Assembly (NCBI GenBank): GCA_017506865.1
Contig: JAFCMP010000103.1
Coordinates: 1 to 64,000 of the forward strand
From: Tribonema minus
Taxonomy: Eukaryota; Sar; Xanthophyceae; Tribonematales; Tribonemataceae
Direction: 5' to 3'
Length of the DNA stretch: 64,000 bases
The translations under genes and the position numbers were made by a program. Shown piece after piece: positions 1 to 64,000 of this stretch (position 1 is its first letter; each line of letters opens with the position of its first letter). The notes under the pieces are model-generated. The model had not been told where the DNA came from, did not search any database, and saw nothing but the letters and a program-made list of their open reading frames with translations.

Positions 1-404
1 GGGTTAGGGGTTGACAACGCATCACCCTAGCTCAGAGGCTCCGGCCCGTGCCGCTAACCTCAACTTAAGCTTCAGCTCAGACGCGCTAGTCCCACGTCAA
101 AAACCTGTAATGCTCGTTGACTTGAGGAGAGGCAAACTCCTTGACAATGGCGGGCATGCTTCACTTGTACACCCTAGCCCTCGATGGCACACGGCCAGGG
201 TGAGGGTGTGACAGCCCATCCTAGCTCACAGACTCCGGAAAACTGCAAGCCTTGCCTCAAAGCTGTGGCGCAGGCTCATGGACTTGAGGCGCCTCTCCTT
301 GGCGACGCAGAAGATGTGACACCCGTAAACCCTAGCCCTAGATCAGACAGGGGGGCCAGAGACTCCACCGAACTTCAACTCAAGAGCAGGCAGGCCCCCC
401 TCAC
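1..404 (-). repeat. donor-side junction echoes of the 405-533 exon
   Basis: Downstream of the exon's GTGAGG donor, the segment encoding the end of the exon recurs at about 250-330 and, more decayed, at about 85-150. Both copies keep the plus-strand string around 'gacttgaggcg...ctccttg'. The first bases (gggttaggggttg) resemble telomere repeat but are only two units long. No other feature is visible here. Confidence 0.55.
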
Positions 405-3400
405 CTCGAAGTTGTGGCGTAGGCTCATGGACTTGAGGCGACTCTCCTTGGCGACGGAGAAGATGGTGTGCCAGTGGCCGTCCGCGCCCGCCGCCTGCAC
501 GTACTGCCGCCCGTGCCGCGAGGCCATCTTCGGCTGCGCGCGCCGCATGCGCGGAGCGTCCACGATGAGGGGAGAGTCCACGATGAGGGTTTAAATTCAC
601 GGCAGCGGTGCGGAATGAAGGTTGCAGTTTGTGGCAGCAGCGCAAGGCAAGATGACTAAATCAGCAGCAGAATCAGTGGCAGCACTCGGCGGAGGCACCC
701 TGCCGCGAGGCCATCTTCGGCTGCTGTGGCAGTGCTCGGCAGAGGCGAGCGCGATGGAGGGGACGCTGCCAGGATGAGCGCTGATGCTCAGCGCGAGGCA
801 CGCGCGGCGGAGCGCATGGCATGGCACTGATCACGAAAAAGAGCGCAGCGCGCGGAGGCGGTCACGAACACGGCGGGCCGCGGAGCGAGCGCGCGGTACC
901 ACTGTACTGAGCGATGCTGCCCGTGCTGCACAGGTAGGTACTGCATGTTGCGCGGCGACCAAGAAGGCGCCAACGGGCCGTCGCTGGCATACCACAGTGG
1001 CCGCCTCTGGCCCCGAATGCGCCAAACGCAGCGACGAGAACGCAATTGAGGTCCGCAAAGCAATCATGGAGCAGCAAGAACGTGGGGTGCGTGGCGAGCG
1101 CGGCGGGGGGCAGAGGCGCGATGGGCGTGGTTGCGCACGGTGCGGAGCCTAGCGCCGAGCGCTGCTGCTGCTGTGAGGAGGCCGATGAGCACTGCCATGG
1201 CTCTTGCAGCGCGCCTCCAAACCCCCTCCTGATTGCGTCGCGTCTGGCGCCGCGGATCGGCGGCGCGCTCTACGGCCGCCCTCAAGGCGGCATGCCGAGG
1301 CACCACGGGCGCCGGCTTTCACTTAAACGCACGGGATGTGACCGCATGTTGTGCCTCCATTTGTGCATTGCCTTTCGCTTATTCAACATTGGCCTTGATG
1401 CCGCCATGCACGAGTTCGTGGGTTGCGTTTCAGCTCCTGATCCGTGTGCGCCAGGCGCACGTTGGCTTGAAGTTCGCTGGCACGGCCTCCCCTACTTCAT
1501 CATCCCTTCGTTCACGCACGATGCATCCATTCATTAACGCATGAATGCAAACACTGCGCTTGCAACTCGGCGCGCCGAAGCTCCGCATTGCCCGGCACTG
1601 GTACATACACTGGCGCCGTGACACATGACATAGTCAAGTATGTACTATTATACAGTGCTCGCCATTGACTTGTTCGCACGTGCAAGCGTACCTCGAAACG
1701 CCAAAGTGCCCAGTCGCCCTGCATAGCAAGTCCTCATCCGCGCATTCACCACTAAGATTGCCTGTTCATCCATTCATGCATGAAATCGCACCTTGACCTT
1801 GAAGCTCGGCATGCCAAAGTGTCCCGCCGCCCTGCACAGCGACTCCCACTCCTCCTTGGGTCCCGCGTTGCCCAGGTTCAGGGGGTCCATCCCTCCGTAC
1901 TGCATGAGTACGTGCGCACATGTGAAGAGCAGCATTGCAGTGTGAGTCCAGAGGTTGTGGACTTGTGTCGCCTATCTTTTGAGGAAAATGAAGAGCAGAC
2001 ATAAAAACAAGGCGCCCCTTTCGGTAGTCGGTAATGTGTGCTTGCATGGCAGTGGACCATACCATCAAATATGGTCAACAGATTCATACCACCAATACGC
2101 ATACATGTGTGCTCGTACACATCCATACGATGCACAAGTCAGTTCTCAGCACCAGAATTCCTGTGCAAAGTCTACTGCTGTATTGACATCATTGTGTGTG
2201 CACAACCAGCGCTGTGTCCACCCATAGACTGGTCACAACATGCAGGCAAACACCGGGGTTCAGTATGAGTGAGGGTAAAGTGTGTGTTGAAGGTTGGCAC
2301 TGGGGCTGGAGACTGCCACCGATTTCGCAAGTCCACTGGCACTGCCACCGCATTGAGCATAATCTGAGCACTTGACTGAAATATCGCCACGGAGGGTCAC
2401 AAAGGCCTAGGGCAAACAGTGAGGGTGAGGATAGGTATCAGGGTTAGGTAGGTAGTGCCGCCAGGCCCTTGTGAGTCACTCAGCATTCAGCGCGTCGCAA
2501 ACACGACGCTCTGAAGTTGAAGTTTGCATAAGGAAGAAGTGCCGCCGAGGCCTGTGAGACGCTCCGCTTCAGCGCTCGGCGGCAGCGGCCAGGCTCCCAC
2601 GAGTCACTCATGGCCATGAGTCACTCGGCAGTCAGCGCTCGGCGGCGGCAGCGGCGCGCGCGCGCTCACCGGGTTCTTGCCCTGGTGCCACGCGTTGCAG
2701 ATGAGGCGCCCCTGCGCGTTGAAGAGCCGGAAGTCGTCGTTTGACATGTGCGCCTTCTTGAAGATGAAGCGCACGATGATGTCCGCGTAGCGCCCGCCGA
2801 ACCTCAGGCCCTGCGGGCAGCGGAGCGTCGCCGCGCGGCGATGATGAGCGTTGCTGAGCGCTGCTGATGCAGTGCTGAAGTGATGCGCTTTGCCGTGTGC
2901 TGGTGCCATCGCGCTCCTCTCGTGTGCTAGTGAATAAGTTGAAGTAGACACAGATGAAGCCGGGATCAAAACCATCTTGAACACGCCGCACTTGCGCTTC
3001 TGCGCTCCCCGCTTTTGCTGTGCAGCGCCTGTCTCACTCTGACCGGCCGCTTGCTGCCTCTTCGGGCCGTTCGCCAGCTGCCTCTTGCACGCCTTGTCGC
3101 AAGGCGTGCTCATCGTGAACACGAACGCAAACTAACATCACCATGTGCGATGGAAACTAAACGCTGGTGGCTTGCGAATGAGTTAAGTCACTCTAAAAGA
3201 CAGCATTGTGGAGGCTACCAGCTGTAATTCATCTGAGCATGCTGGACGAGTGGCAGCCATGCCTACTGTACTCGCTGTGGTCATCCCCTTCTGGGTCATG
3301 CCACAGAAGCGACGCTCTTTCGCAGTGCGTTGATTGGCCGGCGCAAGGCGTGATGATTGAGGTTGACAGTGGGCTTGACGTTGCTGCCTTGTATGCGCAG

Positions 3401-3669
3401 CATCGTCTGAATGGATGTGTGCTACACAGCTTGCACAGACCGCACGTTGTGAGCCTAGATGAAACAGGTTGTAACTGTTGAACTTCAGAGATACATGCAG
3501 CTGGCTGCTTCTGTCGACTGGACGCCAGCAGGCCGTGCAAGCCTGTCAACTACCAGAAGTGGTAGCGAACATGAGTGGCGTCGTCACACACCTCGTCTCT
3601 CTTCTGTGGCACCAGGGTCGGCGCCGGAGGTCCCGCGGCAATCTCGATGATGGCGTTGGGGTCATTGAC
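405..3669 (-). CDS. unidentified conserved multi-exon protein, partial (3' end off left edge)
   Basis: Five phase-0 exons join cleanly on the minus strand: 3592-3669 (begins VNDPNAIIEIAAG, ends VPQKRDE), 2973-3131 (Lys/Gln/Cys-rich, with CDKACKRQ and KRKCGVFKM), 2670-2810 (GLRFGGRYADIIVRFIF, then NDDFRLFNAQGRLICNAWHQ), 1792-1899 (YGGMDPLNLGNAGPKEEW, ends MPSFKVK) and 405-533 (PKMASRHGRQYVQ, then GHWHTIFSV and SLRHNFE). All acceptors are AG. Donors are GTGTGT, GTTTTG (weak, exon 2), GTGAGC, GTGCGA and GTGAGG. The acceptor of the 405-533 exon is supported by an echo at about 690-722 that repeats the CAG plus its first codons. I do not recognise the family; the compact, aromatic-rich blocks look like a folded domain, not low-complexity sequence. 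The N-terminus is unclear: a minus-strand segment ending in MPVHGDLAK before a GTGAGC donor near 4008 could be an upstream exon. The next 3' exon lies outside the window. Confidence 0.6.
1425..1791 (-). repeat. decayed donor-side junction echoes of the 1792-1899 exon
   Basis: Three weakening copies of the FGMPSFKVK-encoding exon end lie near 1685-1725, 1555-1600 and 1450-1490. They are recognised by the recurring plus-strand pattern 'ttgaag/cgaa..cgcc' followed by a short C/G-rich block matching the exon. Similarity is weak in the farthest copy. Confidence 0.4.
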
Positions 3670-6079
3670 CTGCGGCAGCGAAGGGGTAAAAGCACAGGCA
3701 CGGTGGTACATGAACAGTGCTGTATGACTAATAGACTCTCCAGCTGGTCGATGCTTGCGCACTGGCAAACAGCAAACTGGCTCTAAGTGCCAGGTGTGTG
3801 CCTTTTGAGTGTCTGTTGACGATTCACGACATGTGCTCCATGAAACCCACCTCTTTGAAATGGAAGTCAGCATCTACCTCAGCGAATCGGCTGCGGTTGC
3901 TGCTGCCTCAGCCACTGTCGTGCTTCATCAAGCTGCAAGAAGTAATAACCATTTTGGCTGATGCTGTTTCATCAGGCATGTCGACTGCCAGGCCGTGCTC
4001 ACCTTCGCAAGATCTCCGTGGACTGGCATGGATGCGACTGGATTGAGCTTGTGAAGACTCCACACCACCACCTCTGCTGCTTGCGTTTCCGCAATGGCTT
4101 TTCAACTGCTCGGGGGTACTTCAACTGCGAGACTCGCCAATCGCGCATGCAGAGCCTCGAACGTGACAAGAAACAGCCAGAAGCAGTAGCTCGTGGGTGC
4201 TTTATCAGCGTCTGCCGGACGATCCCGACACACAGCAGCCTGTCGCACATTGCGGCGGCGGTCAGAGGTCCTGCATCAGGCGATGCTGCTCATTCTCATC
4301 AGGCAGCAGCGCCCTCAGTACAACTCTGGCGGTAGCCTAGTAGTACGCGCCTGCCGTAGGTACACTTATACACGTCCCTCCCGCCACATCACACATCATG
4401 CAGTCAGAGTGTCTAGACGAGATCTACTCCAGTGCCATCCTATGCATCTTCGATTATACACGTCCCTCTAGCCACATCACACACCATGCAGTCAGAGTGT
4501 CTAGACGAGATCTACTCCAGTGCTGTCCTGTGTAACTTCGACTGTGCCAATGTCTCTCAAATGTGACAGAGAAGCGTCCTACTGCATGCTTGCGCCACCT
4601 AGTAGCGCCGCTAAATTGCGCTGACCCTGCATGTTGAAGACCATGCAATTTGTGTTGCCAGAGGGGGGTTGAAGGTGCCACAGAGCTGTGTGAGGTCATT
4701 GTTCAGGTTAGGTCTAGATTAGGATTTTGGATTAAAATTGGGTGCACCATGGTAAACAGCGCCCCGCCAACGCCGCTTAAACCGTTGCGTGTTGCCACCG
4801 TCATGCCGCATACTGTGTCACTAAATTGAGCATGGTCAGTGTCAAAACTGGTCTTTGCATAAGATGTATGCACAAGGTGTCAGTGCACAACAAGACACGC
4901 CCTTGACCCTAGACCATCACAGGTGGCAAAGCGCGCAGCGCACTGTGCGTGCTGTGCTGTGACGGATTGAAGCGGCAGTAGCCAAGGCATGTTCGTTTGC
5001 CGGAGCTACACCAGCAGTAGCAGCAGTAGCAGCAGCTGAGCCTCACACATCACAATTTCTACTTCAACTGTGGTACAATGTGAAAGCGTCTACTGTACCA
5101 CTCGCCGACACCATTTGCAGCGCAGTAGCACAGACCTGATGAAGCGCTTGGGACGCACCGCAAGCACTGCAGGCAGAGGCGCACAGCGGCGCGCAAAGCG
5201 CCTTTTCCAGGGCAGCGGCAGCAATTGTTACGACAAGCCATTGCGTGCACACAGCAACTCACATACGCTCAGGTGAAGAAGAATGATGTGGCTTGATGGC
5301 ATCAAATATACACGACAGCTGCTGGTTGGGGGCACACACTGCAGCACTCGCCAAACCCCCACACAGCACCAGCGCGGCTCGAAGAGGCATTACACTTCAA
5401 GTATCTCATATATTCAGTTCGTGAACGCATGTGCTGCACGTAGCAGCAGGGAAACGAGCCTGCGATGGTTGGGTGCCCGGCATCGTCAGCGCAGGCGCAC
5501 GAATTTGCGCAACCGTTGTCACCACCACAAAACCCCTTGCAGCGAATGCGCATCCCCTCCACTGCAGGCAGCGTCCACTTCAAGTCTTGACTTGAAGTTT
5601 GCATCCGCACACTGTCCATACTGACTGACAGCCCCCTTGCCAACCCGATCACAGTCGTCATCAGAGGCTACACTGCGCCGCTCGCCAGCAAACCCGCAAT
5701 GATGTTTATGCCCAATAGCAGACTGACTATGCGTAGTACCGCCTACCAGATGGCTGCGGAGGCAGTAAAAGCGGCTCTGATAGCACAGTTGGCAGTTGCA
5801 CAGCGCCGTGTGTCTGACCGTCAGCGCCTTCAATGCCATGAGGCCAGCGATGACCACTACATCATCACAGGCTCGTACTTCTGTGACAGCCCTGTCGCCC
5901 CGCTCGCAGTCACCAGAGGCTCTGCTGCGCCGCTCGCCGGCAACCCCGCGACAACTATCCCCACTACATCATCACCCGCGCAGTCGCCATCTCCACTGCG
6001 CCGCGCGCAGGCGGCCCCGTGACGAGCACCAACTTCAAGCCATAAGTTCAACTTTGTCGCGTTTGAGTGTTGACGGCGG
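3670..6079. other. intergenic region with terminal-exon echoes and an 88-bp duplication
   Basis: No gene could be supported apart from a possible upstream exon of the left gene near 4008-4100. The part next to NOSIP (about 5640-6050) contains degraded copies of the NOSIP last coding exon. The motif 'tacatcatcacaggctcgta' at about 5860 and the 'gccgctcgcc' blocks at about 5670 and 5930 match the stop-codon end of that exon at 6080-6150. Echoes therefore extend past a stop codon as well as past splice sites. Confidence 0.55.
4367..4542. repeat. 88-bp tandem duplication
   Basis: Two near-identical units start at about 4367 and 4455 ('tatacacgtccctc...'). Each contains an ATG opening the short peptide MQSECLDEIYSSA on the plus strand; the second copy then reads about a dozen more residues to a stop. 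The few differences between units point to a recent duplication. Whether the short frame is translated is unknown. Confidence 0.7.
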
Positions 6080-9000
6080 CTACATCATGACGGGCTCGTA
6101 CTTCTGCGCCTCCACCTCGCCGCTCGCCGCGAAGCCGGACGCGGAGCGTGCGAGCTCTATCACGTCCGCCGTCTTAAACTTGCCGCCCGTCACAGGGCAC
6201 ATCATGGTGGGCAGCGCAAACTCCTCCGCAGCGCTCTTGAGCATGACCTGAGGGGGGCAGCGCTCAGCGGAGGGTAGGACTAGGGTTAGGCGATGCGCGT
6301 GTAGGGTTTGACCTGAGGGCAGCGCTCTGCAGGGGTTATTCAGCAGGGAGGGGGGGTAGGGTTAGGGTTAGGTGACGCGCATGTAGGGTTTGACCTGAGG
6401 GCAGTGCGCAGCAGGGGGTAGGGCTAGGGTTGAGCAAAGGGAGTAGGGCTAGGGTCGGGCGACGCGCGTGTAGGGTTTTGGGTGGCGTGGCATTTCACGC
6501 GTCGTGTGTGAGCGAAGCACGTGAACGAGTGTGATTGGAGCACAGACGGCACCGGTGGCTCATGGTGTATGAGAGGCAGAATAGCATCTGTTCATGTTAT
6601 TTTGTGCGGGTTTTGTGTCTGACGACAACTGATCGGACCAGAGCGCGCAGGCAGAACTGTCAGCTGGTAGTGTCCACATTCATGACATCATGAAGAAAAT
6701 TACGTGATCTCATTTGCCCCGAGTGCGCAAGCAGCAATCGCTGGCTGGTGGTGTATCACTGGTACAGTATCACCCACTCACAGGAATTCATGCCTGACTC
6801 GAGTGCATCACTGATGCAGCGACACGGTACCATACACTCGCGTGAATTTGTGCATGGACTCGCATCAATCACGGATGAATCACAGTGAACCCACCAGACT
6901 GGAACATGCAAGCAGCACCGTCGGCTGGTGGTGTATCCATATCCATGCTGTAGGGCCTCTGCCACTCATGTGAAATCATGCTGTGAGCAATGAATCATGT
7001 GACCTCGACTGTCCGCAGCACATGAATGCATGTGCGAAACTCACGCATGCACATGAATCCATGCCGTGAAGCCCACGAAGCAAAGCCACCTGGCCGGCGA
7101 GCGCAAGCAGCACGCTCCGGCTAGTGCCGCATCAACGACAAAGCAACCCTTGCGCGCATGAATTCACGCCGTCAATCACGCGTGAACTCGCCTGGCCGGA
7201 GCGCAGAGGGCAACATTTACCTACGCACATGAATTCATGCCACGAATCATGCGCGAACGCACCTGCCCGGAGCGCGCGAGCAGCACCGTCGGCTGGTGGT
7301 GTATCTCGCTCCGCGTGACGGCGCAGATCATGCACCCCTGCCCCAATTTGAGGGACAGGGCAACATTCACAATCATGAATTCATGCCGTGAATCACGCGT
7401 GAACGAACGCACCTGGCCGGAGCGCGCCAGCAGCACCGTCGGCTGGTGGTGAATCTCGCGCCGCGTGACGGCGCAGATGATGCGCCCCTTCCCCGCGCCC
7501 CCCGAGTCCGCGCCCGCCTCCTCCTTGCCGCCGTCCACCGTGAAGCGCACGGGGATGAGGTTCTTGGCGCGCAGCGGGTCGCCGCTCATCGGGCTGCGTT
7601 CACACAGTCAGCAGTGCACTCGTGTCAGCCGGGCCCGCCAGCTTCGTTTGTGCCGGCGAAGGCACGTCTGGCACGGTTTGAAATGCATCAGATGCATCCG
7701 TTACGGTCGAGAGTATGCAACTTCGGCGGCGGCGGTTACAGCGGTTTATTCTGCGTCAGAGTGCGCGCGCAGCGGGTCGCCGCTCATCGGGATGCGTTTG
7801 CAATAACGGCAAGAGAATAATTGCCAATCAGTGGCTCATCACACAAGTGCTTAGCGCGCCCTCTGTTCTCCTCCCCTCGCGATGTTTGGCCCCTGCTAAC
7901 TGGCACGGTTTCAGTTGCGCCAGTTACATCAGGAAGTCTCGGACAAGAGTATGCAGCTTCAGCTTCAGTTGCGTCGGTTCATTCTGAGTCAGAGTACGCG
8001 CGCAGCGGGTCGCCGCTCATCGGGTTGCGTTCACACGGCCTGCAATGCGTCGCACGCAGCCTTTGCCGCCGCCATTTGTGCCGGCGAGCAGTTGCATCAG
8101 TTCCGTCAGGGGACTCTCGCTCGACAGTATGCAACGGCAGTAGTGTCAGGTTGGTTACGGCTGTGTATTCAGGATCAGCGTAGGCGCGCAGCGGGTCGCC
8201 GCTCATCGGGCTGCGTTCGCAACGCCGGCAAGGGCACAATAGGCACCATTTCAGTTGCGTCAGTTACAACAGTCAGCTTCAGGTAAGTCAGTGAAAAACG
8301 GTTTGTTCCGAGTCAGAGTACACGCGCATCGGATCGCCGATCATCGGGCTGCAGTTCACGCGGCGAGCAATGCATTGAATGTCAGCCTCCGGCCGTGGCA
8401 GCTTCGTGCCGGCGAGCAGTTCCGTCAGTTCCGTCAGTTACGTCGGGAGACTCTTGTCAGTTGGTAAGTAACTTCAGTAACGTTGGTTTCGTTACAACTG
8501 TGTTCAGAGTCGGCGTATGCTCTCGGCAGATCGCCGCTCATCGGGCTGCCGTTTACGCGGCCAGTGATGCCGGCAAGGGCACGATTGGCACGATTCCAAC
8601 TGCGTCACGTACATCAGGAAGTCTCAGGCAAGAGTATACAGCTTCCGTTGCGTCGGCTACAACAGTGATTCCGAGTCAGAATACCCGCGCAGCAAATCGC
8701 CGCTCATTGGGCTGCGGTTCACACCGCCAGCAATGCGCTTCATGTCAGCCTCCGGCCCCGCCAGCTTTTTTTGTGCCGGCGAGGGCACAGTTCGCGCCAT
8801 TTCAATTGCGTGCGGCCAGCAATGCACTCTGTCAGCCCCTGTCCAGTACAGCCACTCGTTCAGTGTCGCGTCAAGAAGGGCTGAGGCCGGCAAGAACGAC
8901 AACCAGTCGTCCAACTGCCAGCGTGCAGGCCGCAAATGCTCCTGTGTGCCAAGCCAAAATTCGAGTATCATTGAAGCACTTCTATTCACCGATCGCAGCA

Positions 9001-12000
9001 TGAACTCAAAAGGCACCGAGTGTGCATGCTCCTCAGCGTGTTTTCACACACGCTGCCGTCTCACTTTCCACACCAGCAACAGACGCTCGTGACAATTAGA
9101 AGTTGGCAACACAGGTGACGCGCCTGCACGCGGCTACGCCTCCAGCCCGCTGCCCCCTCTTCGACATGCTACGACACCCACGTCGCAAGCCCAGTCCTAG
9201 GCCGCATCAGACCCCGCAATCGAGGTCAAAATGACTTGTAGCATTGAAGCTGCCAGCGCACAGCGGTGACGCACCTGCACTGCCATGCTATCCTCTCCTC
9301 AACAAGCCCCGGTGCGCAGGCTACGGTACTCAAGCGTGTATCGTTCCAGACCAGCACAAACAGATGCATACAGCGTTGAAGTTTGCAACACAAGCCGATG
9401 ACGCACTTGCGCGGCCGCGCCTTCGGGGGCGCGACCCTCTCCTCGATGTGCTCAGGCACACGGACTCAAAACCCGTTGCATCACTGTCTACACACCAGCA
9501 GAAATGGACGGCAAAGGTTCAATGTGAGGGAGTTGAAATTGACAACACGTGGAGGTGACGCACCTGCGCGGCCGCGCCTCCGGCGGCGCGATCCGCTCCT
9601 CGACTTGCCCCGGCACGCATGTCGCCGTCCCAAGGCTACACAACACGCGCCAGCCTCCGCACCTAGCAAAATACATACAAACACAGAGTTGACGTTGGCA
9701 GCACACGGCGCTATGACGCACCTGCGCGGCCGCGCCTCCGGCGGCGCGACCCTCTCCTCGACGTGCTCCGGCGCGTGCGTCGGCAGCCAGAAGCTCGTGC
9801 GCTTCAGTATCTCCTTGTGCTGCTCGCGCGTCGTCATGTCCACAGGCAGCGCCATCTTGGCCATGACGCGCTTCTTCTCCGACTCCAGCCGCCGCTCCGC
9901 GTCCTCAGGGTGCGCGCGCTTGCCGAGCGCTGCTGCCGGTGCCGCGGAGTCCTGCAATGGAAGGGATGGGCGCATACGAATTGGTCGGCGGGCGGGCTGA
10001 CTGAAGGTTTAGGTGCATGTGCAGTTCTGATCCCCTAATCCCAATCCTAACCCTAACCCTATCGACCATCATGCGCTTTCTTTTCGGACTCCAGCCGCCT
10101 CTCCGCGTCCTCAGGGCGCGCGCGCTTGCCGAGCGCTGCTGCCGGCGCCGCAAACTCCTGGAGACCGCGCATGGATCAGTAGCCGGAAGGGCGCGCCGCA
10201 TGTGAGAGAGAGGACGGGGGGGGCGGTTGACTCGCGCGACGAGTTCGCGGCCGCTGCTGCCGCCCACTGGGCGCTGTTTGGCAGTCGTCAGGTGATGGCA
10301 GCTCATCGTCCCAGGCGTACACACGAGCGTCAAAAGAGTGCAACATACACACGCATCGCGTGGGCTCCTCTGCCTCCAGCACGGCCACGGTCACCAGGCA
10401 GTTTTGCCGATCGTGACTGCGCACGTACATACAGCCCGCCTCAGGTGCCGCGGCCAGGGGCGCGCCCGCCACTTTCGCAAGCGCACTGAGATGCGCAGAC
10501 GGCCCCTGCCCCTGCTCCGGCCGCTGAAGCTGCGAGAGGCGGTGTACTTGTGGTCAAATTGTTGGTCCTCTTCAACCCCTCCATTTTGTTGCAGTCTCAA
10601 ACTATGTACATGGCGATTTGCGATGAAGCATCCAACTAACCAAATATTTACGCCAGCAACAACGCAAGCCAGCACATAGCCAGCAGGCGACTCACGTCGG
10701 ACGCGACGGCCACGAGCGCGCCGCCCGTCTCCGCCACCACCAGCGCAGTTGAACTTGAAGTTGACGCAGACGCTGCTGCCGCAGGCGGCGGCAGCGGCCC
10801 CACCGCCCCCTGCGTCTTGACAAACTTGTCGACTGAGCGCTGCTGCTTCTCCGCATCCGCCGCCACTGCGCGCTCCGCCTGCGCCTGCTGCTGCGCCTCA
10901 TATGCCGCCCTGTCCGTACAGATTGCAGCGCGCAATGTGCATGGCAGGTGGTGAGCAGCGCTGAACGGGCGCTCTTGACGTGAGGCGGTGAGGTGATGAT
11001 GACAACAGTTCATGTCAGCAGCAGCAACACGCTCATGTTGTGTTTTCATCGATTGCATCGTCGCCGCCAGACGAGGTGGCCCCACCGCATATGCCACAGT
11101 GCCGGTGGGACAATTACTGCGAGCGCACAGCCTACCGTACAGCGCGCCGTGCGCAGCATGGCGTTCTGCTGCGCGCTTGCATCGACTTGCAGGTACCGGC
11201 ATCTGTATACAGCCGCTGAGCTGCTAAAGAAGCATCCACAGCTATTGTACGCTCTGCCGCTGCCTTCTGCTGCACCCTGCATGAGGTTCACGTGTTGTGA
11301 TGTGGCGAAAGCGGGCACCGTGCATCCTTCGAGCTGAGTTGCGCGGCAGCAATGCCATGACCAGCATGTCGCCAATAGTTTGCGCTCTTTGCGACAGGCG
11401 ACAACTCAGCAGCCGCGACATGCTTCACATGCAGTCACTAAAAGGCATGAAGGGGCGAGCCTCCGCAGGGCCAGGCACCACCAGATGCAGCTGCTCCCTT
11501 TTCACTATCAAGTTTGTTGCAATCATCACGGAGGAGCGTGTGTGCATGTACAAGCAGCCAACTTGCATCCGCACGAAGGTTGACTGCAGCAGCTGCTGCT
11601 CTTGCGGGTTGCTCACCTTTGTCGCTTGAGGTCCTTGGTCTTGACTAACAAATACTCCAGTATGCACTCCCGGCAGTAGATGTGGCCGCTGGGCGTTGCC
11701 ATGGGCTCCTTGGCTGTAGAAAAGGAAATGCATCAAGGAGTCAACTGTGGATCCAAAGCGAATGAGCGTTGGCAGGACAAAAAGTGTAAAAATAATTCCG
11801 GGCAGGAGCAACAGTGCGGACCGAGCAAGACTCTACGTGGCATGGGTTTTACACAGCAGCTGGTGGTGCAGGGTCACGACAAGTCTGCCCGGTGCAGACA
11901 GACGATACCCTGGGTTGCTACTGTGCGGGTGAGGTTCACTTTTGGCTTGCAGCAAGAGCCGTGTTGAATCACGACACCGCCACCAACACACAACACAGGT

Positions 12001-12196
12001 GGGTCACATTCAGGTCATCGATGAGAATGCTTTCGTTGCCCTTCTCACCTAGCCGGAGGCACATGGCGCAGTTGCCAAATGGCAGCTGCGAATCCACCCC
12101 AACCCGCACCTTCTGTGTGCCATACCCGCACCCCTCCCTCTCCCTGTAGGTAAAGTGATGCCTGTCGCCTGCATTCTTGCTATGTCGGGAGGGCAT
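6080..12196 (-). CDS. NOSIP: NOSIP-like U-box/RING-family protein, complete, six exons
   Basis: Minus-strand exons: 12049-12196, 11617-11713, 10696-10909, 9722-9951, 7413-7593 and 6080-6247. The phases agree at every join and give 345 residues; the family is usually about 300. The N-terminus (MPSRHSKNAGDRHHFTYRER, then GYGTQKVR) matches the NOSIP start. A divergent U-box follows with CAMC, ATPSGHIYCRECILEYLL and a basic helix. A Gln/Ala-rich coiled stretch (AYEAQQQAQAERAV) occupies exon 3. Exon 4 has SFWLPTHAPE, and exons 5-6 carry the second half-domain: SPMSGDPLR, IICAVTRREI, MMCPVTGGKF and the typical end EAQKYEPVMM. In the second motif the usual CPMSG cysteine is serine. Family knowledge: nuclear E3-ligase-like proteins, associated with the spliceosome in many eukaryotes. 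It is divergently paired with the transporter gene. Exon assignment is firm. Confidence 0.93.
6248..6480 (-). repeat. acceptor-side echoes upstream of NOSIP last exon
   Basis: The plus-strand unit 'gcgtgtagggtttgacctgagggcagcgct' recurs about three times, in pieces. 'gacctgag' is the reverse of the CTCAG acceptor joined to the exon's first bases GTC. Runs of 'gtagggttaggg' inside the units give a telomere-like look. The copies keep the AG. Confidence 0.6.
6640..7412 (-). repeat. donor-side echoes of NOSIP exon 5
   Basis: The exon-5 end (plus strand 'ccggagcgcgccagcagcac' followed by 'cgtcggctggtggtg') recurs at about 7265-7305, 7100-7130, 6905-6935 and 6720-6750, and more faintly at about 6635. 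Between copies lies a repeated 'atgaattcatgccgtgaatca' spacer. Similarity falls with distance from the exon, as expected if older copies are pushed outward. Confidence 0.7.
7594..8730 (-). repeat. acceptor-side echoes of NOSIP exon 5 (six copies)
   Basis: The exon-5 start (plus strand 'gcgggtcgccgctcatcggg' plus the acceptor) is copied at about 7770, 8005, 8195, 8330, 8525 and 8690. The two copies nearest the real exon have lost the acceptor AG on the minus strand (CAT and CAA in place of CAG). The four more distant copies keep CAG. Interspersed pieces with 'gccggcgagg', 'cagttgcgtcagttac' and 'caagagtatgcagcttc' are shared between units, so the unit is about 170-230 bp. Confidence 0.8.
9105..9721 (-). 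repeat. donor-side echoes of NOSIP exon 4 (four copies)
   Basis: The plus-strand block 'gacgcacctgcgcggccgcg' followed by 'cctccggcggcgcga' marks the end of exon 4. It recurs at about 9555-9620, 9400-9450, 9265-9330 and 9115-9175, each time still fused to the GTGCGTC donor or a relic of it. Divergence rises with distance. Confidence 0.8.
10065..10175 (-). repeat. acceptor-side echo of NOSIP exon 4
   Basis: About 95 bases encoding the start of exon 4 (plus strand 'ctccagccgcctctccgcgt' to 'gccggcgccgcaaactcctg') duplicate 9880-9955. It is flanked at 10036-10062 by 'cctaaccctaaccctat', a telomere-like tract at the duplication boundary. Confidence 0.75.
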
Positions 12197-12586
12197 GCTA
12201 AGCTATCGCTGGTAGGTCTCTGAAAAATAGTTCAATTTCGTCATGATACCTACTGTTCTGCACCGTCAACTCTCGTTCCGTGTTTGCATTGCCAAGAGAG
12301 GTTAAGAGGTTGTAGGAAAGCTGTGATGACCTGGGAGTGCTGGTGTTTTGGAGCTAAGCTGGTCCCAGGGAGCCGGCTGCACTGATCAAACCCTCATCAT
12401 CGCATAAGGTCAGGGCACACACACACTCTGGGGGAGATCAGCCGAAGTTTTTTTGTTCAACGCGCGAAGGACCGCACTAGGCGTGCATAGTGCCTATCAT
12501 CAGCTAGTCTTGACGTCTTAGCAATACAGCAGCTGTCGAAGCGCGTTGACGCAAGCCGGAGGCCGTGCTCGCGCAGCGACGTGTTG
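12197..12586. promoter_or_regulatory. divergent intergenic region shared by NOSIP and the transporter
   Basis: The 390 bases separate the NOSIP ATG (minus) from the transporter ATG (plus). They must hold both 5' leaders and probably a bidirectional promoter. They are less GC-rich than the coding DNA. I see no convincing TATA box or repeated site, so the promoter call rests only on gene arrangement. Confidence 0.5.
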
Positions 12587-15500
12587 ATGCAGCAGCAGGA
12601 TTACAAGCGTGTAGCATCCGCCCCCAAACAGGACTCGTCCCATGCCAGCAGAGCCGTTAGGAGTCTCTCTGAGGGCGAGGAGGAGATCGAGGTGGAGCTC
12701 CCCACCATCAGAAGCGGCGACGCCCGCAACAAGTCACAGAGGGACAAGTCTCACCCGCGAAGCCCGGGAGAGTACCCCGCTCCCCACGCAACCCTGCTCG
12801 ACAACCCACCGCCCCCTGGCGGCAAGGAGCACAAGCAGCAGCACCAGCAGCACCCCGGCGCTGTCATGGGCCGGGGAAAGCAGTACCTGAGACTTGACCA
12901 CAGCGACTCCCGCCACGAACAGTTTCTGGACCAGGAGGCGCAGGCGATCGCGGAGGCAGAGGAGGAGCTGCAGTTCGAGCTGGAGGCAGGAGACCAAATA
13001 GGGGAGCACTTTGGGGGCACGGATGGGGTGCCTGGGGGGGCGCCGGGGGCGATACCCTGCGCGTTTATATCGGGGCGCCCGCTGGTCTACCTCTGCGCTG
13101 CGTGCTCGAGCCTGTGCTCCGTGCTGCTGGGCTACGACGTGGGGGTCATGTCGGGGGCCAAGGTGAGAGCGAAACCGTGCCGCAGCGCCGCTCAGTTCAC
13201 GGGGTGTGCTGCGCATCATAAATGTACTGTGCAGTGCACGTCATGAAGCGCGCCGGGCATGTTCCGCTTCCATGCCGCCCTCGTGGTGTTGTGGTGGGAG
13301 ATGCGGTTTTGAATATGGATGGCGAAAGCGGTGTGCTTGTTGTCCGTTGCTTGGCTCAGGCAAGAGCAGCAGCGATGCCAGGAGAGCGCCCTGAACTATC
13401 GACAGGCCACAGGACGGTCTGGAATGGACATGGCATTGCTGATGTGCTTCAGCTGGTATTGGGCCGATAGGTGTATTCCGGCCCAGCGGTTGCCACATGC
13501 CGTGTGAGCCATGACTGGCCGCTGGTGCAACACTGATCATGTAGGGAAAGGCACCAGCTTTGGGTTGCCAATTTCAATCTCATCCCTCACTGCTGCCGGC
13601 CTTCGCTGAAACTGACACACGCAACCCCTCTTATGCCTCACACAGCTGCCTCAATCAGTGGCTTGATCACCAACGTGGCCGTTGAATTTGTGGGTTGAGC
13701 CAAGATACGTCTTCAAGCGTATTGTCAGAGAAGCTCAAATCAAAGGCTTTGACTGCGTGCGGCAGTGACACATCACAGCGATATGAGCGTGGCTTTTACG
13801 CTACCATCTACGCCATCCACTCTGTTAAGCTCTCTATGAAGTAGCGAGGACCAGCACAGACGCCTGGTTCTTTGCGTTGCGCTACGTGGTCGCGCTGATG
13901 CTGACACACTGTGATGTCTCTTGCGCAGCTCCCACGTCGTGATGTTGTGACATGGCCTCAGCCTGCTCGCTTTCTGATTAAAGCTTCTGAAACAGCGCCT
14001 GAAACCGTTTGCGCTGCACCCCAGGAGCACATCCAGACTAACTTCAAGTGCGAGTCTCGCAGACCGCAATCATCATCGGCCGCCATGACCTTGTAACCGC
14101 TTTTTGAAACTGCTTCAGACCCATGAACCACTATTGAACCCCCGGGAATGCATACAGCCCAAAGTGACGCTGTGCAACGTAGACGGCGGCAATCATCGGC
14201 AGCCTCACTTCTACCCCCCCCCCCCCCCCCATCTGCTTTCAGAACCACTGCTGAAAACTGCTGCTGAAACCGCTCCGTGAACCCGTCCAGGAGTACATCC
14301 AGCCCGATCTGGAGCTGTCCGATTCGCAGACGGCGGTCATTGTCGGCAGCCTGAATCTCGTGGCAGCGCTCGGCGCGCTGATGGCGGGCAAGGCGGCGGA
14401 CGCGCTGGGGCGGCGCGTGACCATCGCGCTCGCGTGCACCGTCTTCATCGTCGGCGCCGCGATGATGGCGGGCAGCGGCAGCTTCGGAGCGCTGCTGACG
14501 GGGCGCGTGGTCACGGGGGTGGGGGTGGGTGCTGCTATGATGGTGAGTGGGTTGAGCTATGTAGGTCGTGAGTGAGCTGTGTATGGTAGGTGGGTATAGA
14601 GGCTGCAATCAGCTTCGGAGCGCTGCTGTCGGGGCGCGTGGTGACGGGGGTGGGGGTGGGCGCCGCCATGATGGTGCGCGTGTTGAGCGCTGTGTGTAGG
14701 CTGTATGGTAGGTAGGTATGGTGCCCGCGTGCAGCTTTGGAGCGCTGCTGACGGGGCGCGTGGTTGTGTGTGTGGGGGGGGGGGGGCGCTGCCATGATGG
14801 TGCGCGCGTTAAAGTACAGAAGTAGGTGTTTGCTATAAGCTGTGTATGGTAGACATGTAGGTACAGTGGCTTTGGAGCGCTGCTGATGTGGCAAGCGGTG
14901 GTGGAGGAGCGGAGGGGCGGGGAGGGGAGGGCGCAGCCATGATGGTGAACGGGGCTGCGAATGGTGGACATCAGCGGTCTGGCTGGTATGCATGTATGAT
15001 ATCCATAACGTAGGTAGGTAAAGCAGCAAAGGGTAGGTAGGTATGGTGGGCACAAGGACTGAAACGCTGCTGACGGGGCGGTGTGGTGAAGGGGGTGGCG
15101 GTGGACGCCGCCATCATGAGAGTGGGTCACTGTGGTCCACGACAGCCATGGCAGGTTGGTATGTATCTGTGTCAGTTTTCCATGGTAGGCAAGTGTGTCA
15201 GTTTTCGATGGTAGGCAAGTATAGTTGCCGCCAGCAGCACCGGAGCGCTGCTGCTGACGTGATGGGGGTGGGGCAGGGCGGCAACGCCATGATGGTGACT
15301 GGGTTCATATATGATGTTTGATAGCTTTTGCGGGCGTGGCGGGCTGCAGCAGCGGAAGCGCCTCGACACGTAGAGACGCCGCTTGCCTCTGCTCGCCTGA
15401 CATGCCAAATCTGAATGGCGCGACAGGTGACGCCCATCTACATTGCGCTGCGCAGAACCGGCGCTGCCGCCACGCGGACTTGCTGTGTGACTTTGACGGC

Positions 15501-18500
15501 AGCGGTGCAGTTGACGTGTCGCAGCAGCCACCTGGACGGCAGTAGCAGCGGCAGCGCCGCGGCACAGTGCACATGACTGCCTCGTATGCGCGCCTGACAT
15601 AGAGTTTGTGAACAGCAACAGGTGGCGCCCATCTACATTGCGGAGGAAGGTTAGGGTTAGGGTAGGGTTAGTCAACCCTAACTCTGACCCTAAGTTCGCA
15701 CACCGGAAGCGCCTCAACATGGTTTGCCTCTGCGCGCCTGACATAGAGTTTGTAAACAGCGACAGATGGCGCCCATCTACGTTGCGGAGGAAGGTTAGGG
15801 TTAGGGTAGGGTTAGTCAACCCTAACTCTGACCCTAAGTTCGCACACCGGAAGCGCCTCAACATGGTTTGCCTCTGCGCGCCTGACATAGAGTTTGTAAA
15901 CAGCGACAGGTGGCGCCCATCTACGTTGCGGAGGAAGGTTAGGGTTAGGATAGGGTTAGTCAACCCTAACTCTGACCCTATGTTCGCACACCGGAGGCGC
16001 CTCAACATGGTTTGCCTCTGCTCGCCTGACTTGCGATTTCCGAATGGCGCAACAGGTGGCGCCCATCTACATTGCGGAGCTGGCACCGCCAGATGTGCGC
16101 GGAGCGCTGGTGTCGCTGACCGACATCAGCATCAATTTGGGGATACTGCTGGGGTACGGCGGCGCGATACTCTTCGACTCGGTGGGTGCAACCTTCAACT
16201 TGAACCTGGTGTGACAATCTCGATTTGCGTGGTGTCGCTCACTGACATCCGCATCAACCTGGGGATACTGCTAGGGTACGGCGGCGCAATACTCTCTGAT
16301 TCGGTGAGTGAAAACCTCAACTTGAACTTGGTGTGACAACCTTGCTCTAGAGGTGCACTGGTGTCACTCACCGACATCAGCTTCGATACCGGGATACTGC
16401 TGAGGGTACGGCGGCGCGATGCTTTTCGACTTTGTGAGTGAAAACTTCAACTTGAGCCTGGTGACAATCTTGATCTGAGACGTGTTGCTCACCCACAGCA
16501 GCGGTGACAACGGGATACTACAGGGGTTACGGCAGCACTATACTCTTTTGAATTGGTGAGCGCGCCAAGTTCAACTTGAGTTCTGTGCACTTTTGTACGG
16601 TAGAGGTGCGCTGGTGTCGCGCACCGACATCAGGCACCGACTGGGGGATATGCCTGGGGCACGACGGCAGAGTTATCCTTTTGAGTGCCATTTCAATTTC
16701 ATGTTCAAGTGTGTCAACGACTCGCTCGTCAAGTCTCAACAGGGAACAGCGCCAAGTGGCGTGCTGTGGTTGGCTCTGGCGGTGATCCCAGCCATGACCA
16801 TACTTCAACTTCAACGCAACCTACAGTGTCTCAAACTTGTGCGAGCCGCGGTGGGCCCGGGCGATGCACCAGCCATCACCATACTTCAACTACACATTTG
16901 AAGTTTGGTTCAACTTGAAGCCAACTGATTCCCACGCTGTGCTGCGCAGGTGCTGACGGGGGAGAGCGCCAAGTGACGTGCCATGGTGGGGGCGGGCGCG
17001 ATACCGCAATGATCGCCACACTTCAACTTCATACTCTGAAGTGTTTAACTTTGTGTTGAAGTGTGATCGACTTGAAGGCAACTGATTGCACATCCCACGC
17101 TGCGCTCCGCAGGTGCTGACGGGGGAGAGCGCCAAGTGACGAGCCATGGTGGGGGCGTGCACAATCACCGCTGATCGGTTTACCTCAATTTCATGTTGAA
17201 GTGTATTGCAATTTCAGCTTAACTGATTGCGCCCGCTTCCGCTGCCCGGCGCAGGTGCTGACGGGGGAGAGCGCCAAGTGGCGCGCGATGGTGGGGGCGG
17301 GCGCGATACCGCCCGCGCTCGTGCTCATGTGCCTCGTGTGCATGCCCGAGAGCCCAAGGTGGCTCATTGCCAAGGGGAACCCCCGCGCGGGGTACTCTGT
17401 GCTGCTGCGCATCCTGGCGGACGCCAAGGCGGCAAGAACCAGGTGTGTGTTGACATAACAGTAGTTGTGGCAAGCCAGCATGTAACAGCGGCCTGCGTTG
17501 CGACTGGGGCTGCGTTGTGCAGTGCCAAGGGGAACCCGCGCGCGGGGCACTCGGTGCTGCTGCGCATCCTCGCCGACGCCAAGGCGGCCAGAACCAGGTG
17601 CGATGACAAGAGACTATTGAGTTCAGAACCAGGTGTGATGAAATAACAGCAGTTGCGGTAAGGTTGCAGCGTGTGTTGCGGCCAGGGCTGCGTTGCGCGA
17701 TGCCGAGGGGAGCCCCTCGTGCGGCGTACTCGGTGCTGCTGCGCATTCCGGCGGATGACGCCAAGGCGGCGAGAACCAGGTGCGATGAAAATAGACTAGT
17801 AGTTGTGGCAAGGCAGCAAGCAGCCTGCGTTTCAGCGCTGCATCATGCATCGCTGAGCAGCTGCTGATGCGCAGTCTTTTGTTGGAGAACTGCGCACCGC
17901 CCTGCGGCTTGCACGAGGTCGCAGATGGCATGGTACGCTGCCCTTGATGCTGCGACCGCAGCGTCTGGTGTACAGTCCTTTGCGCCCCATCACGTTTCAC
18001 GCGCGCCTTGCACGATGTAACCGAGAGCTTACTACACCACACCTTTGATGCCAAAAGTGCAGCTACTGATGCGCAGCGCTCGCCATTGCGCGCCGCCCCC
18101 CGCAGCTTGCACGAGATAACAGAGGGCGCATCGCACCACCACCCTTGATGCTGAAATAAAGCGAAAACAAGCAGCTACTGGTGCACTGACGGCAGGGGGT
18201 GTCTGTACCCTCACTTTGCTGCTGCCACCGGCGGCGCGCAGTCGGTGCGCTAATGTCTCGGTTCAAGTGCCAACTGAACTTCACGGTTGCCCCTCCCTCC
18301 CTGCAGCTCTGCACGAGATGACGAATAGCATATCGCACCACCACCCTCGGTGCTGAAATAAAGAGACAATGCAGCTACTCATGCGCTTGACGGCAGGGGG
18401 TGTCGTGTACTCTCACTCTTCTGCTGCCACCGACGGCGCGCAGTCGCAGCGCAGATGTCTCACTTCAAGTGCCATCTGAACCACACTACTGCGCAGCTAG

Positions 18501-21500
18501 CACGAGATGACAGAGAGCGTATCGCACCACCACCCTTGATGGTGAAATAAAGAGACAGTGCAGCTACTCATGCGGTTGATGGCAGGGGGGCGGTCTGTGC
18601 TCTCACTTTTCTGCTGCCACCGACGGCGCACAGTTGGCGTGCAAGTATCTCAATTGAAGTGTATATATACATTTTGAACTTCACCTTTCCGCGCCGCCCC
18701 CGCAGCTTGCAAGACACAGCTTGCGCGCGGTCACCGCGTGCATGCCTACCCTTGATGCCTAAAGTACTCTCACTTCTCTGCTGCCACCGACGGCGCGCAG
18801 TCGGAGCGCAAATGTCTCACTTTAGGTGCCATCTGAACCACACCGCTGCGCAGCTTGCACGAGATGACAGAGAGCATATCTCACCACGCGCGCGAGGCGC
18901 GTTGGAAGGACGTGCTGTGCCCCAGCGACAGGGCCATCGCCGCCGCCGTGTCGATAGGGCTCGGGCTGGGGTTCTGGCAGCAGGCGAGCGGCAGCGAGGC
19001 CGCCGTCTACTACAGTCCAGAGGTAACTATGAGTATTGCTACTGTTTAATGCGTATTATGTTTACAAAAATATGCCGATGTAACAATACTAGTCTGTGAG
19101 CGAATCTTCTCAAGCGCGCTGGTGTTTATCGCACACCTTACGCGGTTGTTGATTGCAAGCCGTGATGTTTGCTGTGCCAGACCTCTGATAGCAGGTCTGT
19201 GGCAGGTACAGTAGTCGCCTTAGCCCAAAGCGAGTCAGCCCTGCACTTTGCGGCGATTGTCATTGTACGTCTCGGCTACAGCAACTTCCGCACATCAGTC
19301 GCAATGATCCGCTTCCCATCTTCTTCTTTTGCATTTGCCCAAACTGCCCTTATTCGTGCAGGTGTTGAAGCACTCCGGCTGGGACGGGCGCGATCTTCTA
19401 CTGGGCAACATGGCAGTGGGGACGTTCAAGCTGGCGGGCGAGGTACAGTACAGCTTCAGTTCACAACAGTTCATGATGTACTCGCTGGGGTTCATCTGCA
19501 CTGCTGTGAACTCATCTGCACAGTGTATTTGGTCATTTTGAGCTGGCGGGCGAGGTACAGTACAGCTTCGGTTCGCAAGAGTTCAAGATGCACTCGCTGA
19601 AGTTCATCTGCACTGCTGTGAACTCATCTGCACAGTGTATTTGGTCATTTCGAGCTGGCGGGCGAGGTACAGTACAGCTTCGGTTCGCAAGAGTTCAAGA
19701 TGCACTCGCTGGGGTTCATCTGCACTGCTGTGAACTCATCTGCACAGTGTATTTGGTCATTTCGAGCTGGCGGGCGAGGTACAGTACAGCTTCGGTTCGC
19801 AAGAGTTCAAGATGCACTCGCTGGGGTTCATCTGCACTGCTGTGAACTCATCTGCACAGTGTATTTGGTCATTTCGAGCTGGCGGGCGAGGTACAGTACA
19901 GCTTCGGTTCGCAAGAGTTCAAGATGCACTCGCTGGGGTTCATCTGCACCGCTGTGAACTCATCTGCAAGTGATACTCTTGGACGTTCCTGGCGGGTGAG
20001 GTACAGTACAGCTTCAGTACACGACAGTTCACGAGGCATTCACCGGGGTCCATTTGCGCTGCTGTGCTCTCATGTGCACACAAGCATACCCACCCCTCTG
20101 AAGTGACTGCAATGCATTCTGGTGAGATTACAGAGGCGGATTCACTTCACGGCGCACTTGCTGGGTCCATTCGCACTGCGCTGCGCACAAGTGAAATAAA
20201 CAAAACTAAAAATGGACGAAGTACATGTTGCTGTACTATTGCAGGCACGTGCGGCACTGACAAGACCCCCCTCCTCCCCCCCCCCCCCCCCCCCCCCCCC
20301 TTACCATTCCAGGTTGTCGCCTTCTTCCTATTGGACAGGGTGGGGCGGCGCCCCCTCCTGCTCGTCAGCTCCATCACGTCGACGCTCTGCCTCATGGCGA
20401 TAGCGCTGGCGTTCCACCTGCAGTGGGGCGGCGGCGCGGTGCTGTTTCTGCTGAGCTCCTTCATGCTGTGCTTCAGCCTCGGGCTCGGGCCCGTGACGTT
20501 CGTGGTCGCCAGCGAGATCTTCCCGCTGGCCGTGCGCGGCAAGGTACGTATGTATGTATGTTTCCCATCACAGTCATAGAGTGGTTCTCTAAAAAGAAGT
20601 CACGCGGCGGTGATGCTTGTGGCTGCAAGCGAGAATATCACCAATGGAGTGGTTCTTGACGGAATGTACATAACGGTGACGCTTGTGGCCGCCAGCGAGA
20701 TCGTATTGCTGGCCGTGCGCGGCAAGGCATGTATGTATGCATGTTTTCCATACACTAAAAGTGTGGTTTTAGAAGAACCACATATGACGGCGCCGTTTTG
20801 TGGTCGCCAGCGAGCATGTGCCGCTGGCTGCGCGCGGCAAGGTATGTATGTATGCACAGTACGCTAGTGTGGTTTTGGAAGAAATGACATTATGGTGACG
20901 TGCGTGGTCGCCAGCGAGATCTTACCGCTGGCCGTGCGTGGCAAGGTATGTATGTATGCACAGTACTCTCATAGTGTCCTTCTGGAAGGAATGACATGAC
21001 GGTGGTGTTTGTGGTCGCCAGTGAGATCTTCCCGCAGGCCGTGCGCGGCAAGGTACGTATGTATCCCATAACACTATTAGTGTGGGCGGAAGAAACTACA
21101 CGACGTGGTGATGTTCGCGTCACCAGGTAGATCTTCCCGCTGGCCGTGTGCGGCAGGGCGCACACGTATACATGTTTCTGCAGCACACTAGTAGTGTAGC
21201 TTTGGAACGCATTACATACGGAGCAGCCAGCGAGATCCCACACACATGCTGCAGGCAACGTCGCCAGTCGTCTTTCTCATCACCACAGTGAGCTCCAACC
21301 TCACCCCCCCCCCCCCCCCTTCCCACCCCAGGCAATGTTGCTTCTAGCCTAGCATCGTCATTGCTGCTTGTTTGAGCACGAGCACGCCTAGATGACACTG
21401 TAATAGGAGTAGACTTAACCCCGGACCCCCCTACCCCCCCCCCCCCACACACACCCCTCTTTTCAATGCAGGCAATGTCGCTGGTGGTCTTCATCAACCG

Positions 21501-22483
21501 TGCCATGAGCGGCATCATCGCGCTGTCGTACACGGCGCTGGCAACCGCGCTTGCGCCCAGCGGATCGTTCCTCATGTTCGCCGCGCTCTCCGGGATCAGC
21601 GTGCTCTTCTACTACTGGAAGGTTCCCGAGACGAACGGTGAGCAGGATTATGCGCTGCGTTTGCCGGGTCGAATGGACATGCAGCCAATGTGCGTGCTGC
21701 AACCAGTGCCACCAGTGATACTACATGTTGTGCTGGTGTTGCCGGTTCTCCCACGATGTTGACGTGCAATGTGCGATGGTACTTTACCAGTGATGTAAGG
21801 GGGGACTGGTTTCTATCCTCTGCAGCACCTGGGTTTCGGCATGTGTATGCTGGGTGAAGTGGACCTGTGTGGCCAATCTGCTTGCGCTGCGAGCACTGCA
21901 TTTTGCATGTTGCGCATCTGCTGTGCCTGATGCTGTGCCGTCGCCAGCGTGACATCAGCGCATAGGCGTGGTGTGCGGTGACCCGCTCGTCGTGTGCGTC
22001 AAATGCTTGTGATTAAGCGGGAGAGTTGTTTCCACGCACGCACGCATGGCTGGCTGTGTTCCAGTTGATCTATGATCATGCTCCTGTCATATATAAAACT
22101 TGAGGGCCAGTCGCTGCACTACAGTAGCGCCTGTGGTGAGACTTAGGGTGAGGGCACTGCCCTAGCTACAAAGAAGCAGTTGACAATGCTGAATAAATGC
22201 TGTCTCACGGTGCTGACTCTCTGAGCTGCTGCGCCCGTTAGGTTCCAAACACCGACCACAGTGTTTCGCCAGTTCAGCTTCATACTGGAACAAGGATGCT
22301 TTCGATTTCTGACAAACAAACCATGCCCGGTTTCGACCTGCTTGTCGTGGACCAGGGAAAACGCTGGAGCAGATCACCGCGGAGCTGGACGTCGCGGCGG
22401 CGGCGATGGCCGTAACCGCCGCTGTCAACCGCAATGGTGACGTGCCCATGTTCCAGCAGCGAGCTGGCGACATCATCTTATAG
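12587..22483 (+). CDS. MFS sugar/polyol transporter, complete, nine exons
   Basis: Exons: 12587-13162, 14291-14542, 16056-16181, 17255-17442, 18854-19022, 19362-19442, 20313-20543, 21472-21637 and 22356-22483. All are GT-AG with matching phases, giving 638 residues. A hydrophilic N-terminal extension of about 155 residues precedes the usual 12-helix fold; it is acidic and His/Gln-rich, longer than in most family members. Sugar-porter signatures occur in order: GYDVGVMSGAK (end of exon 1), GKAADALGRR (exon 2), APIYIAELAPPDVRGALVS (exon 3), MPESPRWLIAKG (exon 4), QQASGSEAAVYYSPEVLKHS (exons 5-6), LLDRVGRRPLL and VVASEIFPLAVRGK (exon 7) and VPETNGKTLEQI (exons 8-9). Family knowledge: proton-coupled uptake of hexoses, inositol or polyols in plasma or organelle membrane; the substrate cannot be read from sequence. 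I chose ATG 12587 over the upstream in-frame GTG/TTG. Seven of the eight introns carry junction echoes on one or both sides. Confidence 0.95.
13890..14290 (+). repeat. acceptor-side echoes of transporter exon 2
   Basis: About 150 bases before and into exon 2 are copied at about 13950-14080. That copy has 'caccccaggagcacatccag' then 'gcagaccgcaatcatcatcgg', and a shorter copy lies at about 14170-14205. Each contains a decayed version of the EYIQPDLELSDSQ coding start with its CAG acceptor. A 15-base C run sits at about 14216. Confidence 0.7.
14543..15320 (+). repeat. donor-side echoes of transporter exon 2 (five copies)
   Basis: The segment encoding SFGALLTGRVVTGVGVGAAMM with its GT donor is copied at about 14607-14680, 14735-14800, 14868-14948, 15055-15125 and 15230-15300. 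The first copy is almost exact and the last is barely alignable. Intervening DNA also repeats ('tatggtaggtaggtatgg'), so the unit is about 130-180 bp. Confidence 0.85.
15405..16055 (+). repeat. acceptor-side echoes of transporter exon 3, with a 145-bp near-identical array
   Basis: The exon-3 start 'caggtggcgcccatctac' recurs at about 15424 (decayed), 15618, 15763 and 15908 before the true exon at 16056. The last three units are about 145 bp each and differ at only a few positions. Each includes a head-to-head telomere-like block, 'ggttagggttaggg' then 'tcaaccctaactctgaccct', which could fold into a hairpin. Near-identity implies recent expansion. Confidence 0.9.
16182..16700 (+). repeat. donor-side echoes of transporter exon 3 (four copies)
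   Basis: The exon-3 end (SLTDISINLGILLGYGGAIL and donor) is copied at about 16228-16310, 16356-16440, 16485-16560 and 16612-16690. Units are separated by 'aacttcaacttgaacctggt' spacers, so the unit is about 128 bp. In the outer copies the reading frame is lost. Confidence 0.85.
16735..17254 (+). repeat. acceptor-side echoes of transporter exon 4
   Basis: The exon-4 start 'gtgctgacgggggagagcgc' with CAG acceptor recurs at about 16950-17005 and 17113-17165, and as 'caacagggaacagcgccaag' at about 16738. True exon 4 opens at 17255. Spacers carry 'cttcaacttcat' motifs. Confidence 0.8.
17443..17800 (+). repeat. donor-side echoes of transporter exon 4 (two copies)
   Basis: About 80 bases encoding AKGNPRAGYSVLLRILADAK and the AACCAGGTG junction are copied at about 17522-17610 and 17698-17790. 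The first copy still reads nearly the same peptide. Some third-position differences suggest an older, once constrained or gene-converted copy. Confidence 0.85.
17890..18853 (+). repeat. acceptor-side echoes of transporter exon 5 (five copies)
   Basis: The exon-5 start 'cgcagcttgcacgagatgac' is echoed at about 17905, 18100, 18300, 18490 and 18700, ahead of the exon at 18854. Units of about 190-200 bp share 'ctgctgccaccgacggcgcg' and 'caccaccacccttgatg'. Confidence 0.85.
19443..20050 (+). repeat. donor-side echo array of transporter exon 6 (112-bp units, five copies)
   Basis: The junction 'agctggcgggcgaggtacag' at the end of exon 6 is followed by four near-identical 112-bp units, starting at about 19543, 19655, 19767 and 19879, and one decayed unit at about 19988. 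Every unit keeps a GTACAG donor. The unit length is not a multiple of three, so use of any downstream donor would shift the frame. The four inner units are almost identical, the youngest array in the gene. Confidence 0.93.
20276..20302 (+). other. poly-C tract serving as the polypyrimidine tract of intron 6
   Basis: About 24 C residues, nearly uninterrupted, lie just upstream of the exon-7 acceptor (TTCCAG at 20307-20312). A long C run in the polypyrimidine position recurs at several acceptors in this window. Confidence 0.7.
20544..21170 (+). repeat. donor-side echoes of transporter exon 7 (six copies)
   Basis: The segment encoding VVASEIFPLAVRGK plus the GTACGTATGTATG donor region recurs at about 20605, 20675-20735, 20795-20850, 20895-20955, 21000-21062 and 21110-21165. 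Several copies still read ASEI-LAVRGK with one or two changes. The unit is about 110 bp. A shorter set of exon-8 acceptor echoes follows at about 21245-21345 ('gcaggcaacgtcgcc'). Confidence 0.88.
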
Positions 22484-25400
22484 CGCACCCTCTCGAGGAC
22501 ATTGTGTCAGTACTTCAGCCGAAGCGGGCGCCATGGTGGCCCTGTTTGTCGAGCCACTCCTACTTTGTGAAGCCACGCCTGGCATGGCTAGGGCCGTAGG
22601 AGAAGTGACAGTGCTGGCGATTGTTGCAGCAGCAGTGGCGACGGTGCAGCAGCGGCGACAGCCGCGGCTGTAATGCTCGTAAGGACAGCCACGCTTTACT
22701 GCGCAATCGGTGCTGCACTGGTAGTGCCAGGACATGCGGCCGTGCTGCCATGGCACCGACAGCGACAGGCGCAGCAGGGGCGGTGCTTGCAATGAGCGCT
22801 TCACTCGGCGACTCAGCGGTGGCAGCAGCAGCGAGCAGCACGCAGCAGTGGGCAATGTGGCACCACCGCTGCCGCTGCACGCGCAGTGCACCTGGTGAAG
22901 TGGCGGCCGCAACTTCAAGCGGTGAGGCGCTTCGCTCCAGGCCTTGGCAGTGGCAGTGGCAGCCAGTAGCACGCAGCAGTGGGCAATGTGGCACCACCGC
23001 TGCTGCCGCTGCGCTGGCAGTGCATCTGGTGAAGTGGCGGCCGTGCAATTCCAAGTGCGGCTGTCGCGAAGGCGGTGGCGCCAGCGCCGCTGTGTGCTGC
23101 TGCAGCCTTTGCTGCTGCTGGCCTCAACAGCTATACCAAGTGGCACTGCCGCGTCCGGCCTTAGTGAGCAGTGTGTCAACACACTAAGGCAGTGCCAAGC
23201 GAGTGCCTTTTTGCCCAGACACAGTGCGTTCGGCGCTGCAGAAGTGGCAGCACCGGGGGGCACAGATGATGCCTCAAGCTGAGGTTTTGATTTTTGAAGG
23301 CAGTCAAGTACGGGTTGCCAATTGTGTGACGCCAGCAGCAAGGCGCTTCAAAGACCCGTGTTGACTGGCGGCAGGCGCTGCGATCTTGTAGCGATGTTGC
23401 AAGGATGCACTTGTGCGTTTTGAGTCTGAAGGCGGCAGTGACATGCGCCGATACGACTCAAGTCGATTAAGGAGGGGGTTGGAAAACGAGGCCCATATAA
23501 GGGCACAGCTCTGCGTCTTTAGGGTGCTGTATAGAAATTACACTACTGCTGCTGTGGCGAAGCGAACGGCTGTGCCATGACACACGTGCTGACCACACTC
23601 ATATAAACGTTCAAGATGCAAGCAAAGACACTCTGACTGTGTGCCTGCTGTGAAAGCGCCGGCCCATTTGCCCCCTGTCGGTGTGCTACTGCTGTCGTCC
23701 CTGCATCAAGGCCTGTACTGTCTGCCTTGTCTATGTGCTCTTGGCATTTGCCACAATCCGGCATGCGCCTGGTGTAATCTAAACTGCGCATACGCTGCAT
23801 GTTACAGGCTTCTTCGCCCCCAAAGCGATTGTTTTTATGATATACAATGGGCAAGGGGGGGGGGGGGGGGGTCATTGTCAGAGCGAATTTGTCGGTCAGG
23901 CGCGCGCACCGCTTTATTGTGTCTATTAAAACCCCCAATCCAGTCAGCCCTGGCCCAGGGCTTTTGGTGTACAACATATTCTGCAAGGGGGTGCACGTGT
24001 GTAGCTTTTGACTGTTGGCGGCGCGTGTTGTGCTGACATCAAGCGTGCTGCATTTGGTGCGTGTGCGCGTGCACCTCCCATGTGTGCTGCTGGATTGTGG
24101 ACAAGCCACATTGAGAGTGCCGTACACATTCGACTGTGAAGTACGGGTTAGCTAAGCGTCAGATCCACATTGAGCTGAGCATATCGCTGACGCGGGAGTT
24201 GGCGGAGCGCGTCATGGCGTACACACGTGGAGCGCGAATGCTGGGCTGTATTGCGGCGCCGGTATCCAAGCTCCTAGGGCACAGCGCAGACTGGGCTGCT
24301 GCGTTGACGCAAGCTTCTCGATTGCATAGGCAACCCGGCCTCCCTTGGGCCTTTTAAATACAAGTCCATACGTACATGTAGCGCCTCAGCAGGTCACACG
24401 ATGCACTTTGTCAGCGCAGTCAGCCTGCGTAGCATCAACCAGCGCTTGTGGGATTGTCCAGATCCGTGTCCAGCCTATGGGCATGTTTTGCTAGAGCACA
24501 ATCCTTGCCGTTATGAAAGCTGGTGCACAATGTAAATACGTGCAGCTGACACGCACCCAGGCATCTACGCAGGAGCACAGCGCCATTCAATGCAATCATT
24601 TATCATTGCCAGCATTGAGTGCACCATCACGATGCAGGCGGGTTTCCACTGTGCAACAGCAGTGAGCAGGAGCAGCAAAAGTCGCAGGCGCAGCAGCATT
24701 CAGATTCTTATTCCCTTCATAAGACACTCGGACACTAACAGCGTGCACTGCTGCCTGTGGTCTGCAAACAAAGTGGTAGTGCGGTTACCATCCCCCCCCC
24801 CCCTCACGCCAACATCCCTACCGAAACAAAGACTTGGCAAACTGCGTAGAGGGGCAACGCACAGCACTGACGCAGCGCGGCGACTGCAGGGGGCGTGTTG
24901 ATGCTTGCATCTCCAAGGCCGGGGGCCTGATACGATTATGAAACGCTATGCTGCAGCGCTGCTTCACCCAATGCAGACCCCCCCCCCCCCCCCCCCCCTC
25001 TCCCCCCATGCACTGTTGTACAGCCATCCTACACCCACCAGATTACATGCTCCTCATAAAGTGCGGCACAAAACATGCTGCCTTCGCTCCACCCATCCCA
25101 GGTCATATCCGAGGTAGGCGACGCGCGCTTGGCTTCGCTCAACCTTAGCTTTTCATGATGCTACTATAATAATGTACAACGGCCGCCCCTCGCCCCGCTT
25201 GCGCGCAGTGGACTTGAACCCCGTGCAAAGGCGTGCTCGCGGGTGGGGACGCTGAGGCTGGTGCGCTGCTGCTGATCATCGCCGTCAGCTATTGAGCACT
25301 GCTGAGCCCCACCGCTGCTACTGCTGCGCGCACTGTACGCAGCAACCGCTACCTGAGGAGGGCGTTGAGAGCGCACCGCCGCAGCAGCAGCGCGCGCTGA

Positions 25401-26224
25401 TTGTCACCGCTGCCATGTTTCGCGGCTGCGTTTCAAGGGGGATTGGCCCCCAATACTCTCAGATAATGCACAAGCGTTGCTGGGGGTCCAAACCCTGGCC
25501 ATCCACTGCTTTACGCGCAAACGTAGGGCACAGCCGCCAGCAGTGGCAGCACAAGCACGTTACTTTACATGTTACCGACGCCTGCGTGCGCCGCAGCTGC
25601 GCTCTGAGGAGAGAGGGACCCTCAACCAATCGACAGTGCTTTGAGTTTTGAAGGGGGGGAAGGGGGGGGGGGGGTCCAAACTCCGTGGCCGTGGGGCGCA
25701 GCACCAACACATCAGCGGTGACACACAGGCGCTGCGCCCCCTGCCGTATCAGCAGTCACGGTGCGGAGCGCCGCTGCGAGCACCGCCCGCCGTCGCAGCA
25801 GAATTGCCGAGTGATGTCACCACAAACCGAAGCAGCCCCCGCAGACGCGCCCGGGAGCCCTTGCTCTCAGGCCCGACTTTGCGACGCGCGCACAAACGGC
25901 CGCGGGCATCAACTCATGCTGAGCGCTGCTGCCGCAGCTTTTGCCGGGGGGTCTTCGCCACAGGCCGTCCCTCGACACGTGTCTTGGCGCCATTCCGCGC
26001 CCTGTCATACCCCCGCCCATAACACAGCAACGCAGTTCGGCACGGTACGCGCCAGACACCACTCGACACCGCGGCAGCAGCGGCGCCGCGTGCCAGACGG
26101 CCACCGGCGCCGCGGCGGCAGCAGCGCCGCTACCGCCGCTGCTGATGCTCAACGCAGTTCGGCGCGGTGCACGCAAGACTGCCACTGCCGCAGCGGCGGC
26201 AGCAGCGCCGGGCAGCGCCGCGCG
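22484..26224. other. intergenic region between convergent genes; simple and tandem repeats
   Basis: No gene is supported. The stretch 22600-23270 is GCN/CAG-rich and contains an approximately 130-bp tandem repeat ('gcagtgggcaatgtggcacc' at about 22846 and 22978, each followed by 'tggtgaagtggcggcc'). Long G or C runs occur at about 23856, 24798, 24980 and 25665. Open frames here are low-complexity or begin at non-ATG codons. Both flanking 3' UTRs must lie inside. Confidence 0.6.
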
Positions 26225-29200
26225 CTAGACGGCCACCGGCGCCGTGGCGGCAGCAGCAGCAGCGCCGGGCGGCGCCGTTACTGCCGCCGGCGCAGCATCA
26301 GCGCCGGGCGCGGGGGTTTCAGGCGGCTCGCCAACATATGGCTGAGCTGTTGCCATGTCCAAGTGCACCATCCTGAAGCCGCCGAGAATGACCTCTGGCA
26401 GCTCGTCTTCGGCCTCGCCCTGCGTGACGCAGCATATAAGTGCGCATGACGAGGGTGGTGGTGGAATGAGTTTTGTCGGCGGAGCGGAGCGGCTTGTAAG
26501 GGTGTGCGCCAGGTGGTAGGGGCGGGTTGGCGACATTCGGCGCGCTACGTTTACGAGGCGTCTTCGGGCTCGCCCTGCGTCATGGAACGGCTTATTAGCA
26601 CGCATTAGGATGAGAGACACACGTGTCATGAAGCGCCATACGGTGTGCGGGAGGGTGGTGGAATGAGTGTGTCTGGCAATTTGTCAGTGGAGCGGCTTGT
26701 GAGTGTGTGCGGTAGGTAGGAAGGTAAGTGTGGGTCAAGTGTGGGTTGACAGCATGCGGCGCGCTACGTGTATGGACGGTGCCTGCGGCCTCGCCCTGTG
26801 TCATAGAGTGGTATATTAACTTGCTTTAGGATGATAGACGTGGGCTGCCAGCATTCAGCACACTCGCCCTGTGTGGCGCAGCGGCATGGTAGTGTGCAGG
26901 AGGATGACAGTGGAGAGGTTGACAGCAGTTGCGCACTGTGAGGCGGCGGCTTCCGCCTTGCCCTATGTGATGCAACAGCGCATCGGCATGCACTAAAATG
27001 TTACATGTGTCTGTTGGCTGCGTGCAACGTCTTCGGCCCCGCCGCGTGCGGCGCAGTGGCATATCAGCGTGTGAAGCATGATAAACGTGTGTGTTCGCAG
27101 CATTAGAGTGTCATCTTGTCACCTCAAAACGCATGGCAGCAGCACTGAGCTGCAACTTGTGCCCGTGTGTGCCTCATCAGAACCTCATCTGCGATGCCTC
27201 AGGGTTCAATCTGAATTGAGGGTTAGGTGTGGGTTAGGGCTAGTAAAGGCCGTTTCAATCCTGCCTGCTGCAACGCCGGGGCCAGGGCGAGGACTAGGAT
27301 GAGGGTCACGGTTCAGCAGTTGGGGTTACTGTTTACTCCCGCTTGGGATCAGGGTTACGCGCTTTGGGGTAGGGCCTAACCCTAACCCCAACCCTAAGAA
27401 ACGCACCTGCAGCGTCCAGGCGAGCTCCACGACGAGCGTCTTGGCGTAGCCTATGGACAGGCGCGTGATGGACGCGGCGATGCTGCTGCTGCCAATGTCC
27501 ACGCTCGTCTCCAGGTACCTGTGGCGACGGCGGCGGCAGCGGCAGCGGCAGCGGTGGGGTGTTTAAATGAGATGCACGCATTAAATCGCATACTTCTATT
27601 TCCACTAGTCACCCGCCACATTGGAACACATGCTGGGAGCATCACCGCTGCACCCGGGTACATGCCGCACCTGTCGCTGCCTGGCGCAGCTTCGCGCCCA
27701 GTATGGCAGGCGCGGGCGGCGCCGCGCACCTCATTCAATACCTAGCCACTCGGCGCGCTGGAGGAGCGTCACTGCCACACTGGAACACGCATGCTGGGAG
27801 CGCCAAGTGTGTTACGTGCCGCACCTGTCGCCGCGGAAGTGCGCCTGGCGCAGCTGGGCGCCGAGGACCGCGGCCACGTGCGCCGCAGACAATGCCTACC
27901 TACCCTACGTGATGGCGGAGCGTCACACGTGTGCCGCACCTGTCGCCGCGGAAGTGTGCCTGGCGCAGCTTGGCGCCGAGGATCGCGGGCGTCGGCGGGC
28001 ACGCGCGCCGCACGACCCAGTTGCCCTCGGTGATGCGCGGGACGAGCTTAAGGCGCGCGTCAAGCGCTGCCGCATCACCGCTCAGCAGCACGCGCTGCGT
28101 GAGGCGCCCGAACGGCGTGTCCGATGCGCTGAGCGCTGCCTCATCGCGCGGCGTGAAGTACGCGACGCACGCAATGTGCGGCGGACCCGGGACCATGATC
28201 TGGACGGCCCAGACGAAGGTGGTGTCGCCGGCGGCGCGCGCGCGCTGAATGCGGTTGTTCTTGTGGCTCGTGATGTGGAAGGTGGGCTCCTCAACCTGCG
28301 CATGGGGGGAGGGGGGGGGGGGGGTACGGAGGGGGCAACGGCATGAAGTTTGAGCATGGATGTTGAAGTTAGCATGAGCGCGCGCTGGATGCGGTTGTAC
28401 ATGTTGCTCGTGATGTTGAAGGTGGGCTCCTTGACCTGGGGGGGGGGGTAGACGCCAACCGGGGGCAACGGCTTGAGGTTGAGCATAGAAGTTGAAGTTC
28501 AGCAGTTGAAAGTTGGAGTTCGGCAGTCGTTCGCGCGGCCCGCAATGCGGAAGCTCAACCTCTGCCGTTCCGGGGGGGGGAGGGCGGCACCACTTTACAG
28601 GGGCAACGGCATGAAGTTGAGCATGGAAATCAAAGTTAGCTTGAAGTTTGGAAAATGTCTGCGTGGCCTTGCAACGTGGAAGGTGGGCTCTTCGACCGAC
28701 GGCGGTTCAGGGGACAATGGCTTGGCACATTGAGCATAAAACCTGCAGTTTGAGTAGTTGTTTGCATCGCTCGCAATGTGGAAGGTCAGCCACTTGCTTT
28801 GCTGCCAGGGCGGGGAGGGGGGGGGGGGAAGGACAAGCAGCCTGCGGCAGCAGCGCTCCTCACTTGCCACAGGCCGACAGCACGCAGGCCTGACATGGAC
28901 GCCCATGTGCGCATGCCGTCTAAACGTTTTTGATACAGTGGGAATAGTCGAGGAAGAAGCCCCTTGGCGCTTCAGAATCATAGCCAAATCACAAGCAAAA
29001 AGAGAAGGCCTACCACGCAACGATGGCAGCGCTTCTTGCTTGTAGATCATCGGCGCGCGGGCCGAATGCGCGCGGCATGTGCCGCTCCTGACGCGGTATC
29101 GACAGCACTACCATACATACCTACCCAGCCCGCAGCAGCGGCAGCGTTCCGCACCTGCCACAGGTCGATGGCGTGCGGATGGAACTAACGCGCGGCGCAT

Positions 29201-30275
29201 GCACACGCGCAGCCGACAGGCCTAGCATACCTACCTACCCAGCCCGCAGCAGCGGCAGCGCTCCGCACCTGCCACAGGTCAACTGCTGCAACAAGCGCCT
29301 GTGCCCGCAGCATCAACACGGCGGCGGCCATCGCAGAGCGCGCGACTAGGCCTGAATACCATACCTACCCGTTTCCGCGACAGCGGCAGCGCTCCATACC
29401 TGCCACAGGTCAATCGCGCTTGGGCCAAACACGCACAACACCTTATGACGCGGTGTCGACAGCACTACCGTACATACCTACCGTACACTGCCAGAGGCAG
29501 CAGCCCCCTCACCTGCCACAGGTCGATGGCGCGCAGGTCGAACATGCGCGGCGCGCTCGCCGCCTTGACCCTGTCCGCCAGGTACGTCGCGCCGCGCAGC
29601 GAGAACGCGCTCGCGTCGATGTCGCTCCACATGTGCGGCGGGCAGCACGGCTCGGCGTCCAGGATGCCCGCCGCCGCGCTGCGCGGCCGCAGCGGCGGCG
29701 GCGGCAGCAGCGCGGCGGCGGCGGCAGTCTCCGCGTGCGCGCCCGCGTGCGCCGCCGGCGCCGCCGCTGCCGCCGTCTGCGCAGCCAGGGAGCAATGGAG
29801 CCAGGGAACGGCGGCGCGCGCTTATGCTTGCGAGGCAGCGATTGGCGCGCGTCGCAAGGTGCTGTAGCGTCATGGCGCTGGTTACGCGGGGGTGCGTTGC
29901 GGTATGAAATATACCTAACTAACTTCAACGTCAAGATATGGTTCGCGCCCAGCTGACTGCAAAAGCGCTGGGGCCTTCGCGCGACCGTCCGCGTTCGCTA
30001 GCGCTGCTGCTGTTAGTGCTGTCCTCGCACGGAGGCGCCAGCGCGCGCGGTGTGCAGCGGTGATGATGGCGCAACAGCGCTGGCAGTAGTGGTCATGTGC
30101 GGGCGACCGGTCCCGCGCTTTCAGTCTCCCTCGGCGTTGACGGCACGGCGCACAGAGTACGCAGAGACATGCTCAAGCGTCTGTTGATAAGTCGAAGTGC
30201 GTGCTTCAGGTGAAGTGGTGCGTGTGTGCGCGCGTGCCACGCGCATGTGTGCGCGTGTGTGTGTGTGCGTGCGTG

Positions 30276-30336
<61 letters not shown>

Positions 30337-33300
30337 CGCGCGCTGCAATCGATCTCTCGTTAAATAGTGTTGCTCATGTAGATTGCTTGCAGCAGCAGCA
30401 GCGCACCTTCAGTACTATGTGCACCAAATGTACAACGACATGTTTCAGAGTTCCTTTGTTGTTGCGTGATGCTTACACACCATACACACCTGAAGGTGTA
30501 GCCGCGGGCTGTGAAAAGTCTCCTCTTTGATGATGCCGAGTATGTCAATAGCCTGCAGCAGCTGCTGCGCGCCTTTTGGATCACGTTAACAACATGTCTC
30601 ACGGTTCCATTGCGTGACGCTTCCAAATGATACTCACCTGAAGGTGCAGCCGCGGGCTGTGGAACGTCTCTTCTTCAAACCTGTCGCGTATGTCGATGGC
30701 CTGCAGCAGCTGCTGCTCACCTTTTTGTACCATGTGCGCCAAATGTAAAAAAATCACAAGTTTCAAAGTTCTTTTTATCGCTGATGCTTTGGAATTATAC
30801 ACACCTGAAGGTGCAGCCGCGGGCTGTGGAACGTCTCTTCTTCGATGATGTCGCGCATATGGCCTGCAGGCGCCGCAGCTATAAGCCTGCAAATCCCCTA
30901 AAGAACATGCTGAAATACATCATGACGGCATGTACAAGAGTTTTGCCTTGAAGTCAGGTGAATCGTGTCACTTTGAAATGGCAGTCCTACCTGAAGGTGC
31001 AGCCGCGGGCTGTGGAATGTCTCTTCTTCAATAATGTCGCGTATGTCAATGGCCTGCAGCAGCAGCTGCGCGCCGTAGTGCTGCTGGTAGCCCCCCCAGC
31101 GCCACACCCAGCCCCCGGGGTCCACCCTCAGGAAGTGCGTCAGCATGCACTCCGGGGTGCTGATGCCTGCCCGGACAGCACACCAGGACGCAAGTGTCTA
31201 ATGTGAAGTGTACATGAAGTAGAAAACTTCAAGCGAGGCTGCTGCCGCCGCACCCAACCCTAGTGATTCACCCCAAGGAAGCGCGTCAGCATGCACTCCG
31301 GGGTGCTGATGCCTGCAACAGAGAGCGTGCAGGGTGTGGAAGTGAATGGCAGACAACCGCCAATAAGGCCATGCATGTGCCACCACCCCACGTCCACCCT
31401 TAAGAAGCGCGTTGGCTTGCACTCCGGGGTGTTGATGCCTTCCCAAGACAGCATAACATGCACACCTTCCACAGTCATCAGGGGGCCTAATGTCGGCAGA
31501 TGCGCGCTGGGGAGCGTGTGCGCGTGCGTACTGGATGGTCATACAACAAACTCGAAGGAAATGCGGCCTCCCAAACAAGACAGATTCAAGGAGCTGCTCA
31601 TACAGTCAGTCAGAAGACGACGTCTTCAACTTGAAGTTGCACTTGCACCAAGAAGGGCTGCACAAACCAAATCACGCAGACTGCAGGTGACAACCCAGGG
31701 CATGTAGGTATGTCCAGGCACGCTGCCACCATTTCGACGACATGCCAATCCCCAGAAAATTTCCAAGCAAAGTGGTACGCAGAGCGATACTTGTTGCTGC
31801 CATCCCCATAAATTTCAAGCGAAGTTGTACACAGAGCGATACTTGTTGTTGCCATTCCCTACAAGCTCCAAGCAAAGTGGTACGCAGAGCGATACTTGTT
31901 TGCTGAGCTGTTGGGTATGTAGGTATACCTGTGAGTGGCATGCTCGCCTCGCGCCGTGGCGCAATGGTAAAGAGCGCGTTCATGGTGCCGCGCACAAAGC
32001 CCGGCGGAGGGGGGGGGCACAGCCTGCGCCAAGCGGAAGGGAGGGGGGGGGAGGGTGGTCTTCATGAAAGAGTTTTCATTTAGTCATGAATAAACGTTTT
32101 TAAGTATATTATAATGAATTGTCCCAAAGCAGATGCACACACAACTGTCTGCACTGGCCTCGTTGCCGCAGGCGCTGGTGCTGATGCGTGTCAACTGCAA
32201 CATACAACTTCAAGAGTGCCGCGTGCTGTACACGCAGGCGATGCAGCAGCCGGCGCTGTCCTCGCGCCAGTGACGCGCTCAGCACAGACGCTGGCACACA
32301 CCGTCCCCCACACGAGCAACGCCAATCATGTCTCACCATAACGCGACGTCGGCGCGCCAACTTCAACAGTCAACTTCATCAGTGCTGCAGAGCGCTGCCC
32401 ACAGTGCACCTGTGCGGCGTGCTGTTCATGCAGACGACGCAGCAGCCGTCGCTGTCGTAGCGCTGGCGCCGCGCCATGCAGTCCGCAGGCAACGGCAACG
32501 TGACAACTTCAAGTCCCAACTTCAACAGTGCGCACCTGTGCGGCGTGCTGTCCATGCAGACGACGTAGCAGCCGTCGCTGTCCTCACGCCAGTGCCGCGC
32601 CATGCAGAACTGGCGCGGGCCCGCCCACGCCAGCGGGCCGAGGCGCACGCTCGCCGCCAGGTACTCGATGACGTCCGTGTTGTCGTCCAGCGTCTCCAGG
32701 ACGCGGATGCCGAGCGCGACCTGGAGTTTGAGTTGATGTTGTGCAAATGTTGAGGAACCATGATGTAACATGTACTCTGTGTGCGAGACATCAATCACAT
32801 TTGAAGTGTGGAGCAGTGCGGCGGCGACATCAAGGTGCTGGCCAGATATATTCGATGATCTGCGTTGTCGTCAAGCGTCTCGAGGACGCGGATGCTGAGC
32901 GCGACCTGAGGTTAAAGTTTGTGTTGAAGATCACCTGGTGCGAATGTAACGTACACTGGTGTGCGAGATAATCATGTACAATTAAAGTTGTGACGCAGTG
33001 CAGCAATCGGTGACATCAATGTCTCTGAACTACCCCAATGTAGATGTGAATGTTCATTGATTCGTACACTGCATCGTCAGCAGCAGCGCCCATCAGCCGC
33101 GATGCGCGCGCCACGATGCGAAATTTGCAGAGTACAACTGATTTTGGCAACTTCACACAACGACTTCAATAGACTCACCACGCCTGCCTCGGCGCTAGCC
33201 GGCAGCGTAGGGTGCCGTGCCTCGCCGCCGTCGCTGAGCTCCTGGCCGGCGAGCAGCGCCATGAGTGTCTCCAGTGGAGATGCGCGCACCAGCACCTGTC

Positions 33301-36300
33301 AGGCAAATCGTCACACATAGGTATCATGCACCGTGAGATTGCACGAGTCATCAGTGTTGAGGGATCGAATGCCATTGGGTTTCTGCCAAGCTTTCTGGCG
33401 AGTGCTGATCGCGCAGGCTGATTCCATACAGGCGTTGGTTCACGAGGGCGGCAGCGCTCAGCGCCGTGAGCGTCTCCAGCGGCGACGCGCGCACCAGCAC
33501 CTGTCAGACGTGTTGTTGTGACAGTACACAAGTGGAGGAGGCTCCTCAGCGCAGAACGATAAAACAACACTGGTTTGGCGGGTGCTGATGGTGCACGTTG
33601 AGTACGCGATACAGACATCGAGTCGACAAGGGTGGCAGCGCTCAAGGGTGGCAGCGCTCAAGGTCGGCGGCGACGCGCACCAGACCCTGTCAGACGCAGT
33701 GTCAAGCGCAGACGTGCCGTCTCTATTGCACGCCGGCGAATGCTCGTCAGCTCCCCGAAACTCCCCCACGCCAATCACACAAGATCAATCCTGCGCATGC
33801 ACGTACGTACGCTGGCGCGCCAGTAACGCGCTTCTTTCTGTTTCACGACGCAGGACACGCGGCGGCGCGCGCCGCGCCGCAGAGCCCTACCCTAAACCCT
33901 AACCCTACCACTTAGCCTAGCCCTTACCCTAAGCATCTCGGGCACGGCCGGCAGCGCAGCGCTCAACCGCATCGCTGCGCGGTCTGCACGCGTCGCACAT
34001 GCCTACTGCAGCGCGCTGCCTGAGCAATGACCCATGGCGGCGCGCTACGAAAACGCGCACCTGGCAGCGCAGCATGGGCGCGCGCGCCGCGAGCGGCCTT
34101 CCGCGCCGCCGCCCCCCGCGCAGCGCCGCCGTCGGGCACCACTGCCGCCACCCCGGCAGCCACGCGCACATGGCCGTGGTGGCGGACGCCACGGCGGATG
34201 CGCCGCTGCTGCTGCCGCTGCCGCTGCTGCTGCAAGCGGCGCCTGCCGCAAGGTGCCGCGGCAGCTCCGCAAAGATGCGCACGCCCTGCAGCATCGTGCA
34301 GCAGCGCCTGCGAGGGGCGGCGTTTTGGCGAAGTTGCTTCTAAGCACTGCTGCTGGCGCCGTAGCTGCCGACGCGCTGCGTGACTTTTTCATTCGCGGTC
34401 CATGTGCGCTGTTGAGAGGCGACGCGCGCAGGGCGTGGCGTTGAGGTGGGCGCGGCGGTGCTGCTGGCTGTGATCTCATCATCATTCATGGTGTGGCAGT
34501 CACCTGCTACCGTGAACTGTCAGCGGTACTGAGCAGCCAGCCACTGAGTAGCGGGGGGGCAGCGACGCTTTCGCCCCAAGATAGTTTGCAATATGACGCT
34601 ATCGTGGCACGCATTGGCGATCATGATCGCAGCCTCAGGATGCGCCGTCAGCGACGGGACGCGCTCCGCCGCACATAATACCGCACGTGGCAATTAATAC
34701 CTGAAGACACAAGTTCAAGGAGCCTGGCCATGCACATGGCGCCGCGGCGCCACGCAGCGCGCACGCGCGCTTGCCAGCAGGCGCACGCCAGGAGCGTGTC
34801 GCCGCCGCCACACCAAATGCGCACACTACTTCTTCAACTACAACTTCAAGCAGGTCTAGGCCGGACGGCGCGGAGGGCGCCGCAGCGCGTCGCAGCGCTC
34901 GCGCACAGCAGGGGCACGCCCGAGCGCTGCCGCATCGACTGCGCTGCACGTGCAGAGCAAGCAACTGCAGCAAGCTTCAAGCTACAATAGGGGAGGTACT
35001 GTTCCAAACTATGCATCACGGTACACGCGCACGCTGACTACCACTGACCAGCAGGCGCACGCCAGGAGATTCGCCACCGCCACGCCAACTGCGCACGCGT
35101 CTTCAACTTCAATAACTTCAAGCAGGTCTAGAGGCCGGACTTTGGGTGGCGCCGCAGCGCTCGCACGCAGGGAGGCACTGCTTCCATGTATGCATACTGA
35201 ACATCCATGCCTCGAACGGTAAAAAGCTTGCAGAAGTATTTGACTACTGTGGATATGGTGGCACAATTTCACTCGTGGCCAATGGCCGCAGCAGCGGCGA
35301 TCACGGTTATTGGTGGAAGGCATTTGTGGCCAACCACACCTTGTCACCTAGAGCTCTACGATCTTTTGATTCGTTTCCATGCATCAGGATACACGCGCGC
35401 ACCGACTACTGTACTGACCAGCACGCGCACGCCTGGAGCGTCGCCACCGCCACCAGCCGCGCACGCTACTTGAAATTCAACGACTTCAAGCAGGTCCAGG
35501 AGGGAGGGCCACCACCCAGGGCACCACAGTGCACTGTTCCAATTATGCATCACGGCACACGCGCGCTCTGAAATGAACTACTGACCAGCACGCGCACGCC
35601 AGCAGCGTCGCCACCGCCGCCAAGTCCGTCACCGGCAGCGCAGGCGCCGGCTGCGCCGTCATCGCCTCCCCACGGCTCAGTATGCCCGTCCCCTGCCACC
35701 CCCCGCCCCCCCGGCCCCCCCCCTGCGCCCCCCCCCGGCCCAGCGGGGACGCCAGCTCGCCGCCGCCGCCGCCGCTGCCTTCGCGCGCATCCGCTGCTGC
35801 TGCTGCCGCTGCCGCCGCGACGGCAGCGGAGATGGCGGCGTGCCAGCGCTCCGCCGCCTCCTGGTCGCCGCTGCCGAGGATGAGTGGCGCCTTGTTCCAC
35901 GTCATGGCGCGCTTCTGCGGCGGCGGCGGCGGCGCACGTGCGAGGCGTGAATATATATCCGTACACACACATGTACTGCGAGGTACACACTGCGAGCTCC
36001 GTAATGAGGATGTCGAAGCGTACGGGACATGCGTGCATGTAATGCGATGTACCGGTGCGGACGTTGGGGTGAGACTTTGCCTGGCGTATGCGTGAGACTT
36101 AACTTGGAAGTACGATGCGATGCAGTCAGACACTTTGCAGGGGGCCAAGTACGGGATATGAGCGCATGCACGATGTCGTCTGTGCAGACGCGGACGTCAA
36201 AGTACGCATTCGTGCAGATGCGCGAGGCACAGCCCTCGACTGTGGTGCAGTCGGACACTCCGCAAAGTGCCAAGCTGCACCGTTGCGATGAAACCTGCAC

Positions 36301-39300
36301 CCGCCATCAGGTCTTCCCGCATTTACTGCTCACTGCAGCAGCAGTGTACTGCCAGTACTACAAGGAGTACGCCAAGCATACACAAGCACGCTGAGTTCAC
36401 ACCTTGTACTCCAGATACCCCATGCCGCCTGCATGTGCCGTGCCTGCCACGCCGACCACCAGCGGCACCACCGCCACCAGCCCCACGCCCGCTGTGAGGA
36501 GGCCCACGGCGACTGCAGCGCCCACGCCGGCCGTCACCTGTATTTGCAGCAGCACGGAAAGAGGCAGTCAGGACCCCAGCTGTCAGTGCGGTGCAAGCAG
36601 GTTGGCGCAAGTGCACAGCCCGACTCAGAACTGCGGACGTGGACAGCACGGAGAGGCGTCGCCAGCTGTCGCCTGTGATTCTGGCAGCGCGGAAAGAAAC
36701 CGTCAGGATGCTGTGATCAACTGTCACGGCGGTTTGAGAATTAGGGTTGGGGTTAGAGATAGGGTGGGTCCTAACCCCAACCTAGGTCCTAACCCCAAAC
36801 CCTAAGGTTACCGCATGCGCGAGCGCGCAGTTCAATACGGAGTTCGGGCGCGCAGCGCAACAGAGGGTTCTCGGTTAAAAAAAAAAGGCAGTATGGTGAG
36901 CGCCTGTGCCTCCGATGCGGCAAGAAGCCGTCAGGACCCCCTGGTGAGCTGTCGGGGCGGTGCGGGCAGGTATGTATGTATGCGCAAACGCTCAGCCTAA
37001 CGCAGAATGCGGGCGTGAAGAGGAATACTTCTAGTAAATTATCTACTTCGTGTATCCACTGGTGTGGTCAACAAACTATGGCTAGGGACCTTCAATAGCA
37101 CCGACAGCTTGCACCGTTTGTGAACGTCACAAAATGTTGCCTCAGCATTGAGGTCGGCAGCTGTGGTGACACCCTTGGTCAGCCCGCTCCCCAGAAATCT
37201 AATATCCGCTGTTGCGATCAACTGCTATCGGCTAGGGACCTTCAGAAGCGGCCCCAGCTTCTCTGGAAAATTAGACATCACATTTGCTGATACTTCAACA
37301 TTGAGGTTCTGGGGACTCGCCTTGACGCCTGTGGCTGGCCGCTCCCCAGAAATAGTAGTATGATAGTAATATCTGCTTTTGTGATCAACTGCTACTGGCA
37401 AGGGACCTTCAGAAGCGGCCACAGCTCATCTGTAGACGCATATTTGTGGATGATACTTCAACATTGAGATTCTGGTGACTCGCCTTGACGCCCGTGGCCA
37501 GCCGCTCTTTCAGCTTCGCCTCCGCAACGGCGCGGGCCGACTCCTCCACCTCTGCCTCGCTGGCTTCGTCCTGCAGCGCGCGATGTAAAGGTGTCATGAA
37601 CTCTCCAATACATTGGCATATGCGCTTACCCTAGGCCTAGCCCTACTTAACACCACATGACAGAGCATCACCGACTCCTCCACCTCCGCATCACTGCTTG
37701 TGTCCTGCAGCACGATATGCGTGGATTGTCATGAACTGTCCAACACATTGGCGCACGCCCTTACCCTAGCCGTAGCCCTACTTACACCACATGACTGAGC
37801 ATCACCGACTCCCTCACCTCCGCGTCGCTGCCTTCGTCCTGCGGCGCACGACGTGTGCCATGACCCCAGACCTATACAATATGACTGAGCGTCATCGACT
37901 CCTCCACCTCCGCATGACTGCCTTCGTCCTGCAGCGCACAATCCCCGCGGCTGTTCAACCACGACCTCTCTGGCGCTTCAGCACGTGACACTAACCCCAA
38001 CTGCTCGTCACATGACTGAGCATCACCAATGCATCACATCACTGAGCATCGCAGCCTCCTCAACCGCTGCATCGCTGCGTTGCACCCTGCGGGGCACGGC
38101 AGTTGCGCGCTCATAACCCATGACGACCTCCATAGCGCTTGACCACGTGGGTGAGGGTTCTTGACCCCCACAGCGCGAGTAGCAGCCGGCGCCCGCGTTG
38201 CGGCGCACTTGGGCATCTTTTCGAACTGACCGTTTTGCAATCAGAGCAAGAGTGGTCGTCGAGCGGCGCGCAGGACCACCACCTGCGCGCGTCACCCCCG
38301 GGGCCTTTTCCAGCGGTTGTTGAGCAGCACTGATGCACGTGCATCAGCACCAAAGGCGATGCGATACCTACCTAGCGCTAGGCCTTGCAGGGGGATTCTA
38401 AGTGTAATGTAAGTGTCATGCAAGCGTTGATCACGATCATGCGTGGGCCCGCGCGCTTACCGGCTCCTCCGCGTTGGACTTGCGCTCCAGCAGCAGCGCC
38501 GCCAGCGCGCGCTGCTCGTCGCGCTGCGCGCAAAACAACAGAAAACAAGCAGCAGCACCGCGTCTGCCGTCAGTCATACAGTACTCATACTGCGACCGCT
38601 CTTAACATGGAGCGCTGACCCCCCTTGTACTTGCCGACCTGCAACCTGCCGCCAGCACGTTCTGTACGTCGCGCTGCGCACAAAACCAGACAACAACCGG
38701 CAGCACCAAGTTTGCCGCTTTATATCGAGCGCTCTTACATTGCGACCCCCGCTGTACTTGCCTACCTGCTACCTGCCGCCGGTGCGCGATGCACAGTTGC
38801 GCTGCGCGCACAACAACAGGAATCCGCCGTCGGCAGCACCGCGTTCGCCGTCGGTTGAACTGTGACCACCGTTGTATCAGGCGCTCTCACATCGTGACCC
38901 CCCCTGTACTTGCCTACCTACCACCTCTCGTCGCGCTGCGCACAAAACAGAAAACCAAAACGGGCAGCACTGCGTTCGCCGTCAGCGCTGCCCCGAGCTT
39001 CGCCAACCGCCGCGGCCCGCAGCGCACCCCGCACACAACTGTTTTGCTACTCCTTCATGATCTGTGCATGTGCACGTGCATCCAGAATTCGCGGCGACAC
39101 GTGACAGCGGACCACTGCCGGGGTGACTACATACCTACCTACCGCCAGCGCGCGCTGCTCGTCGCGCTGCGCTGCGCGCAAAGCAACAGAACCACCACCA
39201 CCTACCTGCCGCATGCCGCCGGCGCACGGTGCACGCCGCGCTGCGCACAAACAACAGCGAACGACTGGCAGCACTTACTGTGACCGCTCATGCATCGAGC

Positions 39301-42300
39301 GCTCTTACAGCGTGGCCGCCCCTCCCGTACTTGCCCACCTACCACCTGCCGCCAGCACGCGCTGCACGCCGCGCTGCGCACGACACTGAGAACGACCGGC
39401 AGCGCCGCGCTCGCTGTCGGCGCTGCAACGAGCACCGCACACCGCCCTGCTGCGCACCTCCCATGCCTGGTTGCTACTCCTCCATCACGGCCACGACGAG
39501 GTACTTGAACGGTGTACCTACACATGTATACATGATGCAAGCGTACGCGACAACACATGTGAGAGCGGACCACAACCTACCTATAGTCTTTGAAGCACAG
39601 CCTGCTACTCGTGGCGGCGCGCAGACACAGCAGCAGCAGTGCCGGGGGTCGCCGTCAGCGCCGCCTATCAGCAGCGCTCAACACTGCATCCCCGTACCGA
39701 AGGTGCACTGCAGCATGGCCAGCAGCGGCGCAGCACTGCCGCGGCGCGCGGCGCACGGAGGCGCGCACGATGTGCGCCGTACTTCTACTGTCACAGCTTG
39801 AGTTTGACACCACGTGACCCCGTGCGACAACATGTAGCTAGCACAAACTGCGACAGGGCACGCCGCGCCCTTGCGTAGCCGCAGGCCCGCTGCACCCATC
39901 TCATTCACCAGCACGATGACAGGTTGCAAGGTCGCGCTTCGCAGGCGTCGTCGCGGCGCTGCCTGAACGACACAGAAGCCGCTAACAGTAACCCTTACCC
40001 TAACCCTAACCCTACAGGAGCGCGCCCCCACTGCGCTGTTTCACGCACCGGCACGCGCAACGGCTACACCTTTAATATCTATATGCGCAGCGTACACGAA
40101 ACAAACATCAACGAGAACCCCCCCTCTCCGACGCACGGTGCTGTACGACACAGGCCCCTGCTCGCATTGAAGCACTTGACCACTCTGCAAAGTGCCACGC
40201 AGTGCCCCACCTCATTCCTACCTCATTCCTGAGCATCTGCTGCAGCGTTTTGTTGCGCTCCACGAACGGTGTCCCCTGCACGCCCCCCGCCGCTGTCGCC
40301 GCCGCCCCCCCCTCCGCCGCCGCCGCCGCTCCGCCGTCTCCGCTCCCGCCGCCGCCGCTGCCGCCGCTGCCGGCGGCGGTGAGCGCGGGCGTTGCCGGCG
40401 GCAGCGCGGCGCTGGCGTTGGAGCCGGCAGCGCGGGGCGTGGTGACCGCCGCCGCGATGTGGCTGGACGCCTTGCTGAACACGCGCTTGCGCTGCTTCTG
40501 CGCCGCCTTCCAGATCCTGCGGAGGCGGCGGCGGCGGCGGCGCGCGGGCGCGCGGGCGCTGGCGCGTCAGACGGGGGCTTTGAGTGCGCGCAGCTTGCGG
40601 ACGCCCCGCCCGCCCCTTGCCGCAGCAAGGGGGGTTAGGGTTATGGTTAGGGTTAGGGTTGATTTTGGGGTTAGGGTTAGCTGGCTCAGAGCCACGCACT
40701 TTCTTCAGCGACGCCTGGAGTCGGGCTTGCGCAACGAGAGGCGCGCGTGCGAGACGCGCGCCTGACCCTGGGGCCTAACAGTGACCCCTTGCCCTTGTCC
40801 CTACCCCTAAACCTCCGTATCGCTCGCACACTATGTACGCACTTGCGTTCAACTCATCGGCCCGCGAAACTCCACAGGGAGGTGCCACGCGTCACGCACG
40901 CAGGGTGCGGTTCTCGACGACAGCGCGTGCCGATCGCTGCTGCCGCGCAGCTGCCACGGGGCGCACAGCGCGAGGGCATGTAACCGCCTGTGCGCCGTGG
41001 ACCGAGAGGCAGTCGTCGCAGCGCTCTCCTGGAGCAGCTGAGAGCTCCCGCGTGCCTGTCTGTTGGCCTGAGCGTGCAACTCCGCCGCGCAGTGAGCGCG
41101 CACCGCCGCGTGCCGCATGTTGAAGTGTGATGCGACTTGTTGAAGTGGGACTCCACTTGTTGAAGTGCGACGCGCGTCCCGGGCGCGCTGTCGCGATCGG
41201 CGCATGGCTCACACGGAAGCGGCGGGTGGCAGCGCTCGACGGCATCCGCGCTGCCTCGCAGGTGTCATGGCGGAACGAACGCGCAGTTCATCATTGCTTG
41301 CCTAGTACACACCTCCCGGGACTGCTGGCGCGACTCTCATTGGTAAACTTCAAGCTGAGCATCCCCTGTGGGGGGGCGCGCACCTCGAAGGGCCGCCGCG
41401 CCGGGAGTGACTCTCCTCGCCCGCCCCGCCGCCACCGCCGCCGGTTCCGCCAACCCCCCTGTCGTCCCCCCCGCGCGCCTCCCCCTCGCTGAGCGCTGGC
41501 AGGGGGCTGGCGGGGGCAGACAGGGGGGAGGCCGGCATGGCGGCGTCGCCGCCCGCGTCGCTGCTGTCCGCGCCCGCATCGCTCAGCTGCTGAGCATCCG
41601 CGTCGACCTGAACACGTGATCCAAGGGGGGGGGGGGTGCGGGAGGTCAGCGCGCGGGAAACGAGGGGAGATTCGGCTCACAGTTCGGCGTGGTCACAGGG
41701 CGCAGGGGGGCTAGAGGGGGGGTGAGAGGGGGGGGGGTGGCAGTGGCGGCGGCTTCCAGCCTGCATTGTTGCTGTGCCTGCGCGCACTGCTCAGCTGCTG
41801 AGCATGCACATCGACTCGAGCACAATGACTGGTGTTACATAAGGTTAGCGTGATGAAGCGGTGAAGCGGGGTAGTTGGGTGAAAGCCTAACCCTCAAGCT
41901 GACGGGGGGGGGGGGAGGTGAGTTGATGCAGTGCTCTGTACAACTGGGGCACCTGCACCCCTACATGCACCGCCCCGACCTGACTTCGCTGAACCTGCGA
42001 CTTTGGCGGTCGCAGCGCCAGCACACGGTTCTGGGTGTCGCAGATGGCGAAGGGCAGCTCATATCATAACACAATACATATGTGAGGGAAGTTTGTCGAT
42101 GTATGCCTACGCATTGCACATACGGAGGCTAGGTCTGCGCAAGTTCAAGTACTTGAAGTACAGTGGTTGCATGCCGGCAGCCTCGCAAGGCGCGCTGCCA
42201 AAAAGCTTCCCTGTGCGCAAACCTGCAGTGAGACCGTGGGTGTGGGTGGCGCCGCAAGTGAAGCTCACCGACTTGAACTGAGTATCCATGGCCAACTTCA

Positions 42301-43166
42301 GCTTGAACTTCACGCGGTGAGGCCAAAGTGCAGCAGGCAGCGGCAACTCCTTAAACTTGAGCTCGCAACGTATTCGACTCCAGGCAAGTCCTGCGTGTGC
42401 ATCACTAGGGATTCTGTGCGTTCATCTGCTCGAAGCGCATGTGCTTGGCAGCGAGAAGTGCAAGTTCACTCGTTGATTCGTGTCAGTCTCATTACACTGT
42501 GCGCGCCGCCGTTGCAGCAGGCATGGTGCTGCTGCCCAGGCGCGGCAACGACGGAGTGAGAGAAGCAAATTACATCAGAGCTTCGGTTGTGTCTGATTCA
42601 TATAATTACTGATCAAGATGCTTCACGCCCGCCAATCAATTCATCAAGGGTAGTGTGCAGTTGAGGTGACGCTGATTTCGTAGGGACCCACAAACTGTTG
42701 ACCGCTCCTGGTCTTGTGTTTTGAATGAGAGTGTCCAGAACAGGCACATGCGTTCCTTTCACGGACGGGACTAGAAGGATGGCGAATGTCCTACATACAT
42801 GCATACACAGAGGGAGGGGTGACTCACCTGTTTCGGCCATGTGATCCTGAAGGCGTACAGAGCTCTGCTGCCGGCCTTAACCTCCTCCACGGGGCCCACC
42901 ACGCACCCGGAGTCCAAGAGCACTGTTTTCTTGGGCGTGACATCGCCCGCTTTGTTGAAGTACTCGAGAGTGGCCCCACGCAGCGTGAAGTAGCGTTCCA
43001 CCCAGCCTGCGCCAACCCTGTTGGCCTTTCTGCGCCGCAGCACGCCCTCCAGGTCAGGTGCAGCAAGCAAAGCATTGCCGCCGCCGATCGCCGCTGCCGA
43101 GCTCTGAGATCTCCTCCCCCGCAGGTTCCTGGACGACTGCCTGGGGAGCCTCACGGGGTCAGACAT
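26225..43166 (-). CDS. EDR2L: EDR2-like PH-START-DUF1336 lipid-binding protein, about 17 exons
   Basis: Minus-strand exons: 42828-43166, 41995-42057 (3' end uncertain), 41384-41607, 40222-40516, 38461-38523, 37484-37570, 36403-36537, 35586-35914, 34061-34307, 33179-33295, 32536-32720, 31929-32023, 30991-31166, 29513-29776, 27940-28295, 27407-27518 and 26225-26419. The total is about 1,093 residues with consistent phases. Exons 1-2 hold a PH domain (LEGVLRRRK, WVERYFTLRG). Exons 3-6 are a low-complexity linker. Exon 7 is a Gly/Val-rich hydrophobic segment (VGLVAVVPLVVGVAG), and exon 8 begins with a PH-like end (APLILGSGDQEAAERWHAAI). START spans exons 9-13 (WRCCTMLQGVRIFAEL, HWREDSDGCYVV, GFVRGTMNALFTIAPRRE, HFLRVDPGGWVW). 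DUF1336 spans exons 14-17 (FSLRGATYLADRVK, VPGPPHIACVAYF, RLKLVPRITEGNWVVR, YLETSVDIGSSSIA, ILGGFRMVHLDMATAQ). Plant relatives bind phosphoinositides and lipids and negatively regulate cell death. Intron 6 uses a GC donor. Confidence 0.9.
26420..27070 (-). repeat. acceptor-side echoes of EDR2-like last exon (five copies)
   Basis: The exon start (plus strand 'cttcggcctcgccctgcgt') recurs at about 26560, 26785, 26862, 26950 and 27030. On the minus strand each is a CAG-GGCGAGGC-like junction, with growing decay. Spacers share 'aggatgagagacacacgtg' and 'gtaggtaggaaggtaagtg' type sequence. Confidence 0.8.
27375..27400. repeat. telomere-like tract at the donor of EDR2-like intron 16
   Basis: 'cctaaccctaaccccaaccc' lies within a few bases of the GTGCGT donor of the 27407-27518 exon. 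Further TTAGGG-type units lie at about 27215-27245. Such tracts recur in many introns here. Confidence 0.7.
27655..27939 (-). repeat. donor-side echoes of EDR2-like exon 15 (two copies)
   Basis: 'gccgcacctgtcgccgcgga' plus 'gtgcgcctggcgcagct' (the reverse of the RQAHFRGDR end) is copied at about 27818-27880 and, shorter, at about 27663-27700. The first copy is nearly exact. Confidence 0.8.
28296..28830 (-). repeat. acceptor-side echoes of EDR2-like exon 15 with poly-G/C tracts
   Basis: The exon start (plus strand 'gaaggtgggctcctcaacct') recurs at about 28408-28440, 28678-28700 and 28778-28795. Each is followed by a G run (C on the coding strand). The run at 28307-28324 serves as the polypyrimidine tract of the real acceptor, and the tracts were copied with the junctions. 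Confidence 0.75.
28840..29512 (-). repeat. donor-side echoes of EDR2-like exon 14 (four copies)
   Basis: 'cacctgccacaggtcgatgg' (the reverse of the AIDLWQ junction) recurs at about 29152-29175, 29265-29285, 29395-29415 and, decayed, 28860-28880. The spacers share 'ccatacatacctacccagcc' and 'gcagcggcagcg'. Confidence 0.82.
30244..30337. repeat. (TG)n microsatellite in EDR2-like intron 13
   Basis: Almost uninterrupted TG dinucleotides, with a few TGCG interruptions at the left end. It lies between the exons at 30991 and 29776. Confidence 0.95.
30370..30990 (-). repeat. donor-side echoes of EDR2-like exon 13 (three to four copies)
   Basis: The end of START (minus: LLLQAIDIRDIIEEETFHSP) is copied at about 30800-30870, 30640-30720 and 30490-30575, with a relic at about 30375-30410. 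Plus-strand hallmarks are 'cacctgaaggtgcagccgcg' and 'ggcctgcagcagctgctg'. Copies one and two would still encode most of the peptide. Confidence 0.85.
31167..31450 (-). repeat. acceptor-side echoes of EDR2-like exon 13 (two copies)
   Basis: 'cactccggggtgctgatgcc' with the acceptor and the preceding 'aggaagcgcgtcagcatg' recurs at about 31270-31320 and 31395-31445. The first keeps the minus-strand CAG; in the second it has become AAG. Confidence 0.8.
31755..31905. repeat. three-unit tandem repeat in EDR2-like intron 12
   Basis: 'aagtggtacgcagagcgata' recurs three times at roughly 55-60 bp spacing (about 31767, 31823 and 31877). This array has no recognisable exon piece, unlike most arrays here. 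Confidence 0.8.
32215..32535 (-). repeat. donor-side echoes of EDR2-like exon 11 (two copies)
   Basis: The segment for ARHWREDSDGCYVVCMDSTP is copied at about 32400-32480, still largely readable, and at about 32215-32280, decayed. A matching acceptor-side echo of the same exon lies at about 32850-32912, so both edges of one exon were duplicated. Confidence 0.82.
33440..33700 (-). repeat. acceptor-side echoes of EDR2-like exon 10
   Basis: 'gcgcgcaccagcacctgtca' with the upstream 'gagcgtctccagcggcgac' recurs at about 33465-33510 and 33635-33695, copying the VLVRASPLETL start of the 33179-33295 exon and its CAG acceptor. Confidence 0.78.
34760..35585 (-). repeat. donor-side echoes of EDR2-like exon 8 (three copies)
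   Basis: 'gaccagcacgcgcacgcc' and the following 'gcgtcgccaccgccgcca' recur at about 35417-35470, 35046-35095 and 34775-34815. The first two keep a GTCAGT-like donor on the minus strand. This confirmed that exon 8 ends in ...CACW with a split Trp codon and not at the earlier GTGACG. Units also carry 'aacttcaagcaggtc'. Confidence 0.78.
37140..37483 (-). repeat. donor-side echoes of EDR2-like exon 6, including its GC donor
   Basis: 'gactcgccttgacgcc...ggc..gccgctc' recurs at about 37315-37350 and, decayed, at about 37160-37195. The first echo keeps the minus-strand AAG-GCGAGT junction, so the GC donor predates that duplication. The spacer 'gctagggaccttcagaagcg' recurs as well. Confidence 0.75.
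37571..38100 (-). repeat. acceptor-side echoes of EDR2-like exon 6 (four copies)
   Basis: 'gactcctccacctccgcatc' plus 'ttcgtcctgcagcgc' recurs at about 37673-37715, 37808-37850, 37893-37940 and 38045-38095. Spacers repeat 'cacatgactgagcatcacc' and 'ttaccctagccctactta'. Confidence 0.82.
38524..39430 (-). repeat. acceptor-side echoes of EDR2-like exon 5 (about six copies)
   Basis: The 63-base exon RDEQRALAALLLERKSNAEEP is flanked upstream by about six copies of its acceptor and first codons ('cgctgctcgtcgcgctgcgc' type), at about 38650, 38785, 38925, 39145, 39225 and 39350. Shared spacers include 'acttgcctacctaccacctg' and 'ggcagcaccgcgttcgccgt'. The unit is about 130-150 bp. Confidence 0.85.
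40635..40680. repeat. telomere-like TTAGGG tract in EDR2-like intron 3
   Basis: Several TTAGGG/TTATGG units ('gggttatggttagggttagg'). A reverse-orientation tract lies at about 39989-40016 in the next intron, and others at 33886-33908 and 36735-36806. Confidence 0.8.
41760..41830 (-). repeat. acceptor-side echo of EDR2-like exon 3
   Basis: 'gctcagctgctgagcatgca' followed by 'catcgactcgagcac' duplicates the VDADAQQLS start and acceptor at 41585-41615. G-runs of 7-10 lie between copy and exon. Confidence 0.7.
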
Positions 43167-46100
43167 TTTGTGTCTCTGATCCTCCGTGCGCACGTGTGTT
43201 CCTCTATTAGAGCAGATCGTGTAACCCTGGACGAATAGACTGGTAGCCTGAAGGCCCTCTGCTGTACTGAGTACACAAAGAGCGCACAACGGGAGAGGAG
43301 GACAAGTTGCTCTTGAAGTTAGCTCGAAGAACTTGAACTTTTTGAAAGTTCTGACCTACCTCTGGGAATGTCGCCAGGTCTCTTCAAGAGTCTCTTTGGC
43401 TTTACGCACTCCCAGATGGCGCATGCTACTGCACGGCTCGAGCCGTGTCAAGAGGCGAGTGTAGAACATGAAGGTTCACCACGACTGCCTGTTAGGCGCT
43501 GTGTGCGCACGTTCCGCAGCTGCTGCCATGCTCGCTGTCGAGTACGCGGACCAGCGCCATCTCAGTTTGCGGTTTTTTGAGCGCGCGCCGATTTGGAGGG
43601 CGCGTCAAGGCGCCGAACAGACTGTGGCAGTTTAGTTCGGCGCCTGGCAGTGCGCTGCCGTCATTAGCAATCGAGATAGAGTCTCCTCAGCAGACGGCAC
43701 CGGCGCGTCTGCCGCGCTCTTCTCAGCCAGCAGCGTCTGAAACACTGGGGCACGCCACTGGGGCAAATATCGGGGCACTGCAGGAAAATTTGGGCTGTGC
43801 ATTGCCGAAGCAAGTTGAACTCAGGCTGTGTGTACCACGCCTGGCCCAAGAGCCGTGCAACAGGCAAGTGACACTCCCACTTCTCGCCAATTTGTTCAGC
43901 ACGGAACCTTCGAGTCAATTCTGGGGGCAATACACGTTGAGTTTCAAGCCTTCAGGAACGCCCCGAAGAAGCACTCAATGACTGTCGATGATCCTTACTA
44001 ATAGCAGAATTACTCATTGAAACTGCATTTAATTATTGTCGTGTTTGCCGTCTTTGAACCGGCGACAAGAAAATGCAACTTTGAGGTGACGTTGGTATAG
44101 TGACGCGCCGCGGCGGTAAACGGAAGGCCAAGCGAAAGGCCGTCGTTGTGTGGCTGCAAACAAGACTCACTGAGTCAGTCTGCCAGTGTGCCTCACTATC
44201 ACGATACTCAATAGCACGGCACTCACAATCTGCTTGCCTGCTACGGCATTGCTCGTGCGACGGCGCCAGGCAACAAAAAGGTTGTCGCGAACAATCTGCC
44301 ACCAGGCCTACAAGTTGAGAATGCATTGGCACAAAATACACCTACTACTAGTTGTAGTAGTAGGCTCAATTAAGATTGGTACCCGGGCCGGTACACTCCT
44401 AATTTTGGCCCGATTGGCCTGCTTAAGCACATGACGGTAGATAAATATCTATACATAATTATATTACATGCATCTAGATTAGATTTAATTTCAACTTGTT
44501 TTGATTTTTGAAAATCAATGTTGTAAAAATCAATAATTGATACTAAAGTAGTACCTACTGTTATTCAACGATAATATACATACATGTGCATTTATAAATA
44601 ATATATAATTGGCGAGAATAATGTATGTTTTTTAATTAATATATAATAGACGAGAATATTGAATTATAGAAAAATCTTAAGTGTTTTTAATGATTTATAA
44701 ATCAATGAACGTTTTCTGATGTTTTTTAGAAAAATTATTAATATAGTATTACTCAATGACATACTATTTAGCTTCTTCAAGTGACTTAGTTCGATAAAAT
44801 ACAGTTGCTGTTACAGTATGATACTATTCATTTATGCATTGCACACGCCAATTCAATTCGATGGAGTATGCAGGCGCACCCCTGGAGCAGACTTTGCGAG
44901 TGGTTTTGCAACCCGCGCCACCCTTGAAGAGCCTCAGGTTGCGAGATTGTCACAGAGTTCATGGTGCGCGGATGAGATCAACTTGTTGAACTCGCGAGCA
45001 ACCCTTCCAATCCAACAACCTGCCCCCCACGTTTGTTCTTGTTGGAAAAACGTGCACACGTGTCGGTTTCCGAATCAGCTTCATTTGTTTTGGTTTGATT
45101 TTTGTATTCACATGCGACACTTGTTGTATATCCGAGATGTGCTCATGGTGCGCAAGTGAGTTCGTCGGACATCTACTCGGCGACGCAAGCAACCTGCCAG
45201 TAGTTGGGGCCCTTTCATTCCAATTGTTGAAAACAAAACATGCCCCTCACTGTGGCACGTTTCCAAGTTATTCACTTTGAAAAACGTGTCGGTTTCAGCT
45301 CATTTGGTTTTGTTTGCTATTTGATTCATCTGCGACATTTGTTGTGAAGATAAGAGAGCAAAATTAATACTCTGAGTTGTTGTCCATTGCTCAGTTTGTC
45401 TGACGCCAAGTCACGCATTGCACTTGCTTTGGAAAGCTCGCTTGAACTTCGATTGAATCTACTATAATATACTTGTAAACATTCGTCCATCATGATGATG
45501 CCCGAACACTGTGGCACTTTCATGGCATGATCATATGATATCTGCATACACAAGGTCATACGTAACTTTGAAACATCTGATTCATGATGGCAAAAGGAAC
45601 ATTTTTTTAATGCATCCATGACCTTGGCAATGTGGACAATGTGTGCACTCACCATCAAACTCAAGGCTATAGTATGGGAGTATACTATACCTTTGTACCA
45701 TATCTTCTGACAGTGTACGCTACAGCAGCTCCCTTGGCGCCTGAGAGTCAAATGAAAAAGCACATACTAATCAGCGACCACGCAAGTCGTAAATGGCGCC
45801 TAAATGGCGAGAGTCAATAAGAAGCACTGACAGAGACCACGTGGACAGGATCTTTCATTCCTCCGAGATTATCCACCGAGCGCGCCGGTCATTGTGACCA
45901 AGGTTTCTCCCGCCGGCAGTCGTCACTCCAGGCGGGCTTTTACACCGAGCTGAACAAATTTCAACGTAAGCTCAGGCTACAGTAGGCCGCGGGTAGATTT
46001 CCTGTTGCAGAGAGCAGGCGCACTGTTTTGGTGCGATGGGGTAATAAGATAAGACTGTTCATGTGAGATGCCACACAGGCTAGGCAGTTAGCGCGGATAT

Positions 46101-46301
46101 CTAGCGCAGCCAACGCTTTGACGCTTGCTTGCAGGCAGCGAGCGAACTGTGTTTGTTTGTGATACCCCGCTCGCCACAATTTGCGTGCCTCGGCGCAATT
46201 CAGGGGATCTCAATACCTCACTCAAGCGCATTATCACAGCATTACACAGCACAACACTCTCGCCGACCACACGCCGACCGCAGCACTCACCCAAGCAGCA
46301 G
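43167..46301. other. divergent intergenic region, no gene supported
   Basis: This separates the EDR2-like start (minus) from the PT-repeat gene (plus). It holds an AT-rich island (next entry) and an approximate tandem duplication near 45030-45350 ('aaaaacgtg...gtcggttt' and 'gcgacacttgttgt' blocks repeated about 215 bp apart). The frame at 45326-45763 (minus) begins at GTG and resembles nothing I know. The composition from 44.0 to 46.0 kb is lower in GC than the rest, suggesting a different origin. Confidence 0.55.
44440..44830. other. AT-rich island
   Basis: About 400 bases dominated by A and T ('taaatatctatacataatta', 'ttaattaatatataatagac') in otherwise GC-rich DNA, with internal short repeats ('aatatataat.g.cgagaat' twice). 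There is no coding potential. It could be a degraded mobile element, organelle-derived DNA or an AT-rich regulatory or origin region; I cannot decide from sequence. Confidence 0.8.
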
Positions 46302-49300
46302 ATGATGAAGCTCCAACTGGCGTTGCTGGTGGCGCTGTCCGTCGTCGCCCTGGGGGCAGTGGCCGAGGTGAGAGTCTAATCTAATCTCAGCGCACTCCTT
46401 GCGACAAAGATTCAGTGCATGCTCATCACTCGTGATCACTTGTGCAGGCACCGAAGGGTAGATTGAAAGTTATTGGTGTCTAGTGCTTACATAGTGCCAC
46501 TGAACAGCAATATGCAGGATGAAGTTCTTCGTGTGATCCAGACAGCGCAGCTACAGGGTCACCACGAGCTTCTGCACCTGATGCGGTAAAATGACAGCGA
46601 CAGCGACAGCTTTTTTGAGTTTGCATGCGACTCGGCGACGGTCACCGCCAAGCACTATGTAGCGGAGTTGCGGCTCCTGCGTGTGCGACGTCTGGCACTT
46701 GACGTCACACTTGGTGCTTCCAGAATCCTTTCGTCGTTGACCGCTACTACAGTACCCGCACCAGCATCGTGGGTAAAGCTTCACGTTGCCAATCACTTAT
46801 TTAAAACCCTCCAATCTTAACGCACTTCAAACGGTCGTTCGAGTTGTAGGTCTAGTGTTAGTAATACGCTAACGGCCGGCATCAAAATCATGCTGAGCCT
46901 GAGGTCTTCCTTCATGCTTGTGTGTGGCCTTGCTTCATGCTAGTGAGTGATTGGCTTCTTCTTTTCAAACAACAAGCAACAGTTTGCTTTAACAGATAAT
47001 ATATCAGATTCTGTGACGGGCGATATTTGATAGGCTTTCTGAATAAGCTCATCAACCACAGGCACTTCTGAATCATCGGATCCCGCGCTTTACAAACAGT
47101 ATCTTCTGATTCACCCGATTCGGTGCGGTGCTCAGATAACCGTAGTAGTCCGTTACGGTACCATGACAAAATGTGAGTTCAGTCAGCACCATCACGGCTG
47201 TGCTGCACACTACATTGCATCATCAACTACTGTAACAGCACGTTCAGTAATCCGAAGTTGACACAATGTGCCTACTAGTGGTACGTCAATGTCATTGAGC
47301 ATCATGCGCGTCGTCAACAGATTATCTGATCATCAGCTCCCCGCTGGCATCGGCTCTTTCCGTGCGCATCAAAATCTCACAGCTATGATAATGATCCGCC
47401 CCGCAAACTTTAAGCAGGAAGAGCAGGTGGAGCGCGTGCTGTGGGGGTGCCCAACGGGCACGGCGTGCTCGTACAACTGCGAGGAGCACTGCAACATTGC
47501 GTGCGCCAAGCTCAACGTCCCCTTCAAGAGCAACGCTCAGTGCTCGCGCGTGAGCGCGAGGCGCCAGCTGGCGGTGGCCCAGACATACAGGGTGAGCACC
47601 AGTAGCGCGGGACGTCTCACAACACAACTGAATGCGGACGGAGGGTCTATGTTGAGTCGTGTCCAGTGGCACTAGCAGGTGTTATAGTGACAGTTACTGA
47701 CTCAGAGTCTGTCAGTGATCTGAGTCAAGCAGGGCGATGTGTACAGAATCTGTTTCCGTTACGGAATCTGTCAGTGGCATGCTGCTTGTAGGTAATAGTA
47801 TGTACTACAAGTAGTTGTTGACACCAGTTCCCACACGACTTTCCAATTGCCCACAGACAAATACCTCACACAGCCGTTTCTGGGCAGAGCCGCTTCAAAG
47901 TTTGAGTGCGTTTGTTACCATGACGCTGTAGCAGTTGCAGGCGATTTGGTTTCGAAGCAAAACCCAGACTTCGCGACTCTCAGAGGCTTGTTGAGTTTGC
48001 CTATGAGTAAGTGAGTGAGCCTTGACTTGATGCACAACCAGTGACTGCACCGCGTGCTGCTGTCGTTGTGAGCACTGCAGGCATACTTTCGTCTCAGCCG
48101 AGCCTAGATCTTTTGATTCAGAAATGCATGCAGTTATGTGTCTATTTACAAACTGATGTAACAGTTCCATTTGCCGCACCGAGACCGCCGCCACCTCTGC
48201 AACCTGTCTGAGACGCACTCGTGTACCCACTTACTGCAAGCCGTGCCCCATGCCCAGGTGACCTGTTCTTAGACTGCACCACAGTGACTTTTGATGTAAC
48301 AAATACAGTAACTGTAACAGTAACAGTACATGCTGATTCCAAGCCGCACGAGCCGTGCCCTCGGGCTGTGCCCACCTCCAAGTTCTTCTTAGGGCACGCC
48401 ACTTGTGTAGCTGCACGCTATTGCTAATAGAAGATTGTGATCATCGCTCACTGCCCCGGTGCGCACCTCCCATTCTGCTGACGCGCTCGACGCCGGCGCC
48501 GTGACCTTTTCAGACCGATCACTCGACGTGATGTGCGGGCCATTGCTAGTAGTAGTTCATAGATCATCGCCGCTGACGACCGCTGCACACTGTGGCAGTG
48601 ACTGCGCGCCTCCGAGTCTGCAGACGCGCTCGACAGGCGCGCTCGATGCTTTTGGACTGGCGCCATGCCTGATGTCCAGGCTGCCTTCTTACTAGTAGAC
48701 CGCGCCGCTCGTGATGCTGCGCGCCATTGCCAATAGTGGATGGATCATCGCTGATGACCGCGGCACTGCGCGCCTCTGCAGAGTCTGACGTGGTTGCAGC
48801 AGACGCGCTCGACGCCTTCTCAGACTGCGCCGCTGTGGCACTCTTGATGTACAAGCCACAGTGGCTGCAGCTAGTACTAATAGTCAATAGATCACCGTCA
48901 CTGACCGCTGCACTGCGCGCCCCTGCAGACGTGCTCGAACCCCGCGCTGGGGGCCCCTCTTCTGCGCAGGCTGCCTTGGTAGACCGCGCCACTCTTGATG
49001 TAACAGTCCTCTCTGTTGCAAATACCAGTTCTACTAGTGGTAGATGGCTGACGACCGCTGCACCGCGCCTCTGCAGACGCGCTCGACGCCCGCGCCCGGC
49101 GCCCCTCTTCTGCGCGGGCTGCCTTGCCACTCTTGATATGCTCTCTGTCACAAACTTTGAATACCAGTAGTAGATGGCTGACGATTGCTGCACTGCGCTT
49201 TTGAGTGTACAGACGTGCTCGAACCCCGCGCCGGGGGCGCGCGCGCTGCTGGGCGAGGACGCCGACGACCGCGACCTGGCGGGCGCCCAGAACGACACGG

Positions 49301-52300
49301 GCCTGTGCTGCTACTGCCACCGCGCGCCGACGCCGGCGCCCACGCGGAAGCCGACGCAGAAGGTGCGTAACTGTCTTTAACAGTAACTTAGAAGTATATT
49401 GACTCGAACGCTGGAAAGCTTGCACACAGAAAGTCTTTTTGCCTACTGCGGTTGTGGCGGCACTGTTTGACGCGTGGCAATATATACTACATGCATGCGC
49501 TCTTGGGCGTGCGTAAATCGACCAGTGTGTCGGCATCCGGTGTGAGGCTATTAGTAGTAGTAGTAGTACGCATGCGCTGTTTGGTGTGCGCTTCGTCACC
49601 TGGCAGTGCCGCATTTGCACACGCAGAACGCGGAACATGCATCCACCTGACTCTGTCAGAGCCGCCGTGTTGTAGAGCAGACTGGCAGCGCGTCACTGGT
49701 GAACGCACATACCCTTTGTAGCGCTTGGGCCGTGGATGTAAAGTTGAAGTTGAGCTTTTTGTCTCGCGCGCGTCCATCCCGACACGCCATGACGGGTGTA
49801 TACTGACGCGTTCTTATGTGTGCGCTTCTGCCTGTTTGTGCCGCCGCCGCGCAGCCGACCACGCGAAAGCCCACCCAGAAGGTGCGCACTGCTTGCACGT
49901 GTATCATCTTGTCAGCAACACAAGTAGCAGCTTGGGAATGGCAAATGATTGCTTTCAAGGTTGTTATCACAAGCTGTGAAGTGTGTGATGGTCTCAAGTC
50001 ATTTGTAAGAGTCAGCTGGGCCCACCGCGAAGTCAGCGGCTGAGCCCACTTCAGAACCCATTGTTCGGGTATCAAGACTTGTGAACTGAAAAATCATACA
50101 TCATGTGGTGTAGCATTTCCCGTCACTGTGCACCCAGACTCAGATTCTGCCCTCTCGTCCACTTTGTCAGCTACTGTCAGTAGGGCGAATGCCCATCGCA
50201 AACCGGCGGTGGACAGTTCTGAAGCCCAGCGTCCCCTTTGACTGCCTGCACCCAAAGTCGCGGCGGAGCCAACTCTGCAGCTTAGGGTTAGGGTTAGAGC
50301 ATCTGCGTGACAGCTGCGCGCGTGCGCACACGATGGCCTGCGGACAACCTTTCAACGCACCACCTTCAATGCACGACGTGGGTTAACTGACCTGCCTCTC
50401 GGCTGCCCCTTTCCTCCTCCGCAGCCTACCAGCAACCCCACCGCACACCCTACCAGCAAGCCCACCGCACACCCTACCAGCAAGCCCACCGCACACCCTA
50501 CCAGCAAGCCCACCGCCCACCCTACCAGCAGCCCCACTAGGAAGCCTACGAGCAAGCCCACGGCGAAGCCTACCGCTAAGCCCACCGCTAAGCCCACCGC
50601 TAAGCCCACGGCGAAGCCTACGAGCAAGCCCACCGCTGAGCCCACGGCTAAGCCTACCGCTACGCCTACCGCCACCCCCACGGCTACCCCCACCGCTAAG
50701 CCCACCGCTAAGCCCACGGCTAAGCCTACCGCTAAGCCCACGGCTAAGCCTACCGCTAAGCCCACGGCTAAGCCTACCGCTAAGCCCACCGCTAAGCCCA
50801 CCGCTAAGCCCACGGCGAACCCCACGTCGAACCCTACGGCTAACCCTACGGCTAACCCCACGTCGAACCCTACTGCTAACCCCACGGCTAACCCCACGGC
50901 TAACCCCACGGCTAACCCCACGGCTAACCCCACGGCTAACCCCACGGCTAACCCCACGGCTAACCCCACGGCTAACCCCACGGCTAACCCCACGGCTAAC
51001 CCCACGGCTACCCCTACGGCTAACCCCACGGCTAACCCCACGGCTAACCCCACGGCTAACCCCACCGCCCAGGTACGTGTGTATGTATGTCATTTTGAAC
51101 ACTCTGTCCAGCTGGTGTTTTGGAAAAGTCCGTGTTTCAAGGGTGCTCTCGTGCTCGCCGAAGACAAAATGTAACCCTAATTCTAGGCAGCTCGTACTGC
51201 TGACAGCGCCTATCGCAGATGCATGCAGTGCGCCCTTACCCCTGGTTTGAGGGCCGGAGTGTCTGTGCGTGTGCGTCAGCAGCTTCTGTTGGCGTCATCT
51301 TGTGCTACACGCGCAGACGCTGTGTGTCAGTCGTGAGCTAGACTATACACCCATAAGCCCTTTCACTTTTGCAAACCGCCAGCGGCTCTCAATCTGGTGG
51401 TGCCTTGTGTAGGCGGCCTCAGTGCTGCATGACAGCGACGCTCGGATTTGCTGTCATCTTGAAATGTCCCAGCGATTGTGTATGTAGCAGCTCAAAATGC
51501 GTTCTGCAGCTCATGTGCAAATCGACGATTCTTGACTGCCGCTGACCAGGCACATGTAGAAGTATGAAATGTCATGACATCATAGATGTGTACATGCACG
51601 CACCTTGTATCTATACAAGTCACGTATGGGAGTTGGCCAAAAAAAATGGCTGCTCGTATGCGGCCCTTCAGATCTACATTTTGCATCCTGGACTGTAAGT
51701 AAAGTGGCACGTGGCAAGTGGAAGTTGACACAATGACTGTACAACCCAGCTGAAACAGAGTTGAGATGTACTGCAATGGTTACCCTTGTCAGTAGACCCA
51801 AGTGGACAGAATTGGGATGTACTGCGATGGTTACTCTTGTCAGCAGACCCAAGTGGACATAACCAACTTGATAAAGCAGATGTTCACACTGAGCGTGCCC
51901 CCCAGCATTGTGACCCTCACCACCTCTTGCACCCTGCTTGCTGCTGTCGGCCCTGCATCCTGCGCCCGATCCAACTACCACCACTACCACCACCTGCGCG
52001 CCCACCCTTCAGCCAACCCTTCAGCCAACACCAGGGTGCATCTCAGCAGTGGTACGTGTTCCGAACATGCATGCACTTTGCAGTAGTACAGCATATTTTA
52101 CAGTAGTATGGTGATAGCAGGATACCGGAGAAGTATACAGTATGTACCGTAGACAACTGACGGCTTTTCAAAGCGTTTCATGAAAAACAAGTGCACTGTG
52201 TGGCACGACACAGTTGCCAAGGCTGTGGTTGTGCGGCTTTCAAGCCAGCATCATGCTTCTGCAAAGCGTTTTACGGCAAAGTCTGCATAGCGCTTGCTCT

Positions 52301-53418
52301 GAGGAGCAGCACGTGTGTGAGCTGCCGGTGACCTTGAACAAAACGGCACTGTTAGTGTACTTTGCTGCAACGATCAGGTGTACAGCGATGCTGATAATCA
52401 TCTGCCATGGGCGTTCGGCTGCTCGCGTGTATGCAGTTTTTCACCGGTATGCAGTGAGACCGACCCAGTCTCTTCATCGACCATAGCTATTTTTTTGCCG
52501 TCCGGCAACACATGAAATCGTGTTGCATTCGCGGCAGCCTACAGTGCTAAAGGGTTACCGTAGGCTCAACCCCTTGAAGTGTGCCAGCTTCAAGGGTGCA
52601 TGACAAGTAGGTCTAGGCCCAGCTCTGACTTGAGAACTGCACAGAAACCCCTTTGCATATGACACCGCACAGTCGCAGGGAGACGGTGTGCCATCGCTGT
52701 GCTGTCAGATGAGCGTGGTGGCGGGGCTGCTCTTGTCAGAGGGGAGCCCCGCAAGTCACTGCGAGCCCCGTTCGCGTCGCCTTCCGCTTTGAGATCCCGC
52801 GCTGCTTCACAACACATAGCGATTGAGCCCGGCCACGCGGCATGTCCCAACCGGCAGTGTCGTGACGACTCCGCTCAAGAGGAGGTGCCGCAGAGTTGAA
52901 CTGCTGCAAATGCACACTACCCGTACTTGAAGTATGTTCACACACTCATCCACTCATGCGCTCAACCCTATTCACTCATCAACCCCCCCCCTCCCTGCTT
53001 CGCGTGCCGCCAGCCTTGCACGGTCATCGTCAGCGGCACCACCTTCTCCGGCAACTGCTACAAACCCGCGGACGCGCCCGCCAACCAGAACCTGCTGGAC
53101 GCAGGCGTCGGCACCTGCACGGACACCACTGACTGTGCGCAGCGCTGCTTCATCCCCAACGCCAGCACCGGGCTCTGCGGCACCAACACGTGCTCCGGCG
53201 GCGAGATCTGCCGCTGCTACCAGAAGGTCACCGGCGTCACGGGCGCGTCGTGCAAGCCGGAGGACCTCGTGGGCGTCGCCGAGGGCGCGACCGTCAGCCA
53301 GGGCGGCGGCTGCTCCGAGAACGCGTGCAACGCCATCACCAACACGCAGGGCACGGGCGCGGGGTGCTGCCCCACGAGCTGCTCGCGCCGCACGTTCGCC
53401 GAGCTGGTCCTCAACTAA
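46302..53418 (+). CDS. secreted Cys-rich protein with long PTxK/PTxN repeat
   Basis: Exons: 46302-46367 (signal peptide [20 protein letters not shown]), 47418-47591 (six Cys; [19 protein letters not shown]), 49213-49362 (ends [20 protein letters not shown] plus K), 49855-49881 (PTTRKPTQK), 50425-51072 (54 PTxx tetrapeptides) and 53014-53418 (about 15 Cys; [16 protein letters not shown] to the stop). All are phase 0, about 489 residues. A further exon ending at 52051 ([20 protein letters not shown]) is likely, but I found no acceptor in its frame. PT-repeats of this type are common in heterokont secreted or wall proteins; they act as extended, probably O-glycosylated linkers. Here the linker joins two small Cys-rich modules, suggesting a cell-wall or extracellular protein. 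No enzyme motif is seen. Confidence 0.8.
48430..49212 (+). repeat. acceptor-side echoes of PT-gene exon 3 (five to six copies)
   Basis: Units of about 110-150 bp share 'ctgcagacgcgctcgacgcc', 'ccgctgcactgcgcgcct' and 'actagtagtag...gatggatcatcgctgac'. They are copies of the exon start at 49213 (TCSNPAPG) with its acceptor and upstream intron, at about 48477, 48615, 48775, 48925 and 49075. Confidence 0.85.
49855..49881 (+). other. 27-base exon that appears to derive from a junction echo
   Basis: This short exon encodes PTTRKPTQK and ends AAG-GTGCGC. It copies the end of exon 3 ([17 protein letters not shown]) about 520 bp upstream. It has a CAG acceptor after a C-rich tract, is phase 0 at both ends, and adds one more PT unit. 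It is the only echo in the window that looks like a usable new exon. Confidence 0.6.
50425..51072 (+). repeat. 12-bp coding minisatellite (PTx[K/N/H])
   Basis: The 648 bases are nearly all 12-base units such as 'cccacggctaac' or 'cccaccgctaag', 54 in total. The first units are [12 protein letters not shown], the middle is PTAK and the last third is almost pure PTAN. That gradient fits successive local expansions. Only the plus frame is coding; the antisense frames read as Gly/Val/Leu repeats and are shadows. Confidence 0.95.
51764..51868 (+). repeat. 52-bp tandem duplication upstream of the putative PT-gene exon 6
   Basis: Two units starting 'gatgtactgcaatggtta' and 'gatgtactgcgatggtta', followed by 'cttgtcag.agacccaagtg'. 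They differ at a few positions and carry no clear exon sequence. Confidence 0.75.
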
Positions 53419-54946
53419 GCGCAAGTGGCGGCGACGACGGCAGCCATGTCCGAGTGCGGCACGGAGAGTAGAGGGAGCGGGCGACGTCATTGGACAGCGG
53501 CCGCCTGCCGCTGCCGCCCATGTGTCGGTTGCTCAGCTGCGGTCGCGCTGAGCGCTGCCGTGTCGGCGCGCGCGCGGCATTTTTTTGTGACACGGGCTGA
53601 GGCAGCGGCGTCGGCTGAGTCTAGCCTTCCGCACACGGCTGCGCTTCGTACTCCAGGGCGCAGCTGCCAGAGCGTGATTGCCGTGCGTGCACCTTTATCA
53701 GTGAGGGTAACCAGGGATCAGATCAGTTTTTAAACCGCAGACTGCTGTACACCGCAGTTCACTACACGCACTGTACCGTGTGCTGTACCTGTGCTATCCC
53801 AGTACAGCACTGCGCGGCAGGCCCCCCGAGCACCCCCAGTCGCATTGCGCAGGCACCCTTGCTCCTTCCGTTGCACATCCGCGCACATGTACTTTAGTGA
53901 TTGGTTTGCTGTATTCGCGCTCGAACACTCAAGTCTTAAAGGAGTCCAAGGCACAGTGGCGGTGGCGGCACATGCCGAGCTGTCGTCGTTGACCAGCATT
54001 TCCTTTCTTCTATGTATTGTTCATGTGATTTTAAAAAATTTTCTGACTGGGTTGCACCTCCGAGAGTCTGCTTTCTTCGTACCTGCATTGTTCCCCCTCT
54101 GCGTGTTCACAGCGCGATGCTCCATGCACATACGTTTGTTAAGACATTTCCTGTTCCGGCCACACTTCCTGGTCCAGCCATGTGCCTTGTCAGTGAGTGT
54201 ATACCATGCTAGCGCACGATTGCCATGTACGCGTTCTACAAAAGTATGTAGGTGTATTTCGTGCCATGAATTCGCAGGCTCGCGCTATACATGTACATGT
54301 CATGGGCTTTTTCACGCCCTGAGCGAGAATTAATGAAAAGTACATGTCCTACAGTCCTACAGTAGCAGTGTATTTACGCAGTTGATTCTGACTCCCTGCG
54401 CTGCTTGCAGGACAAGAAGCATACCAGTATTTGTTACTAGGTGCCATGTAATCGGCTTAGGGCGCGGAACGCCAAGATGCTCACTGTCGAAGCTTGCTGC
54501 CAGCATCTACAGTACCGACCTTGTGACAAAGTGTCTCAATGACATGTGTGCAATGATGGTCACTGCCTGATGACGTTGTCAAATGGCATCTCTTCGTCCA
54601 TCCTAACCCTAACCCTAACCCTCCACCCCCCTTGAGGCTCCGCCTGAGTGTCATCACACGCAAAGAGTACGCCGTGTGGAGCGCTGCCGCGAGCCAATGT
54701 GTGGGTTGTGTGTGTGTAGGATGTGTCACACATGGTAAGAGTGTGCCACAGGTGTGGGTGAACACGCACGATGGGGGAATCATTCCTCAAAACATACTGT
54801 GTATATACGCTCTGCAAGCTTGAGAATAATTCCCAGGTTGCATGCATACAAGGCTTGGCGCAGCAGCTGCTCGTGTGAAAAAGCGGTGAGATTTCTGGCC
54901 TTTGGCTTTGTCACAAACACGTTCACAACGGTGACACTTCAAGTAC
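53419..54946. other. intergenic region with retroelement fragments
   Basis: After the PT-gene stop I see no supported gene. The open frame at 53791-54333 is not ATG-conserved and resembles nothing. A 45-base block at about 54302-54346 ('ccctgagcgagaattaat') matches the tail of the element at 56078-56118. A minus-strand fragment of the same element lies at about 54557-54700. Confidence 0.55.
54557..54700 (-). mobile_element. inverted 3' fragment of the LINE-like element, interrupted by TTAGGG repeats
   Basis: Read on the minus strand it encodes pieces matching the last part of the 54947-56002 frame: A-LHTAYS-RVMT, then DEEMPF (compare ALHMAYSGRVMTH and EDPEMPF). Between these pieces lie three TTAGGG units (54604-54622), where the other copy has a G run. 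It lies in inverted orientation 250 bases from the larger copy. Confidence 0.65.
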
Positions 54947-56120
54947 ATGGTTGCTGCGGCCGACAGAGGTGGTGGCACTGGTGCGGAGGCTGTTTGCGTA
55001 CTTGACGCCAGTGCTCTGCAGTTGCAGTGTAGCCTGAAGCGCCCCAATCAGAGTGCGCTTGCAGATGCCGTCGCTACCGAGCTTGCAGATAAGGTGGAGG
55101 CGGACCTGCAACAGCTGCCGCAGGGCACGCAACGCACGCAAGCACTTGCTCAATTCCGGTCGCAGCGCCACATGCACTCGATCGGCATGGCATTCCTCAA
55201 CGAGCCCATGTACTCCACAACGGCTTCGTTCGACGGCCTATCCTGGCAACTGGCCGTCAAACGCGCCATCGGAGTAGAGGAACAGACGACAGGCTGCAAG
55301 CTGTGCGGGAAGTCGCCGGGCGGCACCCTGCATGCACGGCTATGTCAAGCGCCGCGCGTCAAGGCGCACGACACCATCGTCCATAATAGCGTCAAGAGGG
55401 CCACGCAGCGCATCCTGCGGCAATACCTCAAAACGGGACTGGTTGACGAGGACTACACGCCGTTTCTGGGGTCCGCCGGGCCGCCGGGGAGTCGCAGGAT
55501 GGACATCGTGCTGCCTGCCGACGCCTTCCCGGTGACCGGCTACGACGACCCGACACACCACCTACCGCTCATGGTGGACGTTACCTGCTTCGAGGCACAG
55601 GTGGCGTCGCGGGCGGCGAAGACTGCAGCAGACCCTGAGCGATGCTGCCGCGACCAGGAGGCCGCCAAGACTACCCACTATTCTGGTCGTTATGATCAGA
55701 ATTGCTACAAACTTGCCACTTTGGCAATAGGGTCATTTGGCAGCATCGGGGAGCAGGGGCGGAAGCTGCTGGAGGCTGTGGCGACGGAGTATGCCAGCAG
55801 GATGTCAGTGCCCGGAGGAGCGCGCCCTAAAGCTCTCAAGGGCATCGCCCTGGCGCGCTTACGCTCGGCACTGTCGGCAGCGCTCCACATGGCGTACTCT
55901 GGCCGTGTCATGACACACATGGCAGAATCCAGGGGGGGGGGGCACATGGAGGAGGACGTAGGGGAGGACCCCGAGATGCCATTTGGCGGCGGTGGCATTT
56001 GAGTGGTTGTCGTTGCGACACTTTCAGGCTGTCATACGACATGTAGATTCCTTACAGCTAGATGCCAATCATCTGGGCTTTTTCGCGCCCTGAGCGAGAA
56101 TTAATAAAAAGTACATGGTT
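54947..56120 (+). mobile_element. 5'-truncated non-LTR retroelement, C-terminal nuclease-like module
   Basis: An uninterrupted 351-codon frame (ATG 54947 to stop 56000-56002). Around residues 117-133 is a zinc-knuckle-like C-x2-C...H-x3-C (CKLCGKSPGGTLHARLC). It is followed by a basic HD...HNSVKRATQRIL helix, RRMDIVL (D186), MVDVTCFEAQ (D211) and K225, then SFGSIGEQGRKLLEA. This order matches the restriction-like endonuclease region found after the reverse transcriptase in some eukaryotic retroelements. No reverse transcriptase is present, so it is a 3' remnant. The tail after the stop ends near 56120 in 'gaattaataaaaagtac', shared with 54302-54346. The family is inferred from motif order only. 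Confidence 0.6.
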
Positions 56121-56816
56121 GTACAGCGCCAACACGTCAAATGCAGCCATCCACACAATGCTCTCACAGCGAGGGCAACATGGCCGACATAAAGCGCTCC
56201 ATCAGACTGTGCTTGAATTCATGTCCATGCTTGAATTCATCCTCCGTGCTCGAATTCATGTTGGCAATATAGTGCTCAAGCCCAGGCAGACCTCCAGAGC
56301 AGCCCGAAGGCTGCACCCCCTACCCTCCCCCTCCCCGATCCACTCCAGTAAGCCCGATGCCTAGTCTACTAGTCACTTGACGCCAGTCTCTGCCCTCAGC
56401 CTGTTGGCGGCCCAATGACTGCAGTGGTAGTGCCAGGGCATGCAGACCACTGGTGGACGACACCGCGAGGACCCAGCTGCGCAGCCCCGCAAAGGCAGGT
56501 ACGTGACGGCAGTTACCGGCAGTTGAGAGCACTGCCGCCCCCGCCTCCCATCCCTCCCACTGTCACATGAGGGGGGCGCCGCCAAAATCGTCGACGCCAA
56601 TGCACGCAAGCGCGGGAGCCGCACGCACTGGCGCTACACTAGTATAACCGCAAGACCTGTACTCAAGAGAAACAACACGCCAACCCCCCCCCACGCACGA
56701 CCCCCCCTGCGCGCCGCACGTCACGGTCATACGGCTGCATGTGTGCAAATGCAATCGCCTTCCCCCTCCGCATGCGCGCGCGCTCGCCGCCGCGCGCAAT
56801 CCCCTCTACCGGCCCG
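56121..56816. other. intergenic, nothing recognised
   Basis: No coding exon, RNA gene or clear repeat is visible beyond three 'gaattcat' pieces near 56215-56262 and short C runs at about 56690-56705. Confidence 0.5.
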
Positions 56817-57120
56817 CGATCTGAAGAGGCCGCGGGTTCGAATCCTGCGTGCGTCGCCTCTTTTTCCCTCCGCAGCATCCGCGTCCGCCTCGGCGAGCGC
56901 GACGACGGCCTTGCGGACCAACCCCTTGTTGGCCGTTACGAGGCCGCGGGATTAAATCCCGTGCGCGTCATTCACCCCCTTTTTTACCGCACGTTGACCC
57001 TCGCGCTGAAGCCGCGGTTTCGAACCCCGCGTGCGTCATGCACCCCCATCTTTTCCGGAACTAAGTACATAGGTTGAGCCGCGTGCCGACGCCGCGGGTT
57101 CGAATCCCGCCCGCGCCCCT
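56817..57120. repeat. four modules pairing a tRNA T-arm-like motif with the CacyBP-like gene end
   Basis: A sequence close to GCGGGTTCGAATCCCGC (a perfect T-stem/loop and Pol III B-box) occurs at about 56831, 56942, 57012 and 57091. After each comes 'gcgtca/cgcc...ctctttttccctccgca', and in the first module also 'gcgtccgcctcggcgagcgc', which copies the last codons of the gene at 57121-57175. They are echoes of the terminal coding edge plus flank. No 5' tRNA half (D-arm, anticodon arm or matching acceptor strand) is present, so these are not full tRNA genes. Confidence 0.65.
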
Positions 57121-60100
57121 CTATTGTTTCCGCAAGTCGTGCCACGCGCCCGCGTCCGCCTTCGTGAGCGTCACCACGACCTTGCCGGGGCGGCGCCGCG
57201 CCGCCGCGCCCGTGATGTCGCCGCTCAGCTCGAGGTGCAGGCGCTGCCAGGCGCCCGCGCCGCCGCCGCCGCCGCTGCCACCGCTGCCGCTGCTGCTGCC
57301 GCCGCCGCCGCTGCTGCTGCCGCCGCTGCGCACGTCGACCGTCAGCGACGTGCGCGTCCACTGCAGCGCGACGGCGTCCTCCGCGAGGGGGGTGGGGGGC
57401 AGGGGCTCGCCACCAGGTTCGGCGGGGGCGTCGGCACTGTTTGTCACGGGTATGTATATCTTTACCTGGGGGGGGGGGCAGGGGAAAGGGGGGGGGCAGG
57501 GGAGGGGCGGTGCCGTGAGCCAGGCAGATTGCATGGGAGGGGCACTGTGAGCGGCCGCATAGCACACTATAGCGGCAGCGGTACTTATGTAGTGCTATGT
57601 TGCAAAGTATATCTGAAAGGAAGGGCAGTGGGTGCGGGTTCAACCTCGCAAGCAGTACTTCATGTACAGTGTGAAGTATGCAGCTAAGGTGTGCTCTCCG
57701 ACGCGGAGGCGCACAGGGTTAGGGTTAGGGTTAGGGTTAGGGTTAGGGTTAGGACGCGTGCGACGCTCGATCTGCATGCGGAGATGCATCCGCTGCGTGA
57801 GCAGCTGCTGAAGTGAGTCGCTGCTTGCAGCGGCGGCAACGGAGCATTGCACATGAAATGGAGTGCTGCGCAACGTCATGTGCGCTCCGCAGCTATGAAC
57901 GTTGACTTTCTACTAGGGCAACAGCTGACGCTAAATACGCTGCTGCGTAAGTCATCTGGGCCCCGATTTGAACATAGATGCATACATACGCACAGTGGTA
58001 CAAAGCAGTACATGACAGTAGTACAGCGCAGTACACTCAAGTCCAGTTACCACCTCCGTCATCTGCCTGGTTTTGAAATTTGCCAATGCAGTGCATGGCC
58101 AATCGGCGCCGCAGGACCTGTGCAGCAAACACGCGCCTGAGGCTCCCTCACCTGCCCAGGAGTACAAGGCAGTACATAACGGTATTGCAGCACAATACAG
58201 AACAGTCCACTCACCTCCGTCTGCCTGGTTTCCACTGTATGGATACAGAGCATGACCAATGAACTGTGCTGCCATGATGCACCTCAAGCTCATCATCTGC
58301 CCAAGCGCAGCCCGCTCTTGGCGAAAGATCACGTCAACATGTACCATAGCTATGAATGTAGTCACCAGTTGATGCCTCCAAAAAACAAGTACATCGAACT
58401 ATCTTACTACACCACAAAGTCTTCAACAATAACAACCAGAACAAACTCTCTCAACAGTTTTATTACACGATACACACCTTGTGCGATACACACCTTGTGC
58501 TCTTCATCTGCCCAAGCGTAGCCCGTTGTTGTCCCAAACGTACGAGACAAACCCGCAGATCAAACCCTCTCAATGGTTCTTCTTCGAAGTATCACACGAT
58601 ACACACCTTATGTTCCTCATCTGCCCAAGCGTAGCCCGTTATTGCCCCATACGCTTTGGTCCGCTCCGGGCTCACACTGCCCTGCTCCGACACCGTCCTG
58701 TGCAGCAGCCGCGGCTCCTCCTTACCGTCCCACTGACAGGTCAGCAGTTACAGCAGTTACAGGCAGTCACAGCAGTTGCAGGCGGGTACAGATTGTGAGT
58801 CGTAAGGGGGAGCAGCAGCAGCGCATGCGGCCGCAGTCAGCAAGGGGGCGACAGCAAAAGGGTAATGGCACACACAAGGACACTAATGAGAAATGTATGA
58901 CTTTTCAGGCCGTAGTCGGACAGTACAAGTACTCGTACAAGATTCTCTGACGCCGTTCTCCGTACAGGACGAGTACTCGTATGGAACAAGTACTGGTACG
59001 CAAACGCCAAACCAACACTCGCGCCACACTCGTACTCGTCTACTCGGCGCGTACCAACTGTGCAGTGCGTCAGCTTGCCTTTGTGGCCGGCAGTCCTCAG
59101 GGCAAGAACAGCGCCCTGACCCTGCATCGCCCTAGGCGCGATCGGTTGAACTTCATGGCCCGGCGCTTCTCAACGGAAAAGAGCAAAGGAGTAGCCGTGA
59201 CCCTGCACCTGTCTAGCCCTAACGCTGTTCCAGGGCGTACAGGCCGATTCAGCCCCGGCCCAAGCAGCATGCCCCCCCCCCCCCGCACGCAGACACGTTC
59301 CGGATGAACTTTGCAGCTGCCATAGAAACACCATGTCCTACTTAAAATGGCAGTCGTGCAAGCGCCTGCAACTGCGGGAACCTCAGCTGCTGGACGCCCA
59401 ATTGTCAGCCTCAGAGCTAATCCCAACCTCACGGGCGTGGGGGGGTGGCGCCTGCTGCACCCTGCGCCATCCAGGTGGTGTAGAATTCAGCATGATGATA
59501 TCAAAAGAGATAGTGAAAAAGTGGCAGCGCTCAGCAGCGGCAGCAGCGCTCACCTGGTGGTCGTCGATGACCCTGCGGCGCCGCGCGCGCGTTTCCAGTC
59601 CGTTGCGTCGCGTGCGCCGCCGCGACGCACGCATGTGAGGCGAGAGGGCGGCGGCAGCGAAGGGCACTCGGTGAGCGCGGCGGGACAGCCAAACGACGTG
59701 TGCGCGCGACGATGCGTTGTTGTCGTTGAGCATTGAGCGCAGCAGCCTCGGCGCGAGTGCTGGCGGCTGCGCGCGACGGCGCTGCAGTGCGCAGCCATGC
59801 ATGTGCACACGCCGCCGCGGTGTGTGTGATTTGACTGGGAAGTGACAAGGGTCAGGGTGAGGAGGGCGCGCCAACTTTCGAGGGATGTCAGCATTAGAGG
59901 CGATTCCACATTTGTGCTTCACAGCTACTGCGATGTCAAGAGAGGTTTGGCAGATTTGCAGCATTATCACGAGGCTTGCCAAATGTAGACACAACACGAC
60001 TTCCAACGTGACGCCAACAGCAAGTCCCATCTTCAAGTCAACGCTGCTTGATGATGCAAGCTCTTCGTGGCGCAGCAATCCACAGCTGAGTTTTTTTCCC

Positions 60101-60544
60101 GAGCGAACACTGACATGCGCTGACACAGCAGCACATTTGGTATTGCCGTATGTGGGGGCTGGCTCACCTGCTGTGTGCGTAATAGTACGAATTCTTGCCT
60201 TTGCGCTGCACAACACGGGAAATCAGGAGAGAAGCATATGCGGATTTGGCAGAATAGAATCAGTTCGCCAAGTCGGCTTATGGGGATCCAAAGACGACCA
60301 CTTCAAACAGCATACATCACAGGTACGCCATCAAAAAAGTTTTCTGGTGCACCGTCTTCTCGAACACTCGCACTGTACGACGAGCAACAGAGAACTGGAC
60401 AAAGACTGCGATGTAGGAACCTCTCACCTCTACGTTCTCCCTGAGAGCAGACAAGGTGCGCTCCGCAGGCTCGGCTGGCTCTCCATTTGTGGCGTCGTCT
60501 GGCTGCTCCTCTCTCGTGTTGGGTGAAGCATCTAGCTCCGTCAT
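57121..60544 (-). CDS. CACYBP: CacyBP/SIP-like CS-domain protein
   Basis: Minus-strand exons: 60428-60544 (MTELDASPNTREEQPDD... ends SALRENVE), 58607-58732 (WDGKEEPRLLH... ends ITGYAWADEEHK) and 57121-57465 (VKIYIPVTNSADAP... to stop). All are phase 0, giving 195 residues. The family is about 230, so a small exon between 58.7 and 60.4 kb may be missing. A segment ending RRRVIDDHQ before a GTGAGC donor near 59555 is a candidate. The string ITGYAW-(x6)-VKIYI is the CacyBP hallmark opening the CS (p23-like) beta-sandwich. RTSLTVDV, WQRLHLELSGDI and VVVTLTKADAGAWHDL continue it, with a Gly/Ser-rich insert in one loop. Family knowledge: adaptor linking Siah-type ubiquitin ligases, S100 proteins and Skp1; partners in this organism are unknown. 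Confidence 0.72.
57716..57753 (+). repeat. six-unit (GGGTTA) interstitial telomeric tract
   Basis: A perfect 38-base run, the longest of the telomere-like tracts in the window, inside the intron between the two 3' exons of the CacyBP-like gene. Its perfection suggests it is younger than the degenerate tracts elsewhere. Confidence 0.95.
58030..58606 (-). repeat. donor-side echoes of CacyBP-like exon 2 (five to six copies)
   Basis: 'cctcatctgcccaagcgtag' plus 'cccgtt' (the reverse of GYAWADEEHK) recurs at about 58495-58530 and 58285-58320. Shorter pieces ('cacctccgt.tgcctggttt', 'cacctgcccagg') lie at about 58050, 58150 and 58215. The GTGTGTATCG donor is itself duplicated ('cgatacacaccttgtg' twice at about 58468-58500). 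Confidence 0.8.
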
Positions 60545-61412
60545 GATTGGCTACCCTTGTGGCAGTGACAAGGTGCCTGGCAGCAAACAACGCTGCTGAT
60601 GACAGACCACAGCTGGGCCTCAGCCTGGGCCTCAGGATGCAAACACGCGCTTGAAGTAAAACCCCACAACAAAACTTCAACATCCGAGTTCAACCGTGAA
60701 GTTGAAGTTTGAGAGAGGGGGGGGAGAGAGAGAGAGAGAAGAGAGAGGGCGGGAGAGAGAGAGAAAGTGAGTTATGGAGTCCTTCATGTCGTTGCTGCCC
60801 ACAGGGGATGGGCGTTCGCGCGGAAGCGGCAACTGTCAGCCAATGTCGCGATGTCAACCGTTTCGCCCGTCGAGTGACCCCCCGAACTCACGAGGCAGGT
60901 AAAATGACCATGTCGTAAAGCGCACTGTGGTGCCTGGTTCTGACGGAGTGAATTGCTCACGAGGCACAACAAAAAAGGTATCATATACACAAGGCAACAC
61001 CAAATGAAGTTGTGGCGGCGGAGGCTGCCCTGAGCCATGTGCTGGGTCCGTCCGTGTTTTAACGTGTGTCCATACGCAACTAATGCAATGGCATGTCAAG
61101 CATCTGCACAAAAAATGCCCAAATACAGCAGCAGCCACCAAGCATGCAGCAGCGCAGTGCGCGTCACATCAGCAGACGGTGCATACAATAAACACACAGT
61201 CACAGGCGTCTCTGCCGCTTGCGCAGTGCTGCTGGTCGTGATTACACGCCATGATTTCATTTGTGCCCGTGTCACGAGTGGCAGCGCCGCGCCGTTGAAG
61301 CTGACTCAACAAGAGAAGACCGCATTTGCCTGCCAGCGGGGCTACTGCTGCTGCCTCTGCGCTCACTGCTGCTGCCTGCGCCGCCAATGCCGCCGCTGCT
61401 GCTGCTGCCACG
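60545..61412. other. intergenic, with GA-rich tract
   Basis: No gene is supported. A purine tract of G runs and (GA)n units spans about 60712-60772. Just left of it, 60655-60712 is dense in the 'aacttcaac/gttgaagtt' motif seen in many introns. The 3' UTR of the Ala-rich gene probably lies at the right side. Confidence 0.55.
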
Positions 61413-62746
61413 TCATGCGTCAGCATCGGGATTCGCACTCCCTGCCGCTGCAGTGGCGCACGGACTGGGCTGCGGCTGTGACTGCGATAGCACGTGAGCT
61501 GTCTGTTGCGGCAGTGAAGTACTACTAGCCCACGTTCCGGCGCCCGAGGGCAGTTGCAGCCGCAGAGCGCGCGACCCGGTTGCGCATCGTGGCTGCTCCG
61601 CCAGCATTGGCTCCGCCTCCGGTGCTGCCTCCGGCGCCGCCTCTGGTTCTGCCGCCGCTGCAGCCGCCGCCGCTTGCGCTGCGCCAGCTGCGGCTGTCGC
61701 CGCGGCTGCTGGCGCTGCAGCAGCGCGTGCTTGCCGCAGCAGCGAGGTATGCGTGCTTGCGCCCGCGTCCCGCTGCACCCTCGGTCGCTTGGGAGCCGCC
61801 GGTGCTGCCGCAAGCGGCGCCGGCGCCGCGGCAGCACCGACGGGCGGCATACGGGTAGGCGACAGCCTCCGTTTCGGGCATGGCGCTCCCGTCTCCCATG
61901 ACTGATTGAGAGGCTGCAGCACTGCTGTTGGAGGCGACATGGCTGCCGCCAGCGCCGCCGCGTCAACCACTGCGGTTCTGGCTGGTTGTGGTGGCAGCCG
62001 CACATGCAGCGCCGGCACCTTTGCCACCTCGAGGAGCGTTGTCGGCGCCGCCGCTGCCGCCGCCGCAACCGCCTTTGCGTAGCGCTCATCGGCGGCTGTT
62101 GCCGCCGGCGACGGCCCGACGCGTCGCAGTCCTGTGTGCAAGCGCTCTACAGCCTCTGACGCGTTTGCTGGCGCTAGTGCCGCTGCTGTCGATTCTGCCG
62201 CCGGCGCCGCCTGCGCAGCAGCATGCGGCTGTGGCAGCCCCAGGAGCAGGTCAGCAGAACCCGCTTGCCGCCGCAGCGTGTCCCCCACATCTGGCCGCAC
62301 TGGCAGCACCACTGCCGCTGCTGCTGGCGTTGGCATTGGCTGCAATGCCGCAGCCGCTGCCTGCCGCGGCGATGGCGGCAGCACCAGCTTCAGCTTACCC
62401 TCCCCAGCGCCATGCTTCACATCGGCTGCTTGTGCTGGCAGCACAAACGCGGAAATAGGCGCTGGAATGGGGGACACCGCTGCTGCTGCCCCCGCATGCG
62501 CAACTGCCCCCCGCCCCCTGTCATCCGCGGCAGCAGCGCTAGGCAACTGCAGACGCAGCGCAGCGCCAGCTGCTGCTAGCGGCGCCGCCGTCATTGGCAT
62601 CGGTTGTGCTGGCTGCTGCGGAGGCAGTGTCAGCGGCAGCGCGCGCGGCGCAGCGCGCGCAGCGGTCGGCGGCGGCAGCGGCAGCGTTAGCAACGCGCGC
62701 GGGTCGCGGCCATTGTGCTGAGCGCTGCGCTGCATTGCTGCCGAGC

Positions 62747-62777
<31 letters not shown>

Positions 62778-64000
62778 CCCAGCGGCGGCACGTGCAGGCA
62801 GAGTCGCGCGCAGGGGGGGTAGGCAGCCGCCGCCGCGCGCGGTGCCTGGGGGAGCGTGGACGCGCAGTGGAAACCGGCGCCGCATATTACGAAACGCTGT
62901 TTTCAGGGGGGGGCGCCCCATTGCTCAGGAGGGCGGGAGCGGTGCGCCACCGTACAGTTGCGGCAGTGGTGGGGGTTGCAGGTGCTGCTGGCCGGGATTC
63001 GATACATCCATGGCACCTGGGCGCATTCAGGGCATGCGTGGGCATCTGGCGCATTCAGGGCACGCTACATACGGTTGGGTGCAGTGGCAGCGGAGGCGCT
63101 TTTTGGTGCATACAGCGTGGTGTGTGCACTAACAGAGCCTAGCAATATGAGGCAGCTGATGCTGAGTGGCCTGCCTGGCAATCAAGACAGTCTGATGTTG
63201 AAGACGAAGTTGAACTTTACTACTTGGGACCAACTAGACAAGTGAGAATCGATTTTCATGTACTATACTCACTCGACAAGTGACGTTGGTGTTCAGGACG
63301 TCTGTCAAGCTCGAGGAATGGATAGGAATGGATAGCATGTTCGAGCCAGTTGTAGGCATGGCATGCTGCGTGTGACGTCTGGCATGCTGTCATCATGCGC
63401 GCCATGCTTCATCCACATGTACGATTGACAACACCATCCCCAAGGCGCGCAGGCTTGCGGTTCATAGCTCTCTACTGGCATTTGCAATTTCTGCGACTGA
63501 TCTCCTATGTAGCAAAGTCACCCAGACTGCATCAACAGCGCGCAATCTGCAACCTGCCTCGCAGCTGCTCATTGCATGCATGTAGCTGCCGTAGCGTGCC
63601 GGGCTTCTGTCGCAGCCAGCTGCTGATGGCTGCTGCTGAGACGCATGCCACGCATGCGAACAGAACTTTGGCCGCTGCGACTGGATGGCAACGCGCCGAG
63701 CACTGCTTTCCCTTTGCGCACCACGACAACGCGCAACAGCAGCAACCACAGTGACAGCCACGGCATTGCCTGCCCAGCAGTTTGCTCACCTGGCAGAGCG
63801 CTTCCCACTGCGGCTGCTGCAGCCATACCAGCCACTGCAGCCGGCGCCGCCACGGCAGTTCCGGCAGCGCTGAGTGCCGCTGCCGGCGCCGCTACCGCTG
63901 CTGCTGGCGCCCCTACCGCCCCTGCTGGCGCTGCTACCGCCCCTGCTGGTGCCGCTACCGCTGCTGCTGGCGCCGCTCCCGCCGCACCTGCCGCAACCGC
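61413..64000 (-). CDS. Ala/Pro-rich low-complexity protein with polyQ, partial (5' end off right edge)
   Basis: The last exon is 61413-62896 and the preceding one is 63790 to beyond 64000. The upstream exon ends with one base before GTGAGC, and the downstream exon begins with two bases after CTGAAAACAG, so the phases fit. The visible part is about 560 residues, almost entirely Ala, Pro, Arg and Gln. It has a Q10 run at about residue 50 of the last exon, (AAPAAAV)-type repeats in the upstream exon, and a recurring short motif LRLQLPS (ALRLQLPSAAA; RALRLQLPSGAG) with variants KLKLVLPPS and LHVRLPPQ. KRPRVQRD may act as a nuclear signal. I do not recognise the protein. The long uniform open frame and matching splice phases favour a real gene, but composition alone can keep frames open in such DNA. 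Confidence 0.6.
63880..64000 (-). repeat. coding 24-30-bp repeats in the Ala-rich gene
   Basis: Plus-strand 'gctgctggcgcccctaccgc' type units repeat to the window edge, encoding AAPAGAV/AAPAAAV on the minus strand. Confidence 0.8.

Follow-up and report, generated by a model that had tools for sequence, protein, structure and literature searches.

Echoes of exon edges within introns

Transposons are usually held responsible for the length of introns, but the question is not settled. In the 64,000-nucleotide stretch of DNA analysed here (the window), the question takes a specific form: whether introns have been lengthened by serial copying of the exon edges that border them, as an initial annotation had proposed, and how such copies would have arisen.

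The analysis rests on three gene models whose reading frame stays open throughout; they encode a sugar transporter, a homologue of NOSIP and a PH-START-EDR2 protein, and together contain 28 introns, bordered by 56 exon edges. The transporter was identified by a Sugar_tr domain, GlcP/XylE matches and a phase-consistent open reading frame (ORF), and the NOSIP homologue by a zf-NOSIP match (E=8.7e-10) and a phase-consistent ORF. In the EDR2-like gene, EDR2_C and START domains were detected, and the PH match fell under its cut-off. In the analyses the last NOSIP exon was taken to end at 6081, which leaves out the final base of the stop codon (6080). The GC content of the window is 59%, which, together with the PH-START-EDR2_C gene, suggests a non-animal host.

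12587..22483 (+), sugar transporter (MFS) gene, 9 exons, 8 introns, 638 aa; exons 12587-13162, 14291-14542, 16056-16181, 17255-17442, 18854-19022, 19362-19442, 20313-20543, 21472-21637, 22356-22483
6080..12196 (-), NOSIP homologue, 6 exons, 5 introns, 345 aa; exons 12196-12049, 11713-11617, 10909-10696, 9951-9722, 7593-7413, 6247-6080
26225..43166 (-), PH-START-EDR2_C (EDR2-like) gene, 16 exons, 15 introns, one 1072-aa ORF, all junctions in phase; exons 1-8 43166-42828, 41607-41384, 40516-40222, 38523-38461, 37570-37484, 36537-36403, 35914-35586, 34307-34061; exons 9-16 33295-33179, 32720-32536, 32023-31929, 31166-30991, 29776-29513, 28295-27940, 27518-27407, 26419-26225

Each edge was represented by a probe taking in at most 45 exon nucleotides and 35 intron nucleotides, and a copy (echo) was called at a local score of at least 18 with at least 8 exon nucleotides aligned. 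Across the three genes, tandem copies were found in the probe's own intron at 30 of the 56 edges, amounting to 93 copies in 22 of the 28 introns, whereas only 11 of 1512 probe/intron pairs matched in non-adjacent introns and 2 of 56 probes matched their own intron reversed. These counts bear out the proposal that exon-edge copies fill the introns, including the excess of adjacent over non-adjacent introns on which it had been staked, and agree with its estimates of at least 25 arrays and of most introns being affected. Introns without echoes by probe (6/28) were MFS 5 and 8, NOSIP 1 and 2, and EDR2 2 and 6. Exon-only 40-mers exceeded the 1% null at 13/28 donor and 12/28 acceptor edges, compared to 1/28 and 2/28 for reversed 40-mers. 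Self-BLAST of the introns returned 123 direct matches against a single inverted one, with edge-anchored chains in 23 of 28 introns; such chains account for 15,549 of the 26,782 intron bases (58%), against 543 (2%) in unanchored chains. Donor and acceptor arrays both occur, and eight introns carry both kinds.

13969..14290 (+), MFS exon 2 acceptor-side echoes, 2 copies
14543..15313 (+), MFS exon 2 donor-side array, 5 copies
15350..16055 (+), MFS exon 3 acceptor-side array, 4 copies, includes near-identical 144-bp repeats (15587-16079)
16182..16668 (+), MFS exon 3 donor-side array, 3 copies, about 122 bp
16700..17254 (+), MFS exon 4 acceptor-side array, 3 copies
17443..17831 (+), MFS exon 4 donor-side array, 3 hits
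17900..18853 (+), MFS exon 5 acceptor-side array, 5 copies
19443..20080 (+), MFS exon 6 donor-side array, 5 copies, 112 bp
20544..21221 (+), MFS exon 7 donor-side array, 5 copies, step 1 of 183 bp, later 104-115 bp
21255..21471 (+), MFS exon 8 acceptor-side echoes, 2 copies, weak
9952..10160 (-), NOSIP exon 4 acceptor-side echo, 1 copy
9057..9721 (-), NOSIP exon 4 donor-side array, 4 copies
7594..8809 (-), NOSIP exon 5 acceptor-side array, 6 copies
6600..7412 (-), NOSIP exon 5 donor-side array, 6 copies
6248..6430 (-), NOSIP exon 6 acceptor-side echoes, 2 copies, weak, few exon bases
41608..41823 (-), EDR2 exon 2 acceptor-side echo, 1 copy
38524..39485 (-), EDR2 exon 4 acceptor-side array, 6 copies
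37571..38098 (-), EDR2 exon 5 acceptor-side array, 4 copies
37200..37483 (-), EDR2 exon 5 donor-side echo, 1 copy detected, GC donor retained
36538..36700 (-), EDR2 exon 6 acceptor-side echo, 1 copy
34753..35585 (-), EDR2 exon 7 donor-side array, 3 copies
33296..33696 (-), EDR2 exon 9 acceptor-side echo, 1 copy by probe, second by eye
32721..32930 (-), EDR2 exon 10 acceptor-side echo, 1 copy
32187..32535 (-), EDR2 exon 10 donor-side echoes, 2 copies
31167..31458 (-), EDR2 exon 12 acceptor-side echoes, 2 copies
30331..30990 (-), EDR2 exon 12 donor-side array, 3 copies by probe, more by eye
28840..29512 (-), EDR2 exon 13 donor-side array, 4 copies
28296..28822 (-), EDR2 exon 14 acceptor-side array, 3 copies
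27663..27939 (-), EDR2 exon 14 donor-side echoes, 2 copies
26420..27089 (-), EDR2 exon 16 acceptor-side array, 3 copies

Spacing, decay and intron length

The first copy lies 65-357 bp from its edge, and between 110 and 210 bp at 28 of the 30 echoed edges, in line with the units of commonly 100-200 bp first noticed by eye. Copies resemble the exon less the farther they lie from it, as had also been claimed: rho averages -0.46 and is negative in 13 of the 18 arrays, positive in 2 and zero in 3, and the first copy is closer in sequence to the exon than the remaining copies in 17 of 24 cases (p=0.016). The exon part of copies ranges down to about 64% identity. Echo-bearing introns average 1060 bp and echo-free introns 576 bp, and copy number correlates with intron length (rho 0.77, p=2e-6; approximately 104 bp added per copy), which supports the view that serial edge copying has lengthened these introns. 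Copies had 113 changes in common, where independent copying would give 35 if a chance factor of 0.45 is assumed; the surplus amounts to about 15% of differences and suggests that some arrays may also grow internally.

Stop-codon edges and provisional genes

Copying is not confined to splice junctions. Echoes were also found at three of the five stop-codon edges, so that the splice site is probably not the cause; none of three start-codon edges is echoed. At the EDR2 coding end, a second hit at d51 scored 25.5, near the reverse control of 22.5. Three further provisional genes (PT-repeat, CS-like and leftmost) were tested at 18 edges, of which 7 gave hits; among these seven, the PT exon 2 donor and PT exon 3 acceptor match one another and one acceptor (leftmost gene) lies at an uncertain boundary, and several boundaries in these genes were entered 1 to 3 bases off. 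The six or seven affected genes of the initial annotation thus comprise three that are validated by frame and three more that are only provisional. Exon 3 of the PT-repeat gene is a candidate for an echo copy that has turned into a new exon.

5800..6079 (-), NOSIP terminal coding end echo, with stop codon, in 3' flank, d223, 83% over 47 coding nt
26028..26224 (-), EDR2 coding end echo, with stop codon region, d132, score 42.0 vs reverse control 22.5
56826..57120 (-), CS-like provisional gene, coding end echo, d263, 76% over 50 nt
58154..58606 (-), CS-like provisional gene, donor-side exon echoes, 2 by probe
48390..49209 (+), PT-repeat provisional gene, exon 2 acceptor-side echoes, 2 by probe, more by eye
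1550..1791 (-), provisional leftmost gene, donor-side echoes, weak (81% and 62%)
112..404 (-), provisional gene running off left end, donor-side echo

Origin of the arrays

The phenomenon had been thought undescribed, but the same anatomy has been published for amphioxus as "mirage" duplications spanning intron/exon boundaries, in the globins BflGb6 and BflGb9, Adh3, TnC and PGBD5 (PMC3087553, PMC3902484). In the passages of these reports drawn on here, units are 150-160 bp (BflGb6), copies are 81-100% alike and splicing is apparently undisturbed (PMC3087553), and arrays show internal turnover (PMC3087553, PMC3902484). As in amphioxus, the tandem units in the window span boundaries on the donor or acceptor side, many copies retaining AG/GT. 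Those passages concern a few genes of a cephalochordate, whereas the arrays found here affect 22 of the 28 introns and take up 58% of intron bases, in several genes in a row and in a probably non-animal host; stop-codon edges are echoed too, and the exon part of copies falls as low as about 64% identity. What is new is thus the density of the arrays and the probably non-animal host, and the kind itself is known.

We consider it probable that the arrays in the window are of this mirage type, produced by tandem duplication and filtered in that copies are tolerated only outside an intact exon. A segment of roughly 105-210 bp straddling a coding-exon edge would duplicate in tandem, by slippage, microhomology or unequal exchange, and splicing would stay with the site used before, at the first donor or the last acceptor, the choice that bounds the shortest exon. 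What was added, namely a second exon edge with its splice site and a piece of intron, would then turn into intron sequence and decay without constraint, and further rounds would shift older copies outward as the intron grows. The copies would be functionless in themselves, with selection demanding just one intact exon, and gene-body DNA would be more prone to duplication than intergenic DNA. The neutral reading in the initial annotation, by which tandem duplication is rampant everywhere and survives only beside an intact exon, holds in part: the copies look neutral and the intact-exon filter fits, stop-codon edges included, but 40-mers with a local direct copy make up 37-53% of intronic 40-mers in the three genes, depending on distance class, against 127/1583 in strict intergenic DNA. 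Given so few intergenic tandem duplications, location-blind duplication followed by a filter does not explain everything.

Exon edges could instead be hotspots, where duplications start far more often than in the rest of the intron owing to a nucleosome boundary, an R-loop, splicing-coupled damage or homology to a frozen template. We regard edge-directed duplication as unlikely, although several observations lean towards it. Anchored sequence far exceeds unanchored sequence in introns (58% vs 2%), tandem arrays are scarce in intergenic DNA (0-9% coverage), and units contain less exon than blind placement predicts: the copied exon part has a median of 59 nt, compared to 79-104 under blind placement, and 0 of 27 arrays are more than 70% exon, compared to 21-27% in blind simulation (p 0.005-0.06 by model). 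With ancestral introns of about 400-576 bp, the blind model leaves on average 20-56% of array sequence unanchored, and 3% was seen; on ancestral introns of 100-200 bp, however, blind placement also yields mostly anchored arrays (means 69-98%; unanchored 0-8%). With -0.46, the distance gradient lies between those of blind simulations (-0.16 to -0.29), which are shallower, and those of edge-only simulations (-0.59 to -0.65), which are steeper. Against edge direction, stop-codon edges are echoed as well and hold no splice site. Interleaving and spacing failed to separate the two models. It is likewise doubtful that conserved coding edges are the source of new intron DNA, with most intron length in this lineage consisting of decayed exon-edge copies rather than transposons; the undrifting exon would then stay a permanent homologous template at which tandem duplications keep starting.

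Constraint on the copies

Splice dinucleotides in the copies match the master at 0.85 for donors and 0.90 for acceptors (13 donor and 15 acceptor arrays), copied exon neighbours at 0.87 and 0.84, and intron neighbours at 0.74 and 0.73. The dinucleotides resemble the copied exon and exceed the intron neighbours, the pattern anticipated if the exon stays frozen while its copies drift; for donors, the margin over neighbouring intron positions falls short of significance (interval -0.02 to 0.23). An in-frame stop would be added by 86 of the 93 echoes, the other 7 staying open up to the echo; echo offsets modulo 3 are 23/28/42, and the outer splice sites give open frames across the 28 introns. With dinucleotides kept no better than copied exon and stops this frequent, the copies look to be evolving neutrally. 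Over the whole probe, intron sequence diverges from the master 1.40 times as much as exon sequence, where simple neutrality predicts a factor of 2, and the exon part is slightly more alike among copies than the intron part (0.806 vs 0.783; per-array p=0.02); trimmed alignments, weak constraint or copies taken independently from the exon may account for this. Persistence of GT or AG in most echoes could indicate decoys retained to regulate or buffer splicing, but this is very unlikely: retention equals that of copied exon sequence, most echoes would bring the stops counted above, and stop-codon echoes exist without splice sites.

Relation to other routes of intron growth

Exon-derived sequence within introns also recalls the Rogers model, in which an exon segment containing AGGT duplicates in tandem and introns are born as exon copies. 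It is extremely unlikely to apply here: intron starts resembled downstream exon starts in 0/28 cases and intron ends resembled upstream exon ends in 0/28, neither exceeding the 99% null in 80-bp intron ends, where old births may have decayed beyond recognition. An assembly artefact is almost certainly not the explanation, since misassembly yields identical copies and most copies here are distinct from one another as well as from the exon, carry private changes and are unequally spaced, although the near-identical 112-bp and 144-bp arrays could have misassembled copy numbers.

Going by the relevant passages, three other systems share features with the window. In potato RdRp, one tandem duplicate of intron-exon structure likewise brought duplicated splice signals into a gene, but that single duplication created a new intron and exon, whereas here existing introns were lengthened serially (PMC4974935). 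Introners are also a route for bulk growth of intron sequence, through copies of one element dispersed over many genes (PMC9860276); here copies are local, with the 11/1512 non-adjacent matches referring to edge probes only. Short direct repeats of 4-30 bp at intron/exon borders have been read as insertion scars (PMC11782384), and they share the position but not the long serial exon-edge arrays.

Significance

In the three genes, over half of all intron sequence can be derived from tandem copies of neighbouring exon edges, and the arrays hold both a built-in clock, in the frozen exon versus its copies, and a spatial order. If the pattern is genome-wide, intron growth would be measurable event by event, spliceosome choice among many near-identical sites could be tested, and copies could be observed turning into new exons.

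Genes and composition of the window

The window is intron-rich, nuclear-type eukaryotic DNA with a GC content of 47-63% per 4-kb block; the value goes down to 47% at 44001-48000, against 57-63% in the remaining blocks, and this low-GC block is possibly an insertion. Three genes, with all splice junctions in phase, form the basis of the analysis:

12587-22483 (+), sugar transporter of the MFS type (Sugar_tr), nine exons
12196-6080 (-), NOSIP homologue (zf-NOSIP), six exons
43166-26225 (-), PH-START-EDR2_C gene (hereafter EDR2), 16 exons; PH match under the curated cut-off

Their 31 exons, joined over 28 introns, keep an open frame in each gene, and this lends support to the 56 exon edges on which the tests rest. 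GC content and the EDR2-type gene suggest a non-animal host, probably algal or protist. Provisional genes are a PT-repeat gene, a gene cut off by the left end of the window, and a gene tentatively named CS-like. Pfam gave no match for the proteins of the CS-like gene, the leftmost gene, the last PT-gene exon or a 355-aa ORF, none in 54.2-64 kb of the minus strand, and none in 1-10 kb of the minus strand searched as three whole frames, though most of NOSIP is there. Rfam had 0 matches and ARAGORN found 0 tRNAs in the window. A coding minisatellite at 50425-51072 (+), with units of 12, 24 and 48 bp, encodes PTAN/PTAK repeats, a PT disordered repeat.

Two further elements were noted. The 355-aa ORF (54935-56002, +) is a single frame flanked by a 53-bp direct repeat (90.6%) at 54303-54354 and 56074-56126; by eye it resembles the C-terminal part of a retroelement, and relatives were not found among viral contigs. 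Directly after the CS-like gene, at 56820-57120 (-), we counted by eye four or five copies of the tRNA T-arm/B-box-like motif GGATTCGAACCC, possibly a tRNA-derived element, at which ARAGORN reported no tRNA.

Exon edges are copied into their own introns

The initial annotation had proposed that introns carry serial copies of the adjacent exon edge, splice site included (hereafter echoes, and arrays where serial), and the three genes bear this out. With an edge-spanning probe, leaving out matches with fewer than 8 aligned exon bases or at most 20 bp from the real site, own-intron copies were present at 30 of the 56 edges (93 copies in 22 of 28 introns). As controls, 11 of 1512 pairings of a probe with a non-adjacent intron gave a match, as did 2 of 56 pairings with the probe's own intron reversed. 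A probe of exon sequence only was sufficient at 13/28 donors and 12/28 acceptors, and self-comparison of the 28 introns gave 123 direct matches and 1 inverted match. Repeat chains touching an exon edge (anchored) lie over 15,549 of 26,782 intron bases, those not touching one (unanchored) over 543, and anchored arrays cover transporter introns 2, 3 and 4 and EDR2 intron 13 completely. Behind transporter exon 7, for example, the final 51 exon bases plus donor are repeated five times, the first at 183 bp and the rest in steps of 104-115 bp. The echo finding is real and striking.

Longer introns hold more copies: across the 28 introns the Spearman coefficient is 0.77 (p=2e-6), each copy corresponding to about 104 bp, and echo-bearing introns average 1060 bp compared to 576 bp for echo-free ones (p=0.002). 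The echo-free introns of these genes span 335-867 bp and may hide decayed arrays.

Similarity had also been said to fall with distance from the exon, and it does: exon-part identity drops with distance from the real exon at a mean rho of -0.46 (negative in 13 of 18 arrays and positive in 2), so that the nearest copies tend to be the youngest, and the nearest copy is more exon-like than the rest in 17/24 (p=0.016). Derived changes common to several copies number 113 against 35 expected; because they are shared beyond chance, some arrays also grew internally, most clearly the 112-bp array behind transporter exon 6.

Other repeats occur in the window. The octamer TTGAAGTT/AACTTCAA has 30 dispersed occurrences (e.g. 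31631, 32505, 35105, 28641) against 1.3 expected, and GGTAGGTA has 18 against 0.7 expected. Interstitial TTAGGG/CCCTAA runs are found at 57715-57753, 40632-40680, 15651-15970 and 50282-50295, one set lying among the 144-bp acceptor-side echoes of transporter exon 3.

Copies look like neutral debris

The donor dinucleotide of copies equals that of the real site at 0.85 (neighbouring copied exon 0.87, neighbouring intron 0.74), and the acceptor dinucleotide at 0.90 (0.84 and 0.73, respectively). A splice-site match similar to the exon match and above the intron match is expected if the exon is under constraint and its copies are not, as exon and splice-site differences would accrue on one branch and those of intron sequence on two. 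The fit is imperfect, since the intron/exon divergence ratio over the whole probe is 1.40, against 2 expected, and copies resemble one another slightly more in their exon part than in their intron part (0.806 vs 0.783, p=0.02). If used for splicing, 86 of the 93 echoes would add an in-frame stop, and echo offsets modulo 3 (23/28/42) do not favour multiples of three. We take the copies to be neutral debris.

At 3 of 5 stop-codon edges (NOSIP, EDR2 and CS-like), where splicing plays no part, the coding end is copied outward; hence the splice site is probably not the cause of echoes. The stop-codon edges of the transporter and the PT-repeat gene are without an echo, as are all start-codon edges (0/3). 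What echoed edges have in common is that they bound conserved coding sequence. The donor of EDR2 intron 5, at 37482-37483 (-), is GC, with GTCAAG before and GCGAGT after the junction, and the GC is retained in its echo.

Random duplication probably explains the pattern in part

On a neutral reading, also raised in the initial annotation, tandem duplication strikes everywhere and persists only where one intact exon is left. We simulated such location-blind duplication with a filter for intact mRNA, without indels or later insertions, and weighed it against duplication directed to exon edges as hotspots. From introns of 100-200 bp the blind model reproduces the contrast between chain types, with means of 69-98% anchored and 0-8% unanchored; the observed anchored coverage, 58%, lies under these means, a gap given little weight because the simulations had neither indels nor insertions. 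From 300 bp it is intermediate (7-31% unanchored), and from 400-576 bp it fails, since unanchored chains would then make up 20-56% of array sequence on average and the observed share is 3%.

Sequence outside the genes bears on the same question. A local direct copy exists for 127 of 1583 strict intergenic 40-mers (reversed, 49/1583), compared to 37-53%, by distance from the exon, of intron 40-mers in the three genes (reversed, 2-4%), with introns of provisional genes intermediate (136/821; reversed, 10/821). The exon part of the unit has a median of 59 nt, against 79-104 under blind placement in simulations measured likewise. Arrays more than 70% exon number 0 of 27, against 21-27% in blind simulation (p 0.005-0.06 by model), these exon/unit ratios being rough because the nearest copy is not always one whose match spans the edge. 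Given the few intergenic copies and the short exon part, duplication likely prefers gene bodies or coding edges to some degree. The neutral reading can account for the within-intron pattern if introns began at 100-200 bp, the scarcity of intergenic copies and the short exon part count against a purely blind process, and random duplication plus a filter probably explains the pattern partly.

The absence of interleaving between donor and acceptor arrays (0/8 introns) was considered as evidence against blind duplication and dropped, since with matched detection the blind model interleaves in 17/51 at 100 bp and, like the real introns, rarely from 150 bp up (2/34, 0/40, 0/35). Fixed-period, in-register growth is weakly disfavoured, as it predicts almost even spacing, with a standard deviation of log spacing of 0.00-0.04 against 0.29 observed, in simulations that had no indels.

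Proposed mechanism and relation to known systems

We propose that a duplication of about 105-210 bp over an exon edge would place a second edge and splice site deeper in the intron. The original site, bounding the shortest exon, would stay in use, as exon definition would favour, and the insert would be harmless because splicing continues with that site. Such an insert could be fixed by drift and then decay, and recurrence would lengthen the intron. Wholly intra-exonic duplications would presumably change the protein and not persist, unless they fall in an exon that tolerates repeats, such as that of the PT-repeat gene.

A duplicated edge could also become an exon. In the provisional PT-repeat gene, exon 3 (49855-49881, +; 27 nt, in phase, PTTRKPTQK) looks like the last part of exon 2 (PTRKPTQK) together with its donor, 519 bp upstream. 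By this resemblance it is a candidate echo turned exon, as the accessible text on amphioxus globins proposes may happen to a mirage, a tandem duplication spanning an intron/exon boundary (PMC3087553).

Birth of the present introns by AGGT tandem duplication was tested, and its signature was seen in 0/28 introns. In potato, the accessible part of one report describes a single duplication of intron-exon structure that gave a new intron (PMC4974935). Troponin C and PGBD5 join the amphioxus mirage cases, which include globins and Adh, in the accessible text of PMC3902484; mirages were not found in that of PMC2206037, and the open-access literature matches listed include no serial boundary arrays outside amphioxus. 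The echo arrays of T. minus belong to this known mirage kind and are a new case of it, with arrays far denser than those in the accessible accounts of the published cases.
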